Assembly: GCF_001908375.1 (NCBI RefSeq)
Contig: NZ_CP017244.1
Location: forward strand, 1,054,001-1,118,000
DNA: 64,000 nucleotides
DNA from: Rhizobium etli 8C-3
GTDB taxonomy: Bacteria; Pseudomonadota; Alphaproteobacteria; Rhizobiales; Rhizobiaceae
Reading direction: 5' to 3'
The notes under the pieces were generated by a model. That model did not search any database. It saw only the letters and a program-made list of their open reading frames with translations, and had not been told where the DNA came from. This document shows, piece after piece, positions 1 to 64,000 of this stretch. Both the position numbers and the translations under genes were made by a program. Within the stretch, counting starts at the first letter, position 1, and each line of letters begins with the position of its first letter.

Positions 1-1
1 A

Positions 2-169
2 CCCCTTTCGATCGACCCTCGTTCCCGGCGGCGTAACGAGTTTCTGACGTTCCTTGTCCTGGCGTTCGGCATTTGGCCGCTGCTCGCAGTCGCCGTTGTT
101 GGCGGCTACGGCTTCCTCGTCTGGATGTTCCAGATCGTATTCGGGCCGCCCGGCCCGCCCGGGCATTGA
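2..169 (+). CDS. napE: NapE, nitrate reductase-associated membrane protein (5' end outside window)
   Basis: The reading frame is open from the window edge to a TGA at 167-169, so only the C-terminal 55 residues are seen. They start with an Arg-rich stretch (residues RSRRRNEF) followed by one hydrophobic helix containing FGIWPLLAVAVVGGYG and a short tail ending GPPGPPGH. This is the usual build of NapE, a small single-span membrane protein of unknown role encoded first in rhizobial napEFDABC operons. napF follows 7 bp downstream, which supports the call. Confidence 0.85.
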   Translation, partial: PLSIDPRSRRRNEFLTFLVLAFGIWPLLAVAVVGGYGFLVWMFQIVFGPPGPPGH

Positions 170-176
170 GATTGCC

Positions 177-677
177 ATGCAAATGGAACCTCTCTCACGG
201 AGGAAGTTTCTCGCGGGCTCGCCGGTGTCCCGGCAAACTCGCATCCCACCGCCTGGCGCCTCCACTGAAAGTCTTGAAGCCTGCACCGGGTGCGGGCTGT
301 GCGCCGAGCGATGTCCCACCGGCATAATCTGTCTGCTCGACGGTTTGCCTTCCATCGATTTCGAATTTGGCGAATGCACCTTTTGCGGCGCGTGCAAGAC
401 CGCCTGTCCGGAACCCGTTTTCCAGCCGGAGGCTGCAAAGCGCTTTGCCCATATGGCGGTCGTCACCGATGGCTGTCTGGCGAGGAAAGATATCGCCTGC
501 CAGGCCTGCGGCGAAAGCTGTCCCGAGCAAGCCATCCGTTTCCGTCCGCGCATCGGCGGCCCGTTTCTTCCGGAGCTGAAGGCAGGGATGTGCAGCGGTT
601 GCGGCGCGTGCCTGCAGGTCTGCCCCGTCGGCGCTATCGCTCTTCAGGCACGTGACGGGGAGGCCGCAAATGTCTGA
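177..677 (+). CDS. napF: NapF, ferredoxin-type protein for NapA maturation
   Basis: This is a 166-aa iron-sulfur protein with four cysteine clusters: C36/39/42/46, C67/70/73/77, C100/C108/C111/C115 and C139/142/145/149. The first, second and fourth are classical CxxCxxCxxxCP [4Fe-4S] motifs; the third is irregular. NapF is a cytoplasmic accessory protein thought to help load the iron-sulfur cluster of NapA. I chose ATG 177, just after the napE stop, because the open frame further upstream overlaps napE. The end overlaps the napD start, so the two are probably translationally coupled. Confidence 0.9.
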   Translation: MQMEPLSRRKFLAGSPVSRQTRIPPPGASTESLEACTGCGLCAERCPTGIICLLDGLPSIDFEFGECTFCGACKTACPEPVFQPEAAKRFAHMAVVTDGCLARKDIACQACGESCPEQAIRFRPRIGGPFLPELKAGMCSGCGACLQVCPVGAIALQARDGEAANV

Positions 678-957
678 GCCGGTATTGCCCTATCATATTT
701 CAAGCGCCGTAATCGCCACGATACCGGCTCGCACCGAGGGTGTGCTTGCTGCGCTGACAGGGATGGAAAACGTCGAAATCCATGGTCATGCTGGCGGCAA
801 GATCGTCGTCGTCATCGAGGGAACAAGTACAGGAATGCTTGGAGAATGCCTGTCGCGAATCTCGCTTCTGGACGGGGTGATCGCGGCGAACATGGTTTTC
901 GAGCATGTCGAGATGGAGGAGATGCAGAGCGATGACGGGAGAATTGACGCGGCGTGA
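670..957 (+). CDS. napD: NapD, Tat-signal-binding chaperone for NapA
   Basis: This 95-aa protein of the NapD family binds the twin-arginine leader of NapA and holds back export until the cofactor is inserted. ATG 670 is preceded by a GGGGAGG ribosome site at 657-663, which decides against the upstream GTG at 652. The sequence shows the family features: an N-terminal HISSAVI segment and a mid-protein G-KIVVVIEG strand. It overlaps both napF (8 bp) and napA (26 bp), typical of a tightly coupled operon. Confidence 0.9.
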
Positions 958-3439
958 CATTCTCAAGGCCCAGGCCGCCGGCATTGCCGCGGCCGCAGCC
1001 GGCATTGTGCTTCCTGCTGCTGCTCAGCCGGTGCCCGGCGGCGTGAGCGCGCTGGAGATAAAATGGTCTAAGGCTCCCTGCCGTTTCTGCGGAACGGGCT
1101 GCGGCGTCATGGTCGGCGTCAAGGGGGGGCAGGTGGTTGCCACGCATGGCGACACGCAGGCGGAGGTCAACCGTGGCCTGAACTGCATCAAGGGCTACTT
1201 CCTGTCGAAGATCATGTACGGCGAGGACCGGTTGAAAACACCGCTGCTGCGCAAACGCGAAAGCGTCTACGCCAAGGACGGCGAGTTCGAGCCCGTCAGC
1301 TGGGACGAGGCCTTCGACGTGATGGCCGAGCAGTGCAAAAGGGTGCTGAAGGAGAAAGGGCCAACGGCGGTCGGCATGTTCGGCTCCGGCCAATGGACGA
1401 TCTTCGAGGGCTATGCGGCCACGAAGCTGATGCGGGCCGGCTTCCGCTCAAACAATCTCGATCCGAATGCCCGACACTGCATGGCATCGGCAGCCTACGC
1501 CTTCATGCGCACCTTCGGCATGGACGAGCCGATGGGGTGCTACGATGATTTCGAAAACGCCGATGCCTTCGTGCTCTGGGGCTCGAACATGGCTGAGATG
1601 CATCCGATCCTGTGGACGCGCGTCGCCGATCGCCGCCTAGGCCAACCACATGTCCGCGTGGCCGTACTTTCGACATTCACGCATCGGAGCATGGACCTTG
1701 CCGACATTCCGATCATCTTCACGCCCGGCACCGATCTTGCCATCCTCAACTACATCGCCAACCACATTATCACGAGCGGCAAGGTCAACGAGGAATTCGT
1801 CCGCAACCACACGATCTTCATGAAGGGCGTGGATAACATCGGCTACGGCCTACGCCCTGAGGATCCGCTGGAACTCAAGGCGCTGAATGCCGGTGATCCA
1901 GCCAAAATGGAGCCGATTGATTTCGAGGCGTTCAAGAAGTTCGTCTCAGATTACACGCTCGACAAGACCGCTGAATTGACAGGGGTCGATCCCGGTTTCC
2001 TCGAGCAGCTCGCCGAACTCTATGCGGATCCCAACCGGAAGGTCATGTCGCTCTGGACCATGGGCTTTAACCAGCATGTCCGTGGGGTATGGGCCAATCA
2101 GATGGTCTATAACCTGCATCTGCTGACTGGAAAAATTTCGGAGCCGGGAAACAGCCCCTTTTCGTTGACCGGCCAGCCGTCAGCCTGCGGCACGGCGCGA
2201 GAGGTCGGCACCTTCGCGCACCGCCTGCCCGCCGACATGGTGGTTACCAACCCCGAGCATCGGCATCACGCCGAAGAGCTGTGGAAGCTCCCCGAAGGCC
2301 TGCTTCCCGACAAGCCAGGCTATCACGCCGTGCAGCAGGACCGCATGCTCAAAGACGGCAAGCTCAATTTCTATTGGGTGCAGGTCAATAACAATGTCCA
2401 GGCAGCGCCCAATACCAAGAATGAGACCTACCAGGGTTACCGCAATCCCGATAACTTCATCGTCGTTTCCGATGCCTATCCGACAATCACGGCAATGAGT
2501 GCCGATCTCATCTTGCCCGCAGCCATGTGGGTCGAAAAGGAAGGGGCATACGGCAACGCCGAGCGCAGGACGCATGTCTGGCACCAACTCGTGCAGGCTC
2601 CCGGAGAGGCGCGGTCCGATCTCTGGCAGATAACGGAGTTTGCGAAGCGCTTTACCACCGACGAGGTTTGGCCGAAAGAGACTCTGGACAAGCACCCCGA
2701 CTATCGCGGCAAGACCCTTTTCGACGTCCTGTTCAAAAACGGCCAGGTCGACCGCTTCCCGCTGAGCGAGATCGACCCGAACTACGAAAATAACGAAGCC
2801 CGGGAGTTCGGCTTCTACATCCAGAAGGGATTGTTCGAAGAATATGCCTCATTCGGACGTGGACACGGCCACGATCTGGCTCCTTACGACCGATATCACC
2901 AGGAACGTGGGTTGCGTTGGCCCGTGGTCAACGGACAGGAAACCAAGTGGCGCTACCGGGAGGGTTACGATCCTTATGTGAAGCCTGGCGAGGGCGTGCG
3001 TTTTTATGGGCGGCCGGATGGCAAGGCCGTGATTCTCACCGTGCCGTACGAGCCGCCGGCCGAATCTCCCGACGATGAGTATGATTTCTGGCTGGTGACG
3101 GGCAGGGTGCTCGAGCATTGGCACTCCGGCTCGATGACCATGCGCGTGCCGGAACTGTATAAGGCATTCCCCGGCGCTCGCTGTTTCATGAATGCGGACG
3201 ATGCCCGCAAGCGCGGCATCAATCAGGGCGCCGAAGTCAGGATCGTCTCCCGGCGCGGCGAAATCCGCTCGCGCATCGAAACCCGCGGTCGTAACCGCAT
3301 GCCCCCGGGCGTCATTTTCGTACCGTGGTTCGACGCCAGCCAACTCATCAACAAGGTTACGCTCGACGCCACCGATCCCATCTCCAAACAGACGGATTTC
3401 AAGAAATGCGCAGTCAAGATCGTTCCCGTCGTCTTGTGA
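932..3439 (+). CDS. napA: NapA, periplasmic nitrate reductase catalytic subunit
   Basis: NapA reduces nitrate to nitrite in the periplasm with a Mo-bis-MGD cofactor and one [4Fe-4S] cluster. The 835-aa product is of family length. It starts with a Tat leader (TRRDILK, residues 6-12, then an Ala-rich h-region ending AAA). Cluster ligands are C50, C53, C57 and C85, and C183 in the NARHCMASA motif is the expected Mo ligand. I chose ATG 932 because it lies directly before the Tat motif; the upstream GTG at 905 would put extra residues before it. napB begins inside the 3' end of this gene. Confidence 0.97.
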
Positions 3440-3912
3440 GAGGACGGCAAAAATGGCTGCTGCTCGCAGCAGGGCTTGTGCTGTTTGTCACGACGACAGC
3501 AATCGCTCAGGTGGTTCAGCAGATGGTGCCGCAACTCGAGGGGCCGACGCCCTCGATGGAAAGCGGCGCCGCCGAACCGTTACCGAAATGGGTCGTCGAT
3601 GACCAGCGCAAGATGCGCGCTTACCCGGACCAGCCGCCGGTCATCCCGCACTCGATCGAAGGCTACGAACTGTCGGTGAACGCCAACCGGTGCCTGTCGT
3701 GCCACAAGCGCGAGTTCACGCAGGATTCCGGCGCTCCGATGATCAGCGTAACCCATTACATGACCCGCGACAGTCAGATGCTCGCGGACGTTTCACCGAG
3801 GCGATACTTCTGCACCGCCTGCCACGTGCCACAGGCCGATACCGGCCCCCTCGTGCCCAATCTCTTCAAGGACATGAGCGAATTGGGCTTTAAACCGGCC
3901 GGAAGTGAGTAA
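3406..3912 (+). CDS. napB: NapB, diheme cytochrome c subunit of periplasmic nitrate reductase
   Basis: NapB passes electrons from NapC to NapA. The 168-aa product has a basic N-terminus and a hydrophobic signal segment (about residues 17-34). Two c-type heme sites follow: CLSCH at 96-100 and CTACH at 136-140. ATG 3406 gives a sensible signal peptide and overlaps the napA end by 34 bp. Heme attachment needs the cytochrome c maturation system, of which only ccmE is intact in this window. Confidence 0.95.
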
Positions 3913-3916
3913 TCAG

Positions 3917-4615
3917 ATGATAGGCCGGATCAAGAAAATCGTTCTTTGGGCCTGGCGGATGTTGAGCACGCCCGCCGCAACCCTCAGTCTCGGCTTCCTG
4001 ACGCTTGGAGGTTTCATCGGCGGGGTCATCTTCTGGGGCGCGTTCAATACGGCGCTGGAGCTTACCAACACAGAAACGTTCTGCACCTCCTGTCACGAGA
4101 TGCGTGACAATGTTTATCAGGAACTGACCCGCACCATTCATTTCTCCAACCGTTCCGGCGTTCGCGCATCCTGTCCGGATTGCCACGTGCCGCATCAATG
4201 GACAGACAAGATCGCCCGTAAGATGCAGGCGTCCAAGGAGGTATGGGGCAAGATCTTCGGGACGATCAACACTCGGCCAAAGTTTCTGGAAAAACGCCTC
4301 GAGCTGGCTCAACATGAATGGGCACGCCTGAAAGCCAATGACAGCCTCGAGTGCCGCAACTGCCATTCATCGACGGCGATGGATCTGCAGAAGCAGGCGC
4401 AACGCGCTGCCGATATCCACACCCGTTATCTCTTGTCTGGCAAAGCGACCTGCATCGATTGCCACAAAGGCATCGCACACGAGCTTCCCAATATGGAAGG
4501 GATTGATCCGGGATGGAAAATGCCGAAGGAGCTCGAGGGAAAGAAAATGGCGGGCAATTCGCCGATCGACGACCTCGGCCGTGCTTTGGACGAAATTCAC
4601 GCCGGGGCGTTCTAA
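3917..4615 (+). CDS. napC: NapC, membrane-anchored tetraheme quinol dehydrogenase
   Basis: NapC oxidises quinol and feeds NapB/NapA. The 232-aa NapC/NirT-family product has one N-terminal membrane anchor (about residues 20-45) and four c-heme motifs: CTSCH, CPDCH, CRNCH and CIDCH. ATG 3917 follows a GGAAGTGA ribosome site; GTG 3905 would add four residues and is a possible alternative. This is the last gene of the nap operon, and a minus-strand gene converges on it 33 bp downstream. Confidence 0.95.
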
Positions 4616-4648
4616 GCAAAGGGCCGCGTGACAGTCGTGGGTGGATTT

Positions 4649-5029
4649 TCAGTATCGCGGTTCAGGCCTGGATGCGACATAGATCGCGGCAGCCGCCATC
4701 AGAACTCCAGCGCCAACAACCGCAATTGTTGAAGGTCTGAAAAACACCAGCAGAATGACAAAGCTGCAAACCATCGAGATACAGGCGACAAGCTTATGAC
4801 GTCGCCGGATTGCCCCTTGGCGGCGCCAATTCCGCAGTGGTTCGCCCAAGCGCGGATGGTCAAGCAGCCAGCGCTCGAAGCGCGGCGAAGAGCGGGAGAA
4901 TAGAGCAGCGGCAACGATCAGAAACGGTGTTGTCGGAAGCAGCGGCACGAAGAGACCAACAACCCCGATTGCAACGAAACCAAAGCCAAAGGCAGCAAAC
5001 AGCAACCGCACGGAATGTCCTTTCATCAA
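4649..5029 (-). CDS. DUF454 (YbaN-like) small inner-membrane protein
   Basis: This 126-aa protein has the DUF454/YbaN signature: an N-terminal helix with GFVAIGVVGLFVPLLPTTPF, the SSPRFERWLLDHPRLGEPLRNW stretch spanning about residues 47-68, then two C-terminal membrane segments. Function is not established for the family. Members are often found near denitrification or heme genes in alphaproteobacteria. The start is one of two adjacent ATGs (5029 or 5026). I see no clear Crp/Fnr-type site in the 140 bp upstream. Confidence 0.8.
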   Translation of the reverse strand: MMKGHSVRLLFAAFGFGFVAIGVVGLFVPLLPTTPFLIVAAALFSRSSPRFERWLLDHPRLGEPLRNWRRQGAIRRRHKLVACISMVCSFVILLVFFRPSTIAVVGAGVLMAAAAIYVASRPEPRY

Positions 5030-5170
5030 GCGGCTTCAGCCATTCGCCTGCTTCAAAGCGCCGATCGACCTGGCTTTTGTCCTATCAGAGAATAGGATTG
5101 CAGTGCGCGCGGTTCAACCAACCTTGCCAATATCCGCTGAAAGCCAGACGGCGTGCAAACTCAAAAGACC

Positions 5171-5875
5171 CTACGGTGCCTGTACGACAATCCCAAAGCT
5201 CGGATCAATCCAAGCAAGCTGATCGCGAACCATTTTAACGCCCAGGACATTTTCGGCTGCCACGATCGCCGCACCGCGCTCACGCTCGTCCAGTACCGAT
5301 CCGCTGAGCGTCACGACGCCATTCTTGACGTTGGCACGGATGAGGCCATTTTTGGACCAGGATTGAGCCGCCAGCTCTTCGGCAATCGCCGCTGCGATGG
5401 CTGCGTCGGATAGCGGTTGACCCGCTTCTACCGGCGGTTCGCGAACCAGCGGCTTCAGAAAATCCGAGCGTGTGACGATGCCGACAAGTCGCCCATTCGT
5501 CACCACTGGCAGGCGTTTCACCTTCGACCTTTCCATCAGATCGGCCGCTTCTCCAAGCGTGGCGTAGGGCGACACAGTCATCACCGGCGCAGACATGACC
5601 TCCTTGACCTTCCGTCCATGCGCCCGGACATATTCCTCGGCAACCTTTCCCGGGCTTGCCAAAAGCGATAGCCACCATGAACGCTGGCGCTCGGTGTCGA
5701 GCTCGCTGCGCCGCAGAAGATCGCTTTCGCTGATGAGGCCGACGAGCATGCCTTGCGGCTCGACGATCGGCAGTCCGCTGATGCGATTGGCCAACATCAG
5801 ATTTGCTGCCTCAGCGACCGTCGCCGTCGATTGGATCGTAATAACCGCCGAAGTCATAATGGTGCTGACGCGCAT
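5171..5875 (-). CDS. CBS-domain pair plus BON-domain protein (copy 1)
   Basis: The 234-aa product has two CBS motifs (about residues 1-60 and 85-145, with the repeated phrase VG-I-(S/T)-SD-L/F) and a C-terminal BON domain (about 160-228). CBS pairs usually bind adenine nucleotides; BON domains are linked to membranes or lipids. The role is unknown, but such genes are often in FixK/Fnr regulons of rhizobia. The second copy at 25357-26016 has the same architecture. A TTGA-N6-TCAA site lies 65 bp upstream. Confidence 0.85.
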   Translation of the reverse strand: MRVSTIMTSAVITIQSTATVAEAANLMLANRISGLPIVEPQGMLVGLISESDLLRRSELDTERQRSWWLSLLASPGKVAEEYVRAHGRKVKEVMSAPVMTVSPYATLGEAADLMERSKVKRLPVVTNGRLVGIVTRSDFLKPLVREPPVEAGQPLSDAAIAAAIAEELAAQSWSKNGLIRANVKNGVVTLSGSVLDERERGAAIVAAENVLGVKMVRDQLAWIDPSFGIVVQAP

Positions 5876-5939
5876 GGCTGTCCTCCCACCGTTGTTGGTT
5901 TCATGCGAGGCAGCTTACAGGGAAGACTGATCCTCGACT

Positions 5940-5953
5940 TTGAGATGAATCAA
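5940..5953 (-). promoter_or_regulatory. FixK/Fnr-type site (TTGAGATGAATCAA)
   Basis: The site fits TTGA-N6-TCAA. Its centre lies about 71 bp before the start of the minus-strand CBS-BON gene, a distance that suits an activator site at -41.5. Confidence 0.75.
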
Positions 5954-6050
5954 AGCTGGCCGCGATGCGCACTTGGTCGGAAGGCGACATGGGCTGCGCC
6001 GCATCGACCGCATCCGTGACGGTCGCTGCCAACTTGCAGCCGGCTGCCAG

Positions 6051-7076
6051 TCAACCGTCCATCCCGAAACGAAGGTGTTCGCCCGACATCGTCACCAAGT
6101 CGACGCTCGCCTCGTCGGAAGGGGCGAGCATGTCCGGAATCTGTTGCGGCGCCGCCAAACTCATTGCAGTCGACAGTGCATCTGCCGTAGCAGCCTCCTT
6201 GGCGACGACGCTCAAGCGGCGGTAGAGCTGCGGGGCGGTTCCGGTCCGCGGGTCGAGAATATGGCCAAAACGGCCGGATCCGTCGAAGTGGAGACCAGCT
6301 GCGCTCGACGTCGCGACGGCTTGGTCGACAATCTCCAGCACGGCATCTGCCTTCAAGCTGTCTTCCTGCGATGCAAGCCCGATACTCCATGGACTGCCAT
6401 CCGCCTTAGCGCCGACCGCCCGATCCTCGCCCATGTTGACGAGACTGCTGGTGACGCCGGCATTGCGCAGAAGATTGACGACCCGATCGGTTATGAAGCC
6501 CTGCGCAACGCCGTTCAATGACATCGCCATGCCGGGGCGGATGAAGGCGATCCGGTCGCGGTTGAACCTGACTCCATCAAAGCCGATGCGCGTCAAGGCC
6601 GTTTTCAACTGAGCCGCGGGCGGGCCGGCCGCATCGGCACCCGAGGCCGAGAAATGGTGCGCGTACAGTGCCCAAAGGGGTTGGATTGTCGGATCAAATA
6701 GCCCTTTGGTCGTCTCCCAGTAGGTTCGGCACCTTTCGAGCAGTGCGATCATTTCCGTTGGCGGCGCTGCCAGCCCGCCAACGCGGTTGAGCTCGCAGAG
6801 CGCAGAATCGCTGCGGTACAGACTGAAAATGGCCTCCAGCCGGTCGACTTCTGCCACCACCTGCGCAATCAGCGTTGCCGCGCGACTGCGATTGTCATCA
6901 TGGAGGATCAGCGTTGCCTGTGCCCCCAATGCCTGTCCCCTCCATACGACAGCATCCGCTGCTGCGCGGGCAGGTTCGGCCGATCGAACGAGCGGCAAAC
7001 CCGCGGCTGCGGCAATGATCGCGATGGCGCGTCGGCGGGTAAACAGACTAGCCACTGATCGCGCTCCCTTCCTCAT
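6051..7076 (-). CDS. nosX: NosX, ApbE-like FAD:protein FMN transferase
   Basis: NosX flavinylates NosR, attaching FMN to its periplasmic domain so that it can deliver electrons for N2O reduction. The 341-aa product has a Tat-like leader (FTRRRAIAII near residue 13) and the ApbE core, including a Y-S-AL-ELN region and a MSLNGVAQGFITD motif. ATG 7076 is placed directly before the leader; upstream in-frame codons run through nosL. It overlaps nosL by 29 bp and ends the nosRZDFYLX operon. Confidence 0.93.
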   Translation of the reverse strand: MRKGARSVASLFTRRRAIAIIAAAAGLPLVRSAEPARAAADAVVWRGQALGAQATLILHDDNRSRAATLIAQVVAEVDRLEAIFSLYRSDSALCELNRVGGLAAPPTEMIALLERCRTYWETTKGLFDPTIQPLWALYAHHFSASGADAAGPPAAQLKTALTRIGFDGVRFNRDRIAFIRPGMAMSLNGVAQGFITDRVVNLLRNAGVTSSLVNMGEDRAVGAKADGSPWSIGLASQEDSLKADAVLEIVDQAVATSSAAGLHFDGSGRFGHILDPRTGTAPQLYRRLSVVAKEAATADALSTAMSLAAPQQIPDMLAPSDEASVDLVTMSGEHLRFGMDG

Positions 7077-7605
7077 TGTTCGTGCCACCAAGCCCGGTTC
7101 CGGTGCTTGTGTCTGCTCCAAAGACGTAGCTCTCGGAAATTTCCTCGAAGAGGACGACCTTGCCGCCGTTTTCTGCCGCGAACGCCGCTGCGGCTTCACG
7201 GCTAGAAAACGGCACGGTTTCGGGTGCGCCCATGCCACCGCGCAGGCTGCTGCCGATCACGTAGTGGGCCTGTCGTGCGTCGATCCAGTTATCGTTGCCA
7301 GGATGCTCCCAGCTTGGTGCACGGCTCATGTCGGAGACATAGATGGCAGCAATGTCCTTTGGTTCTTCCGGAAGCTTGGTGAATGCCACCGCGTCCCGCG
7401 ATGATGTGAACCATACGGGCTCGTCACGGCTTTCGAGAATGATCTGCCCCTTGGGTCCCGGATGCTCCAGAACGTTCATGCCGCAGTAGTGATCGACGGC
7501 TTCCGGCATCAGCAGCATGGCTGGAGGTGCCGCAGTTTCGGACTTTTCGCAGGCGGCAAGCAGCAGCACCACCGTCATCATCGCGGCAAGATTTGACCGT
7601 TTCAT
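7048..7605 (-). CDS. nosL: NosL, outer-membrane/periplasmic copper lipoprotein
   Basis: NosL is a copper chaperone for the CuZ centre of NosZ. The 185-aa product has a lipoprotein signal (hydrophobic stretch ending LLAAC, Cys19) and the family motif YCGMNVLEHPGPKGQI near residue 41, with Cys and Met residues for Cu(I). It overlaps nosY by 4 bp and nosX by 29 bp. Confidence 0.93.
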   Translation of the reverse strand: MKRSNLAAMMTVVLLLAACEKSETAAPPAMLLMPEAVDHYCGMNVLEHPGPKGQIILESRDEPVWFTSSRDAVAFTKLPEEPKDIAAIYVSDMSRAPSWEHPGNDNWIDARQAHYVIGSSLRGGMGAPETVPFSSREAAAAFAAENGGKVVLFEEISESYVFGADTSTGTGLGGTNNEEGSAISG

Positions 7606-8429
7606 AGTTCTCTCCTAGAGAAACGCAGCGCAGCGAGCGCCAATGGCACCAGCGTCCAGAGACCGAGCGTTGAGAGCAGCAGCGTGGGTGTCAGTGTCGC
7701 ATTTGCGGCGACGCCACTCATGCCGGAGAGCGATCCAGCCCCGCCGGAACTGAGATTGAGGAGACGGTAGGCATCCGTCGGATTGAGCATCAGCAACACG
7801 TCGAGCAGCCCGCCTGGAATGCCGTGACCCTTTGTCGCCACGAGCGTGCCAAGCAGCGCCATGTCGTAAAGCATGACGAAGAACAGCCATATGCCGATGG
7901 CGATACCGCCCGCCGTGCTGCGCTCGCCAACCGACGCACTCATCAAATAGCCGATGGCGATGAAGACTGCGCCGAGCAATATCGACGAGCCGACCATCGA
8001 CGCGAAGGCCCACCAGCTGCTGGCGGCGATTGCCGTTCCGGTCGAGGCAAGGGCTGCCGCTGCAGCGCCATAGCCGCAAAGCGTTGCAAAGGCGAGGATC
8101 GCGATATGTCCCAGAAATTTGCCGAAGATCACCTGTCGACGCCCGATCGGATAGCTCAGCAGCAACAGCATCGTTCCGCGCTCCATCTCACCGACGATCG
8201 CATCATGCGAGAGCAAGAGCGCGATCAACGGCACGAGGAAGATCGTCAGGCTCGAGAGGCTGACAATGACGATGTCGAGCTGGTTGACCCCGACATGTCC
8301 GGTCGGCGCGCTGCCAAGGAAAGACAGAGTGAGCGCCAAGGCGGCAAGAAGGATCGTCATGGCCAAGACCCAGCGATTGCGCATTCCCTCCTGAATTTCC
8401 TTGCCGGCGATGATCAATATATTCGTCAT
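7602..8429 (-). CDS. nosY: NosY, ABC transporter permease for NosZ maturation
   Basis: The 275-aa product has about six hydrophobic segments, of the ABC-2 type. The cytoplasmic stretch ALLLSHDAIVGEMERGTM near residue 70 and the loop after it are characteristic of NosY. NosDFY together build or load the copper-sulfide centre of NosZ. It overlaps nosF by 4 bp on one side and nosL by 4 bp on the other. Confidence 0.94.
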   Translation of the reverse strand: MTNILIIAGKEIQEGMRNRWVLAMTILLAALALTLSFLGSAPTGHVGVNQLDIVIVSLSSLTIFLVPLIALLLSHDAIVGEMERGTMLLLLSYPIGRRQVIFGKFLGHIAILAFATLCGYGAAAAALASTGTAIAASSWWAFASMVGSSILLGAVFIAIGYLMSASVGERSTAGGIAIGIWLFFVMLYDMALLGTLVATKGHGIPGGLLDVLLMLNPTDAYRLLNLSSGGAGSLSGMSGVAANATLTPTLLLSTLGLWTLVPLALAALRFSRREL

Positions 8430-9340
8430 TGTCTCGTGCCTTGTCCGTTGAGGAAATGCGCATAGAGGTCATCCAGGGTCGGCTCCATGATCGTCAGGTT
8501 TGCCACGGCTTGCGGATCGGCCGTGACGCAGGAAAGGGCGGCGATCTTCTCCTCATGATCGATATCCGCCTCAAGCAAGCCGTCCGCCGATCGCGTCCAT
8601 GGGAAATATCCTGTCGCCCAGTGGTCAGCGCCGGCATCCTGGCTCGGCTTGAATCGAATGCGCGTGGGCAGCCGCGCGATCTGCCGCAGGTCTTCAAGTG
8701 TTCCATCGGCAATCTTGAGGCCGCCGTTAACGATGATCACACGGTCGGCCCGATCCTCCAGCTCGGTGAGCGCGTGCGATGACAAAAGGACCGTCGTGCC
8801 TTTTGCCCGCAGCTCGGAGACAAGGTCATAGAAATTTCGCCTGAGTGCGGGATCCAGCCCGCTGGTCGGTTCATCAAGCAGCAGGATACGCGGCTCGCCG
8901 AGCAAGGCCTGCGCCAGACCCAATCTTTGCCGCATGCCCTTCGAATAGGTGCGGACCTGCCGATCGGCGCTTTCGGCAAGACCAACGCGGTCGAATAGGT
9001 CGTGCGTCTTTGCGAGCCGGATCCGCTTGAGACGGGCGTAGAATGTCAAGATCTCGCGGCCCGTGAGCGCGAGATGGAATGACACGCTTTCCGGCAGATA
9101 GCCAAGACGGCGTCGCACACCGGTGTTTCCCGTCACCGGGTCTTCGCCCAGAACGCGCACCTTGCCCGATGTCGGCCTGATCAGCCCCAGGATCAGCTTG
9201 ATGATCGTGGTCTTTCCAGCACCGTTGTGACCGACGAGCGCGATTGTCTCGCCTTCGCCAAGTGACAACGAAATATCGTTGACTGCGGCGAACTTGCCAT
9301 AGCTTTTGCTCGTTTCCATCAAGCATACCGAAGGTGTCAT
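8426..9340 (-). CDS. nosF: NosF, ABC transporter ATPase for NosZ maturation
   Basis: The 304-aa ABC ATPase has Walker A GHNGAGKTT (about residues 37-45), signature YSKGMRQRLGLAQ (about 132) and Walker B ILLLDEPTSGLD (about 152). It is the motor subunit of the NosDFY complex. The start overlaps the end of nosD by 4 bp (ATGA). Confidence 0.95.
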   Translation of the reverse strand: MTPSVCLMETSKSYGKFAAVNDISLSLGEGETIALVGHNGAGKTTIIKLILGLIRPTSGKVRVLGEDPVTGNTGVRRRLGYLPESVSFHLALTGREILTFYARLKRIRLAKTHDLFDRVGLAESADRQVRTYSKGMRQRLGLAQALLGEPRILLLDEPTSGLDPALRRNFYDLVSELRAKGTTVLLSSHALTELEDRADRVIIVNGGLKIADGTLEDLRQIARLPTRIRFKPSQDAGADHWATGYFPWTRSADGLLEADIDHEEKIAALSCVTADPQAVANLTIMEPTLDDLYAHFLNGQGTRQ

Positions 9341-10710
9341 GGTGTCTTGTCCTTCCTTTCGGGTGGAGCCATCAAGGGCCGGCTATCGACAACGCCGCCG
9401 GGCAACAGCGCGGGAAACTGGGATTGCGCCCATCGGATCACCTGGACCGCCGGGCTGCTTGTGAGCACCTTCGCCTGGGGAGAGGTCCATAGAACCTGGT
9501 CGATGATATCGTTGGGGCGATAGGGACTGTCGGCCAGGCCGTCGCCATTGAGATCGAAGGCCGGATTGTCGCTCCAATAATTGCCTTGCCCGTTCTTCGA
9601 CCAATCGAGATAGCGCGTGCCGACATATTTGACCTGGTTTCGATTGGCAATGAAGGCGTTGCCGGTAATGGTATTGCCCTCGGACCCGGCGGTGAAATGA
9701 ATGCCGATCGAGCAGCCTTCGAAGACATTGTCGGTAAAGGTGTTCTTGTTGGCGTTGTAAATGAAGACGCATTTCTCCGGTCCGAGCCGGCCTCCGGCTT
9801 CACCGAACCGGCCGGCAGGCTCGTCGATCTTCGGCAAGTCCTTGTCATCGGACCGTGCGCCTCCCAGCACCCAGCGGTCAGCGGCCTGCAGACGACCGCG
9901 GACAACATTTCCGGTGACCGTCGAGCCATTGGCAAAGTTCAGGAGAAGGCCATGATCGCGATCGCCATCCGACAGATTGTTGAAGATCTTCAGGCGGCTG
10001 GAAAACATGATCGCATACCCGACAAGGTTGCCGGTCGAGACGTTGCCGCTGATCTCGCTGTCATTGGTATACATGTAATGGATGGCAAAGCGCAGATCGC
10101 GAAAGCGGTTGCCCTTAAAGACGTTGCGCTTGCTGGAGTTTGTCGCAATGCCGTCGCGTCCGAAGCTGATGTCGTTGTCGACGACCTGAGCGCCGGGTGC
10201 GTTCCACAATGTCACGCCATTGCCTGCCTCACTCATACGGCCGGCATTCATTCCGATGATATGATTACCGCGCGCCGTCGATTGCGCCGCGCCATGAAGG
10301 TAGATGCCCGTCAGATTGCCGATGATCCGGTTGTTTTCGATGAGCGCGCCCTGTGCCGAGGCGGCGACGAATACGCCTGAATCCATTGCAGCGAGATCAC
10401 TGCCGGAGCCGCGGATTTCCAGCCCACGCACAACTGTGCCCGGAGCGGTCACCGTCACCACGCTGCCCTTGCCGGAGCCTAGCAGTACGGCGCCAGCTTC
10501 AGCTTCAAGTGTCACCGGCGTGTTAACACTCAACGGTCCTTCATACTTGCCCGGCGTCAGCCGGATGACGTCACCTGCGGACGCGGCGTCGAGTACTGAC
10601 TGAAGGGCGAAGGCCTGCTCGCGGCCGACGATGTGTTCGGCCGCAGCAGCCGGGATGGCGGCCATAGCGGCCGCCATCCCGGTGATCCCGATGTTCAGCA
10701 GATGCCGCAT
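9337..10710 (-). CDS. nosD: NosD, periplasmic beta-helix copper chaperone
   Basis: NosD is a periplasmic right-handed beta-helix protein that works with NosFY in copper-site assembly of NosZ. The 457-aa product has a Sec signal ([11 protein letters not shown], cleavage near AAAAEH) and many imperfect repeats of the NxF-GN-I type typical of CASH domains. ATG 10710 overlaps the nosZ stop (ATGA). The longer frame to 10794 would lie inside nosZ and is unlikely. Confidence 0.94.
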   Translation of the reverse strand: MRHLLNIGITGMAAAMAAIPAAAAEHIVGREQAFALQSVLDAASAGDVIRLTPGKYEGPLSVNTPVTLEAEAGAVLLGSGKGSVVTVTAPGTVVRGLEIRGSGSDLAAMDSGVFVAASAQGALIENNRIIGNLTGIYLHGAAQSTARGNHIIGMNAGRMSEAGNGVTLWNAPGAQVVDNDISFGRDGIATNSSKRNVFKGNRFRDLRFAIHYMYTNDSEISGNVSTGNLVGYAIMFSSRLKIFNNLSDGDRDHGLLLNFANGSTVTGNVVRGRLQAADRWVLGGARSDDKDLPKIDEPAGRFGEAGGRLGPEKCVFIYNANKNTFTDNVFEGCSIGIHFTAGSEGNTITGNAFIANRNQVKYVGTRYLDWSKNGQGNYWSDNPAFDLNGDGLADSPYRPNDIIDQVLWTSPQAKVLTSSPAVQVIRWAQSQFPALLPGGVVDSRPLMAPPERKDKTP

Positions 10711-12623
10711 CACGCCTGCTTCGGCTCGACGAACATACGGCCCTTCATTTCCATGTGCATGGCATGGCAGAACCAGGAGCAGTAGTACCACCATACGCCT
10801 GGCCGATCGGCCTTGAAAGTCACCGACGCCGTCGCCTGGGGGCCAACTTCCATGTTGATGCCGTAGTTGACGATGGCAAATCCATGCGTCAGGTCTTCGA
10901 CATCATCGATATTGGTCACATAGACAGTGACCTCATCGCCTTCCATGACGCTGAAGCTCTCCAGACCGAATGCCGGCGCTGCCGACGTCATGTAAACGCG
11001 CACCTTGTTTCCGTCGCGGATCACCTGCGAGTCCGACAGGAGGTCGATGTTGTCGGCCATTGCCTGTTTGACAGCATCGGCGAAGAACGGATCATCGCGA
11101 TTCCACGTGCTGACCGGGTTGATCTTGGAATTATGGACGATCGTCGCATCATGTGGCTCGGCGAATGTCGGATTGTCGTGGACCAGAACCATCCGATCGC
11201 CGGAAATGTCGATCAGCTGATCATTTTCCGGCTTCAACGGTCCGACGTTGAGATACCGGTCCTTGGAGAACTTGTTCAGCGAGATCAGCCATTTGCCATC
11301 AGCTTCCTTGGTCTGACCCATGGAGGTGTGATTGTGGCCCGGCTGATACTGGACGTCGAGCTTCTGGCGTATCGGATCGACCTTGTCGCCCTTGTAGGCG
11401 CGCTTGGCGTCCTCGATGTTCCACTTGCACACCTGGCTGTCGATGAAGAGCGTCGTGTAGGCGTTGCCCTTACCGTCATAGGCGGTGTGAAGCGGGCCAA
11501 GGCCGAGCTGCGGCTCGGCAACGACGGTGTCACGCGGCTTGATCTTGTCGGCAAACAGGTCTTCGAACTTGCGAACGTCGAAGACCGTAACAGTCGGCGA
11601 CAGCTTGCCGTTGGCCACCAGATGGATGCCGTCAGGAGCGGTGTTCATGCCATGCGGGCTGTTGGAGACGGGGATGTAACGGGTATAGGGAGAGCCGTGG
11701 CGACCATTGAGCACCGGTACGCCGCCCATTTCCTTGAACTCTCCCTTCGCAACGGCCTCTTCGATGCGCTTGAGGTCGAAGACGACGACCCAATCCTGCT
11801 CACTGGCCATCATTTCTGGAAGGTTGACGCCTTCCTCCGAGTTGTAGCAAGTGGCAAAGGCATACTTACCCTGATAGTCGGCATCGACGTTATCGAGATT
11901 GCCATCGACCGAAATTTGCCAGGCAACCTTCATTGTCTCGCCGTCGACGGCAGTGAAGATCGCGTGATACTGCTTGTGGTCGTCGAGCACCTTACCGTCG
12001 TTCGGAATTGGAACGCGGTCTTCCCCATTGCAGAACACGTAGCCGGTTTTCGGATATTTCTGCACACGCAGGCCGTGGACCGTGTGCTGGTTCGGCAATT
12101 GAATGATCTTGTCGCATTTCATCACGTCGAGACGAATGCGGCAGACACGGGTATTGGCCTTGTCGTTGGCAAAAAGGTAGCGCCCGTCATAAGTGCCGTC
12201 GGTGAAGGAGGGATGAGGATGGTGCAGGTCGCCGTTCAGATAAACGCCTCCGCGCTCGCCGAGGAATTCCACGGTTTCAGGCAGCAGGCCCTCCGTCAGG
12301 ACCTTTCGACTTTCATTGGTGAGACCCCAACCCGTCGCGCTGCAGCGATTGAAGACGGGAATGCGCATGAGCTCTCGCATCGAGGGCATGCCGACGACGC
12401 GGATTTCCCCCGAGTGACCGCCCGACACGAAGACGTAGTATTCATCGAGTTCGCCGGGCTTGACCTCATACGCGAGGCCGTCGGCGGCAAGCGCCGGTGT
12501 CGCCATGGCGCCCGACATCGTCAGCGCACCACCCACACTTGCGGCACCTGCCGCTGCGGCAAAGGCCGTCGTTCCCAAAAGCTGGCGCCGGTTGAGGCGC
12601 GGTTGTTTATCATCAATTGCCAC
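10710..12623 (-). CDS. nosZ: NosZ, nitrous oxide reductase
   Basis: NosZ reduces N2O to N2 in the periplasm using CuA and CuZ. The 637-aa product is a clade I enzyme. It has a Tat leader (NRRQLLG near residue 11) and a C-terminal cupredoxin domain whose CuA motif is [12 protein letters not shown] close to the end. His-rich beta-propeller motifs such as HPHPSF and PGHNHTSMG are present for CuZ. It lies between nosR and nosD on the minus strand, 24 bp after nosR. Confidence 0.98.
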
Positions 12624-12647
12624 TTCATCTCTCCTTGGTTGTTCGGG

Positions 12648-14930
12648 TTATGCCGGTTGATCCGGCAGGGCATTAGGGTTCTTGATAGGAGTGCCCTTGT
12701 AGGTGACTTCCACCTTGGGTCGCTTTTCAGGTTTCTCTCCGCGTGAGGTCGGGGTGGAAAGAGCCATGAATTTTTCGCGCTTGAGCCGTACCTGGATCAT
12801 GTGCGGACAGCGCTGGTCGTCCTGGTACAGTTCCTGGCAATGCATGCAGTAGATGCACTCGTTGACGTTGATCGTGCCTTCGGGATGGATTGCCTGGACC
12901 GGACATTCCTTGGCGCAGCGCTGACACGGCGAACCGCATTCCGGCCATCGCTTCAGCCACTCAAACATTCGGATACGGCCCGGAATGGCCAGTGCTGCGC
13001 CAAGCGGACAGAGGTACCGGCAATAGAAGCGTTCGATGAACAATCCAGCGCCCAGCAGCACCGTTGCAAAAAGCAGGAAGGGCCACTGCCGCGCGAATTT
13101 AAGAATGATGACTGTCTTGAACGGCTCGACTTCCGAGGCAGTTTCGGCAAGCGCCATCGAATAGAACGACAAGCCGAAAAGACCGAGGAAGATGATGTAT
13201 TTGACCGGCCACAGGCGCTCATGCAGACCCCAGGGCAGCCTTACCTGAGGGGCTTTCAGCTTCTTGGCGACGGCATTCGTGAGTTCCTGCAACGCTCCGA
13301 AAGGGCATAGCCAGCCGCAGAAGGGGCCGCGTCCCCAAAACAGAAGCCCCGCGGCCACCGACGCCCAGAGAATGAAGACAAGCGGCGCTGCAAGAAAGAA
13401 CTCCCAGCTGAATCCTGTTACAAGCGAGTTGGCAAAGGTCAGGACATTTACGACGGACAGCTGGGCATTGGCATACCAGCCAAACCAGACCAGCGTGAAC
13501 AGCAGATAGACGTTGCGCACCCATGCGAAGAACTTCGGGCGCTGCACCATCCAGTCCTGGAAGAAGAAGATGGCGGTCAGGACCAAGAGTGCGCCGATCG
13601 TAATGGCGATTGAGCCGCGGTTCATTTGCCAGATGCTGATCCAGAGAGCTTGGTCCGCGCCGTCATCTTCGGCTGCCGCCGAGGGCCGATCTGTGGGTGC
13701 TGCGACTGGAACGGATGGCTGGGGTGCGCGCTCGATGGAGACGTAGCCGTCGGGCAGCGTATAGCCCAGATTGTAAGGCAAAACGGCTTTGTCACGGCCG
13801 CGGGCGCTGCGTTGGACGAGCAGTTGGAGCTCAAACGGTGCGGTCACGTCGAAGGGGAAGTCGCTCGGAACAACAAACAGCGCAATCTCGCGCAGCCGTG
13901 GCGCTCCCTCGGCGGCAAGCGATGGTATTCGTGTGTGATCACGATCGTGAAACCGCAGCCCCTGACTGTCCTGTAGCAGTTCGATCCGATCGAAGATGCC
14001 GCCGCGGACATAGCCCGAACCCTTGAAGGAATAAGCGCCATCGCCGGCAACGATCAGCGCGGACTGGCCGGGTTTCAGCCTACCACGCAAGCGCTGGAAG
14101 CCGGTGTCGCCGAGCAGGCTCCGGCCAATTGCCGGGACACTGACTGGCGCGACAAAAAGGTCGATAAAACGGTTTTCCGGCGTGGGATCTTCAGAATGCG
14201 CGGCGGCTTCAGGTTGTTTGGCGGTCAGAAAAGCCTGCGAAACTTCGCCTACCGTGAGACGCAGGCTGCGCACTGAACCGTCGCCGATCAAGGTCTGCCA
14301 GTTGCGAGTTCCGGACTTTGCCTCATCGACCTTCCGGGTCTCGACGACATTGCGCGCCGCACTTTGCGCAGCACTGCCGTCGAGGCGGTGGCTGCGGATG
14401 AGCTTGACTGCTGATCGCACGACGCTGTCGCCCATCACCAGGACGGTAACGGTGGCGCCGCTGACGATATCGACCTGGGGCGGCCTGTCTTGTCCAGCCG
14501 CCACGCGCCCGAGATCCTTGCCGATGATCGAATTCAACGCGGAAACGACCTTCGCCTGCGGTATGCCGATCAGGACGATCGGCTCCTTGTGATCGACGAG
14601 CTTGATGCCTCTGACGACGCCGGTCGGGTCGATGCCGACGATAATGTGGATCGGCTTGCCGGAATAGCCTGTGGACGCCGTAAAGTCGGAATTGAGGTAG
14701 GCATAACCCACGATATCGTTGCCGCGCAATACCGGAGCGATCGGCGGCTCGCCCTGAATCGCACCGAACCGATCGGCGCCTGCGAAAAGCTCTGACGGCT
14801 GCACCTTCGGCAAATAGGCTGACAGTTGCTGTCCGCAAAAAGCCGGCACGGCAGAAAGAAGAGACAGGCACAGAGCCATAAGCCATCGGACGATGTGCTG
14901 GTGGGAGCATCTGGAAATCGGAGAAGACAT
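12648..14930 (-). CDS. nosR: NosR, membrane flavo-iron-sulfur electron donor to NosZ
   Basis: The 760-aa product has an N-terminal signal (about residues 13-32), a periplasmic FMN-binding domain with an SGATVTVLVMGDS motif that is the likely FMN attachment site, five or so membrane spans, paired CxxxCP motifs (CGWLCPFG and CRYLCPLG), and a C-terminal cytoplasmic ferredoxin domain (CQRCAKECP, then CIYCMHC). NosR carries electrons from quinol to NosZ and is needed for nosZ expression. ATG 14930 precedes the signal peptide; an in-frame ATG at 14984 is less likely. A FixK-type site lies 71 bp upstream. Confidence 0.95.
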   Translation of the reverse strand: MSSPISRCSHQHIVRWLMALCLSLLSAVPAFCGQQLSAYLPKVQPSELFAGADRFGAIQGEPPIAPVLRGNDIVGYAYLNSDFTASTGYSGKPIHIIVGIDPTGVVRGIKLVDHKEPIVLIGIPQAKVVSALNSIIGKDLGRVAAGQDRPPQVDIVSGATVTVLVMGDSVVRSAVKLIRSHRLDGSAAQSAARNVVETRKVDEAKSGTRNWQTLIGDGSVRSLRLTVGEVSQAFLTAKQPEAAAHSEDPTPENRFIDLFVAPVSVPAIGRSLLGDTGFQRLRGRLKPGQSALIVAGDGAYSFKGSGYVRGGIFDRIELLQDSQGLRFHDRDHTRIPSLAAEGAPRLREIALFVVPSDFPFDVTAPFELQLLVQRSARGRDKAVLPYNLGYTLPDGYVSIERAPQPSVPVAAPTDRPSAAAEDDGADQALWISIWQMNRGSIAITIGALLVLTAIFFFQDWMVQRPKFFAWVRNVYLLFTLVWFGWYANAQLSVVNVLTFANSLVTGFSWEFFLAAPLVFILWASVAAGLLFWGRGPFCGWLCPFGALQELTNAVAKKLKAPQVRLPWGLHERLWPVKYIIFLGLFGLSFYSMALAETASEVEPFKTVIILKFARQWPFLLFATVLLGAGLFIERFYCRYLCPLGAALAIPGRIRMFEWLKRWPECGSPCQRCAKECPVQAIHPEGTINVNECIYCMHCQELYQDDQRCPHMIQVRLKREKFMALSTPTSRGEKPEKRPKVEVTYKGTPIKNPNALPDQPA

Positions 14931-15000
14931 GGCGCCGGTGCTGCCTGCAGAATCTTGGTGATCAGTTGGCTGCAACCTAATCACCTGACGGCATCACTCT

Positions 15001-15014
15001 TTGATGAAGGTCAA
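15001..15014. promoter_or_regulatory. FixK/Fnr-type site between nosR and the ferritin-like gene (TTGATGAAGGTCAA)
   Basis: The site fits TTGA-N6-TCAA. Its centre is about 77 bp from the nosR start and 88 bp from the divergent ferritin-like gene, so it could serve either promoter. Confidence 0.75.
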
Positions 15015-15095
15015 ACTCTCGGATTTTCGCTCCTGCTAATGCAGATCGCGGAGACAGCCGTCTTAAGGCGCCTTTTGCGGGGCAACAGGAGAAAC

Positions 15096-15986
15096 ATGCC
15101 AATGCAGAGATTGAGGGACGAGCCGAAAACCATTCAATCGATGCAGGATCTGCTGACGACCGCGCGGTCGATGGAGCAGGAAGCCGTTGCCGGCTATCAG
15201 GCATTGTCCGAACGCATGGTCAGGGAAGGAAGGGCCGAGCTTGCTTCAGTTTTCGATCGGCTCGTCGCCGAGGAGCAGGACCATCTCGCCATGGTCGAGC
15301 AATGGTCAGCCCAAACCGGTATTGCCTGCGAGACGGAGGCTTTGCCAGATCAGGTTAGCCTCTTTGACGACGAAGGTGCGGGTGTTGTCGCGCCGCAAAT
15401 GCTTAGCGCCTGTCGGACCTTTTCGATCGCGGTGCGCAATGAGGAGCGCGCCTTCGTGTTCTGGACCTATGTCGCCGCCCACGCCCCGACGCCGGAGATG
15501 CGATCAGCCGCCGAGCGCATGGCGCGGGAAGAACTCGGACATGTCGCAACACTTCGTCAGGAACGGCGCCGCGCTTTTCATGCTCTCAGGCACTCGGAAG
15601 CAACCATCGTTAGAAGCATCGCGTTTCTGGAGGACCGGCTGACCGGCTCTCTCGATGGTCAGTTTTCGACAGTGGAGACGGCGGATATGGCTGAAGTTAT
15701 TGCGCTGGCGCGGCAGGCTCGGGCACGTGCTGACGCTGTCCGGTCCTGGCCATTTGCGGGTCCGATGACGGTTGCCGTGCAGCAAAATGACGAAGTGCCG
15801 AACCTTCGCGGACTAAGCGAACTCCTGCTTGACTGTTATCTCGACCTTGCCGAGAGCTGCAGGGATCAGCCGGGGCGCAATCTAGCGCAGAAGTTCGCAG
15901 GAGAACTTATTCACTGTCTGTCTGTCGTGGGGCGCCTAGAGACGCGATCACGACGCGACCGGAAAGAGGATCCAGTATGCAGATAA
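15096..15986 (+). CDS. Ferritin-like diiron-domain protein
   Basis: This 296-aa protein holds two ferritin/rubrerythrin-like helical segments. The first (about residues 15-72) has E-EA-AGY and EEQDHLAMV; the second (about residues 110-165) has NEERAFVFWTY and REELGHVATL. These ExxY and ExxH patterns are those of diiron ligands. The function is unknown; detoxification of peroxide or NO, or iron handling, is possible. ATG 15096 follows an AGGAGA ribosome site. It is divergent from nosR, shares its FixK-type site, and overlaps the next gene by 10 bp. Confidence 0.75.
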   Translation: MPMQRLRDEPKTIQSMQDLLTTARSMEQEAVAGYQALSERMVREGRAELASVFDRLVAEEQDHLAMVEQWSAQTGIACETEALPDQVSLFDDEGAGVVAPQMLSACRTFSIAVRNEERAFVFWTYVAAHAPTPEMRSAAERMAREELGHVATLRQERRRAFHALRHSEATIVRSIAFLEDRLTGSLDGQFSTVETADMAEVIALARQARARADAVRSWPFAGPMTVAVQQNDEVPNLRGLSELLLDCYLDLAESCRDQPGRNLAQKFAGELIHCLSVVGRLETRSRRDRKEDPVCR

Positions 15987-16267
15987 CGCGCGATGACAAT
16001 GGCGATTTCGTTCTGAATCCCGCAGAGCTTTCCTCGCGGTTCGGTCTCTCTGGAGCGGAGTTCAAGCGAAAACTGCAGATGGAACTGGTTGCAAGTACCG
16101 TGGAAATTGGAGAAGGCGAGGATGCAGGTTTTCGGCGGTTGAGCCTTAGGATCGGCAACCGCATTTGGTGCGCAATCCTCGACAAGTCCTATACCGTCAT
16201 TTCCGAAGAAATGACCTTTGCCCGGGCTGGCACGATGAAAAGGGCCAGGCGCCGGAACCTTGCGTAA
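15977..16267 (+). CDS. DUF6522-like small protein
   Basis: The 96-aa protein starts within the end of the ferritin-like gene, so it is probably co-translated. It has a short N-terminal acidic segment, an LSSRFGLS-EFKRKL helix and a strand-rich C-terminus with WCAILDKS. I recognise the general pattern of DUF6522, a family of unknown function frequent next to denitrification genes in rhizobia. The family name is from memory. Confidence 0.65.
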   Translation: MQITRDDNGDFVLNPAELSSRFGLSGAEFKRKLQMELVASTVEIGEGEDAGFRRLSLRIGNRIWCAILDKSYTVISEEMTFARAGTMKRARRRNLA

Positions 16268-16284
16268 AAGCAGCGGTTCGCCAG

Positions 16285-16464
16285 CTATTGCCGTTCATTG
16301 TTCGATCCTGCTGTCTCGTTAGGGGCAGGGTCTGCAATCCCCCTTTTGAAGGCCTTGATCCCCTGTGCGACGTCGCCCATCAACGTCGGGATCTTGCCTC
16401 GACCGAAGAGCAGCAGAACGATCACCATTACAATCAGCCAATGCCATACACTCAACGAACCCAT
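16285..16464 (-). CDS. tatA: TatA/TatE-family translocase component homologue
   Basis: This 59-aa protein has a single N-terminal membrane helix ([14 protein letters not shown]), the conserved FGRGKIP hinge and an amphipathic helix ([14 protein letters not shown]), all features of TatA. ATG 16464 has an AAGGAG ribosome site 8 nt upstream, which excludes the longer frame. A stand-alone tatA outside a tatABC operon is presumably a supplementary copy; NapA, NosZ, NosX and NirK here carry Tat-type leaders. A FixK-type site lies 82 bp upstream. Confidence 0.85.
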
Positions 16465-16545
16465 TGCAATACTCCTTATTTTAGGCAATTAAGCCGTCCT
16501 CCAGGCCGTTGAGCAAAAGCCTATGCCGTTCAGAAGGTGGACTGT

Positions 16546-16559
16546 TTGACATATCTCAA
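16546..16559 (-). promoter_or_regulatory. FixK/Fnr-type site upstream of tatA (TTGACATATCTCAA)
   Basis: It fits TTGA-N6-TCAA and is centred about 88 bp before the tatA start on the minus strand, in the 211-bp gap after the LysE-type gene. Confidence 0.7.
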
Positions 16560-16675
16560 CAACGCACTCGAATAGCTCGGCGCGCTCATTCTTTCGGGAG
16601 TTTTTTGCTCAGAGCGTGGTCAGCGACTGACACGCTGAATCTCACAGACCCTAGGTCGGTCAGAACGTGCCGCTG

Positions 16676-17239
16676 TCAGGTAAAAAAGCCGGCGGTCAAG
16701 CTGGCTGAAAACAGCATAAGCACAGCGGAACTGCATCGGCGCACGAGCATCGGCAACGTTTCTTGCCCTCCAATCACTAGCTTGCCAAGTGCAAGCCAGA
16801 GCGCCGAGGCTGCCGCGACAACAAAGGCGATAGTCATGAGATGTGGGATTTGCGTCGAAATGCCGGCCGTGGGGACCATCGCCAACCCGATGATGATCGC
16901 CTTCGGATTGAGCAGCGTCGTCATCAGGACATGACGAGCCGAGACGTCGGTGGCCGATATCGGACCAGGCGCGAACCACAATCGGAAGGCAAGATACAAA
17001 ACCCAGGCCGCAGAGACCAATTTGAGGGCCGCGGCGATCTGCGGATGGGAATGCAGGAAGGCTCCTGCAAAGACTGCAAGCAAAACCACCACCATCAGGT
17101 AGGCGGCAACGACAGTGGTCGCGAGAATTGCGAGTTCCCGCACTCCCCGTCGGTGGGCAGCGAGCGCAAGAAGCGTATTGGTTGGGCCGGGCATTGCAAG
17201 AAGTGCAAATGCACCGGCGGCCATCGAAAGTTGTGTCAT
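16676..17239 (-). CDS. LysE-family exporter
   Basis: The 187-aa membrane protein has about five to six hydrophobic segments and the LysE/RhtB-type start (GAFALLAMPGPTN, residues 8-20) and LLNPKAII motif in the middle. Such proteins export amino acids or related small molecules, and the substrate here is unknown. ATG 17239 is chosen because it precedes the family N-terminus; the frame upstream to 17428 is not conserved-looking. A FixK-type site lies 55 bp upstream and is shared with a divergent small gene. Confidence 0.8.
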   Translation of the reverse strand: MTQLSMAAGAFALLAMPGPTNTLLALAAHRRGVRELAILATTVVAAYLMVVVLLAVFAGAFLHSHPQIAAALKLVSAAWVLYLAFRLWFAPGPISATDVSARHVLMTTLLNPKAIIIGLAMVPTAGISTQIPHLMTIAFVVAAASALWLALGKLVIGGQETLPMLVRRCSSAVLMLFSASLTAGFFT

Positions 17240-17293
17240 GTTTTGCCCGTCAATCTGAACAGGTCTATTTGATGGGCAATAGGAGGCGCCGCC

Positions 17294-17307
17294 TTGACGA
17301 AGGTCAA
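17294..17307. promoter_or_regulatory. FixK/Fnr-type site, divergent (TTGACGAAGGTCAA)
   Basis: It fits TTGA-N6-TCAA. It is centred about 61 bp before the LysE-type gene and about 75 bp before the small membrane-protein gene at 17376, suiting both. Confidence 0.75.
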
Positions 17308-17375
17308 GATCTTGCTCTCCCATGGAACTTTTCTGCCGTTTCGTTGTTGTGCCAGGCGTTGAGGATTCTTGCGCC

Positions 17376-17594
17376 ATGCCCCAGCTCATTCGGTTTATCA
17401 TCGTCAGAATGACCATCGGCTTCCTCATAGGGAGCGCAGTGGGTTCGATTCTTTGGACAACAGCATTTTCAGATTCAACAGCCTCGTTAGGCTTGGTGGA
17501 GCACTATGTGGCCCAGGCCCTCTTCATTTTCTCTTTTGGCGATACGATCGCACTCGGATATCTCGGCACGGCGCTGATGATGGAATCGGAATAA
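17376..17594 (+). CDS. Small two-helix membrane protein, unknown function
   Basis: The 72-aa protein has two hydrophobic segments (about residues 10-30 and 42-68) and no motif that I can assign. ATG 17376 gives a plausible positively charged N-terminus (MPQLIRFIIVR); an in-frame start at 17322 would add 18 residues. It is divergent from the LysE-type exporter and shares a FixK-type site with it, which supports it being a real gene. Confidence 0.6.
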   Translation: MPQLIRFIIVRMTIGFLIGSAVGSILWTTAFSDSTASLGLVEHYVAQALFIFSFGDTIALGYLGTALMMESE

Positions 17595-17627
17595 CCCGCA
17601 AGAGACACCGAAGTCATCTTATTGATT

Positions 17628-17641
17628 TTGATCTTCCTCAA
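17628..17641 (+). promoter_or_regulatory. FixK/Fnr-type site (TTGATCTTCCTCAA)
   Basis: It fits TTGA-N6-TCAA and is centred about 110 bp before the small protein gene at 17745. The inner six bases are not palindromic, so it may be weaker than the others. Confidence 0.55.
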
Positions 17642-17744
17642 AGACATCGCTCTGTGTTGCGGCGATATTTGCCGAGTACCGGCACATCCAATGCCGCGAC
17701 GAAGCGCCCCTCGAGCGCTTATCCATCAAGCGAGAGGTATTGCG

Positions 17745-18032
17745 ATGTCTTTAAAGTTCGTTACAGCCTTCCTGCGCTCTTCTGGCGAGAACGCCATGAT
17801 CATCCTTGAGGAGGCCGGAAGCAATCAGATTGCCGTCGTCGAAAAAGAGGCGCTCCTCAATGTTGCCTCTCCACCGCGGGCGGACGAGACGCGGCTGCAG
17901 GAAAATATCGAGCTCTTCTGCGACATCGTTCGCGCAAAGCATCGCGTCAAGGATGTTGCGTCTGATGGCCGTATCTATGTTTCTGCCGGCGATGTCTCGG
18001 AGTGGAACTCAAATCGTGACCATCGGCACTGA
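17745..18032 (+). CDS. Small conserved protein, paralogue of the gene at 18063-18464
   Basis: This 95-aa soluble protein shares the core LNVASPPRA, followed by E-RL-E, FC-I and a (V/I)-(S/T)A-DV--W ending, with the convergent neighbour. Its fold cannot be told from the sequence; the DG-I-V--GDV tail vaguely resembles DUF1488 proteins. ATG 17745 has a GAGAGG ribosome site; the frame upstream to 17622 lacks one. A FixK-type site lies upstream. Confidence 0.65.
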   Translation: MSLKFVTAFLRSSGENAMIILEEAGSNQIAVVEKEALLNVASPPRADETRLQENIELFCDIVRAKHRVKDVASDGRIYVSAGDVSEWNSNRDHRH

Positions 18033-18044
18033 CTTTGCTGCCTG

Positions 18045-18060
18045 CCGTGCAACCGCACGG
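18045..18060. terminator. Possible bidirectional terminator between convergent paralogues
   Basis: A CCGTGC / GCACGG 6-bp stem with an AACC loop is followed by TTT. It lies in the 30-bp gap between the two convergent small genes. It is short, so the call is weak. Confidence 0.35.
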
Positions 18061-18062
18061 TT

Positions 18063-18464
18063 TCACTCCACGGTATAGCCTTTTTCCTCTGGGGATTTGG
18101 CTGAGACGAGCTGAAGGTGATGCGACCGCTTGCGAATGCGATACCTGCTGTTGCAGGTTTCCTTCGAGCGAGAGGAAAACTGCGCCGGAGAAGACGGCCA
18201 ATGCCGGCGCCAGCCTCGCACGTCGTCTGCGGTGATAACGATGTCCTGATTGACGATCGGCATCTGCATACGATTGACGGCAATCTCGCAGAAGGTACCG
18301 ACGTGCTCCAGGAAACGCGCTTCGCTGGCGCGCGGCGGGGAGGCGACGTTCAGTATGGCGCGGCGCGTCACCAAGACGGTCCGGCATTGTGAGCCGACCT
18401 GCAAAATGATGCATCCAGACTTCTCGTCCGCGTCCAATCCGGCTGCTACGATGCCATATTCCAT
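18063..18464 (-). CDS. Small conserved protein, paralogue of the gene at 17745-18032
   Basis: The 133-aa protein shares with its convergent neighbour the LNVASPPRASEARF core, FCEIA and ITADDVRGW. After that point (residue about 85) it has an Arg/Ser-rich tail of about 50 residues with no counterpart, which may be a frameshift readthrough. The start at 18464 has an AAGGGAG ribosome site 9 nt upstream. Function is unknown. Confidence 0.6.
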   Translation of the reverse strand: MEYGIVAAGLDADEKSGCIILQVGSQCRTVLVTRRAILNVASPPRASEARFLEHVGTFCEIAVNRMQMPIVNQDIVITADDVRGWRRHWPSSPAQFSSRSKETCNSRYRIRKRSHHLQLVSAKSPEEKGYTVE

Positions 18465-18550
18465 GACCTGCTACTCCCTTCTTGCAGTGCGTAACATCCA
18501 CTCACGACCGTTGGCCCGGCACGAACCTTCTTTGATGATCGTCGCGCCGG

Positions 18551-18868
18551 CTATTCGCTGAGGCACGATTGGCATGTGACGGCGAACGGAACCGCTTCAA
18601 GACGCGCTTCCGAAATCGGCGATCCACACTTTACGCAGATGCCGAAGGTTCCGTTCTCCAGGCGTAGCAAGGCGGCGTTGATTGCGCGCACCTCTTCCTG
18701 CCCCGCACGTCCAAAGCCCTCGAGCACATCGTTGTTTTCGAGCTCGACGGCACGGTCCTCGTCGTCGGCATCCTTTCGCCGCCCCAGATCGCTATCAACG
18801 AGATGCAGGCGCCGGTCCAGATCTTCCAATCGGCGCCGCAGAATCTTTTCAAATTTCTCTTTTTGCAT
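18551..18868 (-). CDS. DksA/TraR-type C4 zinc-finger protein
   Basis: The 105-aa protein has an N-terminal coiled coil (residues 1-70) and a C4 zinc finger with C78, C81, C99 and C102 in the CVKCG...CQSC pattern. DksA/TraR proteins bind the RNA polymerase secondary channel and change promoter choice, often with ppGpp. This one is short and probably a specialised paralogue. ATG 18868 is chosen because it begins the coiled coil. A FixK-type site lies 60 bp upstream. Confidence 0.85.
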   Translation of the reverse strand: MQKEKFEKILRRRLEDLDRRLHLVDSDLGRRKDADDEDRAVELENNDVLEGFGRAGQEEVRAINAALLRLENGTFGICVKCGSPISEARLEAVPFAVTCQSCLSE

Positions 18869-18928
18869 CCTGGTTCTCCAGACTCTTCCTCTCCCGATCA
18901 TAGTTAGGGCGATTTCGGGCGAGTCATC

Positions 18929-18942
18929 TTGATCTACGTCAA
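18929..18942 (-). promoter_or_regulatory. FixK/Fnr-type site upstream of the dksA-like gene (TTGATCTACGTCAA)
   Basis: It fits TTGA-N6-TCAA and is centred about 67 bp before the dksA-like start. Confidence 0.75.
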
Positions 18943-19147
18943 TATTCAAAAACAGAGGTTTTGAGGTGCGACACCAGAGACCGACCATTTCGCCGAAACG
19001 CCGATGCCGAAGGAACGCGGCAGTCGTCAAACGCATCAATGAAAGACATCGCCTCGCCCGATAGCGCCATCCCGGACGTGGTCATCGCAATCACGGTGTC
19101 ACGGCGACGTGCCGTAAAGTCGCGGGTCATTGATCGAGCTCCAGATC

Positions 19148-19600
19148 TCATTGCGTGCTCTTAGCGTTACAAGCCAAAGAGAGCCGGTCTTTGCTCCGGT
19201 GCAGACTTCCCGGATCATCGCGGCTGCTCCGCTTTGCGGCCGCGATCGCACTGCCGTGAGCGATCGCCTGCAGAAATTGCGATCCTACCTGCGCCTGCAT
19301 GGCCAGATCTTCAAACAGCAACGCGGCCTCATTGATGACCCCATCATCGGAACCCGTCGACACCTCACCGAAATCGCGCAGCAATTCGGTGAGCTTTATG
19401 ATCTTGTCCCTTTGCCTGATGGCAGCTTTCAGCAGTTCCTCGGTGGCGACCGCCTTTTCCCGGCGCTCAAGCCCCTCGAGCACGTCATCGATCACGTCGC
19501 GGCACCTGCAATCCAGAGCGCTCGTGCGAATAATCGCGCGGATCTGGTGGATGACAGCCTGGACATTCGCTCCCGCTAGAATGGAATTGGAATCGCTCAT
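19148..19600 (-). CDS. Uncharacterised helical protein coupled to ubiV
   Basis: This 150-aa protein is predicted helical with many charged residues and no membrane segment. It has a CRC pair near residue 31 and a long heptad-like region (about 45-80). I do not recognise the family. Its ATG at 19600 overlaps the ubiV stop by 4 bp, so it is co-translated with the anaerobic ubiquinone genes. It could be an accessory protein of that pathway. Confidence 0.65.
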   Translation of the reverse strand: MSDSNSILAGANVQAVIHQIRAIIRTSALDCRCRDVIDDVLEGLERREKAVATEELLKAAIRQRDKIIKLTELLRDFGEVSTGSDDGVINEAALLFEDLAMQAQVGSQFLQAIAHGSAIAAAKRSSRDDPGSLHRSKDRLSLACNAKSTQ

Positions 19601-20532
19601 TGGGGCACTCCCATGGTAGCGTTGCGGTTGCGGGCGATCCATTCCGCGCCGGCGTGACCATGGTGAAAGCCATTCGACAAGGGTACGGCCGGATAGGCCA
19701 TTCGCAGGCGAAGCGCCGCCTCGTCGGGATCGATCCTGTCTTTTGTCAGATCGAGGAAGATCTCGGCGACCTCGACCATATCGCAGACCTGCGGCGACAG
19801 CCGCAGCACCGACACGCCGAGCGCATCGAGATCAGTGTTCGTCTGCAGCAGCGCCTGACACGTATAGGAAACGGTTTGAACGCCATTCAGCGCCAGAAAC
19901 GGTTGGTTCGACATCGTCTTTACCGTCAAACCGTCAGGCTCTTCGCCACAGACGAACTGACAATTGTCCTTGATCCTGCCTTTTGTCCTTGCATGCGCGC
20001 AGCGCGCCGACACGGCAAGCGGAAGACGGCCAAATGCGAAAAGCTCGAAGGCGAGTTCCGGGCAATCCGCGGCGATCGCCTTGACGGACATCGCCGGCAA
20101 TTCCGGCGGTAGGCATATTGTCGATGCTCCGTTTTTTGCAAGGAATCGCGCCGCCGGGCCGTTATAGACGTTCACCAGTGGCCCGACGGCGTAGTTGTGG
20201 CCCTTGAGCAGATTGAGTGCCGACAGGTCGTTGGCTTCGATGACGTGGCCGCCGTCACGGATGAGATCGCGCTGATATTGGCTTTCGCGATCGAGCGTGA
20301 TGAGGGCGAGCGTTGAAAGCCTGACGGACTTACCTGCAGCTTTCAGCCGATCGACGACATCTGCAAAAACCAGTTCGGTGATGTGCAGCCGTTTCGAGCA
20401 AACCGTTTCACCGATGACGACCGTATCGACCGGCGCTTCGTCGGCGATCCGGAAATAGAAATCGCGCCAGCGATCGGCGTCCCAGAGATAGTAGACGGGA
20501 CCGAGGACAAGCGCCGTTGAACGATCTGTCAC
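19597..20532 (-). CDS. ubiV: UbiV, O2-independent ubiquinone hydroxylation subunit (U32 family)
   Basis: UbiV forms a complex with UbiU that hydroxylates ubiquinone precursors without oxygen. The 311-aa product is a U32-family protein with four cysteines at C45, C178, C191 and C195. Their C-x12-C-x3-C spacing is that of the UbiV [4Fe-4S] site. I chose GTG 20532 because a GGAG ribosome site lies 8 nt upstream; ATG 20556 is the alternative. It begins just after the ubiU stop at 20537. Confidence 0.9.
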   Translation of the reverse strand: MTDRSTALVLGPVYYLWDADRWRDFYFRIADEAPVDTVVIGETVCSKRLHITELVFADVVDRLKAAGKSVRLSTLALITLDRESQYQRDLIRDGGHVIEANDLSALNLLKGHNYAVGPLVNVYNGPAARFLAKNGASTICLPPELPAMSVKAIAADCPELAFELFAFGRLPLAVSARCAHARTKGRIKDNCQFVCGEEPDGLTVKTMSNQPFLALNGVQTVSYTCQALLQTNTDLDALGVSVLRLSPQVCDMVEVAEIFLDLTKDRIDPDEAALRLRMAYPAVPLSNGFHHGHAGAEWIARNRNATMGVPQ

Positions 20533-20536
20533 TTCA

Positions 20537-21513
20537 TTATCTCCACCGTTTCTCATAGGCGCCATGCGTGGTTTTCTGACCCTCGCTTAAACTCCGCAGA
20601 CGGGCCAGCAGGCGCGATCGTTCGGCCGGGGCAGCATCGACCGCGGCGCGAAGCGTCGAAACCACTTCGCCGACATAGGCTTTGCCGCGCTGCCGCCCTT
20701 CGATTTTGAGGGCGCAAACGCCTGCTGCTCTCAGCGCATCGATCTCATCCATGATGTCGAGCGACGTGGGATCCTCAAACGCGTAGCCTTGCCTGTCTGC
20801 AATGTCGAAACGGCCCTTGCATAAGGTCGGATATCCCGCAGGCTCGTTGGGCCCGAAGCGATTGATGGTAAAATCGCCAAGCTCGGAGACGAGACCACCC
20901 GCTCCTGACGGTAGCGCACCTGGCTGGCCGGCGAGCAGACGCCCTGCATGTTCGGCGACTTTCCCGCGGCATAGGATGACAGGGCACAACGTCCTTCCGC
21001 CATGACGCAGAGGCCGCCAAAGACGAAGACCTCCAGTTCACATTTGATCTTGCTCCCAAGCCGGGCGATATCGGGAATTGTCAGCGTGCGCGGCAGTACG
21101 ACGCGTGCTGCGTTGAACATGTCTGCGAGGAAGGCGATCGCATCCGCATTTGACGCAGATGCCTGCACGGAAACATGCAGGCGCTGTTGGGAATGGCGTT
21201 CCGCGACATAGGCCATCAGGCCGAAATCAGCCAGGATAAGTGCATCCGCCCCGATCGCCACGGCGTCATCGGCGGCTGAATACCAGAGCTTTTCGCGGCC
21301 CGCCGTCATGAAGGTGTTGAGGGCCACGAAGGTGCGGACGCCTTTGGTCCGGGCATATGAGATTGACGCGGCAAGTTCCTCCCGCGTGAAATTCAAGCCC
21401 GGGAAATTGCGGGCGTTGGTTTCGTCGCGAAAACCGCAATAGACGGCATCGGCGCCAGCGTCGACGGCTTCCCGGAAGGCTGCCGGGGTGCCCGCAGGAC
21501 AAATCAGTTCCAC
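20537..21513 (-). pseudogene. ubiU: UbiU, O2-independent ubiquinone hydroxylation subunit, with a one-base frameshift
   Basis: The U32-family UbiU is split between two frames: residues 1-205 in one, the rest in another. The break is near a run of three C on the plus strand at 20898-20900; adding one G (C on the plus strand) restores a single 325-aa frame. Ligands C169, C176 and C193 lie before the break. The restored frame puts the fourth cysteine (YPTLC) at 232, which equals the E. coli UbiU positions as I remember them. As given, the product ends in unrelated sequence at 20731 without the fourth ligand. It could be a real mutation or a sequencing error. It overlaps ubiT by 10 bp. Confidence 0.85.
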
Positions 21514-22010
21514 GAGAGCCCCTCCGACATCAAGGCCTGTTTCCGGATCGAGACCATCAATGACTTCAGCATCGGGTGAACAGGTCCGCCGGCCCTGGCA
21601 ATGATTTCGGTGATGTCGATATCGCAGTCGTCGAGAGCGTTTCGAAGGGCAAGGACGCTTTCCATATCGCCCGTTACCGTCAGGCGGCGCGAAAAAAACA
21701 CCGCGTCGCCATCGACGCGCCCCTCGGCCAGCGCCAGCAAGAGCGTCAACGGGCCTTCGACCGTCGCATCCGCCGCAATCGGCCGCCTTTTTCGGAACGC
21801 CTTTATCGTCTTGCGGGCCGGATCGACCAGAAAGGAAAAAGGCAAATCTATCGGAACAAACGCAAATCGCATCTCCTTGAAGGCTCCCAGCCGATCAAAG
21901 AGTCCTGGATGTCGTTCGAGGATCTGTCTTAGTAGGAAAGCCGAGACGCCTTGAGCAAGCGGTAACGGAACCGGGTGCAAGGAAGTTATCAGCCGTGGTC
22001 GAAATAACAT
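21504..22010 (-). CDS. ubiT: UbiT, SCP2-domain lipid-binding accessory factor
   Basis: UbiT is a sterol-carrier-like protein needed for anaerobic ubiquinone synthesis, where it is thought to bind hydrophobic intermediates. The 168-aa product has the SCP2 fold pattern: amphipathic strands, EGPLTLLLALAEGRVDGDAVFF in the middle (about residues 85-106) and RRLTVTGDME. It is the first gene of ubiTUV and a TTG-N8-CAA site lies 54 bp upstream. Confidence 0.85.
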   Translation of the reverse strand: MLFRPRLITSLHPVPLPLAQGVSAFLLRQILERHPGLFDRLGAFKEMRFAFVPIDLPFSFLVDPARKTIKAFRKRRPIAADATVEGPLTLLLALAEGRVDGDAVFFSRRLTVTGDMESVLALRNALDDCDIDITEIIARAGGPVHPMLKSLMVSIRKQALMSEGLSWN

Positions 22011-22063
22011 GCGCGCCTCATTGGTAGCGGAAACCGGTTTAGTCCCGACTGATCGGCCGGTAT

Positions 22064-22077
22064 TTGTGCCATCTCAA
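22064..22077. promoter_or_regulatory. TTG-N8-CAA (NnrR/Fnr-like) site between ubiT and ubiD (TTGTGCCATCTCAA)
   Basis: The left half lacks the A of TTGA, so it fits only TTG-N8-CAA. The centre is about 60 bp from the ubiT start and 41 bp from the ubiD ATG, so it suits ubiT better. Confidence 0.5.
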
Positions 22078-22111
22078 AGACAGACCGGATTTTTTTACCG
22101 ATGGCAGGCGG

Positions 22112-23614
22112 ATGAGTATTCGCACCGCTCCCGTTGCCGCATTTCCAGACCTCCAAAGCTTTGCCCTCGACCTTGAGGGGCGCAACCTGCTTCGGCGGAT
22201 CAGCGAGCCGGTCTCGCTCGTCCACGAAATGGCGGAGATCCACCGAAGGTCCATCGAACAAAACGGCCCGGCCTTGCTGTTCGAGACGCCGATCGATGCC
22301 TCCGGCCGGAGGAAGGATATTCCTGTTCTCGTCAATCTCTTCGGCACTCGGGAAAGGATTGAGCTCGGCTTCGGGCTCCAGGCCGGAGGCCTGGCAAATC
22401 TTGCGGATATGCTGGGCGAACTGCATCGGCCGACACCGCCGAAGACCATCCGGGAGGCCTGGGACAAGCTGCCGCTTGTGCGCGCGGCAATGTCGATGCG
22501 GCCCAAGCGCCAGGCAAGGTCGCCGGCGCAAGCGATGATACGCATGGGAGAGGAGGTGGATCTTTCGCTGCTTCCGATCCAATGGTGCTGGCCGGGCGAG
22601 CCGGCGCCACTCGTCACCTGGCCGATGGTGATCACGCGTTGCCCAGATGATCCGTCCGATATCAATGTCGGAATATACCGGATGCAGGTAAGTGATCGAC
22701 GATCACTCATAATGCGTTGGCTGGATCATCGCGGCGGAGCAAAACATCATCGAGCCTGGCAGCGCAAAGGCCTGGATATGCCCGTCACGATCGCGATCGG
22801 TGCGGACCCCGTCAGCATTCTTTCGGCGGTCATGCCCCTACCCGAAGGCGTGAGCGAGATCAATTTTGCGGGCCTGCTGCGGTCCGCTAGGACAGAGGTG
22901 ACCCCCGCCTTGACGGTCTCGATGCCAATTCCAACCAATGCGGAGATTATTGTCGAGGGCACGGTGTCGGCCACGGAGCGCGCGCCCGAGGGACCTTACG
23001 GCGATCACTCAGGTTACTACAACAGCATCGAGCCTTTCCCGGTGATGACCGTCTCGGCAATGACAAGCCGGCAAAAACCCTTCTATCTCTCCACATTCAC
23101 CGGCCGCCCGCCCGATGAACCGTCGCGACTTGGAGAGGTGATGACCGACCTCTTCGTGCCGATCGTCAAACGGCAGTTTCCGGAAATATGCGATTTATGG
23201 CTGCCGCCGGAGGCCTGTTCGTATCGGGCGATCGTTGTCTCGATCGACAAGCGTTACCCGGGTCAGGCCAAGAGGATTATGATGGGTCTCTGGTCGATGC
23301 TGCCGCAATTCAACTACACGAAGCTCATCATCGTGGTCGATCCTGACATCAACGTCCGCAACTGGGCCGACGTCATCTGGGCCTTGTCGACCCGCTTCGA
23401 CGCCGGCCGTGATCTGACGGTCATCGAAAACACGCCGATCGATTATCTTGATTTTGCTTCGCCGCGACCAGGCTTGGGCGCCAAGATGGGCTGCGATGCA
23501 ACCAACAAAATCGGGTCGGAGACGGAGCGCGACTGGGGGCGTGTCTTATCGATATCGCCTGACGTTTCGGCCCGCGCCGATGCCATTTGGGAAAGGATGA
23601 AGCGTGATTTATGA
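22112..23614 (+). CDS. ubiD: UbiD-family prenyl-FMN-dependent decarboxylase
   Basis: UbiD decarboxylases remove the carboxyl group from the ubiquinone ring precursor using prenylated FMN made by UbiX. The 500-aa product shows the family motifs: NVGIYRMQV (flavin and metal binding), APEGPYGDHSGYY (catalytic Glu region), and the C-terminal GC-ATNKIG. ATG 22112 is the most likely start; the upstream frame begins with 16 non-conserved residues. ubiX overlaps the 3' end. Other aromatic decarboxylation roles are possible, but the ubiTUV neighbours favour ubiquinone. Confidence 0.88.
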   Translation: MSIRTAPVAAFPDLQSFALDLEGRNLLRRISEPVSLVHEMAEIHRRSIEQNGPALLFETPIDASGRRKDIPVLVNLFGTRERIELGFGLQAGGLANLADMLGELHRPTPPKTIREAWDKLPLVRAAMSMRPKRQARSPAQAMIRMGEEVDLSLLPIQWCWPGEPAPLVTWPMVITRCPDDPSDINVGIYRMQVSDRRSLIMRWLDHRGGAKHHRAWQRKGLDMPVTIAIGADPVSILSAVMPLPEGVSEINFAGLLRSARTEVTPALTVSMPIPTNAEIIVEGTVSATERAPEGPYGDHSGYYNSIEPFPVMTVSAMTSRQKPFYLSTFTGRPPDEPSRLGEVMTDLFVPIVKRQFPEICDLWLPPEACSYRAIVVSIDKRYPGQAKRIMMGLWSMLPQFNYTKLIIVVDPDINVRNWADVIWALSTRFDAGRDLTVIENTPIDYLDFASPRPGLGAKMGCDATNKIGSETERDWGRVLSISPDVSARADAIWERMKRDL

Positions 23615-24215
23615 CCCCCGGACGGCGCCACGCGTGGTGTTGTCGATCACCGGCGCTTCGGGCGCGATCTTTGGTGTCGCAATCGCCGACAAGCTCATTG
23701 CACTCGGCATCGATGTTCACCTCGTTGTCTCGGCAGCAGGGCAGCGCACGCTTGCCCATGAGATCGGCACAGGTGCCTATGGCAAGCTTCTGCTCAAGGT
23801 ACACAAGGCCTATGAGGGCGCCGACATCGGAGCGGCCATCGCCAGCGGCTCGTTTCCCGTCCATGGCATGATCGTCGCGCCGTGCTCTATGCGGACACTG
23901 GCAGGGATCGCAGCCGGTCTCTCAGACAACCTGATCATACGCGCAGCCGACGTGCAGCTCAAAGAGCGGAGGAAGCTGGTCCTGTTGGCGCGCGAGACAC
24001 CGCTTCACCTCGGTCACTTGCGCAACATGGTGGCCGTCACCGAATGTGGCGGCATCATCATGCCGCCGGTCCCGGCCTTCTATCAGAAGCCGGAAACGAT
24101 CGCGCATGTCGTGGATCACATTGCTTCACGAGCAATCGACCAGCTGGCATTGCCGATCCGGCCTCTTGCCCAGAGCTGGCAGGGAGAACAGGCTGCCGGC
24201 TCTGGCTGCGCTTAG
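23604..24215 (+). CDS. ubiX: UbiX, flavin prenyltransferase
   Basis: UbiX joins dimethylallyl phosphate to FMN to make the prenyl-FMN used by UbiD. The 203-aa product has ITGASGAIFGVAIAD near the start (FMN loop) and the APCSMRTLAGIA and LLARETPLHL motifs. GTG 23604 is used as start and is preceded by AAAGGATGA within the end of ubiD, an 11-bp overlap. It converges with nnrU with a 4-bp overlap. Confidence 0.95.
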   Translation: MIYDPRTAPRVVLSITGASGAIFGVAIADKLIALGIDVHLVVSAAGQRTLAHEIGTGAYGKLLLKVHKAYEGADIGAAIASGSFPVHGMIVAPCSMRTLAGIAAGLSDNLIIRAADVQLKERRKLVLLARETPLHLGHLRNMVAVTECGGIIMPPVPAFYQKPETIAHVVDHIASRAIDQLALPIRPLAQSWQGEQAAGSGCA

Positions 24216-24898
24216 CCAAGCAGCGAAAGCGGATCGGCTCCGAACAGATAGCTATGGCCGCCCATCAGCAACGACGCCGTCAATGCAGCTGTGGCCAATG
24301 CTGCCACGCCGAGACGCATGTCGATGCGCGGCCTCATCTGCCATGTCAAAGCGCCAAGCAGCGGCACATTTGATGTGCCCGACGCAACCGTTGCCCAGCC
24401 GTCGCCAAGACGGCGCCGGGCGCGTCTTTCCGCTATCGGGATGCTCGTGATGGCAAAGAGTGCAAATCCGCCGAATAGCAGCAATGAGCGCAGGTCACCA
24501 TTGACAATCACGTGCCCGACCGCCCAGAGAAAAAATCCCCATAGGACCGGATGTCTTGTGATGCTGACGATCGCACCAGGCGTCGATCCGCGCGCCAAGG
24601 AGATCGATAAGGGATTGTCGCTCAAGAGTCCGGCAATCACCAGAAAAATACCCAGCGGAGCCAGGGCGAAAGCTACCATTGTCTGCCAAGGTTGAAAATC
24701 CCAAAGCGGGATGTAGTCCAGCATCAGCGCGGCGTGAAAAACCCAGACGAGAACCGCCGTTGAGACGGTGGAATAGATAACGAGGTAGGCCGCCCTTCCG
24801 ACGATGCCGATGATGCGCGAGCGCAGAGCCGGGATCGCCGGTATCGAATGTAGCACGATGAAGACTGCAAATGCGGCTGCGAATCCCTGCACGTTCAA
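24212..24898 (-). CDS. nnrU: NnrU-family membrane protein
   Basis: NnrU was described as a membrane protein whose gene is linked to nitric oxide metabolism under NnrR control in alphaproteobacteria. The 228-aa product has about five to six hydrophobic segments, with the family-typical ITRHPVLWGFFLWAVGHVI (about residues 119-137). Its biochemical role is not established, though it is related to isoprenylcysteine methyltransferase-like and heme-related membrane enzymes. A TTG-N8-CAA site lies 89 bp upstream. Confidence 0.88.
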   Translation of the reverse strand: MNVQGFAAAFAVFIVLHSIPAIPALRSRIIGIVGRAAYLVIYSTVSTAVLVWVFHAALMLDYIPLWDFQPWQTMVAFALAPLGIFLVIAGLLSDNPLSISLARGSTPGAIVSITRHPVLWGFFLWAVGHVIVNGDLRSLLLFGGFALFAITSIPIAERRARRRLGDGWATVASGTSNVPLLGALTWQMRPRIDMRLGVAALATAALTASLLMGGHSYLFGADPLSLLG

Positions 24899-24986
24899 CC
24901 CCCATTTTGATGTCGACCCGCTCCTCTATACGATCTTGAGCAATCGCTTCATTGCGAAATCTCAAAAGCAGTGCCTGGCTTCTTAT

Positions 24987-25000
24987 TTGCGTTCGAACAA
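24987..25000 (-). promoter_or_regulatory. TTG-N8-CAA site upstream of nnrU (TTGCGTTCGAACAA)
   Basis: Flanked by T and A as TTTGCGTTCGAACAAA, with a central TTCGAA palindrome. It is centred about 95 bp before the nnrU start. It lacks TCAA, so it fits NnrR rather than FixK. Confidence 0.6.
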
Positions 25001-25016
25001 AGAACGGCGCGATTGA

Positions 25017-25344
25017 CGACCATAAAGGTGAGTACCGTCCCGTTGGGCGGGTGGAGCCGCCGCCGGTTCCATCATCTCGCCCAGGCCATGATACCGGTCG
25101 CTGCGGCAGGCCTGTTCTGCGGACTCCTGTCGATGACCATCACCCAATTGTGCATTGATGGCCTATCGATCCCGATGGTCGACGAGGCCCGCTGCATGAT
25201 TGTTGGCGCGGCGGGATCGTGGTCCCTTAATCTCGCCTACAGCATCGCCGGACGCTACAGCCCGTCGTGCTTGGCCAAGTTCGCGGTCTCAGCGGCACGG
25301 TTGTTGCACGTGCGCGGTTTTGGGCGCTCTTTTTCCTCGGCTGA
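25017..25344 (+). pseudogene. C-terminal remnant of a membrane protein (possibly polyferredoxin-like), frameshifted
   Basis: An open frame here reads RRRFHHLAQAMIPVAAAGLF followed by two hydrophobic helices, like the membrane C-terminus of a larger protein. Around 25297-25320 the reading changes from one frame to the next, where ARFWALFFLG and a stop at 25342-25344 give a natural-looking ending. The N-terminal part is absent. The family is uncertain; I was reminded of the tail of rhizobial 4Fe-4S membrane proteins, but this is not demonstrated. It is a broken gene in either case. Confidence 0.4.
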
Positions 25345-25356
25345 GTACATCCGGGG

Positions 25357-26016
25357 CTACGGCCGGCCGGCAATCGTTGTCACTTTGTCGACAATGGTTG
25401 CCGAGCCTCTGAGGTTCTCGACGAGAACTTTTATGGCTTTGCGATGGAGTTCTGTCTCGACGCTGCCCGTGAGTATGACGTTGCCGTCCTGAACGGCCAC
25501 ATCAATTTGCTCCTGCGGAAGACTCAGATCATTCTTCAACCGTGTCGCGACAGCAAGGCGCAACGCATCCTCGCCGCGCGGAATGAAATCGGGCAGGCCT
25601 GCAACGACCGCTCTGAGAAGGTCGCGGCGGCTGACGATCCCGACAACCCTGCCATCCGAGACGACCGGCACGCGCTTGATGGAATGCAGCGCCATGAGAC
25701 CGGCGATTTCGCCAAGAGGCGCCGCTGGCCTCACAGATACGACGTCGGTGGACATGACGTCTTCGACCCGCCAGCTATTGCCGTGGACATAGTCGCGAAG
25801 CGCGTCAACCGTGCCTGCATCATCGGCTGCCCTCAGGTCCAGTTCCTTTCGGCGCAGCATGTCGCCTTCAGTGATAATCCCGCGCAAGCTTCCGTCGTCG
25901 CCGACGACCGGCAGCCCGCTGACATCGGCAGCGATCATTGTTTCGATAGCTTTGCGGATGCTGGCCGTCAGGCTGACCGTAGCCACGGCCCTCGTCATTA
26001 TGTCTTTGGCTTGCAT
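25357..26016 (-). CDS. CBS-domain pair plus BON-domain protein (copy 2)
   Basis: The 219-aa product repeats the CBS-CBS-BON architecture of the gene at 5171-5875: CBS motifs at about residues 1-58 and 80-138 (SGLPVV, VGIVSRRDLL), then a BON domain (about 148-216). The two are diverged paralogues and both follow FixK-type sites. Role unknown; energy- or redox-state sensing through adenine nucleotides is plausible for CBS pairs. The start follows a GGAGCC-containing region. Confidence 0.85.
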   Translation of the reverse strand: MQAKDIMTRAVATVSLTASIRKAIETMIAADVSGLPVVGDDGSLRGIITEGDMLRRKELDLRAADDAGTVDALRDYVHGNSWRVEDVMSTDVVSVRPAAPLGEIAGLMALHSIKRVPVVSDGRVVGIVSRRDLLRAVVAGLPDFIPRGEDALRLAVATRLKNDLSLPQEQIDVAVQDGNVILTGSVETELHRKAIKVLVENLRGSATIVDKVTTIAGRP

Positions 26017-26095
26017 GGTGGCTCCTTGCCGTTGCTGCCGGTACCATCGGGATATCCTGAGACAAAAAGCCTATCGCGGCGCGTCCAGGGCTGAA

Positions 26096-26109
26096 TTGAT
26101 CGGGATCAA
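26096..26109 (-). promoter_or_regulatory. Perfect FixK/Fnr-type palindrome (TTGATCGGGATCAA)
   Basis: The two 5-bp arms are exact inverted repeats around four bases, as in the canonical FNR/FixK site. The centre is about 87 bp before the CBS-BON copy 2 start. Confidence 0.8.
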
Positions 26110-26177
26110 GGACTTCGGCTTTTTCGCGCGGCAGGTGCCGATCAGAGACTTCTGATGCGGGCGACGCGGGGCAAAAT

Positions 26178-26873
26178 CTATTCACGGCCGCCGTCTGCGA
26201 GAATCAATAGCTTTCGGTAGTCGCAGACGAGCAGTTTTTGACGGCCACCTTCAACAAGGCCCTTGGCTTCCCAGGCGCTCAGAATTCTTGAGACCGTGTG
26301 CAGTGTCGTTCCCGTCATTTCGGCGATATCCTGGCGAGAAATCGGAAAGTCGATACGAATGCCGTCACCCTCCTGTTTCCCTGCCTGCTTGGAAAGCCTC
26401 AGGACAGCATGGGCGACGCGTCTTTCCACCTCCTCTGTCGACATTTCGCGGATCCGCGTATGAGCCTCTTCGAGACGTTGACCGATGGTTTGCATCGCGG
26501 TAACCGCCAGGCGCGGGTTTTGCTCGACGAATTGCGGCCAAAGATCGGTTGGCCACGAAAGCGTCAGGCTCTCGGCGGCGGCAATTGCGGTGCCTGGATA
26601 GTCGGAACGCTGCAAGGCTCTGGCAAAACCGAACAAATCGCCCGGGTGAACAACCCGGACGATGATCTGCTGGCCATCTGCGGTAATTTGCGTAACCTTT
26701 AATCTGCCATGCAGGAGCAGGAAGAAAAATCTGGCAGGCGCCCCTTGCTCGAAGACGGCATCGCCCTGTGCGACACGCCGTGAAACCGCATGCTCCACCA
26801 TCGCGTCGAGATCGGAATCCGTCATTCGATCGAACAATGGCAGTGATTTCAATACGGCGCGATCAATCTTCAT
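26178..26873 (-). CDS. nnrR: NnrR, Crp/Fnr-family regulator of nitrite and NO reductase genes
   Basis: The 231-aa protein has a cyclic-nucleotide-type sensor domain (about residues 15-130) and a C-terminal HTH (ISRQDIAEMTGTTLHTVSR, about 181-199). It lacks the N-terminal cysteine cluster of FNR, as expected for NnrR, which responds to NO. The gene overlaps the nirV stop by 4 bp (ATGA), so it is in the nirK-nirV-nnrR unit. Its likely targets are the TTG-N8-CAA sites before nirK, norC, norE, nnrS and nnrU. Confidence 0.9.
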   Translation of the reverse strand: MKIDRAVLKSLPLFDRMTDSDLDAMVEHAVSRRVAQGDAVFEQGAPARFFFLLLHGRLKVTQITADGQQIIVRVVHPGDLFGFARALQRSDYPGTAIAAAESLTLSWPTDLWPQFVEQNPRLAVTAMQTIGQRLEEAHTRIREMSTEEVERRVAHAVLRLSKQAGKQEGDGIRIDFPISRQDIAEMTGTTLHTVSRILSAWEAKGLVEGGRQKLLVCDYRKLLILADGGRE

Positions 26874-27829
26874 GCCGGAGGTCCTTCATCGGGGGGGACG
26901 GCGTTCATCGAAAAAGCGGTCAAGCCGATCACTCGCCTGATCCAGTCTTTCGCCGCCTCAAAGGGAGTTGGCTGGCGAACGAGGCGGAAGCCGAGATTGT
27001 CCGGCGGGCTGCCGACAGAGCAGCCGCCGCCTTTTGGAATGCGGACAAAACTGCTCATTGGTGCTCTATGTTTGCCGGAGGCAATCAGGATACCGCAGCG
27101 CGATGGATCAGCCTCTTGGGCTGCTTCTTGAACGCCAGCATCAATACGCTTGCTGCAGCTGCGCGTCCATTCCCAAATGTTACCACCAAAGTCAGCCAAC
27201 CCGTATTCGCTGACGCCAAACGATCCGCGGATCTGGGGGAGGGGATCCTTGGAGGCGGAACGGCGCGCCTCGCGTTCGTAGTCTGCAAGCCAGCGTATGG
27301 CGGGATTCTTATCATTGCTTGAAACACCGAGCGCGTCGTCGGGAAAGCGGCTTCCGGCGGCAAAGGCCAGTTGCTGATCCGTCGGAAGATCCCATGAGTC
27401 TCCGGTGCTTTCGGAAAGCCACGCTGCATAGCGCACGGCATCATCATAGCTGACACCGATAACAGGTGTGTCGCCCGGCGCGGCCGGTCCTTCGCTCTCC
27501 GCTGCGGTGCAGGTTTCATCTTGGACGCAGCGGTCGTATTCGGCATGCGAGACCTGATATTTCATGATCGTCAGCGGGGTTTCAGTCGTCACAAGGAAAC
27601 GCGGCGCATCGACGGCGAGCCCGGCGCGGAAATACTCCCCATGGTCCCGGTAATCGAACGACCGGGGTGCCACGGTAATCACATCCGGACGGGCGACCTG
27701 ATCCTGGTGGCTGCGCAAGGCGACGAGGCCGGACTGAACGGCGACCGCAGCCAGCATGACCGCCAACAACGCGAGCGGTATGGCGACGGAAATCTCCGAA
27801 ATCTGATCATCGACTTCGTCTAGTATCAC
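26870..27829 (-). CDS. nirV: NirV, formylglycine-generating-enzyme-like protein
   Basis: The 319-aa product has an N-terminal membrane anchor (about residues 14-36) followed by a SUMF1/FGE-type domain, with sequences such as PVIGVSYDDAVRYAAWLSE, LPTDQQLAFAAG, GLADFGGNIWEW and GFRLVR. NirV is commonly encoded with nirK in rhizobia; its exact role is unknown. The start is a GTG with no good ribosome site, so the N-terminus is uncertain. It lies 87 bp after nirK. Confidence 0.88.
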   Translation of the reverse strand: MILDEVDDQISEISVAIPLALLAVMLAAVAVQSGLVALRSHQDQVARPDVITVAPRSFDYRDHGEYFRAGLAVDAPRFLVTTETPLTIMKYQVSHAEYDRCVQDETCTAAESEGPAAPGDTPVIGVSYDDAVRYAAWLSESTGDSWDLPTDQQLAFAAGSRFPDDALGVSSNDKNPAIRWLADYEREARRSASKDPLPQIRGSFGVSEYGLADFGGNIWEWTRSCSKRIDAGVQEAAQEADPSRCGILIASGKHRAPMSSFVRIPKGGGCSVGSPPDNLGFRLVRQPTPFEAAKDWIRRVIGLTAFSMNAVPPDEGPPA

Positions 27830-27916
27830 GGCCGCTACGCGTTTGAAGGCGCCTCACATTGAGTTTTAGCGAGCAGGCCAACAGCTTGGTCCACTCGCCG
27901 GCTTGAGCTGGCCAGA

Positions 27917-29053
27917 TCAGCTGGCCGATGGCGACTTGACCGAAGTCATCAGATCATCGTTCCAATCGCCGGTGACCTTGAAGTGAGCCGCAGCTCCAAG
28001 CTCGAAGGCTTCGATCAGGTTGTGGTTGACGTAGGCATAGATGCCGGGCTGCTCGAAGGTGTAGTAGGCTGCGCCGGCTGTGCCGCCGGGAATGAACCAG
28101 GTCTCCTGATCCCGGTCCGGCACATTGATAAACTTGCCCGTCGCCCAGACGTATTCGCCGTGACCGCCGATGAGGTGCGGCCGGGTATCGCGGTTGGCCT
28201 GCGAGTGAACGATGAGAACGCGCTCGCCGACTGCAGCCGTCAGAGCGTTCTCACCGGTGAGCGCGCCAACGGCGCCGTTGAAGACGACATGCGTCGGTGT
28301 CAAGGTGCGCATGACGGCGATGGTCTCTTCATAGGCCTCGCCGGGACTGTCATATTTCTTGAACTCGCCCTTTTCGTCGCGCGGAACATAAAAGTCCTGC
28401 TCACCGACATAGTAGACCTTGTCATAGACAAGTTCCTTGCCATGGCCGTCTGTCAGACCTTCGCGCGGCAGCACCATGATCGCGCCGTTCATACCGGACG
28501 CAACGTGCCACGGCACCATGCCGGGAGGGGCGCAGTGATAGACGAAGACGCCGGCCTTGGTCGCCTTGAAGCGCAGTACGGTACTCTCACCCGGGTTGAC
28601 GATCGTCAGCGCCCCACCGCCGAGCGCGCCGGTTGCCGAATGAAAGTCGATATTGTGCTGCATCGAGTTCGTCTCGGGATTGACGAGCGTGACTTCGACG
28701 TAATCGTGCTGGTGCACGACGATGAGCGGACCAGGAACCGATCCATCAAAGGTCATGGCATTGACTTCAGTGCCTTTACCGTCGATCACGAGCTTCTTTT
28801 CCTCGATCGTCAGCGTGACTTCGATGACTTTCGGTCCGCCTTCTGCCTTTTGCGTATGTGCGTGGACGAAAGGTGGCTTCATGAGCTCCAATTTCTGGCG
28901 TGGAAGGGCTGCGATGTCGGCGGCGCTCAGCTTCTTGGCGAGGGCGGCAGGAGAGCCATTCGCCGCCGTCGATGCGAGGATGGGGGTCAGCGCTCCGGCG
29001 ACAGCAGCACCCGTCAGCATCGTGCGCCGGGTCATTTGAAATGTGTTTGTCAT
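27917..29053 (-). CDS. nirK: NirK, copper-containing nitrite reductase
   Basis: NirK reduces nitrite to NO in the periplasm. The 378-aa product has a Tat-like leader (MTRRTMLTG at residues 7-15). Type 1 copper ligands are H133, C174, H183 and M188, and type 2 ligands include H138 and H173, in the HNIDFH and [12 protein letters not shown] motifs. Two adjacent ATGs are possible; 29053 sits 7 nt after GGAG. A TTG-N8-CAA site lies 79 bp upstream. Confidence 0.97.
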
Positions 29054-29131
29054 CATCCTTCTCCTGAAGTCGAACACGGAGCAAAAACCGCCCGGTCACA
29101 AAACGTTCTAGAAGAATTGTGTGGAATCTCT

Positions 29132-29145
29132 TTGATTTGGAGCAA
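29132..29145 (-). promoter_or_regulatory. NnrR-type site upstream of nirK (TTGATTTGGAGCAA)
   Basis: The right arm is GCAA rather than TCAA, so the site fits TTG-N8-CAA. It is centred about 86 bp before the nirK start. Confidence 0.7.
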
Positions 29146-29185
29146 ATTCGATCTTTGCGGGAGCACAAAGTCGAGGCGCTGCTCT

Positions 29186-29199
29186 TTGCGTATTGTCAA
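29186..29199 (+). promoter_or_regulatory. NnrR-type site upstream of nnrS (TTGCGTATTGTCAA)
   Basis: The left arm is TTGC. It is centred about 63 bp before the nnrS ATG, and lies 54 bp from the nirK site, so the divergent pair has one site per promoter. Confidence 0.6.
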
Positions 29200-29254
29200 C
29201 GACTGCTTCGTCCGATGCGACCATTACTGAGGGGTCAATTCGGAGATCTTAACC

Positions 29255-30463
29255 ATGCAAAATACGTCAGCAGCCGAACCGGCCAAGCGCATTCCAAGAG
29301 GAATGTGGACGTCCGGATCGGTGCTCTTTTCTTACGGCTTCCGGCCCTTCTTCCTCGGCGCAGCCGGTTGGTCTGTTCTCTGCATCGGGCTCTGGGCGGC
29401 GTTTCTTTCCTCGGGCCCGGCGATTGCGCCGAACTACGGACCGGTCAATTGGCATGCCCATGAAATGCTCTTCGGGTTTGCCTCGGCGGTTCTTGCAGGC
29501 TTCCTGCTGACGGCGGTGCCGAATTGGACCGGCCGCTTGCCGGTTTCGGGACGGCCGCTTGTCGTTCTATTTGGGCTGTGGACGTCCGGGCGGGTAGCCA
29601 TCCTTTTGTCGGACACAATCGGCTTGCTCCCCGCTGCCGTCGCCGATAGCCTTTTCCTGCCGGCAATGCTGATCATCTGCACTCGTGAAGTGATCGCCGG
29701 TCGGAAGTGGAAGGACTTGAAAGTTTTAAGCGGCCTTGCGGCGCTGTCTGCGGCAAACATCTGCTTCCACATCCTGGTCATTGAAGGCGTGAGGCCGGAG
29801 CTTCCGGTCCGCCTGGCTCTTGGTGCTTACGTCGCATTGATTACGATCGTTGGCGGACGGATCCTCCCAAGCTTTACTCGCAACTGGCTCAACCAGTTCG
29901 GCCGAACCGACTTTCCCGTCCCCTACAATCGTTTCGACGCGGCGGCAATCATCGTCGGCGTCGTTGCGCTGGCATCTTGGACGATCGCACCGGCGTCAGT
30001 CCCAACCGGTGGCCTCAGCGCCACAGCTGCTGTTATCAATCTCATCCGGCTTTGCCGCTGGCGCGGCTGGACGACACGCCGGGAGGCCATCCTCTCGGTG
30101 CTTCACCTCGCCTACCTCTTCGTGCCCTTCGGTTTCGGGATGATCGCCTTCGGATCATTGGGCCTCAGTCAAGTGTCAATCCTTCATACGCTCGCGATCG
30201 GCGTGGTGGCTCTCATGATGCTCGCTGTGATGACGCGTGCAACGCGGGGACATACGGGCCGCAAGCTCAAGGCAAGCGCTCTTACGACGACGTCCTATGC
30301 TGTCCTTGCGATCGTTGCAGTCGTGAGGCCCGCCGCCGAACTCGTGCCGGCATACACCTATGAAATCCTGATGGTCGCCGCTCTGGGATGGATAATGGCC
30401 TTCGCACTCTTCCTGGCCGAACACGCACCCTTTCTTTGCAGGAAGACAAAATCATTGCGCTGA
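29255..30463 (+). CDS. nnrS: NnrS-family heme- and copper-containing membrane protein
   Basis: NnrS is a multi-span membrane protein linked to protection from NO stress. The 402-aa product has about twelve hydrophobic segments. Family motifs seen are YGFRPFF near residue 27, NWHAHEMLFGF near 65 and GGRILPSFTRNWL near 200. It is divergent from nirK. A strong inverted repeat lies after the stop. Confidence 0.93.
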   Translation: MQNTSAAEPAKRIPRGMWTSGSVLFSYGFRPFFLGAAGWSVLCIGLWAAFLSSGPAIAPNYGPVNWHAHEMLFGFASAVLAGFLLTAVPNWTGRLPVSGRPLVVLFGLWTSGRVAILLSDTIGLLPAAVADSLFLPAMLIICTREVIAGRKWKDLKVLSGLAALSAANICFHILVIEGVRPELPVRLALGAYVALITIVGGRILPSFTRNWLNQFGRTDFPVPYNRFDAAAIIVGVVALASWTIAPASVPTGGLSATAAVINLIRLCRWRGWTTRREAILSVLHLAYLFVPFGFGMIAFGSLGLSQVSILHTLAIGVVALMMLAVMTRATRGHTGRKLKASALTTTSYAVLAIVAVVRPAAELVPAYTYEILMVAALGWIMAFALFLAEHAPFLCRKTKSLR

Positions 30464-30509
30464 CAAAGACGCCGGAACATCATACCCGATGCTCCGCCTT
30501 CCAATGTAT

Positions 30510-30535
30510 AAGGCCGGGCGTTCAGGCCCGGCCTT
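30510..30535. terminator. Bidirectional terminator-like inverted repeat
   Basis: A perfect 10-bp stem (AAGGCCGGGC / GCCCGGCCTT) with a GTTCAG loop lies between the convergent nnrS and DUF59 genes. There is no clear T run. Confidence 0.65.
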
Positions 30536-30547
30536 CAAAGCAGTGGT

Positions 30548-30847
30548 TCAAGCCACCAGCTTGCCGATCATATCCGGCGACCACGGCGGCTCGTAGACCA
30601 AGTCAACCGTTATCCGCCCAATGCCCGGGATTGTGCCAAGGCGTTCGCGGACAGCGTCCGCAATGAAAGCCGAAGCCGGACAGGCGCGTGTGGTTGTCGT
30701 CATTGCGATCCTTACCGCTGCGTCCGGTTTGATTTCGACCAGATAGATCAAGCCCAGCTCGACGATGTCGGTCCCGATTTCGGGATCTTGAATGGCCCGC
30801 AACGCGAGCAGAACGGCAGAAGCGGTAATCGGTTGAGGCGTAGTCAT
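30548..30847 (-). CDS. MIP18/DUF59-family iron-sulfur assembly factor
   Basis: The 99-aa protein belongs to the MIP18/PaaD/SufT-like family. It has ALRAIQDPEIGTDIVELGLIY at about residues 16-36 and a TTTTRACPAS loop with the conserved Cys. Members help build or insert Fe-S clusters. ATG 30847 overlaps the end of the DUF2249 gene. It is the last gene of a four-gene unit whose role in denitrification is not defined. Confidence 0.85.
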   Translation of the reverse strand: MTTPQPITASAVLLALRAIQDPEIGTDIVELGLIYLVEIKPDAAVRIAMTTTTRACPASAFIADAVRERLGTIPGIGRITVDLVYEPPWSPDMIGKLVA

Positions 30848-31359
30848 GCGACTCTCGCTGACGCGTTGACGCGGATCATGATGCGATACGTCGAGCCGCT
30901 CGCGTCGAAATTGCCAGCCCATTCATGGCCGCGCCTCCTCAGTTCATTGAACAGGAAGACCGGTTCGCGGGTGAGGAGCGCAAACAGGACTTCACCCGGG
31001 TTCATCGTTTCGATGCGGGCGAGGATCCGCTCCATGGGCTCGGGAGGCGGCAGATCCGTCAGGTCGAGGTTCCATTCCGGTTCCGGCCAGATATCTGGCG
31101 CCGGAGCATTGGCATTGTCGGCCGCGGCTGCAGCCGCCTTCGGCGTGAACACGATTTCCCAATCGTCTTGCGCAAGCTTAGTGCTGCAGTGCCTATATCC
31201 CCGCTCGCTCAGCTGGCGAATAAGAGGAATAGGCTCGAAGATCACGAGGAGACGGAGACTTTCATCCGGATGCAGCGATTCCACTGTTTCCATGATGACC
31301 TGAAACGGCATGCCGCCGTCCTTCAGGAGTTGTCTGACATCGAGTTCTCGAACTGGCAT
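30844..31359 (-). CDS. Protein with two DUF2249 domains
   Basis: The 171-aa product has two tandem DUF2249 repeats. The first (residues 1-70) begins MPVRELDVRQL and contains a F-PIPLIRQL segment; the second (about 95-165) contains EPMERILARIETMNPGEVLF. An Ala/Pro-rich linker joins them. ATG 31359 starts the first repeat. DUF2249 proteins are frequent near NO- and nitrous-oxide-related genes and resemble TusA/SirA-like folds, but their function is unknown. It starts 6 bp after the upstream gene ends. Confidence 0.8.
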   Translation of the reverse strand: MPVRELDVRQLLKDGGMPFQVIMETVESLHPDESLRLLVIFEPIPLIRQLSERGYRHCSTKLAQDDWEIVFTPKAAAAAADNANAPAPDIWPEPEWNLDLTDLPPPEPMERILARIETMNPGEVLFALLTREPVFLFNELRRRGHEWAGNFDASGSTYRIMIRVNASARVA

Positions 31360-31364
31360 TGTCG

Positions 31365-32717
31365 TTACCTCTCTGAACTGATTTTGGCGATCAACAGACC
31401 GGGTTGTTGGAAGGGGCTGCTCTTGGCGACGGCATCGACATGGGCAAGGATACGAACCTGGAACAATTCGAAGATCAGGCCCCCAGAGCATATCAGGTGA
31501 GCAAAGGCCGAAATCTGGAAACCCGCATCGTTGTTTGCTGCGATGGATGCGGCGGCTGAAACGACAGCAAGGTAATATCCGGCGAGCCAAGACTTGGCGC
31601 GGCGGTCCTTGATCAGGTCTTGCAGCCGTGGCGTGGGGCGTCGGCCGAGCAGAGGACCGAAGGCTTCAAGCCAGGTCAGGAAGGGCACGATCTTTAACAA
31701 CTGTGCCAGACCGAGCCCGGTTAGCCAGCCGAATACGAAAAGATAGACGATCGCGGCGCGGATACGGTCATCCGCATTGAGCGGCATGGAAATGACGAGG
31801 GCAGCCGTTGCCAGTGCAAGCAGCGCAAATGCCGGAATTGAACCAACGCTGTTGAGTTCCAGCGTTTTGCGCCGTCTCGTACGGTAGAGCCTGCGCATTT
31901 GCGTCACGTAGACTGCAATCGTTGCCAAGAACGCGACAGCCGACATGAACAGTAGCGGCTCGATCATCTCCCGGCGCGTAAAAAGGCAGGACAGGGTGGC
32001 GCCGAGCATCAGGACGGTGCAAGCGCCACCCGCCAGTACGGCCCGCGTTGTTGGCGTATCGGATGACAGCAGGAACATGCTCGTGAGCTTGTAAGTGACG
32101 CCGATGGCGGCAAGGCTCATCCATCCTCCGAGTCCAAAACCGGCATGCAAGGGCAGGGCGCGCAGGGCGAGGTCGACGATCAAGGGAGCATCCGTTGCCC
32201 CCGATAGCACCAGCGCCAAGCCAATACCCAGTATCACGGTCACGGCCAGGCAAATAATGCCGAGAAGAACAAATGGTGCGGCGCCATGAGCGCTGCGCCC
32301 GCGCCACAGTCCGGTAAACAGCACGGCACCTATGCCAAACAGGCCCGCGGCGAGCAGTGTGGTAGCGACCTGCATTGTCAAAGCGGCCGCTGACGATCCG
32401 TTCTTGATTGCGGCAAACCCGCAGATTAGTCCCGCAAGGCCGGCGACGATCGTGGCGAGGGCAGGGAGGTTGAAGCGTTCCGTGACCAGCCCCGCCCCCG
32501 TCAATACCGGTGCAAATTGCAACAATGCACCTATCATCAAAAGGCCGAGCCAGCCGATAGTCACGCAGTGCACGATGATGAGCGTGATGGGGTCACCGGT
32601 ATCGACGGATGGTTTCCAAAGACCTGCCGCCAGCATCCCCTCTGCCAGAAGCAGAAAGATTAGCGCGGCAGCGAAATAGGACATGGTCCATCGCGAAAGT
32701 GTTGCACCGGGGATCAT
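31365..32717 (-). CDS. Multi-span membrane protein, related to NnrS / heme-copper oxidase subunit I
   Basis: This 450-aa membrane protein has about twelve hydrophobic helices. Helix sequences such as IVHCVTIGWLGLLMIGALLQF (split over about residues 47-67) and LPLHAGFGLGGWMSLAAIG contain single His residues that could bind heme. Similar proteins lie beside DUF2249 genes in other denitrifiers; no function is known to me. ATG 32717 overlaps the end of the upstream DUF2249 gene. Confidence 0.7.
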   Translation of the reverse strand: MIPGATLSRWTMSYFAAALIFLLLAEGMLAAGLWKPSVDTGDPITLIIVHCVTIGWLGLLMIGALLQFAPVLTGAGLVTERFNLPALATIVAGLAGLICGFAAIKNGSSAAALTMQVATTLLAAGLFGIGAVLFTGLWRGRSAHGAAPFVLLGIICLAVTVILGIGLALVLSGATDAPLIVDLALRALPLHAGFGLGGWMSLAAIGVTYKLTSMFLLSSDTPTTRAVLAGGACTVLMLGATLSCLFTRREMIEPLLFMSAVAFLATIAVYVTQMRRLYRTRRRKTLELNSVGSIPAFALLALATAALVISMPLNADDRIRAAIVYLFVFGWLTGLGLAQLLKIVPFLTWLEAFGPLLGRRPTPRLQDLIKDRRAKSWLAGYYLAVVSAAASIAANNDAGFQISAFAHLICSGGLIFELFQVRILAHVDAVAKSSPFQQPGLLIAKISSER

Positions 32718-32739
32718 CGTCGCGCCCGCTTCATGCCTG

Positions 32740-33024
32740 TTAGTGGCTGCCGCAGCAGCAGTCGCACCCTGCATCCAGCCGAGCGATCTCCACGCGCCAT
32801 ACCGCCGGACCCTGCTCGAGATATTCCCAAGAGAACTTGCCAGGAAATTTGGTTTCGAGTTGATAGTGCAGCGGCGTGGGATCATGATCGCTGGTGATCA
32901 GCAGCGAACCGCCTGGCGCAAGCGCATCGAGAGTGTTGAAAATGCGCGGATGCCGTTCAGTCGGCGCCAGCGTACGGACATCGATCAGTGGCTTGTTGCT
33001 TTCAGCGATCGTCGCTTCAGTCAT
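32740..33024 (-). CDS. Single-domain DUF2249 protein
   Basis: The 94-aa protein begins with LIDVRTLAPTERHPRIFNTLDAL and continues with GGSLLITSDHDPTPL, both typical of DUF2249. It ends in a Cys/His-rich tail (CDCCCGSH), a likely metal or cluster ligand set. It is first in the unit DUF2249 - membrane protein - DUF2249x2 - DUF59. Two TTG-N8-CAA sites lie in the 227-bp gap to hemN. Confidence 0.85.
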   Translation of the reverse strand: MTEATIAESNKPLIDVRTLAPTERHPRIFNTLDALAPGGSLLITSDHDPTPLHYQLETKFPGKFSWEYLEQGPAVWRVEIARLDAGCDCCCGSH

Positions 33025-33127
33025 GGATATAAACCCTTATAAGCCGCATGCGAAATGGACTGCCGGCCAAACTGCAGCCGTGATCTGCCGGTGTTTGAAA
33101 GACTAGCGGTAATCTCGCTGCGGCAAT

Positions 33128-33141
33128 TTGACTGTGAACAA
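33128..33141 (-). promoter_or_regulatory. NnrR-type site upstream of the DUF2249 operon (TTGACTGTGAACAA)
   Basis: The right arm is ACAA. It is centred about 110 bp before the DUF2249 start on the minus strand. Confidence 0.5.
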
Positions 33142-33180
33142 ACAATTTCCTGGATTCTCGAAAATGCGCAGGCGTCGTCA

Positions 33181-33194
33181 TTGACCTATGACAA
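33181..33194 (+). promoter_or_regulatory. NnrR-type site upstream of hemN (TTGACCTATGACAA)
   Basis: It fits TTG-N8-CAA with an ACAA right arm. It is centred about 65 bp before the hemN ATG. Confidence 0.55.
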
Positions 33195-33251
33195 GGACTT
33201 AAACGCGCAGCGTCTTCAAAGTCGCCAGAACGTCTTATGAAGGAACGCATC

Positions 33252-34604
33252 ATGTCTCACCCCCTCGTCGGGAAGTATGGCGAAACACGCCTGCCGCGCT
33301 ACACCAGCTATCCGACCGCGCCCGCCTTTTCTTCCGCGGTCGGCGCCGATACCTATCGAGATTGGCTGGCAGAGCTCGACAACGAGGCCCCGGTCTCGCT
33401 CTATCTTCATATCCCTTTTTGCCGGTCGATGTGCTGGTATTGCGGGTGTCACACGACGATCACGAAGCAGGATCGGTCGATCCTTGATTACCTGGATGTT
33501 CTCCGCCGGGAGATCGATCTGGTTGCATCGAAGGCGAAGAAACCGCTGCCTGTGCAAAATGTGCACTTTGGCGGCGGCACGCCGACGATCATGCGACCGG
33601 ACGAGTTCGTGGGTTTGACGAAGGATATGAGGAACGCATTCGCATTCAAGCCAGGGGCAGAAATTGCCGTAGAGATCGATCCGCGTACACTCGCCAGTGA
33701 AATGGTTGACGCGCTCGCTGAGGGCGGCGTCTGTCGCGCAAGCCTGGGAGTCCAAAGTTTCGATCCGGTGGTCCAGGCGGCCATCAACCGTATTCAGACT
33801 TTCGAGCAGACGGAGACCGCCGTTCAGCAATTGCGGAAGGCCGGCATCGGCAGCATCAACTTCGACCTGATCTATGGCCTGCCGCATCAGACGGTCGCAT
33901 CTTGCGTCGATACCGTGCAGACGGCGGTCCGGTTACGCCCCGATCGCTTCGCGGTATTCGGCTATGCGCACATCCCGGCATTCAAGAAGCATCAGCGCCT
34001 TATCGATGAGGCGACCTTGCCGGATGCCGCAGAGCGTAACGCCCAGGCCGAAGCGATCGCCGATGCACTGGTCGATGCCGGTTACGTGCGGATCGGACTT
34101 GATCACTTCGCCCTGCCGGCAGATGAACTTTCGATGGCCGGCGCGCGTGGGGATTTGAGGCGGAACTTTCAGGGCTACACCACGGATACCTGCGAGACGC
34201 TTATCGGCCTCGGGGCATCCGCAATCGGCAAGCTGCCGGCGGGGTATGTCCAAAATGAAGTCGCTCCCGGAGCCTACGCGCAACGGATCGCATCCGGCAG
34301 CCTGGCCACCGTGAAAGGGTATCGCCTGACCGGGCAGGATCGGTTCCGGGCGGCAATCATTGAGCGGCTGATGTGTGATTTCGCCGTCGACCTCAATCTG
34401 CTTGGAGCACGTTATGGCTACGAAACCGGCACGGTCCTTAACGGCAACGACCGGCTGCGTGCGCTTGAAAACGATGGCGTCGTGACGATCCGTGAGGGTC
34501 TTGTCACTGTTCGCAAGGATCTCAGGTTCATGATCAGGGCGGTGGCAGCAGCCTTCGATGCCTATATCGGTGTGTCCGGCCGTACTCATAGCAAAGCAGC
34601 TTGA
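33252..34604 (+). CDS. hemN: HemN, oxygen-independent coproporphyrinogen III dehydrogenase
   Basis: HemN makes protoporphyrinogen without O2, so it is needed for anaerobic heme. The 450-aa radical-SAM enzyme has the C57-x3-C61-x2-C64 cluster motif plus a fourth Cys at 66, and the FGGGTPT SAM motif. ATG 33252 has AAGGA 7 nt upstream; ATG 33237 is the alternative. Heme supply to the cytochromes encoded nearby is the obvious role. A strong hairpin follows. Confidence 0.95.
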   Translation: MSHPLVGKYGETRLPRYTSYPTAPAFSSAVGADTYRDWLAELDNEAPVSLYLHIPFCRSMCWYCGCHTTITKQDRSILDYLDVLRREIDLVASKAKKPLPVQNVHFGGGTPTIMRPDEFVGLTKDMRNAFAFKPGAEIAVEIDPRTLASEMVDALAEGGVCRASLGVQSFDPVVQAAINRIQTFEQTETAVQQLRKAGIGSINFDLIYGLPHQTVASCVDTVQTAVRLRPDRFAVFGYAHIPAFKKHQRLIDEATLPDAAERNAQAEAIADALVDAGYVRIGLDHFALPADELSMAGARGDLRRNFQGYTTDTCETLIGLGASAIGKLPAGYVQNEVAPGAYAQRIASGSLATVKGYRLTGQDRFRAAIIERLMCDFAVDLNLLGARYGYETGTVLNGNDRLRALENDGVVTIREGLVTVRKDLRFMIRAVAAAFDAYIGVSGRTHSKAA

Positions 34605-34611
34605 AGGGGGT

Positions 34612-34649
34612 GGAGAGACCCGAGGCCGCCCCGCCGGCCGGGTCTCTCC
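34612..34649. terminator. Hairpin between convergent hemN and norD
   Basis: A 10-bp stem (GGAGAGACCC / GGGTCTCTCC) with an 18-base GC-rich loop lies 8 bp after the hemN stop and 18 bp from the norD end. Confidence 0.65.
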
Positions 34650-34666
34650 TTCGGGGCTGGCACCCC

Positions 34667-36559
34667 TCAGTAAACCAGCCCGCGATAAATAGCCGGCAAG
34701 GCGCTCGGCAGCTTGGTGATGTCTGAAACGAGAGCGAATCCGCCTCTTCCGAAGACGGCTGGAAGATAATCCTGCGCATTGCGGTCGATCGTCACTGCGA
34801 AAACGGAAAGCCCTAACGCCCGTGCTTCGCCGACAGCGCGACGGCTGTCCTCCAACGCGAACCGTCCTTCATAGTGGTCGACGTCGTTGGGTTTTCCATC
34901 TGTAAGCACCAGCAGCAGCTTTTTGCGGCTGGTTTGCTTGGAGAGTTCCGCCGTCATATGGCGGATCGCCGCTCCCATGCGCGTATAGTAGCCGGGCCGC
35001 ATTGCGTTGATGCGCGAGACTGTTCGGGATGAAAAAGCTTCGTGGAAGGCTTTCAGCGTCTCAATCCGAACCCAGGAGCGCCGCCGCGATGTGAAAGTAC
35101 TGATGGCGAAGCTGTCGCCGCAGGCGTCGAGGCCGCGGGCAAAGACGTCGAGCGCTTGTTTCTCGACGTCGAGAACGCGGTGATTGTCAACCCACGAATC
35201 GGTCGACAGCGAAACGTCGACAAGGATCGACGTCGCAAGTTCATGAGCCATCTGCCGCGTCGCTTGATAGATGCGATCGTCGGGTTGTCCCGTCGCCAGG
35301 TAATCCGCCCGGGACCGAACCACCGCTTCGAGGTCGAGCTCGTTGCCATCAAGTTGAGATCTGAGGAGCTCCCGGCGCGGCCGCAATGTCTCGAATTGCC
35401 GCTTTACCTTGCGCACGAGCATAGTGTCGAAGGCGGCTGCGGACGACGGGAGGGGCTCTTCCATCGACGCAACGATGACACGGCAATAGTCCTCGAGATA
35501 GGACTGCGTGCGGTGGTTCCATTCGGGATAGGTCAATTCGGCCTCGATCCGCGTCGGATCGAAGGCCTCAGGTGACAGATCGAGATCGAAGTGGAACCGC
35601 GACTTCGGACGCTCTTTCGTTTCGCTGAGCGACATCTCATCCAGTTCGTTGGCTGTCTGGGCGTCATCATCATCGCGGTCATCGGTTGGCCGGTCGACAT
35701 TGACCATCTCGGCCATCGCAAGGATCTTCTCGAACCGGTTGAGAATGAACGGATCCCGTTTGCGGTCGTCGCTGTCCTGCTTTCGGGTCGCTGCGTGCGC
35801 CTGGCGATCATTGGAGGCGGCGTCGCCTTTCGAGGGAAGGTCCTCGCGTTTTCTCGCGGCCATCTCGAACTTCGCCACGAAGTCGGGCCACAGAGGAACA
35901 GGCAGCATCGGCAGATAGCCCGCCGGAGCGCGCAAAACCGATGGCATCGCATCTTCTGGCAAGGGGTGGCCAAGGGGATGGGCCATTGCCAGACAGACCA
36001 GAGTCTCTATCTGTCTCTCGACACCCGGCAGTCGGCCGCGGTTTCGCGCCGCAAGCACCCCCTTGCACAGGCGGTCGTAACGCGAGCCCATGCCGGGAAA
36101 TGCCTCGACCACGCGCGCCGCGATGCTGCGGCCAAGCGCGATCTTGTGCAGATCGAGGAGCAAAGGATCGGCAGGCAAGGGTAAGTTGGCCCCGCCCATC
36201 ACTGCCATGTAGGCGGCCATCCAGAAATAGAGGTCACGGTTAAGGCCCCTGTCCGAAAAAATGTCGATCTTTGCAGGTAGCATAATCGCAGACTCGTCCC
36301 GCCGGGGATGATCGCTGCGCTCTTCGCCAAGCCCGATGACTTGGCGCAGCTTCAGTCGATGCAACGAGGTTTGCGGGCGCATCGGTTGCAATAGAACCGT
36401 TTTCTCTCCGCCGAACCCGCGAAAGCACACCGCCAACGGCGCCTTCAGATCATTCAAGGCAACAGCGTGGTCCGGAGAGCGCGGCCATGAACGGGTGTCG
36501 CCCACCCACCGGTGCCAGACCCGGCCGACGGTTTCTTCAAGTTCGAGAAATTCCAGCAT
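34667..36559 (-). CDS. norD: NorD, von Willebrand factor A-domain protein for NO reductase activation
   Basis: The 630-aa product has a C-terminal VWA domain with the MIDAS motif DVSLS (about residue 450) and a long, acidic central region. NorD works with the AAA+ ATPase NorQ to insert iron into the catalytic site of NorB. ATG 36559 is preceded by AAGGA; the frame beginning at 36592 starts inside norQ. It is last in norCBQD. Confidence 0.93.
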   Translation of the reverse strand: MLEFLELEETVGRVWHRWVGDTRSWPRSPDHAVALNDLKAPLAVCFRGFGGEKTVLLQPMRPQTSLHRLKLRQVIGLGEERSDHPRRDESAIMLPAKIDIFSDRGLNRDLYFWMAAYMAVMGGANLPLPADPLLLDLHKIALGRSIAARVVEAFPGMGSRYDRLCKGVLAARNRGRLPGVERQIETLVCLAMAHPLGHPLPEDAMPSVLRAPAGYLPMLPVPLWPDFVAKFEMAARKREDLPSKGDAASNDRQAHAATRKQDSDDRKRDPFILNRFEKILAMAEMVNVDRPTDDRDDDDAQTANELDEMSLSETKERPKSRFHFDLDLSPEAFDPTRIEAELTYPEWNHRTQSYLEDYCRVIVASMEEPLPSSAAAFDTMLVRKVKRQFETLRPRRELLRSQLDGNELDLEAVVRSRADYLATGQPDDRIYQATRQMAHELATSILVDVSLSTDSWVDNHRVLDVEKQALDVFARGLDACGDSFAISTFTSRRRSWVRIETLKAFHEAFSSRTVSRINAMRPGYYTRMGAAIRHMTAELSKQTSRKKLLLVLTDGKPNDVDHYEGRFALEDSRRAVGEARALGLSVFAVTIDRNAQDYLPAVFGRGGFALVSDITKLPSALPAIYRGLVY

Positions 36560-36569
36560 GTGCGATCCT

Positions 36570-37382
36570 TCAAGAAACAACCGCATTTGCAACCTCGATC
36601 AGGGCTGCTTTGACGTCCGACTCGTCGGTCAGCGGTTCGATCAATGCTGAGCGCACCGCTTCGCGCACCGGCAGGCCGCTATCAATGAGGCTGGCGCAAT
36701 AGACGAGCAGACGCGTCGACACGCCTTCTTCAAGATCGTGCCCCTTGAGAGCACGCAGCCGCCGCGCGAGCTCGACCAGCGGCGCCACACGGGCTTCATC
36801 CAGCCCGCTTTCGCACGACACCACTGCGATCTCCTGGTTCTTTGGCAGGAAGTCGAACTCGATTGCAACGAAGCGTTGGCGGGTGCTGGGCTTCAGCGCC
36901 TTCATCAGGTTCTGGTAGCCGGGATTGTACGATACGACGAGCAGGAAGCCCGGCTGGGCCTGCAGAAGTTCGCCAGTCCGCTCAAGCGGCAGGATTCGCC
37001 TGTCGTCGGTGAGAGGATGCACCACTACGGCGACATCCTTGCGTGCCTCGACAATCTCGTCGAGGTAGCAAAGCCCGCCCTCGCGGACGGCACGGGTCAG
37101 CGGTCCATCCACCCAAACCGTGTCGCCGCCCTTGAGGAGATAACGCCCGGTCAAATCCGCAGCAGTCAAATCGTCGTGGCAGGAGACGGTCGACAAAGGC
37201 AGGCCCAGACGCGCGGCCATATGATGGACAAACCGCGTCTTGCCGCATCCTGTCGGGCCCTTGAGCAGCAGCGGCAACTGCCGCATCCAGGCGCTCTCGA
37301 AGAGGGCGCACTCGTTGCCGGATGGAACATAGGCTGGAATGTCGGACGGCAGAGGCAGCGGCGTGGTGAGGGCGATCGTCAT
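36570..37382 (-). CDS. norQ: NorQ, AAA+ (MoxR-type) ATPase for NO reductase activation
   Basis: The 270-aa MoxR-family ATPase has Walker A GPTGCGKT (about residue 42), Walker B CYLDEI and an SYNPGYQ sensor segment. NorQ and NorD together activate NorCB. ATG 37382 sits 6 nt after GGAG. It follows norB by 33 bp. Confidence 0.95.
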   Translation of the reverse strand: MTIALTTPLPLPSDIPAYVPSGNECALFESAWMRQLPLLLKGPTGCGKTRFVHHMAARLGLPLSTVSCHDDLTAADLTGRYLLKGGDTVWVDGPLTRAVREGGLCYLDEIVEARKDVAVVVHPLTDDRRILPLERTGELLQAQPGFLLVVSYNPGYQNLMKALKPSTRQRFVAIEFDFLPKNQEIAVVSCESGLDEARVAPLVELARRLRALKGHDLEEGVSTRLLVYCASLIDSGLPVREAVRSALIEPLTDESDVKAALIEVANAVVS

Positions 37383-37415
37383 GACGAACTCCAATTTGAG
37401 GGAAGGGCAGCCCGC

Positions 37416-38759
37416 TTATTCGGCGGGCTGTGCTGCGACATTTGCGGCGGCGCGCTGTCGCCCGGGCACGAAGAGCGCCCAGAGGAACATCAGCGCGCTG
37501 ATGAGAACGAAGATGCCGGATCCGAGGCGTACCCAGTAAAACAGCGCAAGCTGGTCCTGGACGTCCATGTAGGGGTCGCCGAGCACGCGTTGCAGATGGA
37601 CCTGAATGACGCCGGCGAAGGTCAAGGCGAAGGTCATGACGGACATCGCTCCGCACATGATCCAGAAGCTTGCAATCGACAGGTACTGATTATAGGGCGC
37701 ACGGCCGCGAATCTGAGGAATGGCATAGGCCATCGCCGCCAGGTTGAGCATGACATAGGCGCCGAAGAAGGCAAGGTGCCCATGGGCTGCGGTCACTTGC
37801 GTGCCATGCGTGTAGTAGTTGACCGAAGAGAGGGTATGCAGGAAGCCCCAGACGCCTGCGCCGAAGAAGGCCATGACCGAGCAGCCGATCGACCAAAGGA
37901 GCGCGGCCTTGTTCTCGTGCTTGCGGCCGGCTTTCCACGTCATGACGAAGGTGAAGACGACCATCGTGAAGAACGGCGCGACCTCAAGCGTCGAAAACAG
38001 CGAGCCGATCCATTGCCAGTAGCCGGGAGCGCCGATCCAGTAATAGTGATGACCAGTCCCGAGAATGCCGGAGAACAGCGCAAGTCCGATGATGACATAG
38101 AGCCACTTTTCCACCACTTCGCGGTCGATGCCATTCAGCTTGATCATCAAGAATGCGAGCACGGAGGCCATGATCAATTCCCACACACCCTCGACCCACA
38201 GGTGGACGACGTACCACCAGTACATCTTGTCGAGCGCCAGGTTCGCCGGATTGTAGAAGGCAAACAGGAAGAAGATCGCAACGCCCCACAAACCGAACAG
38301 CAAGATGTTGGTGACCGTCGTCTTTCGGCCCTTGAGCACCGTCATCGTGATGTTGAACAGGAACATGAGCGCGACGATGACGATTCCGACCTTGATCACG
38401 AAAGGCTGTTCGAGAAACTCGCGCCCCTCATGGATATGGAAAAGATATCCTGCAACGGCGACCGCCGCTGCGATCAGAAAGATCCAGAACTGCGCGATCG
38501 CGATCTTGCGGCTATAGAGCTCGGTCTCGGCTTCTTCGGGCAGCAGGAAATAGGTTGTTCCCATGAAGCCCATCAGCAGCCAGACAATCAGCGCATTCGT
38601 GTGGACCATGCGCACGATGTTGAAGGGCAATATTTCCGAGACGGTGTTGGGCAGGACATAGATTGTGCCGGCCAGGACGCCGAACAGCAGCTGTGCGATG
38701 AAAAGGCCAAGCGCTCCGTAGAAGTAGAGCATGGCGACGCTTTGTGTCTTGTACTTCAT
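37416..38759 (-). CDS. norB: NorB, nitric oxide reductase large subunit
   Basis: NorB reduces two NO to N2O at a heme b3-FeB centre in the membrane. The 447-aa product has about twelve helices. Key motifs are VHLWVEGVWE (FeB His and Glu), GTGHHYYWIG (two His) and HGTQVTAAHGHLAFFGAY (heme ligands). Its end and the operon order norC-B-Q-D match other denitrifiers. Confidence 0.97.
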   Translation of the reverse strand: MKYKTQSVAMLYFYGALGLFIAQLLFGVLAGTIYVLPNTVSEILPFNIVRMVHTNALIVWLLMGFMGTTYFLLPEEAETELYSRKIAIAQFWIFLIAAAVAVAGYLFHIHEGREFLEQPFVIKVGIVIVALMFLFNITMTVLKGRKTTVTNILLFGLWGVAIFFLFAFYNPANLALDKMYWWYVVHLWVEGVWELIMASVLAFLMIKLNGIDREVVEKWLYVIIGLALFSGILGTGHHYYWIGAPGYWQWIGSLFSTLEVAPFFTMVVFTFVMTWKAGRKHENKAALLWSIGCSVMAFFGAGVWGFLHTLSSVNYYTHGTQVTAAHGHLAFFGAYVMLNLAAMAYAIPQIRGRAPYNQYLSIASFWIMCGAMSVMTFALTFAGVIQVHLQRVLGDPYMDVQDQLALFYWVRLGSGIFVLISALMFLWALFVPGRQRAAANVAAQPAE

Positions 38760-38781
38760 ATGTATGGTCCTTTGTCGCCGA

Positions 38782-39234
38782 TCATCCGGCCTGGTTCGGC
38801 GGCCAGTTTTGGGTCTTGATGCGGCTCACCCACTCGAGGAAATCTGCAAGGTCGTTGACTTCCTGTTCGCTGAGGTTGAATTGCGGCATCTGGCGGCGCC
38901 CTTCTATCCCCGAGGGCTGCGACGCCATCCAGGCGCCAAGGGTCTCGCGCGCACTGGCAGGATCGGTATCGCCGCCCCACCGCTTCCAGACATTCGAGAG
39001 CTCAGGCGCGAAATAGGCGCCCTCGCCGTGGAGTGTGTGACAGTTGATGCAGGAATTTTTTTCCCAGACATGTTTTCCACGAGCGACACCTGCGGTCAGG
39101 GTGGATTCGTCGGTCGACGTCGTGCGGATATAATAGTGGCTGTGGGCCGTCAGACCGACAAAGATCGCGAAGAAGAAAATAGACCCGCCGTAAAAGACGT
39201 TCCGGGCCCCGGTTTTTGTTAGGCGTTCTGCCAT
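38782..39234 (-). CDS. norC: NorC, nitric oxide reductase cytochrome c subunit
   Basis: The 150-aa membrane-anchored cytochrome c has an N-terminal helix (about residues 12-32) and one heme site CINCH at 62-66; a conserved Met-containing RRQMPQF segment near the C-terminus supplies the sixth ligand. It receives electrons for NorB. A TTG-N8-CAA site lies 102 bp upstream. Confidence 0.97.
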   Translation of the reverse strand: MAERLTKTGARNVFYGGSIFFFAIFVGLTAHSHYYIRTTSTDESTLTAGVARGKHVWEKNSCINCHTLHGEGAYFAPELSNVWKRWGGDTDPASARETLGAWMASQPSGIEGRRQMPQFNLSEQEVNDLADFLEWVSRIKTQNWPPNQAG

Positions 39235-39335
39235 CGATCATCCTTTCATCGTCGAGGAGCGCAAATGCCGCAACTCGGCCGTCGAGCCATCTGGCTCGTG
39301 AGCGTCAGCATCTAAAGGATCGATCGAAATCGTCT

Positions 39336-39349
39336 TTGCTATCGCGCAA
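39336..39349 (-). promoter_or_regulatory. NnrR-type site upstream of norCBQD (TTGCTATCGCGCAA)
   Basis: The arms are TTGC and GCAA, a near palindrome with TTTGC/GCAAA flanks. It is centred about 109 bp before norC, between norC and norF. Confidence 0.7.
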
Positions 39350-39366
39350 ACAAAATCCAAAGCGCG

Positions 39367-39651
39367 CTAGCTGGCGCCGGTGACAGCAAGGGCAACCAGC
39401 CTGAGACAGGCCATCGTCAGCACAAGCGCCGCCCAGGCAACGACGGAGGGAACAAGCGGACTTTCCCGCCCTCGCAAATGCACGAATTCCGTTAGAACGA
39501 GCCGCACCTTCACAAGCGCCACCGGTGCGGCGGCTATGATGAGGACACCCAGCCCAGCCACTGCATGGGCGAAGTAAGCGATTGCAGATGTCAGCGCAGT
39601 CAGGGCGATCAGATACACAAGCGCACGATCGGTGAGCTTCTCCGATGTCAT
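39367..39651 (-). CDS. norF: NorF, small membrane protein of NO reductase cluster
   Basis: The 94-aa membrane protein has about three hydrophobic segments; VKVRLVLTEFVHLRG lies between the second and third, as in the NorF/cytochrome oxidase subunit IV-like family. It is not essential for Nor but improves activity. It starts 4 bp before the norE stop (ATGA overlap). Confidence 0.88.
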   Translation of the reverse strand: MTSEKLTDRALVYLIALTALTSAIAYFAHAVAGLGVLIIAAAPVALVKVRLVLTEFVHLRGRESPLVPSVVAWAALVLTMACLRLVALAVTGAS

Positions 39652-40193
39652 ATCGCGTAAACCACCGGAAACATAACCAGCCAGACGATGTCGATAACAT
39701 GCCAGAGCGTCGTGATGATCGCGACGTTTTCGCGCCTCGGCCGCCAGGCGACGACGATGAGGACCAGCGACCCGAAAATCACGTGAACGAGATGAAATCC
39801 GGTCGTCAGAAAATAGAGCTGGCTGAAAGTCTCGAGCCGCTCACCACTCAGGAGCGGCAGCTCGCCCAGATATTCGGTGATCTTGACGGTAGTGAATGCA
39901 AAACCGCCAGCCGCAGCACCTAGCAACGCCGTTCGCTGCTTCGGCGCGCCGGCCGGATAACAAGCAGCCTTTGCGGCGCACCAGCCGCTTGAAATCAAGA
40001 TGATGGTGTTGAACAGCGGATAAGATAGAGCGAGATGACCGCGTCCCTCAGAGAAGGCGGCCGGCTGCAGGTAGCCGGCGACCAGGAACGCGCCAAGGAG
40101 AGCGCCGAAGGCGGCAAGTTCGCTCCATCCAAGCACCCAGGCCAGGAGCATGTCATTGTCCTCAAAGGCAGGGTGCGCACGAGTGTCTTGCAT
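39648..40193 (-). CDS. norE: NorE, cytochrome oxidase subunit III-like protein
   Basis: The 181-aa product has five hydrophobic segments and the subunit III signature FHLVHVIFG and WHVIDIVWLV. NorE is an accessory protein for NorCB. I chose ATG 40193; the longer frame to 40310 runs through the promoter region. A TTG-N8-CAA site lies 55 bp upstream and is shared with a divergent small gene. Confidence 0.9.
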   Translation of the reverse strand: MQDTRAHPAFEDNDMLLAWVLGWSELAAFGALLGAFLVAGYLQPAAFSEGRGHLALSYPLFNTIILISSGWCAAKAACYPAGAPKQRTALLGAAAGGFAFTTVKITEYLGELPLLSGERLETFSQLYFLTTGFHLVHVIFGSLVLIVVAWRPRRENVAIITTLWHVIDIVWLVMFPVVYAI

Positions 40194-40247
40194 TTGTGTC
40201 CATTTCTCTGGTCTCAGCCGATTTATTGCCTCAGCGGCAAGACCTCT

Positions 40248-40261
40248 TTGATCCAGCGCAA
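40248..40261. promoter_or_regulatory. NnrR-type site between norE and the 51-aa gene (TTGATCCAGCGCAA)
   Basis: It has TTGAT and GCAA arms, like the nirK site, within CTTTGATCCAGCGCAAAG. The centre is about 62 bp from norE and 57 bp from the divergent ATG 40311. Confidence 0.7.
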
Positions 40262-40310
40262 AGAGTTTTGCTGCCTTCCTCGCTAGGTCACTGGTTGTTT
40301 GGAGGCGCAA

Positions 40311-40466
40311 ATGACAGACGCACAGATCGGTCTAACAGTGGCCACGCCGGTCATCATTCTTTTTGCGATGACGCTAAACCGCATGGGCGTCTTGCAACGC
40401 GGCGCGACGATTGCGGCAGTGCTTGCCGCCGTTGTCATCGCTGCCAGCCTGTTTTTACAGAGATGA
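40311..40466 (+). CDS. 51-aa two-helix membrane peptide
   Basis: ATG 40311 follows a GGAGG ribosome site 6 nt upstream. The 51-aa product has two hydrophobic segments (about residues 7-22 and 33-49) with a short RMGVLQRG turn. I do not recognise it. It is divergent from norE, shares its NnrR-type site and is followed by the hemerythrin-like gene 15 bp downstream, which supports it as a real, NO-responsive gene. Confidence 0.65.
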   Translation: MTDAQIGLTVATPVIILFAMTLNRMGVLQRGATIAAVLAAVVIAASLFLQR

Positions 40467-40481
40467 TGGAGAGACGCAGTC

Positions 40482-40934
40482 ATGAACATGATGGCGAGAA
40501 CCGGTGATTTTGCCGAACTCGAGGAGAACTATCGCGAGCTATTGTCATGGTGCGCCGTTCTGGAGGCCGTTGCAGACTTTCTCCCATGCCGCATCGATCA
40601 GCAGGTCTGCGAACAAATCTGCTCGCGCCTTGTTCCTGTTTTGGAGACAACGCAGGCGCTGGAAGAAAGATTGGTGTTTCCGCGCATGGAAAGCTGCCTC
40701 TTTTATGAAAATGCCGCCGTTGCGATTGCAAGGCGCCGCGACGATCATCACCGGGATCGCATCGCCGCCGAAGAGGTCGTCCTCACGCTTGGCGAGTTGA
40801 AGACGGGCGGCTCAAGGATGTCGTGGGATGCAATCGGCTACATGCTGCGGTCGTTCTTTTGCTGCATGCGGCGTCATATCATCGCCGAGCAGGAGGTGCT
40901 GCGAATGCTCAAGAACGCGAAACTCGCCCGGTAG
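40482..40934 (+). CDS. Hemerythrin-like protein
   Basis: This 150-aa helical protein has residues that fit a hemerythrin fold: EER near residue 61, DDHHRDR near 86 and HIIAEQEVL near 131, giving His/Glu ligands for a diiron site. Hemerythrin-like proteins in denitrifiers are linked to NO or oxygen sensing and Fe-S repair. ATG 40482 is preceded by GGAGAG; a second ATG lies at 40488. It is in an operon with the 51-aa gene. Confidence 0.75.
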   Translation: MNMMARTGDFAELEENYRELLSWCAVLEAVADFLPCRIDQQVCEQICSRLVPVLETTQALEERLVFPRMESCLFYENAAVAIARRRDDHHRDRIAAEEVVLTLGELKTGGSRMSWDAIGYMLRSFFCCMRRHIIAEQEVLRMLKNAKLAR

Positions 40935-40975
40935 GGATGGCTGGCTCATCCCCTGCAGGAAGAACGAGGATGTCG

Positions 40976-42613
40976 TCAAAGCCCAAGTTCGGGAACGGTG
41001 ACGAACCCATCCAAATGAACTGATTTGAAATCCGATATCAGGATATCGACTGTCACCGCCCATCGTCCGCTGCGCACGAAAGGAATGCCGTTAACCATCC
41101 AGCCACGGCCGGCTGCCGGAGTGGCCCTGAACTTCAACGGCTCTATTCCCTGTTCAAGGTTTGATAGCTGCAGACCCAGCTCCTTTACGGTCATTTCACG
41201 TCGGCTTTGGTCTACGACCGAAATTGATGCCGAGCCGGTGCCGGCCGACCGAATAGTGATCTCGAGCTGTGCCATTGCGCTCGAAGAATGCAAGTGCGTA
41301 CGCAATCTCATTGGTTGACTTTCCAATGCAGCACGCGGCGGTTCGGCAAAACGCCATCCGGCGACAGCCGCGAAGATCGCCACAACAAGGACCACCTCAG
41401 CAGCGACAGAGCGGCGCAAAGCAAGACGCGCGCGCTCGTCGCCCCGGATGGCTGGCGCCGTGAGCCAAAACCGATTGACGCAGGCCAGGGCAAGCAACGT
41501 CATGACGAACAGCAGCTTGATCGTCAAAATCAGACCGTAGGTTGATGGCCACAGGGACGACAGTTCCGGAACCTGCAGGCTGACGGCGACAACGCCAGAT
41601 ACAATAAGAGCGGCAAGCGGGAGCGGGATAAGGCGCGAAAAGACGCGTAGGACGCCTACTTCCTTGCGATGCGCCCCCAGGCAGCGTCTTAGCAAAACGG
41701 GCAGGCTGCCGACCCAGAACATCGACGAACCGCTGTGGATGAAGATAGCTGCACGCGCCAGCCATCTCGGCTCGGCGCTGCCTGCATGGCCGGTCGATGA
41801 AAAAGCGGCGGCCGCGGCAAGCAGTGCGGTCAATCCGATCCAGCCGCCGCCGTCTCCATGCCGGCGCATCGACTTCAACCAGGCGAGCAAAAACGCTGCG
41901 GCGCCAGAGGCTATCGAGATGCCGTAACCGCCATTGAGGGCGAGAATGAACGAAGCAAGCTGGGGACTTGCCGAAACGGGCAGACCAAGTTCGTCAAGGC
42001 CCTGCAGATAGGCGGAGCCCGCAAGAAGTGTCAGGCCAAGCGGCGCCCAGCTGCGGCTGAGCCAAGATGCAGGTGCTGTGTTCTTCAGGCAAGCTTCGAA
42101 AAAAGCGCCTCCGACTGCGAAGGAGAAGCAGAGGTAAAGCACCCAACGCGTCGCCCAAATCCACCAGTGAAGGGCGGCAGGGTTCGAACCCGTCACAGCT
42201 CCGGGTGAGGCACTCGGTGCGCCGATCGAGAAGGCAATGGTGCCGACGACCGGGTGGCCGTCTTCGGAGACGACGCGCAAACTGACGAGGTAGGTCCCGT
42301 GCGCCTCAAGGTCGGGATTGGAAACGACAAGTCTTGAGCCGTCTGCCGTCGCCTGGAGTGGTCGAGTGCTTCGGTCCGGCGCAACCAAGGTCAGCGCGAG
42401 AGGTGCAACCGCTTCATTGAATTCCAAAATAATAATAGGTGGCGGCGCTGCGAGCACCGCCCCTTGCGCGGGTTTCGACCGGATGAGGGAGGCATGTGCA
42501 AGCGCTGCGGCAGGCTCAAGCAGCGTTGTCAGGATAGCCAGAGCCGCAAGCCAAGAAAAAGTGACAAAAGGGACGGAGGAAAGCGCCGCGATCCGCTTTC
42601 GCAACTCAGCCAT
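40976..42613 (-). CDS. CopC-CopD fusion, copper handling protein
   Basis: The 545-aa product has a signal peptide, then a CopC-like domain (about residues 40-132, starting HASLIRSKPAQG with the copper-binding N-terminal His after cleavage and ending EDGHPVVGTIAF), then a CopD-type membrane domain of about eight helices, and a soluble C-terminal domain. CopC/CopD proteins move copper across the periplasm and inner membrane. It follows pseudoazurin and a YcnI-like gene; supply of copper to NirK, NosZ, cbb3 or pseudoazurin is the likely task. Confidence 0.85.
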   Translation of the reverse strand: MAELRKRIAALSSVPFVTFSWLAALAILTTLLEPAAALAHASLIRSKPAQGAVLAAPPPIIILEFNEAVAPLALTLVAPDRSTRPLQATADGSRLVVSNPDLEAHGTYLVSLRVVSEDGHPVVGTIAFSIGAPSASPGAVTGSNPAALHWWIWATRWVLYLCFSFAVGGAFFEACLKNTAPASWLSRSWAPLGLTLLAGSAYLQGLDELGLPVSASPQLASFILALNGGYGISIASGAAAFLLAWLKSMRRHGDGGGWIGLTALLAAAAAFSSTGHAGSAEPRWLARAAIFIHSGSSMFWVGSLPVLLRRCLGAHRKEVGVLRVFSRLIPLPLAALIVSGVVAVSLQVPELSSLWPSTYGLILTIKLLFVMTLLALACVNRFWLTAPAIRGDERARLALRRSVAAEVVLVVAIFAAVAGWRFAEPPRAALESQPMRLRTHLHSSSAMAQLEITIRSAGTGSASISVVDQSRREMTVKELGLQLSNLEQGIEPLKFRATPAAGRGWMVNGIPFVRSGRWAVTVDILISDFKSVHLDGFVTVPELGL

Positions 42614-42638
42614 GACGTGCTCCCCCGCTCGCGCATTC

Positions 42639-43166
42639 CTATGAGCGGGGCTGAGCGACGATCTCGAAGAACGGAGCCGGCGTCTCGTAATCTTGCGAAG
42701 TCTTGCCGGCGTCCGGGATGTCAATCCATCGCTTGACGGCATCATCGGTGCACTCCTGGACAACCGGAAAGTAAACCTTGGTGCCGGCAGCGATGTCGCT
42801 GGCAACGACACCGTGGAATATGAACTCGTCAAACTCATCATCGGCAAGATTGCCACCGGACCAGACGAGTTCGGTAACGCCTTCGGCTACCGGCTTGCCA
42901 TAAAGATCGTAGGCTTTTGCATACTTGCCCTTGGCTTTTTCGATCGTCCAGCCCGGTTTCGGCATCGGCTTAATCGAGAGAACGCCCTCGGGAATCTGCA
43001 CGCGGATCTTGGTGGTCGACTTGCCGTCGCAACCGTGCCCGACACGCAAGATCGCCTTATAGGCCTTGCCGGCAGACGCTTGCACCTTTTCCAGCGTCAC
43101 ATGGGCGCTGGCGGAAGCTGCGCTTGCAGTGCAAAGACCAAGTGTGATGAGGCTCGTTTTCAGCAT
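42639..43166 (-). CDS. YcnI-like (DUF1775) periplasmic protein
   Basis: The 175-aa protein has a signal peptide ending near ASASAH and a mature N-terminus HVTLEK. It has the DUF1775 core with VGHGCDGKSTTKIRV and LVWSGG. YcnI proteins bind copper and are often encoded with CopCD. ATG 43166 lies directly before the signal peptide. It lies between pseudoazurin and the CopC-CopD gene. Confidence 0.85.
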   Translation of the reverse strand: MLKTSLITLGLCTASAASASAHVTLEKVQASAGKAYKAILRVGHGCDGKSTTKIRVQIPEGVLSIKPMPKPGWTIEKAKGKYAKAYDLYGKPVAEGVTELVWSGGNLADDEFDEFIFHGVVASDIAAGTKVYFPVVQECTDDAVKRWIDIPDAGKTSQDYETPAPFFEIVAQPRS

Positions 43167-43255
43167 TGCGTTCTCCTTGCCTTGATTGCTGCTGAACCGC
43201 CCGCCTGCCGCAGGGCCGTCAGAGCCCAGCTGCAGGCATTTCGGCGACAAACGCA

Positions 43256-43702
43256 TTATTGGGTGATTTTGGCGATGTCCGCATCAAGGCGCTTGCGCAC
43301 CATGTTTGGAAGTTTTGCGGTCTTGATGGCCTCCAGATTTGCCGGCGCATCACCGACCTGGACCAGTGCGACCATTCCCATGGCAACGTGCGGCGTGCAC
43401 TTGATGACATAGGCGCCAGGCGCATCAAACTTGATCTGAACCTGCTCGTTCGGTTTCGACTTGAATTGGGTAGCACCCTCGGGAATCAAACCCTTGAAGG
43501 CCTCGACATTGTGCGACTTGTCAGTCGGGACGAAGGTGATTGTGTCGCCAGGAGCGATTTTGGTGAAACTCGGCTCAAACACCATGGCGCCGGCGGCGCC
43601 CTTGTTGAGCATCTGCACCTGATGGTCGGCTGCCATCAGCGGCATGGTGGTAGCAGCAAGCACGGCCGTCGCGGCAACAAGACCCGCAGTAATCGAATGC
43701 AT
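43256..43702 (-). CDS. Pseudoazurin
   Basis: Pseudoazurin is a soluble periplasmic blue copper protein that gives electrons to NirK and NosZ. The 148-aa product has a signal peptide ending MAA/DHQV and type 1 copper ligands H64, C102, H105 and M110 in the expected SHNVE and CTPH----M motifs. ATG 43702 gives the signal peptide. It is first in a copper operon with the YcnI-like and CopC-CopD genes. Confidence 0.93.
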
Positions 43703-43775
43703 TTCATATCTCCTAGTTGAACGATGGCCGAACTGGCCGTCGCTGCTTTGATAGGCGTCTTGATCGGGTGCTTCT

Positions 43776-43789
43776 TTGACGTTGGTCAA
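43776..43789 (-). promoter_or_regulatory. FixK/Fnr-type site upstream of pseudoazurin (TTGACGTTGGTCAA)
   Basis: It fits TTGA-N6-TCAA and is centred about 80 bp before the pseudoazurin start. Confidence 0.75.
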
Positions 43790-43869
43790 ACAGGAGCCAT
43801 CAACATCGCAAGTCCGAGAGTGTGATCGCGGACGAACACTGAGCGGAATGGTGCTTGAAAAGACTTCGC

Positions 43870-43895
43870 GGCAGAGTCGATCCTCCGACTCTGCC
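43870..43895 (-). terminator. Terminator-like hairpin after fixK-hfixL
   Basis: A 10-bp perfect stem (GGCAGAGTCG / CGACTCTGCC) with a 6-base loop lies 83 bp after the hFixL stop. Read on the minus strand it is followed by a TTTT a few bases later. Confidence 0.6.
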
Positions 43896-43977
43896 TTCGT
43901 AGCCGTCGAGCGCTGACGGCCCTCACACACTGCTGCGAGCGCTTCATCAATCAGCACACTATGGAGCCCAAGGGTGA

Positions 43978-45903
43978 TCAGTCGAGCAGCTCACGAACCC
44001 GCATGGCTAGGTCCTTTGCGGTATAGGGCTTGCGCAGCCAGCTGCCCGGCGTCGCAAATTCGCGGCCGCCGAGACCCGGCTCGGCGTAGCCCGACGTAAA
44101 GAGGATCTTCAGGTCGGAGCGTACAACACGCGCCTTCTTGGCAAGCTCGTTGCCTGTCATGCCACCGGGCATGACAATATCGGTGAACAGAAGGGCAATC
44201 GTGGGATCTTCGGCCAGGATCTCGAGCGCGGTCTGGGCGTTGCTTGCCTCGATGACCTTGTAGCCCATTGACGACAGGCGCGCGACCGCAACGCGGCGCA
44301 CGCGCACATCGTCCTCGACGACCAGTACCGTCTCGGCTCCGCCTGGCAGCGCATCGCGCGGGTCGGGCCTCGTGTCGGAGGTCTCGACTTTGGCCGCAGC
44401 TGCCTGTACCCAGGGAAGATAGATGCGGATTGTCGTGCCGCGTCCGACCTCGCTATAGAGCTGCAAATGACCGCCTGACTGTTTCACGAAACCATAGACC
44501 ATGCTGAGGCCGAGGCCGGTGCCGGAACCAACGTCCTTGGTGGTGAAGAACGGCTCAAAGGCGTGTTCCTTGACTTCGTCCGACATGCCGACACCGGTAT
44601 CGGTGACGGAAATGAGAACGAAATTTCCAGTGCGCACCTGCGGATACATCTTTGCATAGTCCGCATCGAGATAGACGCGCTTGATCTCTGTTGTCAGGCT
44701 TCCGCCGCGCGGCATTGCGTCGCGGGCATTCAACGCGATGTTCAAAAGGGCGTTCTGCAGCTGGGAACTGTCGACCAGCACGTTGTGGTTCGAGCCGACG
44801 ATAACCGTCTTCAGGTCGATATTCTCGCCGAGCGTCCGCCGCAACAGATCTGAGAAGCTCGATACCAGCAATCCGAGATCCGCAAGCGTCGGATTGAGAG
44901 GCTGTCGGCGCCCGAATGCCAAGAGTTGCTCCGTCAGCTTCGCGCCATCGCCGGCCGCGTCCTGCGCCTCCCGCAGCAGCAGGCTGAGCGGCCCTTCCGG
45001 AAGCTTCGCCTCGATCATTTCGAGATTGCCGCTGATCACCGTCAGAAGATTGTTGAAGTCATGGGCAATCCCACCCGTCAACTGCCCGACGGCTTCCATC
45101 TTTTGCGCCTGCCGGAGATCCTCTTCGATCTTGTACCGGCCCGTCAGATCGCGGACGAAGCCGGTAAATATCCGCTCGCCGTTTGCCGTCGTCTCACCGA
45201 CATGTAGCTCCATCGGGAACTTTGAACCGTCGGCCCGTTGACCCGTCACCACCCGGCCGTAGCCAATGATGCGGCGCTCGCCCGTCCTGATGTAACGCGC
45301 GATATAATCATCATGCGCATCACGATCGGGATTCGGCATCAGATTACTGATATTCCGGCCGCAGATGTCGTCTGCTTTAACGCCGAACAGCTTTTCTGCA
45401 GCGGTGCTGAAAGAGATGACAATTCCTCGCTCATCGATGACGATCATCGCTTCGGGAACCGTTGCGAGGATGGACCGGAGGTGAGCCTCGCGCGCGTTGA
45501 CCTCGCTTTCGGCCCGCTTCAGATCGCTGATATCGTTGTCGGTCTGGATGATGACCGCTTCGCCGTCGGAAGGTTTCACCGCCATGCAGCGCGACGTCAC
45601 ATACACATCATGGCCGTCCTTGTGGCGATGGATGATTTCGCCCTGCCAGTATCCTTGCTGTCGCAGCTGCTCACTAACATCTTCGCGCGGTTCGCAAAAC
45701 TGCGCATCAAGCAGCTCTTCAAGGGCTTTGCCGACAGCCTCGTCACGCGTCCAGCCGTACAGGTTTTCGCAGCCGGCCGACCAGTCGGTAACGATGCCGT
45801 CAACGCCATACACGATGATGTTATTGGCGCCGCCCATAATGCGAACGATGGCCTCGAGTTCTTGCTTTGATACTGTGCGCGGCGAAGTGAAGCGATGCGA
45901 CAT
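43978..45903 (-). CDS. Hybrid FixL-type heme-PAS sensor kinase with receiver domain (hFixL)
   Basis: The 641-aa product has PAS-1 (about residues 15-130), a heme-binding PAS-2 (about 140-258), a histidine kinase core (H281 in [10 protein letters not shown]-box near 400, [11 protein letters not shown]) and a C-terminal receiver (about 525-640, TDIVMPGG). PAS-2 carries H197 in RDAHDDY, the FixL heme ligand, and [10 protein letters not shown] with R217. It senses oxygen and is of the type reported for Rhizobium etli, where it acts with FxkR. It follows fixK by 28 bp. No fixJ lies near. Confidence 0.9.
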
Positions 45904-45931
45904 AGTGGTCAACTCGATTGTCCCGAGCCCG

Positions 45932-46663
45932 TTAGTGAATACTGCTGCTATGGCAATTTTCCAATGAGAAATCATCGCCATTGCCGGACAATTGGATGAG
46001 ACGCTTGAGGCTCAGGATCTTCATGTCGTGGCGTCCGACCGGGACGAGAACGTTCCGGCTGGCAAGCTTGCTGATAGTGCGCGACACTGTCTCGATGGTG
46101 AGACCAAGATAGTCGGCAATATCGAGCCTGTTCATGGGCAGCATCACGAGGTCGCCTGCCGCGTTGGTCATATCACGGGAGATGAGCTGCAGCAGGAAAC
46201 TGCACAAGCGCTCTTCTGCATTCTTCTTCGACAACAGCACCATCTGATCGTGCGCAGCGGCCATTTCCTGGCACAGCAGCGAGATGAAATCGGGACGCAG
46301 ACAGGCAGAGCGGGAGATTTCATCATGGAAATTCTTCCGTGCGATGCGGCGGATTTTGCAATCGGTGACGGCTTCGGCCGTATAGAGGTAGCGCTCCTGG
46401 AGCGACGTGCCGACAAGATCGCCCGGATACAGAAATGCCGTGATGACGCGCCGACCGTCGCCGATGATGCGGTAGAGGCGCATCACGCCTTCGACGAGTT
46501 CAAAAAGATGGTTTGCCCCGTCTCCTTCCCAGAAAAGGGCCTTACCGGCTTGGACCACTTCCTGCGGAATAGAGTGAAAAAGCGATTTCAGAGACAGCTG
46601 TCCCGAATTGTCATTCACCGAACCTTGAATGGCTTCGAACGCAATATTTTTTTGCATCAACAT
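45932..46663 (-). CDS. fixK: FixK, Crp/Fnr-family activator
   Basis: The 243-aa protein has an effector domain (about residues 20-150) and a C-terminal HTH (MNRLDIADYLGLTIETVSRTIS, residues about 179-200, split into family motifs). It lacks the N-terminal cysteine cluster that senses oxygen in FNR, as in FixK. It is expected to activate the TTGA-N6-TCAA sites of this window. ATG 46663 is preceded by an AGAGGG ribosome site. A tandem GTTACA repeat lies 88 bp upstream. Confidence 0.9.
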   Translation of the reverse strand: MLMQKNIAFEAIQGSVNDNSGQLSLKSLFHSIPQEVVQAGKALFWEGDGANHLFELVEGVMRLYRIIGDGRRVITAFLYPGDLVGTSLQERYLYTAEAVTDCKIRRIARKNFHDEISRSACLRPDFISLLCQEMAAAHDQMVLLSKKNAEERLCSFLLQLISRDMTNAAGDLVMLPMNRLDIADYLGLTIETVSRTISKLASRNVLVPVGRHDMKILSLKRLIQLSGNGDDFSLENCHSSSIH

Positions 46664-46751
46664 ATTTGAACCCTCTGTCCCGTTTGATGAGGGCAGTAGA
46701 AACGGTTCGCGTTACACCGGAATGCTGGCGGCGTGCGTATCGGTGCGAATG

Positions 46752-46767
46752 TGTAACAGTTTGTAAC
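46752..46767 (-). promoter_or_regulatory. GTTACA-N4-GTTACA repeat (K-box-like FxkR site) upstream of fixK
   Basis: On the minus strand the sequence reads GTTACAAACTGTTACA, two direct hexamers 10 bp apart centred about 97 bp before fixK. As I recall, this is the FxkR-binding K-box described upstream of fixK in Rhizobium etli. OmpR-type regulators bind such direct repeats. Confidence 0.7.
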
Positions 46768-46834
46768 AGCACGCCGGTTTGCTTCAGACTTTGAAGAATA
46801 ATCCAGCGTGCGCCTGCGCCGAACACTGCCGTCG

Positions 46835-46848
46835 TTGACATAGATCAA
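46835..46848 (+). promoter_or_regulatory. FixK/Fnr-type anaerobox upstream of fixNOQP (TTGACATAGATCAA)
   Basis: It fits TTGA-N6-TCAA and is centred about 100 bp before fixN, as in other rhizobial fixN promoters. Confidence 0.85.
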
Positions 46849-46941
46849 GGATCGGACCCGGCGCTCGTGTCAGCTCTGCCCGGACAAGATCGGAAAGAAG
46901 ATTGCGCGTCTGCGTGATCATCTGTGCTTGGGGACAACGAC

Positions 46942-48558
46942 ATGAACTATACGACGGAAACCGTGGTCATCGCCATATGCGCGTTCTTCGCGCTGCTGGG
47001 CGCCGCTTTTGCGCATGACCAACTCTTTGCAGCACATATGTGGGTGCTGTTCTTCGTGCTGATGGGAAGCACACTTGTTCTCCTTCGCCGCGTCAATTTC
47101 GTACCGGCCGGTCAGCGGCGCAAGCCGGATTCGTCTGAGTATTTCGATGACGTTGTTCGATATGGTGTCATCGCTACCGTGTTTTGGGGCGTGGTCGGCT
47201 TTCTCGTCGGCGTCGTGGTCGCACTTCAGCTCGCCTATCCCGACCTGAACATCGCCCCATATTTCAACTTCGGGCGCCTGCGGCCGGTCCACACATCCGC
47301 CGTCATTTTTGCTTTCGGCGGCAACGCGCTGATCGCCACCTCCTTCTACGTCGTCCAGAGGACCTGTCGGGCCCGCCTCTTCGGCGGCAACCTCGGCTGG
47401 TTCGTATTTTGGGGCTATCAGCTCTTCATCGTTATGGCCGCGACAGGATATCTCCTGGGAATCACCGAGGGGCGCGAATATGCAGAGCCTGAATGGTATG
47501 TCGACATCTGGCTGACGATCGTCTGGGTGGCATATCTTCTTGCATTCCTCGGAACGCTATTGAAGCGCAAGGAACCACACATCTATGTCGCGAACTGGTT
47601 CTACCTGGGCTTCATCGTCACGGTGGCGATGCTGCACGTCGTCAACAACCTGTCGGTTCCGGTTTCCTTGCTCGGATCGAAGAGCTACTCGGCATTCTCT
47701 GGCGTCCAGGATGCGCTGACCCAGTGGTGGTACGGCCATAACGCGGTTGGCTTCTTTCTGACCGCCGGCTTCCTGGGCATGATGTATTATTTCGTGCCGA
47801 AGCAGGCCAACCGGCCGGTCTATTCTTACCGCCTGTCGATCATCCACTTCTGGGCCCTGATCTTCATGTATATCTGGGCCGGACCGCATCACCTGCACTA
47901 CACAGCTCTGCCGGATTGGGCACAGACCCTCGGCATGGTTTTTTCCGTCATGCTCTGGATGCCCTCCTGGGGCGGGATGATCAACGGTCTGATGACACTA
48001 TCGGGTGCCTGGGACAAGATCCGCACCGACCCGATCATCCGCATGATGATCATGGCGATCGCCTTTTATGGGATGTCGACATTCGAAGGCCCGATGATGT
48101 CGGTCAAGGCGGTCAATTCGCTCAGCCACTATACGGAATGGACAATCGGTCATGTCCATTCGGGCGCACTCGGCTGGGTCGGCATGATCTCCTTCGGCGC
48201 TATCTACTACCTGACGCCAAGACTGTGGGGGAGGGAGCGTCTTTACAGTCTTCGCATGGTCAACTGGCATTTCTGGCTCGCAACGCTCGGCATCGTCGTC
48301 TATGCCGCCGTGCTTTGGGTTGCCGGTATCCAGCAGGGCCTGATGTGGCGCGAATATAATAGCCAGGGCTTCCTCGTCTATTCCTTCGCCGAGACCGTCG
48401 CTGCCATGTTCCCATACTACCTGCTTAGAGCCTTGGGCGGAATTCTCTATCTCGCCGGCGGTCTGATCATGGCCATCAATGTCTACATGACCATTCGTGG
48501 TTACCAACGCAATGAGGCGCCGATGCCAGGTACCCTCGTCGCCCAGCCTGCCGAGTGA
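46942..48558 (+). CDS. fixN: FixN/CcoN, cbb3-type cytochrome oxidase subunit I
   Basis: This is the catalytic heme-copper subunit of the high-affinity oxidase. The 538-aa product has about twelve helices with [14 protein letters not shown] (heme b His), the [11 protein letters not shown]uB site and [14 protein letters not shown] (two His). ATG 46942 is chosen because the short frame upstream starts with TTG. It leads the fixNOQP operon. Confidence 0.97.
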
Positions 48559-48567
48559 GGAACGACC

Positions 48568-49299
48568 ATGTCGATACTTGAGAAACACAAAATCATAGAA
48601 AAGAACGCGACGCTCCTGCTTGTGGGATCGCTCCTGGTCGTCAGCGTTGGCGGTATCGTCGAAATCGCACCGCTGTTCTACCTGCAGAACACGATTGAAA
48701 AGGTGGAAGGGATGCGCCCCTATACGCCACTGGAACTGGCCGGCCGCAATATCTACGTGCGTGAGGGCTGCTACGTCTGCCACAGCCAGATGATCCGGCC
48801 ATTCCGCGACGAAGTGGAACGCTATGGACATTATTCGCTCGCAGCCGAATCGATGTACGATCATCCGTTCCAGTGGGGCTCAAAGCGCACGGGACCGGAT
48901 CTTGCGCGTGTCGGTGGGCGCTACTCGGACGAATGGCAGGTCCAGCACCTCGCCGATCCCCGCGCTGTCGTGCCAGAATCGATCATGCCGAGCTACGCCT
49001 TCCTCAAAACAAACGAGGTCACAGTCAAGGATGTCGGCATGGACCTCAAGGCAAATGGGCTTGTCGGTGTGCCTTACACGCAAGACATGATCGCCAATGC
49101 TGAGGCGGATATGAAAATGCAGGCGGATCCGAACTCCGACACCACGGCACTGCTCGAACGCTATCCGAAGGCCAGGACGGGCGACTTCGACGGGGATCCT
49201 TCGAAGCTGTCGGAGATGGACGCTCTGGTGGCCTACCTGCAGATGCTCGGCACTTTGGTCGATTATTCGACCTATGACGACGCAACCGGATATCGCTGA
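48568..49299 (+). CDS. fixO: FixO/CcoO, cbb3 oxidase monoheme cytochrome c subunit
   Basis: The 243-aa product has an N-terminal membrane anchor (about residues 15-40) and one c-heme site CYVCH at 68-72. The [18 protein letters not shown] motif after it is diagnostic of FixO. It links cytochrome c input to FixN. It follows fixN by 9 bp. Confidence 0.97.
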
Positions 49300-49309
49300 G
49301 GAATACGCC

Positions 49310-49462
49310 ATGGAAACCTACACAGCAATGCGCCACTTCGCGGACAGTTGGGGCCTCCTTGCCATGACGCTGTTCTTCATCGGCGTTGTCCTTTTTACGC
49401 TCCGGCCGGGCAGCCGGGAACACGCCAATGAAGCCGCAAGCATACCTTTGAAGGATGACTGA
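49310..49462 (+). CDS. fixQ: FixQ/CcoQ, cbb3 oxidase small subunit
   Basis: This 50-aa single-helix protein (METYTAMRHFADSWGLL then a hydrophobic segment and FTLRPGSR) stabilises the cbb3 oxidase. ATG 49310 lies 10 bp after the fixO stop; the in-frame start at 49274 would overlap fixO. Confidence 0.93.
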   Translation: METYTAMRHFADSWGLLAMTLFFIGVVLFTLRPGSREHANEAASIPLKDD

Positions 49463-49463
49463 T

Positions 49464-50327
49464 ATGTCGGACAAACATGTTGACGAGCTCAGCGGCGTCG
49501 AAACCACCGGCCATGAATGGGACGGTATCCGCGAGCTAAACAATCCCATGCCGCGTTGGTGGGTCTGGACGTTCTATGCAACGATCCTGTGGGCGGTGGG
49601 ATATGCCATCGCTTATCCTTCCATTCCGCTGCTGACCAAGGCAACGGACGGACTGCTCGGCTTTTCGAGCCGCGCCGAGCTCACACAGGAGGTGGAGACA
49701 GCAAGGTCGACCCAAACCGTCTATCTCGAACAGATCGCCGCAAAGACGGTCGACGAAATCGACGCGGATGCCAATCTGCGGCAATTTGCCATCTCTGGCG
49801 GCGCCTCCGCGTTCAAAGTCAATTGCGCACCGTGCCACGGCAGTGGCGCAGCCGGTGGTCCGGGGTTCCCGAACCTGAACGACGACGACTGGCTGTGGGG
49901 TGGCGATCTTCAATCAATCCAAAAGACCATTGCGCATGGCGTTCGTTTCGACGGTGACGGCGATACCCACGCCTCTGAGATGCCGGCGTTTGCTGACGCT
50001 CTCGATGCAACGCAAACCCGCAATGTCGCGGCCTATGTCTGGAGCCTGACGAAAACGCCCTCCGATACAAAGATGGCAAGCGCCGGCAAACAGGCTTTCC
50101 TCGACAACTGCGCGGCCTGTCACGGGCAAGACGGCAAGGGCAACGTCGACATGGGTGCGCCCAATCTGGCTGATGCCATCTGGCTGAAGGGGGAGGGCGA
50201 AGAGGCGATCGTTCGGCAGATCAACGCGCCAAAACATGGCATGATGCCGGCCTGGTCCGCCCGCCTTGGCGAGACGACCGTGAAGGAACTCACCGTCTTC
50301 GTGCATTCGCTCGGCGGCGGAAAATAG
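49464..50327 (+). CDS. fixP: FixP/CcoP, cbb3 oxidase diheme cytochrome c subunit
   Basis: The 287-aa product has a membrane anchor (about residues 33-55) and two c-heme sites, CAPCH at 121-125 and CAACH about 218. GIRELNNPMPRWW at residues 21-33 is typical of FixP. ATG 49464 has AAGGA upstream; ATG 49455 would overlap fixQ and add three residues. Confidence 0.96.
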   Translation: MSDKHVDELSGVETTGHEWDGIRELNNPMPRWWVWTFYATILWAVGYAIAYPSIPLLTKATDGLLGFSSRAELTQEVETARSTQTVYLEQIAAKTVDEIDADANLRQFAISGGASAFKVNCAPCHGSGAAGGPGFPNLNDDDWLWGGDLQSIQKTIAHGVRFDGDGDTHASEMPAFADALDATQTRNVAAYVWSLTKTPSDTKMASAGKQAFLDNCAACHGQDGKGNVDMGAPNLADAIWLKGEGEEAIVRQINAPKHGMMPAWSARLGETTVKELTVFVHSLGGGK

Positions 50328-50337
50328 GAAGGCCGAC

Positions 50338-50526
50338 ATGTCAACGCGCGATACCAATCCGCTGATCTCGCTGTATGGAACACCGCGTTCAGTCGTCCAC
50401 ACGCGAGTTTCCGTGCGGGCCAAGATGCCCGTTACCGCAGAAGAAGAAGAGCAAGAGACCGAAAAACTTGGCCAGGCGATGATCAGTTTGACTTGCCTCA
50501 AGGATCATTCGACCACAAGCCGCTGA
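50338..50526 (+). CDS. Small hypothetical protein after fixP
   Basis: The 62-aa frame begins 10 bp after fixP with a GGAAGG ribosome site 6 nt upstream. It has no membrane segment and ends with an acidic E-rich stretch and a TCLKDHSTTSR tail. I do not recognise it. It sits between fixP and a strong terminator, so it would be translated from the fixNOQP transcript, but it could be spurious. Confidence 0.45.
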   Translation: MSTRDTNPLISLYGTPRSVVHTRVSVRAKMPVTAEEEEQETEKLGQAMISLTCLKDHSTTSR

Positions 50527-50572
50527 GTAAGTGGGCGTCCCACGCGGGGCTCTATCTCTGCAATTCCTCCTG

Positions 50573-50598
50573 GCCACGCCCTCGGCGTGGCTTTTTTT
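50573..50598 (+). terminator. Rho-independent terminator after fixNOQP
   Basis: An 8-bp perfect GC-rich stem (GCCACGCC / GGCGTGGC) with a CTC loop is followed directly by seven T residues. Confidence 0.9.
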
Positions 50599-50620
50599 CA
50601 TTTGGCATACATCCCGCTTC

Positions 50621-50634
50621 TTGACCTACGTCAA
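50621..50634 (+). promoter_or_regulatory. FixK/Fnr-type site upstream of fixGHIS (TTGACCTACGTCAA)
   Basis: It fits TTGA-N6-TCAA and is centred about 63 bp before fixG ATG. Confidence 0.85.
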
Positions 50635-50690
50635 GGAAGGCAGCGTTGCGGAATGCGACAACGGCGCATCAATTTGGATGGTTAGTGATC

Positions 50691-52268
50691 ATGAACCTCT
50701 ACACCGCCCCCAATCCGAGCGACACCAAGACGGTGGAACATCTCCAGGTGGAGCCGGTCAACGCAGCACGGAATCGTCAGGCCCTTTATGCCGCGCGCAA
50801 GAAAGTCTTCCCGAAAAGGGCGCAGGGGCGTTTCCGTCGCTTCAAATGGATCGTGATGCTGATTACGCTGGGGATTTATTATCTCTCACCATGGCTGCGG
50901 TGGGACCGGGGTCCTTACGCGCCCGACCAGGCTATTCTGGTCGACTTGTCGTCGCGCCGCTTCTTCTTTTTCTTCATCGAGATATGGCCGCAGGAGTTCT
51001 TCTATGTGGCCGGCTTGCTTGTCATGGCGGGGTTTGGTTTGTTTCTGGTGACCTCCGCCGTCGGGCGAGCATGGTGCGGCTATGCTTGTCCCCAGACGGT
51101 TTGGGTCGATCTGTTTCTCGTTATTGAGCGCGCCATCGAGGGCGACCGCAACGCCAGGATCAAACTCGACAACGCGCCGTGGAGCGTGACCAAGCTGCTG
51201 AAGCGCGTCACCAAGCACTCGATCTGGCTTGTCATCGGTGCAGGAACCGGTGGCGCGTGGATATTCTATTTTGCTGACGCACCAACACTGGCGCTGAATT
51301 TCCTGGCGGGCCAGGCGCCGGCTGTTGCCTATGCGACCGTCGCAACGCTTACCGCGACCACCTATGTGCTCGGCGGCCTGATGCGTGAGCAAGTCTGCAC
51401 CTACATGTGTCCGTGGCCGCGAATACAGGGCGCCATGATCGACGAAAATTCCCTCGTCGTCACCTACAACGACTGGCGCGGCGAACCGCGCTCCCGCCAT
51501 GCCAAGAAGGCAGCCCTCTCGGGCCAGGCCGTTGGCGACTGCGTCGATTGCAATGCCTGCGTGGCCGTCTGTCCGATGGGGATCGATATTCGCGACGGAC
51601 AGCAAATGGAGTGCATCACCTGCGCGCTTTGCATCGATGCCTGCGATGACATCATGGACAAGCTGAACAAGCCGCGCGGCCTCATCGCTTATGCAACGCT
51701 GAGCGAATACGCCGCCAACATGGCCCTTGCCACAGACAACGGAAAGACAGGCGTGCAGCCTCAGCGGGTTCGCGATGGCGACGGAAACTTCTTCGCCGCA
51801 ATCCGCCATTTCAATTGGCGGGTGATCTTCAGGCCGCGCGTGGTCTTTTATGCAGCCGTCTGGGCAGCAGTTGGCATCGGTATGCTCGTTCATCTCGCAC
51901 TGCGAGAGCGGCTTGACCTCAACGTCGTGCACGACCGGAACCCTCAGTTCGTTCTCGAATCTGACGGCTCGATCCGCAACGGCTATACCCTGCGCATTCT
52001 CAACATGCTGCCGCAGCCCCGTAAGATTGCGTTGCATCTCGAAGGGATGGACGGCGCGACGATGAGGATCCCGGAACTGTCGGAAGAGGAAAGCCGGCAG
52101 TTCATGATTGAGACTAAGCCTGACGCGGCAATGGCGCTCAAGGTCTTCGTCACAAACAGGAATTCCTCCAGTGCCGTCAACGAGTTTCTCTTCGTGGCCG
52201 ACGACCCGGCCGGCACGGATCGCTCGGTCTACAAAGCCGCCTTCAATGCGCCAGGAGCCAGAAAATGA
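50691..52268 (+). CDS. fixG: FixG/CcoG, cbb3 oxidase assembly ferredoxin
   Basis: FixG is a membrane-bound iron-sulfur protein that helps in copper reduction or insertion during cbb3 assembly. The 525-aa product has several helices, membrane Cys pairs (CGYACPQ and CTYMCPWPR) and two ferredoxin motifs (CVDCNACVAVCP and CITCALCIDAC) near the middle. The C-terminal soluble domain (about 390-525) is the Ig-like region of the family. ATG 50691 precedes the conserved start. Confidence 0.96.
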   Translation: MNLYTAPNPSDTKTVEHLQVEPVNAARNRQALYAARKKVFPKRAQGRFRRFKWIVMLITLGIYYLSPWLRWDRGPYAPDQAILVDLSSRRFFFFFIEIWPQEFFYVAGLLVMAGFGLFLVTSAVGRAWCGYACPQTVWVDLFLVIERAIEGDRNARIKLDNAPWSVTKLLKRVTKHSIWLVIGAGTGGAWIFYFADAPTLALNFLAGQAPAVAYATVATLTATTYVLGGLMREQVCTYMCPWPRIQGAMIDENSLVVTYNDWRGEPRSRHAKKAALSGQAVGDCVDCNACVAVCPMGIDIRDGQQMECITCALCIDACDDIMDKLNKPRGLIAYATLSEYAANMALATDNGKTGVQPQRVRDGDGNFFAAIRHFNWRVIFRPRVVFYAAVWAAVGIGMLVHLALRERLDLNVVHDRNPQFVLESDGSIRNGYTLRILNMLPQPRKIALHLEGMDGATMRIPELSEEESRQFMIETKPDAAMALKVFVTNRNSSSAVNEFLFVADDPAGTDRSVYKAAFNAPGARK

Positions 52269-52762
52269 GCGACTACCCGATCACCAACGGCAAAGGCTTT
52301 ACCGGCCGCCACATGCTTTTCATCATGCTTGTCTTCTTCGGCATCATCATTTCCGTCAACATGACGATGGCTTGGTACGCCTCGTCGAGCTGGAGCGGCC
52401 TTGTGGTGGAAAATACCTATGTCGCGAGCCAGGAATTCAACAAGAAGGCGCAGGCAATGCAAGCAATGGCCAAGAGCGGCGTTTCCGGCGAATTCGCGCT
52501 TCAAGACGGGCTGATTGTCTACAGGTTGCGCAATCGCGACGGTTCGCCAGCCGCCGCTGACGCGGTCACGGCGCATTTCAAGCGGCCGGTCGGCGACCAC
52601 GAGGATTTCGTCATTCGATTGTCGAAGAACCGTGACGGGCATTTCGAAACGCGCCACCGCGTCCTGTCGGGCGATTGGATCGTTGAGATCGTTTCGAAGA
52701 ACGAGGGCACGACCGTGATGCACGAGGCCATCAGGATCAATAGGGCGGGGTTCGTCCAATGA
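52265..52762 (+). CDS. fixH: FixH, cbb3 oxidase assembly protein
   Basis: The 165-aa product has one N-terminal helix (about residues 15-40; GRHMLFIMLVFFGIII, then NMTMAWYA) and a periplasmic domain ending with the HEAIRINRAG region. FixH is needed for cbb3 assembly along with FixI. It overlaps both fixG and fixI by 4 bp. Confidence 0.95.
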   Translation: MSDYPITNGKGFTGRHMLFIMLVFFGIIISVNMTMAWYASSSWSGLVVENTYVASQEFNKKAQAMQAMAKSGVSGEFALQDGLIVYRLRNRDGSPAAADAVTAHFKRPVGDHEDFVIRLSKNRDGHFETRHRVLSGDWIVEIVSKNEGTTVMHEAIRINRAGFVQ

Positions 52763-55050
52763 CATGCTGCACCATGGATGTGGAAGGCGTGCTGTCGCTC
52801 AGCAGCAACGTGATCAGCTCCGAGGAAGCCCTGCTTGCCAGCCAGCCTCTGGGCTCAGGTCTCAGGCAATCGGATTTCAGCGTTCCAGGCGTCCACTGCG
52901 GTGCCTGCATCTCGACCATCGAAAAAGCGCTGATAAAGTTGCCATATGTCAAGAGCGCGCGGGTGAACCTGACGGCAAAGCGCGTGAGCTGCGTATGGTA
53001 CGAGGAGATGAACGGCAGCCCGGTCAGTCCAGCCGGCATTCTGTCTGAAATTGCGGCCTGCGGATATCAAGCGCATTTGTTCACGGCCGACTTGAGCGAC
53101 GATGATCGGATTCGCAGTCAACTGCTGCTGGCAGTCGGCGTCTCGGGCTTTGCAGCAGCAAACATCATGCTGCTTTCCGTATCGATCTGGTCTGGGGCGG
53201 AGGCTGCAACGCGCGACATGTTCCATTGGATATCGGCAATGATTGCGGCGCCCACGCTGATCTATGCCGGACGTTTCTTCTACCAATCCGCATGGAACGC
53301 CTTGAAGCACGGCCGCACCAACATGGATGTGCCGATATCGCTTGCCGTGACGCTTTCTTATTCAATGTCGCTTTGGGAAACGATCCATCATGGAGAACAC
53401 GCCTGGTTCGATGCATCCGTATCCCTGCTGTTCTTTCTGTTGATTGGCCGCACACTCGATCACGTCATGCGTGACAAGGCACGCGCGGCGATCACCGGCC
53501 TGGCGCGACTTGCCCCGCGAGGCGCGCTGCTGATCAACCCGGATGGTTCCAGGCGTTATGTTCCGTTGGACGAAATCAATGTCGGAGACCTGATTGCCGT
53601 GCCGGCCGGCGAACGTATTCCGGTGGATGCCACCGTCGTTGTTGGCCAGAGTGAGGTCGACCTGTCTATCGTCACGGGGGAGAGCATTCCGTTGGCGGTG
53701 TCAACGGGAAGCGAACTGAAGTCCGGTGCGATGAACCTGACGGGATCACTGACGATCAAGGCAGCGGCGGCTGCAAGAAACTCACTGCTGGCCGAGATTA
53801 TCGGGTTGATGGAAGCCGCAGAAGGCGGGCGCGCCCGCTACCGGCGCATTGCCGATCGCGCCGCAAGCTACTACTCGCCGGCCGTTCATCTCCTGGCACT
53901 GATGTCGTTTCTCGGCTGGGGCCTGATCGGCGGCGACTGGAAGCAAGCGATGCTGGTGGCCGTGGCCGTCTTGATCATCACCTGCCCTTGCGCCCTGGGC
54001 CTGGCGGTTCCCGTTGTTCAGGTCGTGGCTGCCGGAACCCTGTTCCGGCGAGGCATCATGGTCAAGGACGGCTCGGCCATGGAACGACTGGCCGAGATCG
54101 ATATGATTGCATTCGACAAGACCGGAACCTTGACGATGGGTCGGCCGCGTCTCGCTTCCCTCACCCAAGCTGGGCCTCGCGAACTGGCTATTGCCGCCGG
54201 CCTGGCGGCTCATTCCCGGCATCCGTTGTCACAGGCGCTTTTGCGCGACGCGCCATCAAGGGCCTTGGCATTTGACGGGGTCGAGGAGATCCCAGGCGCT
54301 GGACTGCAAGCCAAAAGCGGAAAGGAAATCTACCGTCTGGGCAATGCGACCTTCGCTTGCCCCGGAAATCCGCTTGGCCAACACCTAAGCGACGCCTTCT
54401 CCGAGGTCGTCCTATCGAAGGGCGGGATCGAGCTTGCACGCTTTTACTTCGAGGATACGCTGCGGCCAGACGCCGATCTCGCCATCAAAAGCCTTGCGGG
54501 CCAAGGTTTTGCCACCATTGTCATGTCAGGCGACCGGGAGTGCGTCGTCGAGGCGACAGCCAAAACGCTCGAGGTCGATCACTGGCTTGCCGGATTGACA
54601 CCCCGGGGAAAGATGGAGGAATGCCAACGTCTGGGCAAGCTCGGCCATCGCGTCCTGATGGTGGGTGACGGCATCAATGACGCACCGGCGCTCTCGGTCG
54701 CTCATGTGTCGATGGCACCGGCAACAGCGGCAGATGTCGGCAGGCAGGCTGCAGACCTGGTCTTCATGCATGATAGTCTTGGGGCCGTGCCTGAGGCGAT
54801 TTCCGTGTCGCGCCAGGCGGCCCGATTCATCCGGCAGAACTTCGCGCTGGCGATCGGCTACAACATCATCGCCGTACCGATCGCGATCGCGGGCTATGCG
54901 ACGCCGCTGGTCGCGGCCGTGGCGATGTCGACATCGTCGCTCATCGTAGTTGCAAATGCCCTGCGTTTGAACGACAAGGCGAAAGTCCCCGGCAGGCGCC
55001 ATCCGATCTGCAATTCGAAGCTTTCGACGGTGGAGGTCGTTTCACCATGA
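52759..55050 (+). CDS. fixI: FixI/CcoI, copper-transporting P-type ATPase
   Basis: The 763-aa P1B ATPase pumps copper for the cbb3 oxidase. It has an N-terminal metal-binding domain with CGAC (C47-C50), a membrane CPC motif at 409-411, the DKTGT phosphorylation site at 453-457 and MVGDGINDAPAL in the hinge. It overlaps fixH and fixS by 4 and 4 bp. Confidence 0.96.
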   Translation: MTCCTMDVEGVLSLSSNVISSEEALLASQPLGSGLRQSDFSVPGVHCGACISTIEKALIKLPYVKSARVNLTAKRVSCVWYEEMNGSPVSPAGILSEIAACGYQAHLFTADLSDDDRIRSQLLLAVGVSGFAAANIMLLSVSIWSGAEAATRDMFHWISAMIAAPTLIYAGRFFYQSAWNALKHGRTNMDVPISLAVTLSYSMSLWETIHHGEHAWFDASVSLLFFLLIGRTLDHVMRDKARAAITGLARLAPRGALLINPDGSRRYVPLDEINVGDLIAVPAGERIPVDATVVVGQSEVDLSIVTGESIPLAVSTGSELKSGAMNLTGSLTIKAAAAARNSLLAEIIGLMEAAEGGRARYRRIADRAASYYSPAVHLLALMSFLGWGLIGGDWKQAMLVAVAVLIITCPCALGLAVPVVQVVAAGTLFRRGIMVKDGSAMERLAEIDMIAFDKTGTLTMGRPRLASLTQAGPRELAIAAGLAAHSRHPLSQALLRDAPSRALAFDGVEEIPGAGLQAKSGKEIYRLGNATFACPGNPLGQHLSDAFSEVVLSKGGIELARFYFEDTLRPDADLAIKSLAGQGFATIVMSGDRECVVEATAKTLEVDHWLAGLTPRGKMEECQRLGKLGHRVLMVGDGINDAPALSVAHVSMAPATAADVGRQAADLVFMHDSLGAVPEAISVSRQAARFIRQNFALAIGYNIIAVPIAIAGYATPLVAAVAMSTSSLIVVANALRLNDKAKVPGRRHPICNSKLSTVEVVSP

Positions 55051-55202
55051 ACATGCTGATTTACCTCATTCCGATCGCGCTTTTCATGGGGGGATTGGGC
55101 CTTTTTGGCTTTTTGTGGTCTCTGAAGAACGGCCAGTATGACGATCTCGAGGGCGCGTCGTGGCGCATTCTCGATGACGAGGATGAAAGGCCCCGGCCTT
55201 AA
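55047..55202 (+). CDS. fixS: FixS/CcoS, cbb3 oxidase maturation peptide
   Basis: The 51-aa peptide has one hydrophobic helix (about residues 3-24) and the family's GQYDDLEGASWRIL tail at about 29-42. It is required for cofactor insertion into cbb3 oxidase. ATG 55047 overlaps the fixI stop (ATGA). Confidence 0.95.
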   Translation: MNMLIYLIPIALFMGGLGLFGFLWSLKNGQYDDLEGASWRILDDEDERPRP

Positions 55203-55247
55203 GGGCTTGACGGTCGCCAGGAGCGGCGGATCATTGCCGCTGTCCTG

Positions 55248-55910
55248 CTACATTTGCCGCAAAGCCGCAATATCATCAATCCGCACCGTTCTGCCTCTGA
55301 CAGTGACGCCCGCTTCCTTGAGCGCACCGAATGCACGCGAAAGCGCTTCAGGTGCAAGGCCGAGCTTACCGGCGAGCAGACTTTTTTGGTAGGGGAGGCG
55401 AAAGGTTTGGCTTGGGTTGCCTGCCGAACATTGGCTTAAAAGATAGTTGGCAACCCGCTGCGAGGAAGTTCGCAGACGGTCGCTGGCGACGCATTCCATC
55501 GTCGCAAGCAGATGGTCGGCCATCAGTCGCATGATATTCCTGTCAAGAGCTCGGTCCTCTTCCGCCAGTCGTCTTACGCCGTCAATAGCAAAGCGTGCTA
55601 GCACAACGTTATCTGCCGCCTGAACATTGTAGGCATAGATGCCACCGCCGCCGATCAGACACTCGGCAAAGGTATCGCGCGGTTCACAGATCCTGATATC
55701 TGCAGCGCGGCCGATCTCGTTCGTCTTGAACAAGCGAACATAGCCACGCACAACGCAAAAGAACGCATCGGCTCTTTGACCTTCCCGGATGATGAAAACG
55801 CGAGGCTCGAACCTGATGATGTCAGCCAGCTTGAGCAGCCTGTTGGCAGTGTCGCTGCCTAGCCCGGCAAAAAGCTTTGAACGCGCTAATACGGATGTCT
55901 CAACGGACAT
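55248..55910 (-). CDS. Crp/Fnr-family regulator (third in window)
   Basis: The 220-aa product has an effector domain (about residues 10-130) and a C-terminal HTH (KSLLAGKLGLAPEALSRAFG, residues about 178-197). It has no N-terminal cysteine cluster and differs clearly from FixK and NnrR here, so it is a distinct paralogue of the DNR/FixK-like group. Its own promoter carries a FixK-type site, which suggests cross- or autoregulation. ATG 55910 is chosen over the frame start at 55934. Confidence 0.85.
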   Translation of the reverse strand: MSVETSVLARSKLFAGLGSDTANRLLKLADIIRFEPRVFIIREGQRADAFFCVVRGYVRLFKTNEIGRAADIRICEPRDTFAECLIGGGGIYAYNVQAADNVVLARFAIDGVRRLAEEDRALDRNIMRLMADHLLATMECVASDRLRTSSQRVANYLLSQCSAGNPSQTFRLPYQKSLLAGKLGLAPEALSRAFGALKEAGVTVRGRTVRIDDIAALRQM

Positions 55911-55966
55911 TTTCCTACCCTCGTTGAATCCCAAACCCCATTTAGCCTCCGCAAGCGAATTCCTGT

Positions 55967-55980
55967 TTGATTTCGATCAA
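55967..55980. promoter_or_regulatory. FixK/Fnr-type site between Crp/Fnr gene and FxkR-like gene (TTGATTTCGATCAA)
   Basis: It has perfect TTGAT and ATCAA arms. The centre is about 63 bp from the minus-strand regulator and about 170 bp from the FxkR-like ATG. Confidence 0.8.
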
Positions 55981-56142
55981 GGACCCAGGCGAGAAAAGAG
56001 CGCCAAAGCTCGCGGCCCGGGCGAACCGCTTCGCCATTCTTTTGGGGAAGCATCACCGGCGACGTTCCCATTTCCCGAAAAATTCGATAATTGAGAAAGC
56101 AACATGCGGTGCGCGGGCACGTTTCTCAAAGAAGCCCGGGGA

Positions 56143-56880
56143 ATGATGGAAATGACGGGCAAGCAGTCCGAGCATATATTGGTCGTCGATGATGACGCAC
56201 GGATCCGGCAAATGCTGATCCGTTATTTCGAAGACGAAGGGTACCGCGTGACTGCCGTCGCCGACGGGACTGCCATGCACGCTGAGCTCGCAAAGACGGA
56301 CTTTACCGCGATTTTCCTCGATCTGATTTTACCTGGCGGGCAAAACGGGCTTCAATTGGTGCGGGAAGTCCGCGCGAATTCGGACGTGCCGATTTTGATG
56401 CTGACCGGCCGCGATGATGTGACTGACAAAGTCGTGGGTCTCGAAGTCGGAGCCGATGACTACATCGCAAAGCCATTCCACCTTCGCGAGGTTCTTGCGC
56501 GGCTGAGAACCGTCTTGCGTCGCCGCCAGCCTCCCGATCGACACGCCGGGCAGCAGGCTGCGGACGAAGGTGTCCTGGAATTCGATGGTTGGCAACTTCA
56601 TATCCACCGGCGCAAGCTGACCGATCCTTGCGGACAAGACACCCCATTGACAACGGGCGAATTCGATATGCTGCTCGTCTTTGCGCGCAACCCCGGGCGC
56701 GTGCTGACGCGCGAAACGCTCATGGACCTGACACGCAGCCGCAATCTCGAAGCGTTTGATCGAACGATCGACGCGCAGATTGCCAGGCTGCGCAGAAAAA
56801 TCGAACAGGATCCCAAGAACCCGACAATCATCCAATCCGTTCGCGGCGTCGGCTATGTCTTTACGGGTGGCAGCCGATAA
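56143..56880 (+). CDS. OmpR/PhoB-family response regulator, probable FxkR
   Basis: The 245-aa product has an N-terminal receiver (phospho-Asp in FLDLILPGG, about residue 57) and a C-terminal winged-helix domain (LTTGEFDMLLVFARNPGRVL, then RSVRGVGYVF-like ending). The OmpR type, the absence of FixJ, and the K-box-like repeat before fixK make it the likely FxkR partner of hFixL. ATG 56143 is uncertain (ATG 56146 and 56152 also possible). A gene encoding a cognate kinase is not adjacent; hFixL lies 10 kb away. Confidence 0.75.
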   Translation: MMEMTGKQSEHILVVDDDARIRQMLIRYFEDEGYRVTAVADGTAMHAELAKTDFTAIFLDLILPGGQNGLQLVREVRANSDVPILMLTGRDDVTDKVVGLEVGADDYIAKPFHLREVLARLRTVLRRRQPPDRHAGQQAADEGVLEFDGWQLHIHRRKLTDPCGQDTPLTTGEFDMLLVFARNPGRVLTRETLMDLTRSRNLEAFDRTIDAQIARLRRKIEQDPKNPTIIQSVRGVGYVFTGGSR

Positions 56881-56902
56881 TCCTCAAAACAACGCCGGTT
56901 AA

Positions 56903-56916
56903 TTGATTCCCGTCAA
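56903..56916 (+). promoter_or_regulatory. FixK/Fnr-type site before ccm remnant (TTGATTCCCGTCAA)
   Basis: It fits TTGA-N6-TCAA. The centre lies 220 bp before ccmE and 44 bp before the ccmI remnant start. Confidence 0.6.
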
Positions 56917-56952
56917 TGTTGGCGGGAGCTGAAGCACGTATGTCCTTTGAAA

Positions 56953-57132
56953 ATGAAACATTTCGAAGAACCCGATGCAGATGTTCCTTTGATTGCTTTT
57001 GCAGGACTGACAGCTGCCGTTGCAGCTGTGCTGCTTGCGCCGCTCGATAGACGGCGCGCCTCGATCGACCGGCACGTTGCCTGCGAGCAGATGGTCTACC
57101 GCGACCATGCGGCGGAAGGAGGCACGCAATGA
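56953..57132 (+). pseudogene. ccmI: Remnant of ccmI (cycH), internally deleted
   Basis: The 59-aa frame from ATG 56953 has a hydrophobic stretch (LTAAVAAVLLAPL) followed by an Arg-rich turn and VYRD, which is how CcmI begins. CcmI proteins normally have several hundred residues. It then jumps to a short tail ending EGGTQ that runs into ccmE. I read it as a CcmI gene with a large internal deletion; the family match is inferred from the pattern and from ccmE being next. Confidence 0.5.
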
Positions 57133-57581
57133 CGCGCAAGCAGAAGCGCCTGGCGGTGATTGGCGGCGGCATGGGCTTCATCCTCGCCGCGGTGCTGCTC
57201 GTCATGTTCGCCTTCAGCCAGTCGGTCGCTTATTTCTACATGCCGGCCGACCTTGCCAAAACACCGGTGGCGCCGCAGACGCGCATCCGCCTCGGCGGGC
57301 TGGTCGGCGAGGGCAGCGTCGTGCGCGGCGCAGGCTCGACGGTGGAATTTGCCGTCACCGATGGCAGCGGCGACGCGGTGAAGGTCAAATATACCGGCAT
57401 CCTTCCCGACCTGTTCCGCGAGGGGCAGGGGGTTGTGACGGAAGGCACGTTTGCGGCCGGCAGCCGGGAGTTCATCGCCGACACGGTGCTTGCCAAGCAC
57501 GACGAGAAATACATGCCGAAGGACGTTGCCGACCGGCTGAAGGCGCAGGGTCTGTGGCAGGAAGGCGAGGATACGCAATGA
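57129..57581 (+). CDS. ccmE: CcmE, heme chaperone for cytochrome c maturation
   Basis: CcmE binds heme covalently and passes it to CcmF for cytochrome c biogenesis. The 150-aa product has an N-terminal membrane anchor (about residues 9-31), a beta-barrel domain and the heme-binding H124 in [10 protein letters not shown] with Y128. AAGGAGG precedes ATG 57129. It is intact while its neighbours ccmI and ccmF are eroded. Codon use is notably GC-rich at third positions, as in hemA next to it. Confidence 0.95.
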
Positions 57582-57706
57582 TCATCGAGATCGGCCACTA
57601 CGCACTTGTCCTGGCGCTGGCGGCAGCGATCGGTCACTGACTTTACCGTCAGGAACGTCTGGGGGAACTCGCATTCGCTGGTGCCGCTGCTGCGCCTTCA
57701 GCGGAA
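57578..57706 (+). pseudogene. ccmF: Remnant of ccmF (cycK), internally deleted and frameshifted
   Basis: ATG 57578 overlaps the ccmE stop. The first 20 residues ([20 protein letters not shown]) match the CcmF start, then a stop. In another frame from about 57637, TDFTVRNVWGNSHSLVPLL continues and resembles the next conserved CcmF block. The deletion joins these two. The rest of ccmF and ccmH are absent. Confidence 0.65.
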
Positions 57707-57732
57707 AATGGTGCCCACTTGGCGGTCCGTTC

Positions 57733-57746
57733 TTGATTTATGTCAA
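57733..57746 (+). promoter_or_regulatory. FixK/Fnr-type site upstream of hemA (TTGATTTATGTCAA)
   Basis: It fits TTGA-N6-TCAA and is centred about 61 bp before the hemA ATG. Confidence 0.8.
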
Positions 57747-57799
57747 GACCATCCGGTTCGGCAAGCGTTAGGTCTTGGTGGTGGTCATGGAGCACATGG

Positions 57800-59014
57800 A
57801 TGGATTTCGAAGGATTTTTTAGGAGCGAGCTGGACGGGCTTCACAAGGAAGGCCGCTATCGGGTTTTCGCCGATCTCGAGCGTCATCGCGGCAGCTTTCC
57901 GCGCGCCACGCGCCATACGGCAGACGGTCAGAAGGACGTCACCGTCTGGTGTTCCAACGACTATCTCGGCATGGGCCAGAACCCGAAGGTGGTCGAGGCG
58001 ATGAAGAAGGCCATCGACCACTGTGGCGCGGGTGCGGGAGGCACCCGGAATATCTCTGGCACCAATCACCACCACGTGCTGCTCGAGCGCGAGCTTGCCG
58101 ATCTGCACGGCAAGGAAGCCGCGCTGATCTTCACCTCCGGCTATGTCTCCAACTGGGCATCGCTCGGCACGCTCGGCGCCAGGATCCCCGGGCTGATCAT
58201 CTTTTCCGACGCGCTGAACCATGCCTCGATGATCGAAGGCATTCGCCACGCAAAATGCAGCAAGGTGATCTGGAAGCACAATGACGTGGCCGATCTCCAA
58301 GCCAAGCTCGCGGCCGCCGATCCGAAGGCGCCGAAGCTGATCGCCTTCGAGAGCGTCTATTCGATGGATGGCGATATCGCACCGATCAGGGAGATCTGCG
58401 ATCTCGCCGACAAGTATGGCGCGATGACCTATCTCGACGAGGTGCATGCCGTCGGCATGTATGGTCCGCGCGGCGGCGGCATTGCCGAGCGCGAGGGGCT
58501 GATGGACCGGCTGACCGTCATCGAAGGCACGCTCGGCAAGGCCTTCGGCGTCATGGGCGGCTATATCGCCGCCTCGAGCGCGCTTTGCGATTTCATCCGC
58601 TCGTTTGCCTCCGGCTTCATCTTCACGACGGCGCTGCCGCCAGCACTTGCTGCCGGGGCGGTGGCCTCGATCCAGCACCTGAAGGTCAGCCAGTTCGAGC
58701 GCGCCCGCCATCAGGACCGGGTGCGCAAGCTGAGATTACTGCTCGACCAGCGCGGCATCCCGCATATGCCGAACCCGAGCCACATCGTGCCGGTCGTGGT
58801 CGGCGATGCGGCAAAGTGCAAGTGGATCTCGGATCTGCTGCTCGACAATTTCGGCGTCTATGTCCAGCCGATCAATTATCCAACGGTGCCGAAGAAGACC
58901 GAACGGCTGCGCATCACCCCGACGCCGCTGCATTCCGATGCCGACATCGAACAACTGGTCGCAGCACTCCATTCCCTCTGGTCACGGTGCGCGCTCGCAA
59001 GGCAGGTCGCATAA
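57800..59014 (+). CDS. hemA: HemA, 5-aminolevulinate synthase
   Basis: HemA makes 5-aminolevulinate from glycine and succinyl-CoA, the first step of heme synthesis in alphaproteobacteria. The 404-aa PLP enzyme has YLGMGQNP near the start, [25 protein letters not shown] and [14 protein letters not shown] with the PLP lysine. ATG 57800 has GGAG 7 nt upstream. A FixK-type site suggests it is a low-oxygen copy; whether another copy exists elsewhere cannot be seen here. Confidence 0.96.
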
Positions 59015-59368
59015 GGGCGCCACGTCCAGATAGGATGACTTTCGAACCGGGACGATGCCGAAAGCAGCTAGCCGGCGGAATGTCGCCGTGCGGCCATCCA
59101 GATATTCGCCTTGCAACCATGAAACAATTGCTCGGCCCCGGACACTTCCTGTCATGGCAGCTTCCTGCGAAAGCGCGGAAACGCGAATGTCCTCTATGTT
59201 TTCAAAGCGGCAGGAACCATGTTGTGACTGCCCGATGCTTGCAAAGGAAGGTGCTGTGTCGTCACGCTCGATCGGTTGGCCAAGGTGCCAAAGGGCTGCG
59301 AGAAGTTCCGGGAACAATCCATGCCGGTGGCGGTTAGTTCAACATTCTTAAACGCGACGGAGGTTTTC
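59015..59368. other. Intergenic stretch without a supported gene
   Basis: These 354 bp hold overlapping short frames on both strands, none with a ribosome site or recognisable motif. A frame at 59055-59351 has a CCDC cluster, but I see no family. No Crp/Fnr-type site of either class was found. Confidence 0.5.
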
Positions 59369-59632
59369 ATGAGCGCTTCGAACACGACGACGAATCATGA
59401 CGTGATCCGCAAGTGGGTGGAGGCCCGCAAAGGCCATCCGGCACGGGTAAAGGATAAGAAGCCGGGGGGTATTCTACGCATTGATTTTGGAGAACCCGAA
59501 GAAGCGTTGGAGGAAATTTCCTGGGACGAGTTCTTCCGTATCTTCGATCAAAACAAGCTCGCTTTCCTTTATCAGGAAAAGACAGAGTCTGGTCAGACAA
59601 GCCGGTTTAGTAAGTTCGTGGCCCGTCACTGA
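59369..59632 (+). CDS. Small conserved protein, unknown function
   Basis: The 87-aa product begins with a polar region, then GGILRIDFGEPEEALEEISW followed by FFRIFDQNKLAFLYQEK and a SRFSKFV ending. This pattern is that of a small family common in bacteria and sometimes mislabelled as a glucan branching enzyme. Function is unknown. The start at 59369 has a GGAGG ribosome site 8 nt upstream. Confidence 0.75.
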   Translation: MSASNTTTNHDVIRKWVEARKGHPARVKDKKPGGILRIDFGEPEEALEEISWDEFFRIFDQNKLAFLYQEKTESGQTSRFSKFVARH

Positions 59633-60028
59633 TCATAACGCCCAGCGGGAACTTCCTCATGGGCAGAAAGGAATGCTGTGACTTCGGCCAAGCACCTCAA
59701 GCAACCAAAGGCGACGGATCTTCGGCCTCATTGATGATCCCGGGATTGGTCGCCCGAGGCATTGAGGAACCCTGGGGCGTGCTCCAGGCAGAACATGGTC
59801 GAGGGGGATATTGCCAATGAACACCACACCGCCAAGGGGATCGACCCAGGCATAGGGTTGATCAAAGAAGTAAGCGAGCCGACGGAGGCGGTCTGCTTGT
59901 CCGGACATCGGCACGCATTTACGCCGTCGCCGAACCTAAAGCCGGCGCCGCCAGGAGGTGACCGAGAGCTGCGATAAAGGCGGGGGCGCTTTGCTCACAT
60001 GGGATGCTATGGTCCCGTCTGTCGTCCG
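59633..60028. other. Intergenic stretch; possible broken minus-strand frame
   Basis: A minus-strand frame at 59657-59914 reads plausible protein-like text (AYFFDQPYAWVDPLGGVVF) but has no ribosome site and no recognised family. Nothing else is supported in these 396 bp. Confidence 0.35.
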
Positions 60029-60361
60029 CTAATAGCCTTGCCTTGCCTGCTCGCTCTCCAAGGCTTCGGCAGCCGTGTACATCAGCTCGTGCATCTTCTC
60101 GCGAATAAGTGCTTCATCGGCAACCCGGCCGGCTGCGCTGAAGTCGGCGCGGATCTTCTGAATCAGACCCGTGTCTTCCGGCGAAGCGATCGCTATTGTC
60201 ATAACCTCGTTCACATACGCGTCGACGTCGTTGCGGCCGATTTCAGCGGCAACCCACTCCGCCAGCAGGCGGTTCCGCCGGGCACGAACTTTTAGCGACC
60301 GCTCAAAGTCGAGAATGTATGTTTCTTCAAGCGCCCGTCTTCTATCGTCCAAGGATGTCAT
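60029..60361 (-). CDS. DUF1476 protein, F1-ATPase zeta-subunit homologue
   Basis: The 110-aa product starts MTSLDDRRRALEETYILDFE and continues with RNRLLAEW, the conserved start of DUF1476 proteins. In alphaproteobacteria this family includes the zeta subunit that inhibits the F1-ATPase. The C-terminal helix-rich part (about 55-105) is also conserved. It is not next to atp genes here, so it may be a paralogue. ATG 60361 begins the conserved region. Confidence 0.85.
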   Translation of the reverse strand: MTSLDDRRRALEETYILDFERSLKVRARRNRLLAEWVAAEIGRNDVDAYVNEVMTIAIASPEDTGLIQKIRADFSAAGRVADEALIREKMHELMYTAAEALESEQARQGY

Positions 60362-60951
60362 GCGAAAACTCCTTTTCCCTGCCGCGGCGCAAATGGCCGT
60401 GGGCGTCGAGTGCGGCCGGGCCGAAACAGGACTTTGCTGTGCATCATGCTGTAACCTCCGATCTGAGGCGGCGATGTGCTCGAGAAGCAAGGCGCGTTGA
60501 TGGCGAACCCGACCTTCTGAAAACGCTGTGAGAGGCCTCGCCGTTCCCAAATGAGCTCAGGGCTTATTATGTTACTGACGGCGCTCACCATAAGGGGCCG
60601 GTGTTTGGCGGCCCGACGGATGGCCACTCGCTCTTGTCTGCCACCGGAGGCGGCTGCTGCTGTCCAAGCCCGATGCCGTATCCCGAGTTCCATAAGTTCC
60701 AAAGAATGCGGGTCGGCTCTGTAGCGGGGTGAGTGAGTAACCAAAATTCTATGCTTGGCATGAGTTCGCGGGCGGGGACGTTCACAGAGGCGTTGCACAT
60801 TACATTTCGCCGCGTTTGTTGCTTTTCATCGCACATTGGAACGCAACACGAGCGGTGGTGTTACGAAGACCTACGCGATGTTGCGTTGCGTCTGACCGAT
60901 TGCGGAGAACAAGCCCTCGCACGCGTTCTCACGGTAGCCCTCGGCTATCAG
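60362..60951. other. Gene-poor stretch containing repeat copy A
   Basis: These 590 bp have several short frames on both strands but none with family motifs. The part 60696-60826 is similar to 62931-63054 (repeat copy B). Stop codons interrupt all frames of the repeat that I translated. Confidence 0.5.
60696..60826. repeat. Diverged direct repeat, copy A
   Basis: The segment TTCCAAAGAATGCGG, then TGTAGCGGGGTGAGTGAGT (60720-60738) and TTTGTTGCTTTT (60815-60826), recurs at 62932-63054 with the same order and the same 95-bp spacing between the last two blocks. The identity is partial. Copy B lies 2.2 kb downstream. Confidence 0.6.
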
Positions 60952-61467
60952 TCATAAGCGTGGGGAGGCACGCGCAATGACGTAAGAGACGGCTTGGTCC
61001 AGCGACACTGTGGAGGTGTCAAGAATATCGCACCCACTCGCTTTCGCTTCTCTTCTGAGATAATTCGCCCAACTCATCGTCTCGGAATTGGCGAGTTCGG
61101 GCTGCTGACGGTCGATGATCAGCCGCCTCGCTCTTGTCTCATCATCGCAATCAACGAGGATTGGGATGTAATCGGACCAACCTGCCGCCGCTGCCCCTTC
61201 AGCTACGAATGTAAGGCGAGTCTGGCCTTCGAAGACCACCTTCCGTCCAGTCTCGGCAATCTTGGCCAGCACGCTCATCCATTCAATGGTCTTGGCCCGC
61301 TGCCACGCATCACTCGACCCATATTCTCTCACCATGTCCTCGAAGGCAGGCACGCCTATCCGGTCGAAGAAGAGAACTTCGACATTGTCACGGAAGCGTT
61401 CCGAGATGGCCTGAGCAATCGTGGTCTTGCCCGACCCAGAAGCTCCAATCAAGATAGCGACGGGCAT
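60952..61467 (-). CDS. P-loop kinase-like ATPase
   Basis: The 171-aa product has an AAA/adenylate-kinase-type Walker A GASGSGKT (residues 8-15), a LVDCDDETRARRL segment (about residue 108) and a final helix. It is probably a small-molecule kinase-like protein; the substrate is unknown. It lies in the accessory segment between two repeat copies, next to a GNAT gene. Confidence 0.7.
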   Translation of the reverse strand: MPVAILIGASGSGKTTIAQAISERFRDNVEVLFFDRIGVPAFEDMVREYGSSDAWQRAKTIEWMSVLAKIAETGRKVVFEGQTRLTFVAEGAAAAGWSDYIPILVDCDDETRARRLIIDRQQPELANSETMSWANYLRREAKASGCDILDTSTVSLDQAVSYVIARASPRL

Positions 61468-61657
61468 GGTGCGTCCTTCTCCTTCCTGGTGCCTCGATCA
61501 GGTGTTCACGATTTCGATGTTATGTTTACAAATTCCATGGCGAGCAATGTTGCCCGAGGCGGTCACTCCGACCACAACAGATTTCGGTACTTTACGCGGG
61601 TAGGGATGCCCGAGCAAAATAACGCCTGCTGGTCACGACCCAAAGGTAAAGCCCCAG

Positions 61658-62167
61658 ATGATTGATTTCAGATCACTGACCGAAGCAGATTTTCCGATGT
61701 TGTGTGGATGGTTGAATAGCTCTCATATGCGTGCTCACTACCAGAAGACGCCAATAACGATCGAGGAAGTTCAGGGGAAGTATTCTGAGCGCCTGAGACC
61801 GAGCCATCCCATCCATTGCCATATAGCCTGCTATAATGGTGAGCCTTTTGGAACGTTGCAGTGCTATTTGCTTCGCAACTATCCCGATTTCGCGTCTGAT
61901 ATAGGCGAGCACGACGGCATAGCGGTCGACCTATTTATCGGTGACGAGCGTTTTATAGGAAGGGGCTTGGGGAAGGCTATGCTTCGCTCCTATGTGCTGA
62001 ACGTGGTTCCTTCCATTTTTCCTCAAGACAGCAAATGCTTCATCTGTCACGCTAAAGAGAACATGATAGCCATTCGTGGTTCGCTGTCCGCAGGGTTTCT
62101 ACCGTGTCGAGACGTCATCGAGGGCGGGGTGGAAAGTCTGCTACTTTCGTTCGACCGACCGATTTAG
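61658..62167 (+). CDS. GNAT acetyltransferase (AAC(6')-like)
   Basis: The 169-aa product has FRSLTEADFPMLCGWLNSSH at about residues 4-23, AVDLFIGDERFIGRGLGKAML (acetyl-CoA loop, about 88-108) and a C-terminal SLSAGFLP segment. The layout is that of aminoglycoside 6'-acetyltransferase-like GNAT proteins, but the substrate cannot be inferred. It may belong to the accessory segment with the kinase. Confidence 0.75.
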   Translation: MIDFRSLTEADFPMLCGWLNSSHMRAHYQKTPITIEEVQGKYSERLRPSHPIHCHIACYNGEPFGTLQCYLLRNYPDFASDIGEHDGIAVDLFIGDERFIGRGLGKAMLRSYVLNVVPSIFPQDSKCFICHAKENMIAIRGSLSAGFLPCRDVIEGGVESLLLSFDRPI

Positions 62168-62241
62168 AGGGATTGGGACTTAAAGCCGAACTGGGCCGTC
62201 TTGCCCATGCTGGTCATGTCCCAGGGGCGGCGCTGGCTGAT

Positions 62242-62880
62242 TCAAATGAGAAGCGAAGAGCCGTATTTCTCGTAAGACTCGCTGGAGCTGAAGCGATCAT
62301 CTCCTTGATAAGATCGACTTCGCCCACTGGAGAACGGTCCAGGGGAAGGGGAGGCCATGTGCCCTGCCCGGAAGCGGATGGCCAACGCCTCCTCGACGGC
62401 GGCCATCAGCCGCCTCGGATCGTCGAGGGCGATGCCCAGGCGAAGCGCTCTCGCGTCCACGTCCTTCCACGGCTCCAGCAATGTCATCGTAGAGGGGTCG
62501 CCCCCGTCAGCGATAGCGATAGCCCGATCCGCGCCGACCATGTCGGCCAACGCCTTCAGATCGCGATCCCGAATGATGTCGTACATGGTCTCGCCGAAGC
62601 GCTCCCAGACCTTCTCCGCCGTTGCCCAGCCGATACCGACGAAGCGTTTGCCAGTGGCAAGATTTCGGATGGTCGCCCGCCCCTTGGTCATTAGGGCAGG
62701 GCCCCCTTGGCATTGAGCTGCGGTCCGTATTCGGGATGAAGCTGGACGGAGTCCGTCACACGCCACGTCTCGCCCACGGCCGGATCGCGCGGTGACCTTT
62801 TCGAAGGAACGAGGCGTGACGGAGCTGCTGTCTCGTCGCGGCCGATGATGACGTGGTCTTCGAACCGGCTCGCGTGAACC
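62242..62880 (-). pseudogene. Broken N-terminal fragment of a RecD-like DNA helicase
   Basis: The minus strand reads, in one frame, a short start (EDHVIIGRD, then VGETWRVTDSVQLHPEYGPQ) that ends at a stop after residues ALP, near 62692. In the next frame MTKGRATIRNLATGKRFVGIGWATAEKVWERFG continues (62691 to 62242; the phrase is spread over residues 1-33). GIGWATAEKVWERFG is the helix-hairpin region of RecD-like ATPases. The motor domains are absent, so it is a frameshifted, truncated remnant. Confidence 0.6.
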
Positions 62881-62931
62881 GCGGTTTAAACTCAAAAAGC
62901 AGAAACAAAACCGCTCGTGGAGTTTCCAAAG

Positions 62932-63054
62932 AGTGCGGTTTCGGCATTGTAGCTCGGTGAGTGAGTGGCGAGATTTCCTTACGATGCAGTGGAGGCGGCC
63001 GCAAATCCTCCGGAAGGGTGTTGCAACGCGTTTTCGACCCGATTTGTTGCTTTT
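62932..63054. repeat. Diverged direct repeat, copy B
   Basis: TTTCCAAAGAGTGCGG, TGTAGCTCGGTGAGTGAGT (62948-62966) and TTTGTTGCTTTT (63043-63054) correspond to copy A. It lies just upstream of the RecD-like fragment on the minus strand. Confidence 0.6.
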
Positions 63055-63218
63055 GAAGTCACCCTGTTTCACTACACTTGGCAACATTGTTGCTACGCTC
63101 GGACCATGCCGTTGTTGCTTTTTGAGCGCGGCGAGCGGCGGGCGGCCAAATCTCTAGTCGACGTGCGAAGCGTTGCCCGATAGGTTCCCGTGGCTATAAC
63201 GCTCCCAAGGGATTCTCG

Positions 63219-64000
63219 ATGTCCGAACCTGCCGCTCGAATGGCGCCTCGTAGCCCTCCAGCATCCTTCGGAGGAGGGGCCGTGATCGGGACGCTTGGCG
63301 GGCTTATCGGTCTCGGCGGCGCAGAGTTCCGGCTGCCGCTCCTGATCGGCTTTTTCAATATCGCCCCGCTGGAGGCCGTCATCATGAACAAGGCGATGAG
63401 CCTTGTTGTAGTGGCTTCGGCTCTTCCGTTCCGAGCTTCGACCGTTCCGTTCGGCTCCATCGCAGAGCACTGGACTATCGTCGTCAACCTCCTGGCAGGG
63501 AGCCTGCTTGGCGCATGGTTCGGGGCTGGCTGGGCAGTGAAGCTTCGGTCGGACACGCTTTACAAAGTGATCAGCATTCTTCTGGTCGTTATCGCGATGG
63601 TGCTCCTGCTCGGACACGACACGAAGGCAGGACAGCCGCTTCTTCAGGGGACGGCGCAGCTTGTTGCGGGGATCGTAGCTGGTTTCATCATCGGCGTCGT
63701 AGCCTCGTTGCTCGGCGTTGCCGGGGGCGAGCTACTGATACCGACCCTCGTCCTTCTGTTTGGCGTGGACATCAAACTGGCGGGCAGTCTTTCGCTGGCG
63801 GTCAGCCTTCCGACCATGCTCGTCGGATTCACCCGCTACAGCCGTGACCAGAGCTTTTCAGTCCTCGGCCGCAACAAGGTGTTCCTGCTGTCGATGGCGG
63901 CAGGCTCGATAGTCGGCACATTCATTGGTGGGCTCCTGCTGTGGATCGTTCCGAACGGACTGCTTTTACCGCTCCTTGCCGCAATCCTGCTGGTGTCGGC
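63219..64000 (+). CDS. TauE/SafE-family sulfite/anion exporter (3' end outside window)
   Basis: The frame is open from ATG 63219 to the edge, giving 260 residues. It has about seven hydrophobic segments and the family's repeated G-L-G-GGAE and GVAGGELLIPTLVLLFG motifs. TauE/SafE permeases export organic or sulfur-containing anions. Starts at 63240 (ATG) and 63282 (GTG) are also possible; I see no strong ribosome site. It lies at the right end, beyond the repeat copy B. Confidence 0.85.
   Translation, partial: MSEPAARMAPRSPPASFGGGAVIGTLGGLIGLGGAEFRLPLLIGFFNIAPLEAVIMNKAMSLVVVASALPFRASTVPFGSIAEHWTIVVNLLAGSLLGAWFGAGWAVKLRSDTLYKVISILLVVIAMVLLLGHDTKAGQPLLQGTAQLVAGIVAGFIIGVVASLLGVAGGELLIPTLVLLFGVDIKLAGSLSLAVSLPTMLVGFTRYSRDQSFSVLGRNKVFLLSMAAGSIVGTFIGGLLLWIVPNGLLLPLLAAILLVS

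Follow-up and report, generated by a model that had tools for sequence, protein, structure and literature searches.

Two apparently overlapping classes of Crp/Fnr-type sites in a probable respiration and denitrification region on a Rhizobium megaplasmid

The window, the whole stretch of 64,000 nt that was analysed, is probably the part of a Rhizobium megaplasmid that serves respiration and denitrification, and two Crp/Fnr codes that overlap would govern it. Sites that fit TTGA-N6-TCAA are called class I, and those that fit TTG-N8-CAA only are called class II. Both kinds of site are real, being enriched in the window and keeping their class in relatives. A sequence-only reading of the same DNA had assigned them to separate target sets, one for low oxygen through FixK and one for nitric oxide through NnrR; judged from half-sites and regulator sequences, the classes look nested rather than separate. 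The counts of the sites, their conservation, the recognition helices of the regulators and the co-occurrence of class and NnrR at norC are direct observations. The two-class split itself is already known from related bacteria, and the window is one more instance of it.

Distribution of the two site classes

TTGA-N6-TCAA occurs 14 times in the window against 0.93 expected, a number reached in 0/100 shuffles, and TTG-N8-CAA, class I included, occurs 34 times against 16.4 expected. Class II contributes 20 matches, 10 intergenic and 10 coding. For comparison, an intergenic background was taken from the same genome (145 kb from 40 stretches). Against it, 14 class I sites stand where 0.58 would be expected (Poisson 3e-15), and the 10 intergenic class II sites compare with 3.39 (Poisson 0.0026), so that about one third of class II may be chance by the loose motif alone. 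With the refined half-site TTG[ACT][CGT], which was learnt from relatives' loci including near relatives of the window, class II reaches 10 vs 1.44 expected (2.9e-6). The spacer controls TTG-N7-CAA and TTG-N9-CAA showed no intergenic excess within the window (3 and 3). Both classes thus exceed the sampled intergenic sequence of this genome, whereas equal frequency in random intergenic sequence was what the sequence-only reading named as refuting it. Its observation stands for the most part, but its counts of 13 class I and 8 class II sites become 14, and 10 intergenic plus 10 coding. Its placement of all sites in intergenic gaps is right for class I (13/14 with the curated gene table, 14/14 with the automatic caller) but not for class II, where 10/20 are coding. 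The gene assignments hold for both classes, and the centre distance of 55-110 bp needs only slight widening, most centres lying ~55-120 bp from the start codon with ccmE (~220) as an exception.

The loose TTG-N8-CAA was rejected as a criterion by itself, being too short; with coding sequence holding 10 of the 20 class II matches, the analysis was moved to orthologous upstream regions. The GC-rich NnrR pattern TTGCG-N6-CAA, searched genome-wide, gave 147 and 146 matches, and its reversed control gave 90 and 97; the pattern was too weak for a regulon list.

Among the class I sites, which are putative regulator boxes, that at 46835..46848 is centred 100.5 bp upstream of ccoN (fixN) and 178.5 bp from fixK. 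The site at 50621..50634 lies 63.5 bp upstream of ccoG (fixG), and the one at 50488..50501, 196.5 bp upstream of the same gene, falls within hypE, a small gene, with class I at the matching place in both relatives holding it. Further sites precede hemA (57733..57746, 60.5 bp upstream; 57800 +), the orphan ccmE (56903..56916, ~220 bp; 57129 +), tatA (16546..16559, ~88 bp; start 16464, -), a LysE-type gene (17294..17307; start ~17239, -), a small gene at 17745 (+) (17628..17641, ~110 bp), a dksA-like gene (18929..18942, 67.5 bp; 18551-18868 -) and the DNR-like Crp/Fnr gene (55967..55980). CBS-BON gene 1 (5171-5875 -) has its site at 5940..5953, centred 71.5 bp upstream and of class I also in R. 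gallicum R602sp, and CBS-BON gene 2 (25357-26016 -) at 26096..26109, 86.5 bp upstream. The site at 43776..43789 belongs to the pseudoazurin gene azu (start 43702 or 43699, -), a promoter that switches class in the family, and that at 15001..15014 lies between nosR (start 14879 or 14930, -) and a ferritin-like gene (+). The loose-motif matches at 15385 and 15772 fall in the coding sequence of the ferritin-like gene.

Class II sites, the putative NnrR boxes, are found in the gap between nirK (27917..29053, -) and nnrS (29132..29145, 29155..29168 and 29186..29199), in the DUF2249/hemN gap (33128..33141 and 33181..33194), at nnrU (site 1, 24952..24965; site 2, 24987..25000), 108.5 bp upstream of norC (39336..39349), at norE/hypC, between norE (-) and a small gene (40311 +) (40248..40261), and between ubiT (-) and ubiD (+) (22064..22077). 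One half is TTGA in 7/10 of them, namely in all except those at 24987, 29155 and 39336. Candidate starts of ubiD are 22064 and 22112.

Conservation of site class in relatives

None of the 24 sites changes class in any copy that could be aligned from one to three near relatives. The orthologous upstream regions were counted after identical regions had been merged and identity floors set, and the relatives compared are not independent samples. Of 311 confirmed nirK loci, the best 80 were kept. Among the matches listed, class II lies upstream of nirK in 82/82, nnrS in 69/71, DUF2249 in 61/62, hemN in 55/57, norC in 15/15, norE in 11/11 and ubiT in 14/14. Among the matches listed it was not found upstream of nirV (0/82), norB (0/25), norQ (0/54) or napA (0/14), and hypB gave 1/44. 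Class I is also present at class II promoters in some relatives (nirK 6 of the 82, nnrS 5, DUF2249 7, hemN 8, among the matches listed). Across the Rhizobiaceae, ccoN has class I in 30/30 sampled genomes, 14/30 of these regions holding an extra class II match that lies mostly 8-9 bp from the start, and norE has class II in 19/19 of the family sample. nnrU is mixed, with 8 class I, 13 class II and 6 without a site among 19 relatives, and hemN of the near type (n=25) includes 4 with class I, one of these with both classes, and 4 without a site.

These data bear on a further explanation, that a motif of six letters yields most class II sites by chance. The coding location of 10/20 matches and the ~3.4 of the 10 intergenic ones expected by the loose motif would agree with chance, but the motif is kept at all 10 intergenic sites in aligned relatives, the listed nirK loci are class II throughout and the refined motif stays far above its expectation, which makes this explanation hardly credible. 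Conservation already speaks against chance for nirK, nnrS, hemN, norC and norE.

Regulators of the two classes

The nnrR gene (26178..26873, -), third after nirK and nirV and overlapping nirV, encodes the recognition helix LHTVSR, assigned by sequence alignment to solved chains. It carries His where FixK and FnrN have Glu, a non-Glu residue at the FNR 209 position. The pattern [LIV]HT[VI]SR is found in 76/77 nirK loci, 30/30 others and 13/15 lower-identity rows. CRP position 181 is described as co-varying with the A of TTGA, and the NnrR motif as being without that A (excerpts of PMC1274295 and PMC2908626). Judged from the helix and the motif, class II fits NnrR.

FixK (45932..46663, -) has the helix TIETVSR and is without the FNR cysteine cluster. 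A hybrid FixL-like sensor kinase with a receiver domain (hFixL; 43978..45903, -) is encoded downstream of fixK, and upstream of fixK lies a K-box, GTTACA-N4-GTTACA (46752..46767, -), a motif taken from the R. leguminosarum and R. etli literature (PMC7888657, in part). The exact K-box is present as a single copy in the genome, this one; with one mismatch allowed, genome-wide matches (3 and 3) were not above the reversed control (8 and 5). An OmpR-type response regulator (56149..56880, +), 66.5% to an N741 regulator, is a candidate FxkR. The DNR-like Crp/Fnr gene (55248..55910, -) encodes the helix APEALSR, and a second DNR-like protein, its 54% relative, is encoded on contig 3. FnrN, encoded outside the window, is preceded by two class I boxes with a spacing of 32 bp, which agrees with the R. 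leguminosarum value in PMC7888657 (in part). Two N-terminal cysteines and the central one of FnrN align with those of FNR, and the third N-terminal cysteine is present, shifted by two residues (C-x2-C-x7-C). Since FixK, FnrN and both DNR-like proteins have the ExxSR recognition-helix pattern in common, class I is not assignable to FixK alone.

Site class was then set beside the presence of NnrR. norC is class II in 23 genomes, 23/23 with NnrR, and class I in 3, 0/3 with an NnrR match (Fisher 3.8e-4). Thus the different regulators proposed for the two classes are supported by the His-for-Glu difference, the nirK loci and norC, but FixK as sole reader of class I is not. For ubiT the association with NnrR presence was not significant (15/5 vs 2/5, p 0.065, with 3 site-less loci left out and L240, which has both classes, counted as class I), nor was that for nosR (p 0.21). 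Class II is also found in genomes without NnrR, at hemN of G114 and at ubiT of G081 and G130.

Half-site rule and nested code

NnrR-side half-sites nearly exclude A at position 5 (2/406 vs background 0.161) and avoid G at position 4 (11/406 vs 0.183), and position-4 A is in slight excess (118/406 vs 0.246, two-sided p 0.038). One TTGA half is present in 94/203 NnrR-side sites. In the FNR/FixK box, A is required in each half. As NnrR half-sites accept position-4 A at least at background level and 14/14 class I sites pass the NnrR rule, "separate target sets" for nitric oxide and low oxygen is too strong a wording. The nosR site of the window is class I, yet passes the NnrR rule, and the nos operon belonged to the NnrR training set (PMC1274295, as excerpted). 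A shortage of NnrR-side sites with A in both halves was considered and set aside as small (12 seen vs 17.1 expected). From the other side, the helix of Bradyrhizobium FixK2 has the same ETVSR core as FixK of the window, and FixK2 is reported to activate nirK directly from a class II site (excerpts of PMC6710368 and PMC5582078), so class II may not exclude FixK. The nirKV genes of nine Rhizobiales have been assigned to FnrN/FixK (PMC4999443, in part).

Class II could, then, be a loose FNR box read by the same regulators at lower affinity, with NnrR acting mostly indirectly. FixK2 of Bradyrhizobium accepts TTG(A/C)-N6-(T/G)CAA, and in vitro both nirK and nosR are activated by it (PMC5582078, PMC6710368, as excerpted), and the frequent single TTGA half, on the NnrR side as in the window, would suit such a box. 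However, ccoN keeps class I in all 30 genomes, norC is class I in exactly the 3/26 genomes without NnrR, A is sharply excluded at position 5, and the norC promoter was not activated by FixK2 in vitro in the experiments excerpted from PMC6710368; we consider this reading unlikely.

Changes of class among relatives

azu, nosR and ubiT change class among relatives, azu and some nosR at nearly the same position, and thus some genes, including the nitrous oxide removal gene, seem to have swapped site kind during evolution. The nosR class I of the window is unusual, being found in 3/29 sampled family loci (one of 30 dropped). Plasmid matches of nosR were 13 taken from 60 listed, of 204 matched, and the nosR tree holds 38/43 rows (identity at least 45%, site at 60-260 bp), S. 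meliloti 1021 with both classes being counted as class I. The pseudoazurin gene adjoining nnrR in strain ABS7, which we take to be azu1, has a class I site.

Under strictly separate regulons, FixK would own class I and NnrR class II, with no sharing. Such a division accords with the samples, where ccoN always has class I and nirK and norE always have class II, with the norC class that tracks NnrR and with the differing helices. It is at odds with the presence, in this one genome, of FnrN and DNR-like proteins whose helices are also ExxSR, with the acceptance of position-4 A, with S. meliloti azu1, reported to be NnrR-dependent (Meilhoc 2010, cited in PMC6710368), and with the 2.1-fold decrease of ccoN in a B. 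diazoefficiens nnrR mutant (PMC6710368, in part), and we judge it quite improbable.

The nested reading, in which binding, signals, feedback and shared use are what we infer, we consider likely. Class I would be an ordinary FNR-type box read by ExxSR proteins, namely FixK, FnrN and possibly the DNR-like proteins. Low oxygen would act through hFixL on the OmpR-type FxkR at the K-box, so that FixK is made, and FnrN would sense oxygen itself. Class II (TTG[ACT][CGT]-N4, inverted) would be read by NnrR, where His for Glu would drop the need for position-4 A, and the NnrR site set would therefore contain class I and not vice versa. Class II promoters (nirK, nnrS, nor, hemN, DUF2249, nnrU, ubiT) would respond mainly to nitric oxide. 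Low oxygen would drive the class I promoters, to which NnrR may have access too. The nirK promoter probably also drives nnrR, which would give positive feedback, and a single base at half-site position 4 could shift a promoter between classes. With slightly less than even confidence, we propose a one-way nested code in which denitrification promoters are private to nitric oxide and oxygen promoters open to both signals. In different rhizobia the position-4 base would have shifted the genes of nitrous-oxide reductase, of pseudoazurin and of anaerobic ubiquinone from one signal to the other, and low oxygen, not nitric oxide only, would set N2O removal in the Rhizobium gallicum/sullae group. Such a code suggests how two similar regulators in one cell can be kept from switching on genes that belong to the other. 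Sequence would then predict which rhizobia make nitrous-oxide reductase on low oxygen and which on nitric oxide, a prediction relevant to N2O emission from legume soils.

Comparison with known regulons

In the excerpts on core FNR/FixK/DNR regulons (Dufour 2010, PMC2908626), FNR, FixK and DNR share one site and NnrR differs at recognition-helix position 17. Alphaproteobacterial NnrR regulons (Rodionov 2005, PMC1274295; PMC6710368; for E. meliloti, Meilhoc 2010 cited there; all in part) have the targets nirK, nor, nnrS, hemN and nnrU in common with the window, and their known motif, ctTTGcgnnnncgCAAag, is like that of the window; the half-site of the present analysis is less strict, with A, C or T allowed at position 4 and any base but A at position 5, and nosR of the window stands outside by its site class. 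The B. diazoefficiens NnrR regulon includes an operon for a sterol-binding protein and a U32 peptidase, equated here with ubiT and ubiV (PMC6710368, in part). The class II sites of hemN and ubiT, singled out in the sequence-only reading as notable, are thus confirmed as to class, but their NnrR control was already in print, as hemN and the ubiT-like operon are NnrR-dependent in those B. diazoefficiens data.

With the R. leguminosarum/R. etli FixK/FnrN anaerobox regulon (excerpts of PMC7888657) the window shares hFixL with fixK, the K-box and boxes before fixNOQP and fixGHIS; in the window the box also precedes nosR, azu, tatA, hemA and the CBS-BON genes adjoining the denitrification cluster. 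In B. diazoefficiens, FixK2 controls nosRZDFYLX (PMC5582078, in part), and the class I site suggests likewise a FixK-type regulator for nosR of the window. Hence nosR under the FixK type, also called notable, is plausible here and rare in the family by class, but such control was already known in Bradyrhizobium. The B. diazoefficiens nosR site given in the same excerpt, TTGATCCAGCGCAA, is class II by our definition and identical over its 14 bases to the norE site of the window, whereas nosR of the window has a full class I site.

Abundance and conservation of the sites

The sequence-only reading had counted 13 class I sites (TTGA-N6-TCAA, assigned to FixK) and eight class II sites (fitting TTG-N8-CAA only, assigned to NnrR), all intergenic. 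Both counts were slightly low, as the window holds 14 class I sites (0.93 expected) and 10 intergenic class II sites, and a further 10 of its 20 class II matches lie in coding sequence, contrary to that description. In total, TTG-N8-CAA has 34 matches in the window against 16.4 expected. Class I occurs 118 times in the genome against 33 for the reversed control, and the window, 0.9% of the genome, contains 12% of these sites. To estimate the intergenic background, a single home-made gene caller was run on 40 segments, each of 20 kb, taken from this genome. On this basis 0.58 sites of class I and 3.39 of class II are expected in the window, where 14 and 10 were found, an intergenic excess of both classes. 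Coding class II matches reach 0.187 per kb, the range over the sampled stretches being 0.094 to 0.26 per kb.

The genome comprises 7.31 Mb in four contigs, the window occupying positions 1,054,001-1,118,000 of a 2.25 Mb contig. Its 24-49 kb part matches plasmid pRgalR602c of Rhizobium gallicum R602sp at 86.6%, and its NirK shares 92% identity with that of R. sullae. We aligned the sites with R602sp, R. sullae and, for three sites, the comparison genome N741, giving one to three copies per site. Wherever a copy could be aligned, the 14 class I sites and the 10 intergenic ones of class II were unchanged in class; among the 10 coding matches, six had lost the motif in one or more relatives and four were intact. 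On a wider scale, the 260 bp upstream of each orthologue were scanned in 83 nirK loci, made up of three plasmid regions and the 80 best of the 311 found in species genomes; identical regions were merged. Class II sites were found upstream of nirK (82/82), nnrS (69/71), the DUF2249 gene (61/62) and hemN (55/57), with class I sites also present in 6, 5, 7 and 8 cases, respectively; nirK/nnrS and DUF2249/hemN are divergent pairs sharing their gaps, and counts within a pair are not independent. The same held for norC (15/15), norE (11/11) and ubiT (14/14). Genes expected inside operons had almost no sites (nirV 0/82, norB 0/25, norQ 0/54, napA 0/14, hypB 1/44), and upstream of nirK altered spacers gave 2/82 (N7) and 14/82 (N9).

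Half-site sequences and candidate regulators

From the NnrR-side genes we collected 203 distinct sites, i.e. 406 half-sites. At position 4 of the half-site, 118 have A (background 0.246, two-sided p 0.038) and 11 have G (background 0.183); an A at position 5 occurs in two (background 0.161). The NnrR-side half-site therefore follows the rule TTG[ACT][CGT], in which TTGA is not avoided. In the window this rule is passed by all 10 intergenic class II sites, seven of which carry one TTGA half, by five of the 10 coding matches and by all 14 class I sites. Judged from these sequences, the two classes appear nested: the NnrR-type set takes in class I, and an FNR/FixK box needs the A in both halves. 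The NnrR recognition helix, [LIV]HT[VI]SR, is found in 76 of 77 nirK loci and in all 30 better matches of the Rhizobiaceae sample, window included; among 15 lower-identity rows, 13 agree, one lies outside coverage and one (34% identity) differs. Rule and helix agree with the available text of two studies, one linking CRP position 181 with the A of TTGA (PMC1274295) and one in which the NnrR motif retains only 6/10 positions (PMC2908626).

A PF13545 search of the genome gave 35 candidate regulators, and the recognition helices of the best ten were read. NnrR (26178-26873) has LHTVSR. FixK (45932-46663) has TIETVSR and lacks a cysteine cluster. The FnrN encoded on contig 3 shares this helix and has four cysteines, three aligning with those of FNR and one off by two residues. 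Two class I boxes lie 32 bp apart upstream of fnrN, and the R. leguminosarum fnrN has two boxes, at -34 and -2, according to the accessible part of PMC7888657. The Crp/Fnr gene at 55248-55910 encodes APEALSR, a helix identical in a contig 3 protein with 54% identity to it; its product is closest overall to DNR-type chains, although the top two chain matches carry only the label 'cyclic nucleotide-binding protein' and DNR comes third. Another protein of the ten, encoded on the chromosome, has TIETVAR. Because FixK, FnrN, DNR-like and TIETVAR helices all occur in this genome, class I could be read by several of its proteins. Thus the proposed division between regulators is supported in that the NnrR helix is unlike that of FixK, but not in making FixK the sole possible reader of class I.

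Much of this is already in print in the parts of the literature available: the class split, the NnrR motif, the dependence of hemN on NnrR and the control of nosR by FixK2. FnrN/FixK sites were predicted for nos in Bradyrhizobium and S. meliloti and for nirKV in nine Rhizobiales (PMC4999443, in the part consulted), the latter against our reading of nirK as NnrR-side. The strict separation of targets proposed for the window is contradicted in B. diazoefficiens, where, in the text available from PMC6710368, ccoN falls 2.1-fold in an nnrR mutant despite its class I site, and FixK2 directly activates nirK and not norC. The nnrR table of that study also includes a sterol-binding protein together with a U32 peptidase; we take the pair for ubiT and ubiV. 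The window norE site (40248-40261), TTGATCCAGCGCAA, is identical in every base to the nosR site that FixK2 activates in B. diazoefficiens, as given in the accessible text of PMC5582078. This site has halves of differing type, one of each.

Site class and the presence of NnrR

In the family sample, norC has a class II site in 23 genomes including the window, all with NnrR, and a class I site in three, none of which has an NnrR match (Fisher, p 3.8e-4). Site class clearly follows the regulator for this one gene. For ubiT the trend is alike and weaker (15 class II and 5 class I with NnrR, 2 and 5 without; p 0.065 after exclusion of three loci that lack a site), and for nosR no trend with NnrR presence was seen in the family sample (p 0.21). 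norE has class II in 19/19 and ccoN class I in 30/30; in 14 of the latter a class II match is present as well, in most of them at 8-9 bp from the start. The near hemN type has class II in 18/25; a second type (45-50% identity), which by coordinates adjoins ccoN in several genomes, has class I in 15/17 retrieved and 5/5 other cases.

Some promoters change class. Of 39 pseudoazurin loci, 15 have a class I site and 24 a class II site, at almost equal distance (mostly about 80 bp), and the class changes at least three times on the NirK tree. Upstream of nosR, 24 of 29 family genomes have a class II site, three (the window among them) a class I site and two no site. Since the window's group thus departs from most of the sample, the earlier remark that FixK-type control of nosR is notable was well founded. 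Among 13 named plasmids out of 60 hits listed, nosR has class I in R. sullae, Rhizobium sp. SRDI969, R. grahamii and S. mexicanum, class I plus a distant class II match in R. gallicum, both classes together in S. meliloti 1021, class II only in six, and no site in one. S. mexicanum and S. chiapasense have the nosR site at equal distance with one base different. The 38-row nosR tree requires at least six class changes; neither tree tells gain from loss. In the accessible text of the open-licence literature searched, no description of class switching of nosR or pseudoazurin was found.

Probable inputs to nnrR and fixK

nnrR lies downstream of nirK and nirV, overlaps nirV and lacks a site of its own in 73/77 loci; this arrangement suggests that the nirK promoter drives its transcription, which would create a positive feedback triggered by NO.

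The K-box, GTTACA-N4-GTTACA, is the motif defined for FxkR in the available part of PMC7888657. Because its sole exact copy in the whole genome stands upstream of fixK, the oxygen signal probably reaches fixK via hFixL and an OmpR-type candidate FxkR (56149-56880), not FixJ. Copies with one mismatch (3 and 3) are not above the reversed control (8 and 5). One of them, at 380449, accompanies a second fixK on contig 3 (about 380.7-381.3 kb; 6694-7257 of stretch L363), whose match is split over two frames and which is probably broken. It adjoins a second fixNOQP-fixG cluster, with class I sites upstream of ccoN and of a second pseudoazurin gene.

Gene content of the window

The window encodes nap, nos, ubiTUVDX, nirK-nirV-nnrR, nnrS, hemN, nor and pseudoazurin, together with hFixL-fixK, fixNOQP, fixGHIS, an OmpR-type regulator, ccmE and 5-aminolevulinate synthase. 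ubiU (20540-21513) is split near 20899 into two frames, which match the S. meliloti protein over residues 1-205 and 206-325; the R. sullae match covers residues 1-322 without a change of frame, and in R602sp a middle part is missing. The break is either a real pseudogene or a sequencing error. ccmE (57129-57581) stands alone between an OmpR-type regulator and hemA, with no match in the window to ccmI and ccmF of the N741 cluster. Two small genes (17745-18032, preceded by a class I site, and 18063-18464) match the same N741 hypothetical protein at 34% and 50% and look like diverged copies. Two CBS-domain proteins, possibly tied to low-oxygen energy sensing, are encoded at 5171-5875 (OsmY-like matches) and 25357-26016 (BON domain by Pfam), each with a class I site ahead.
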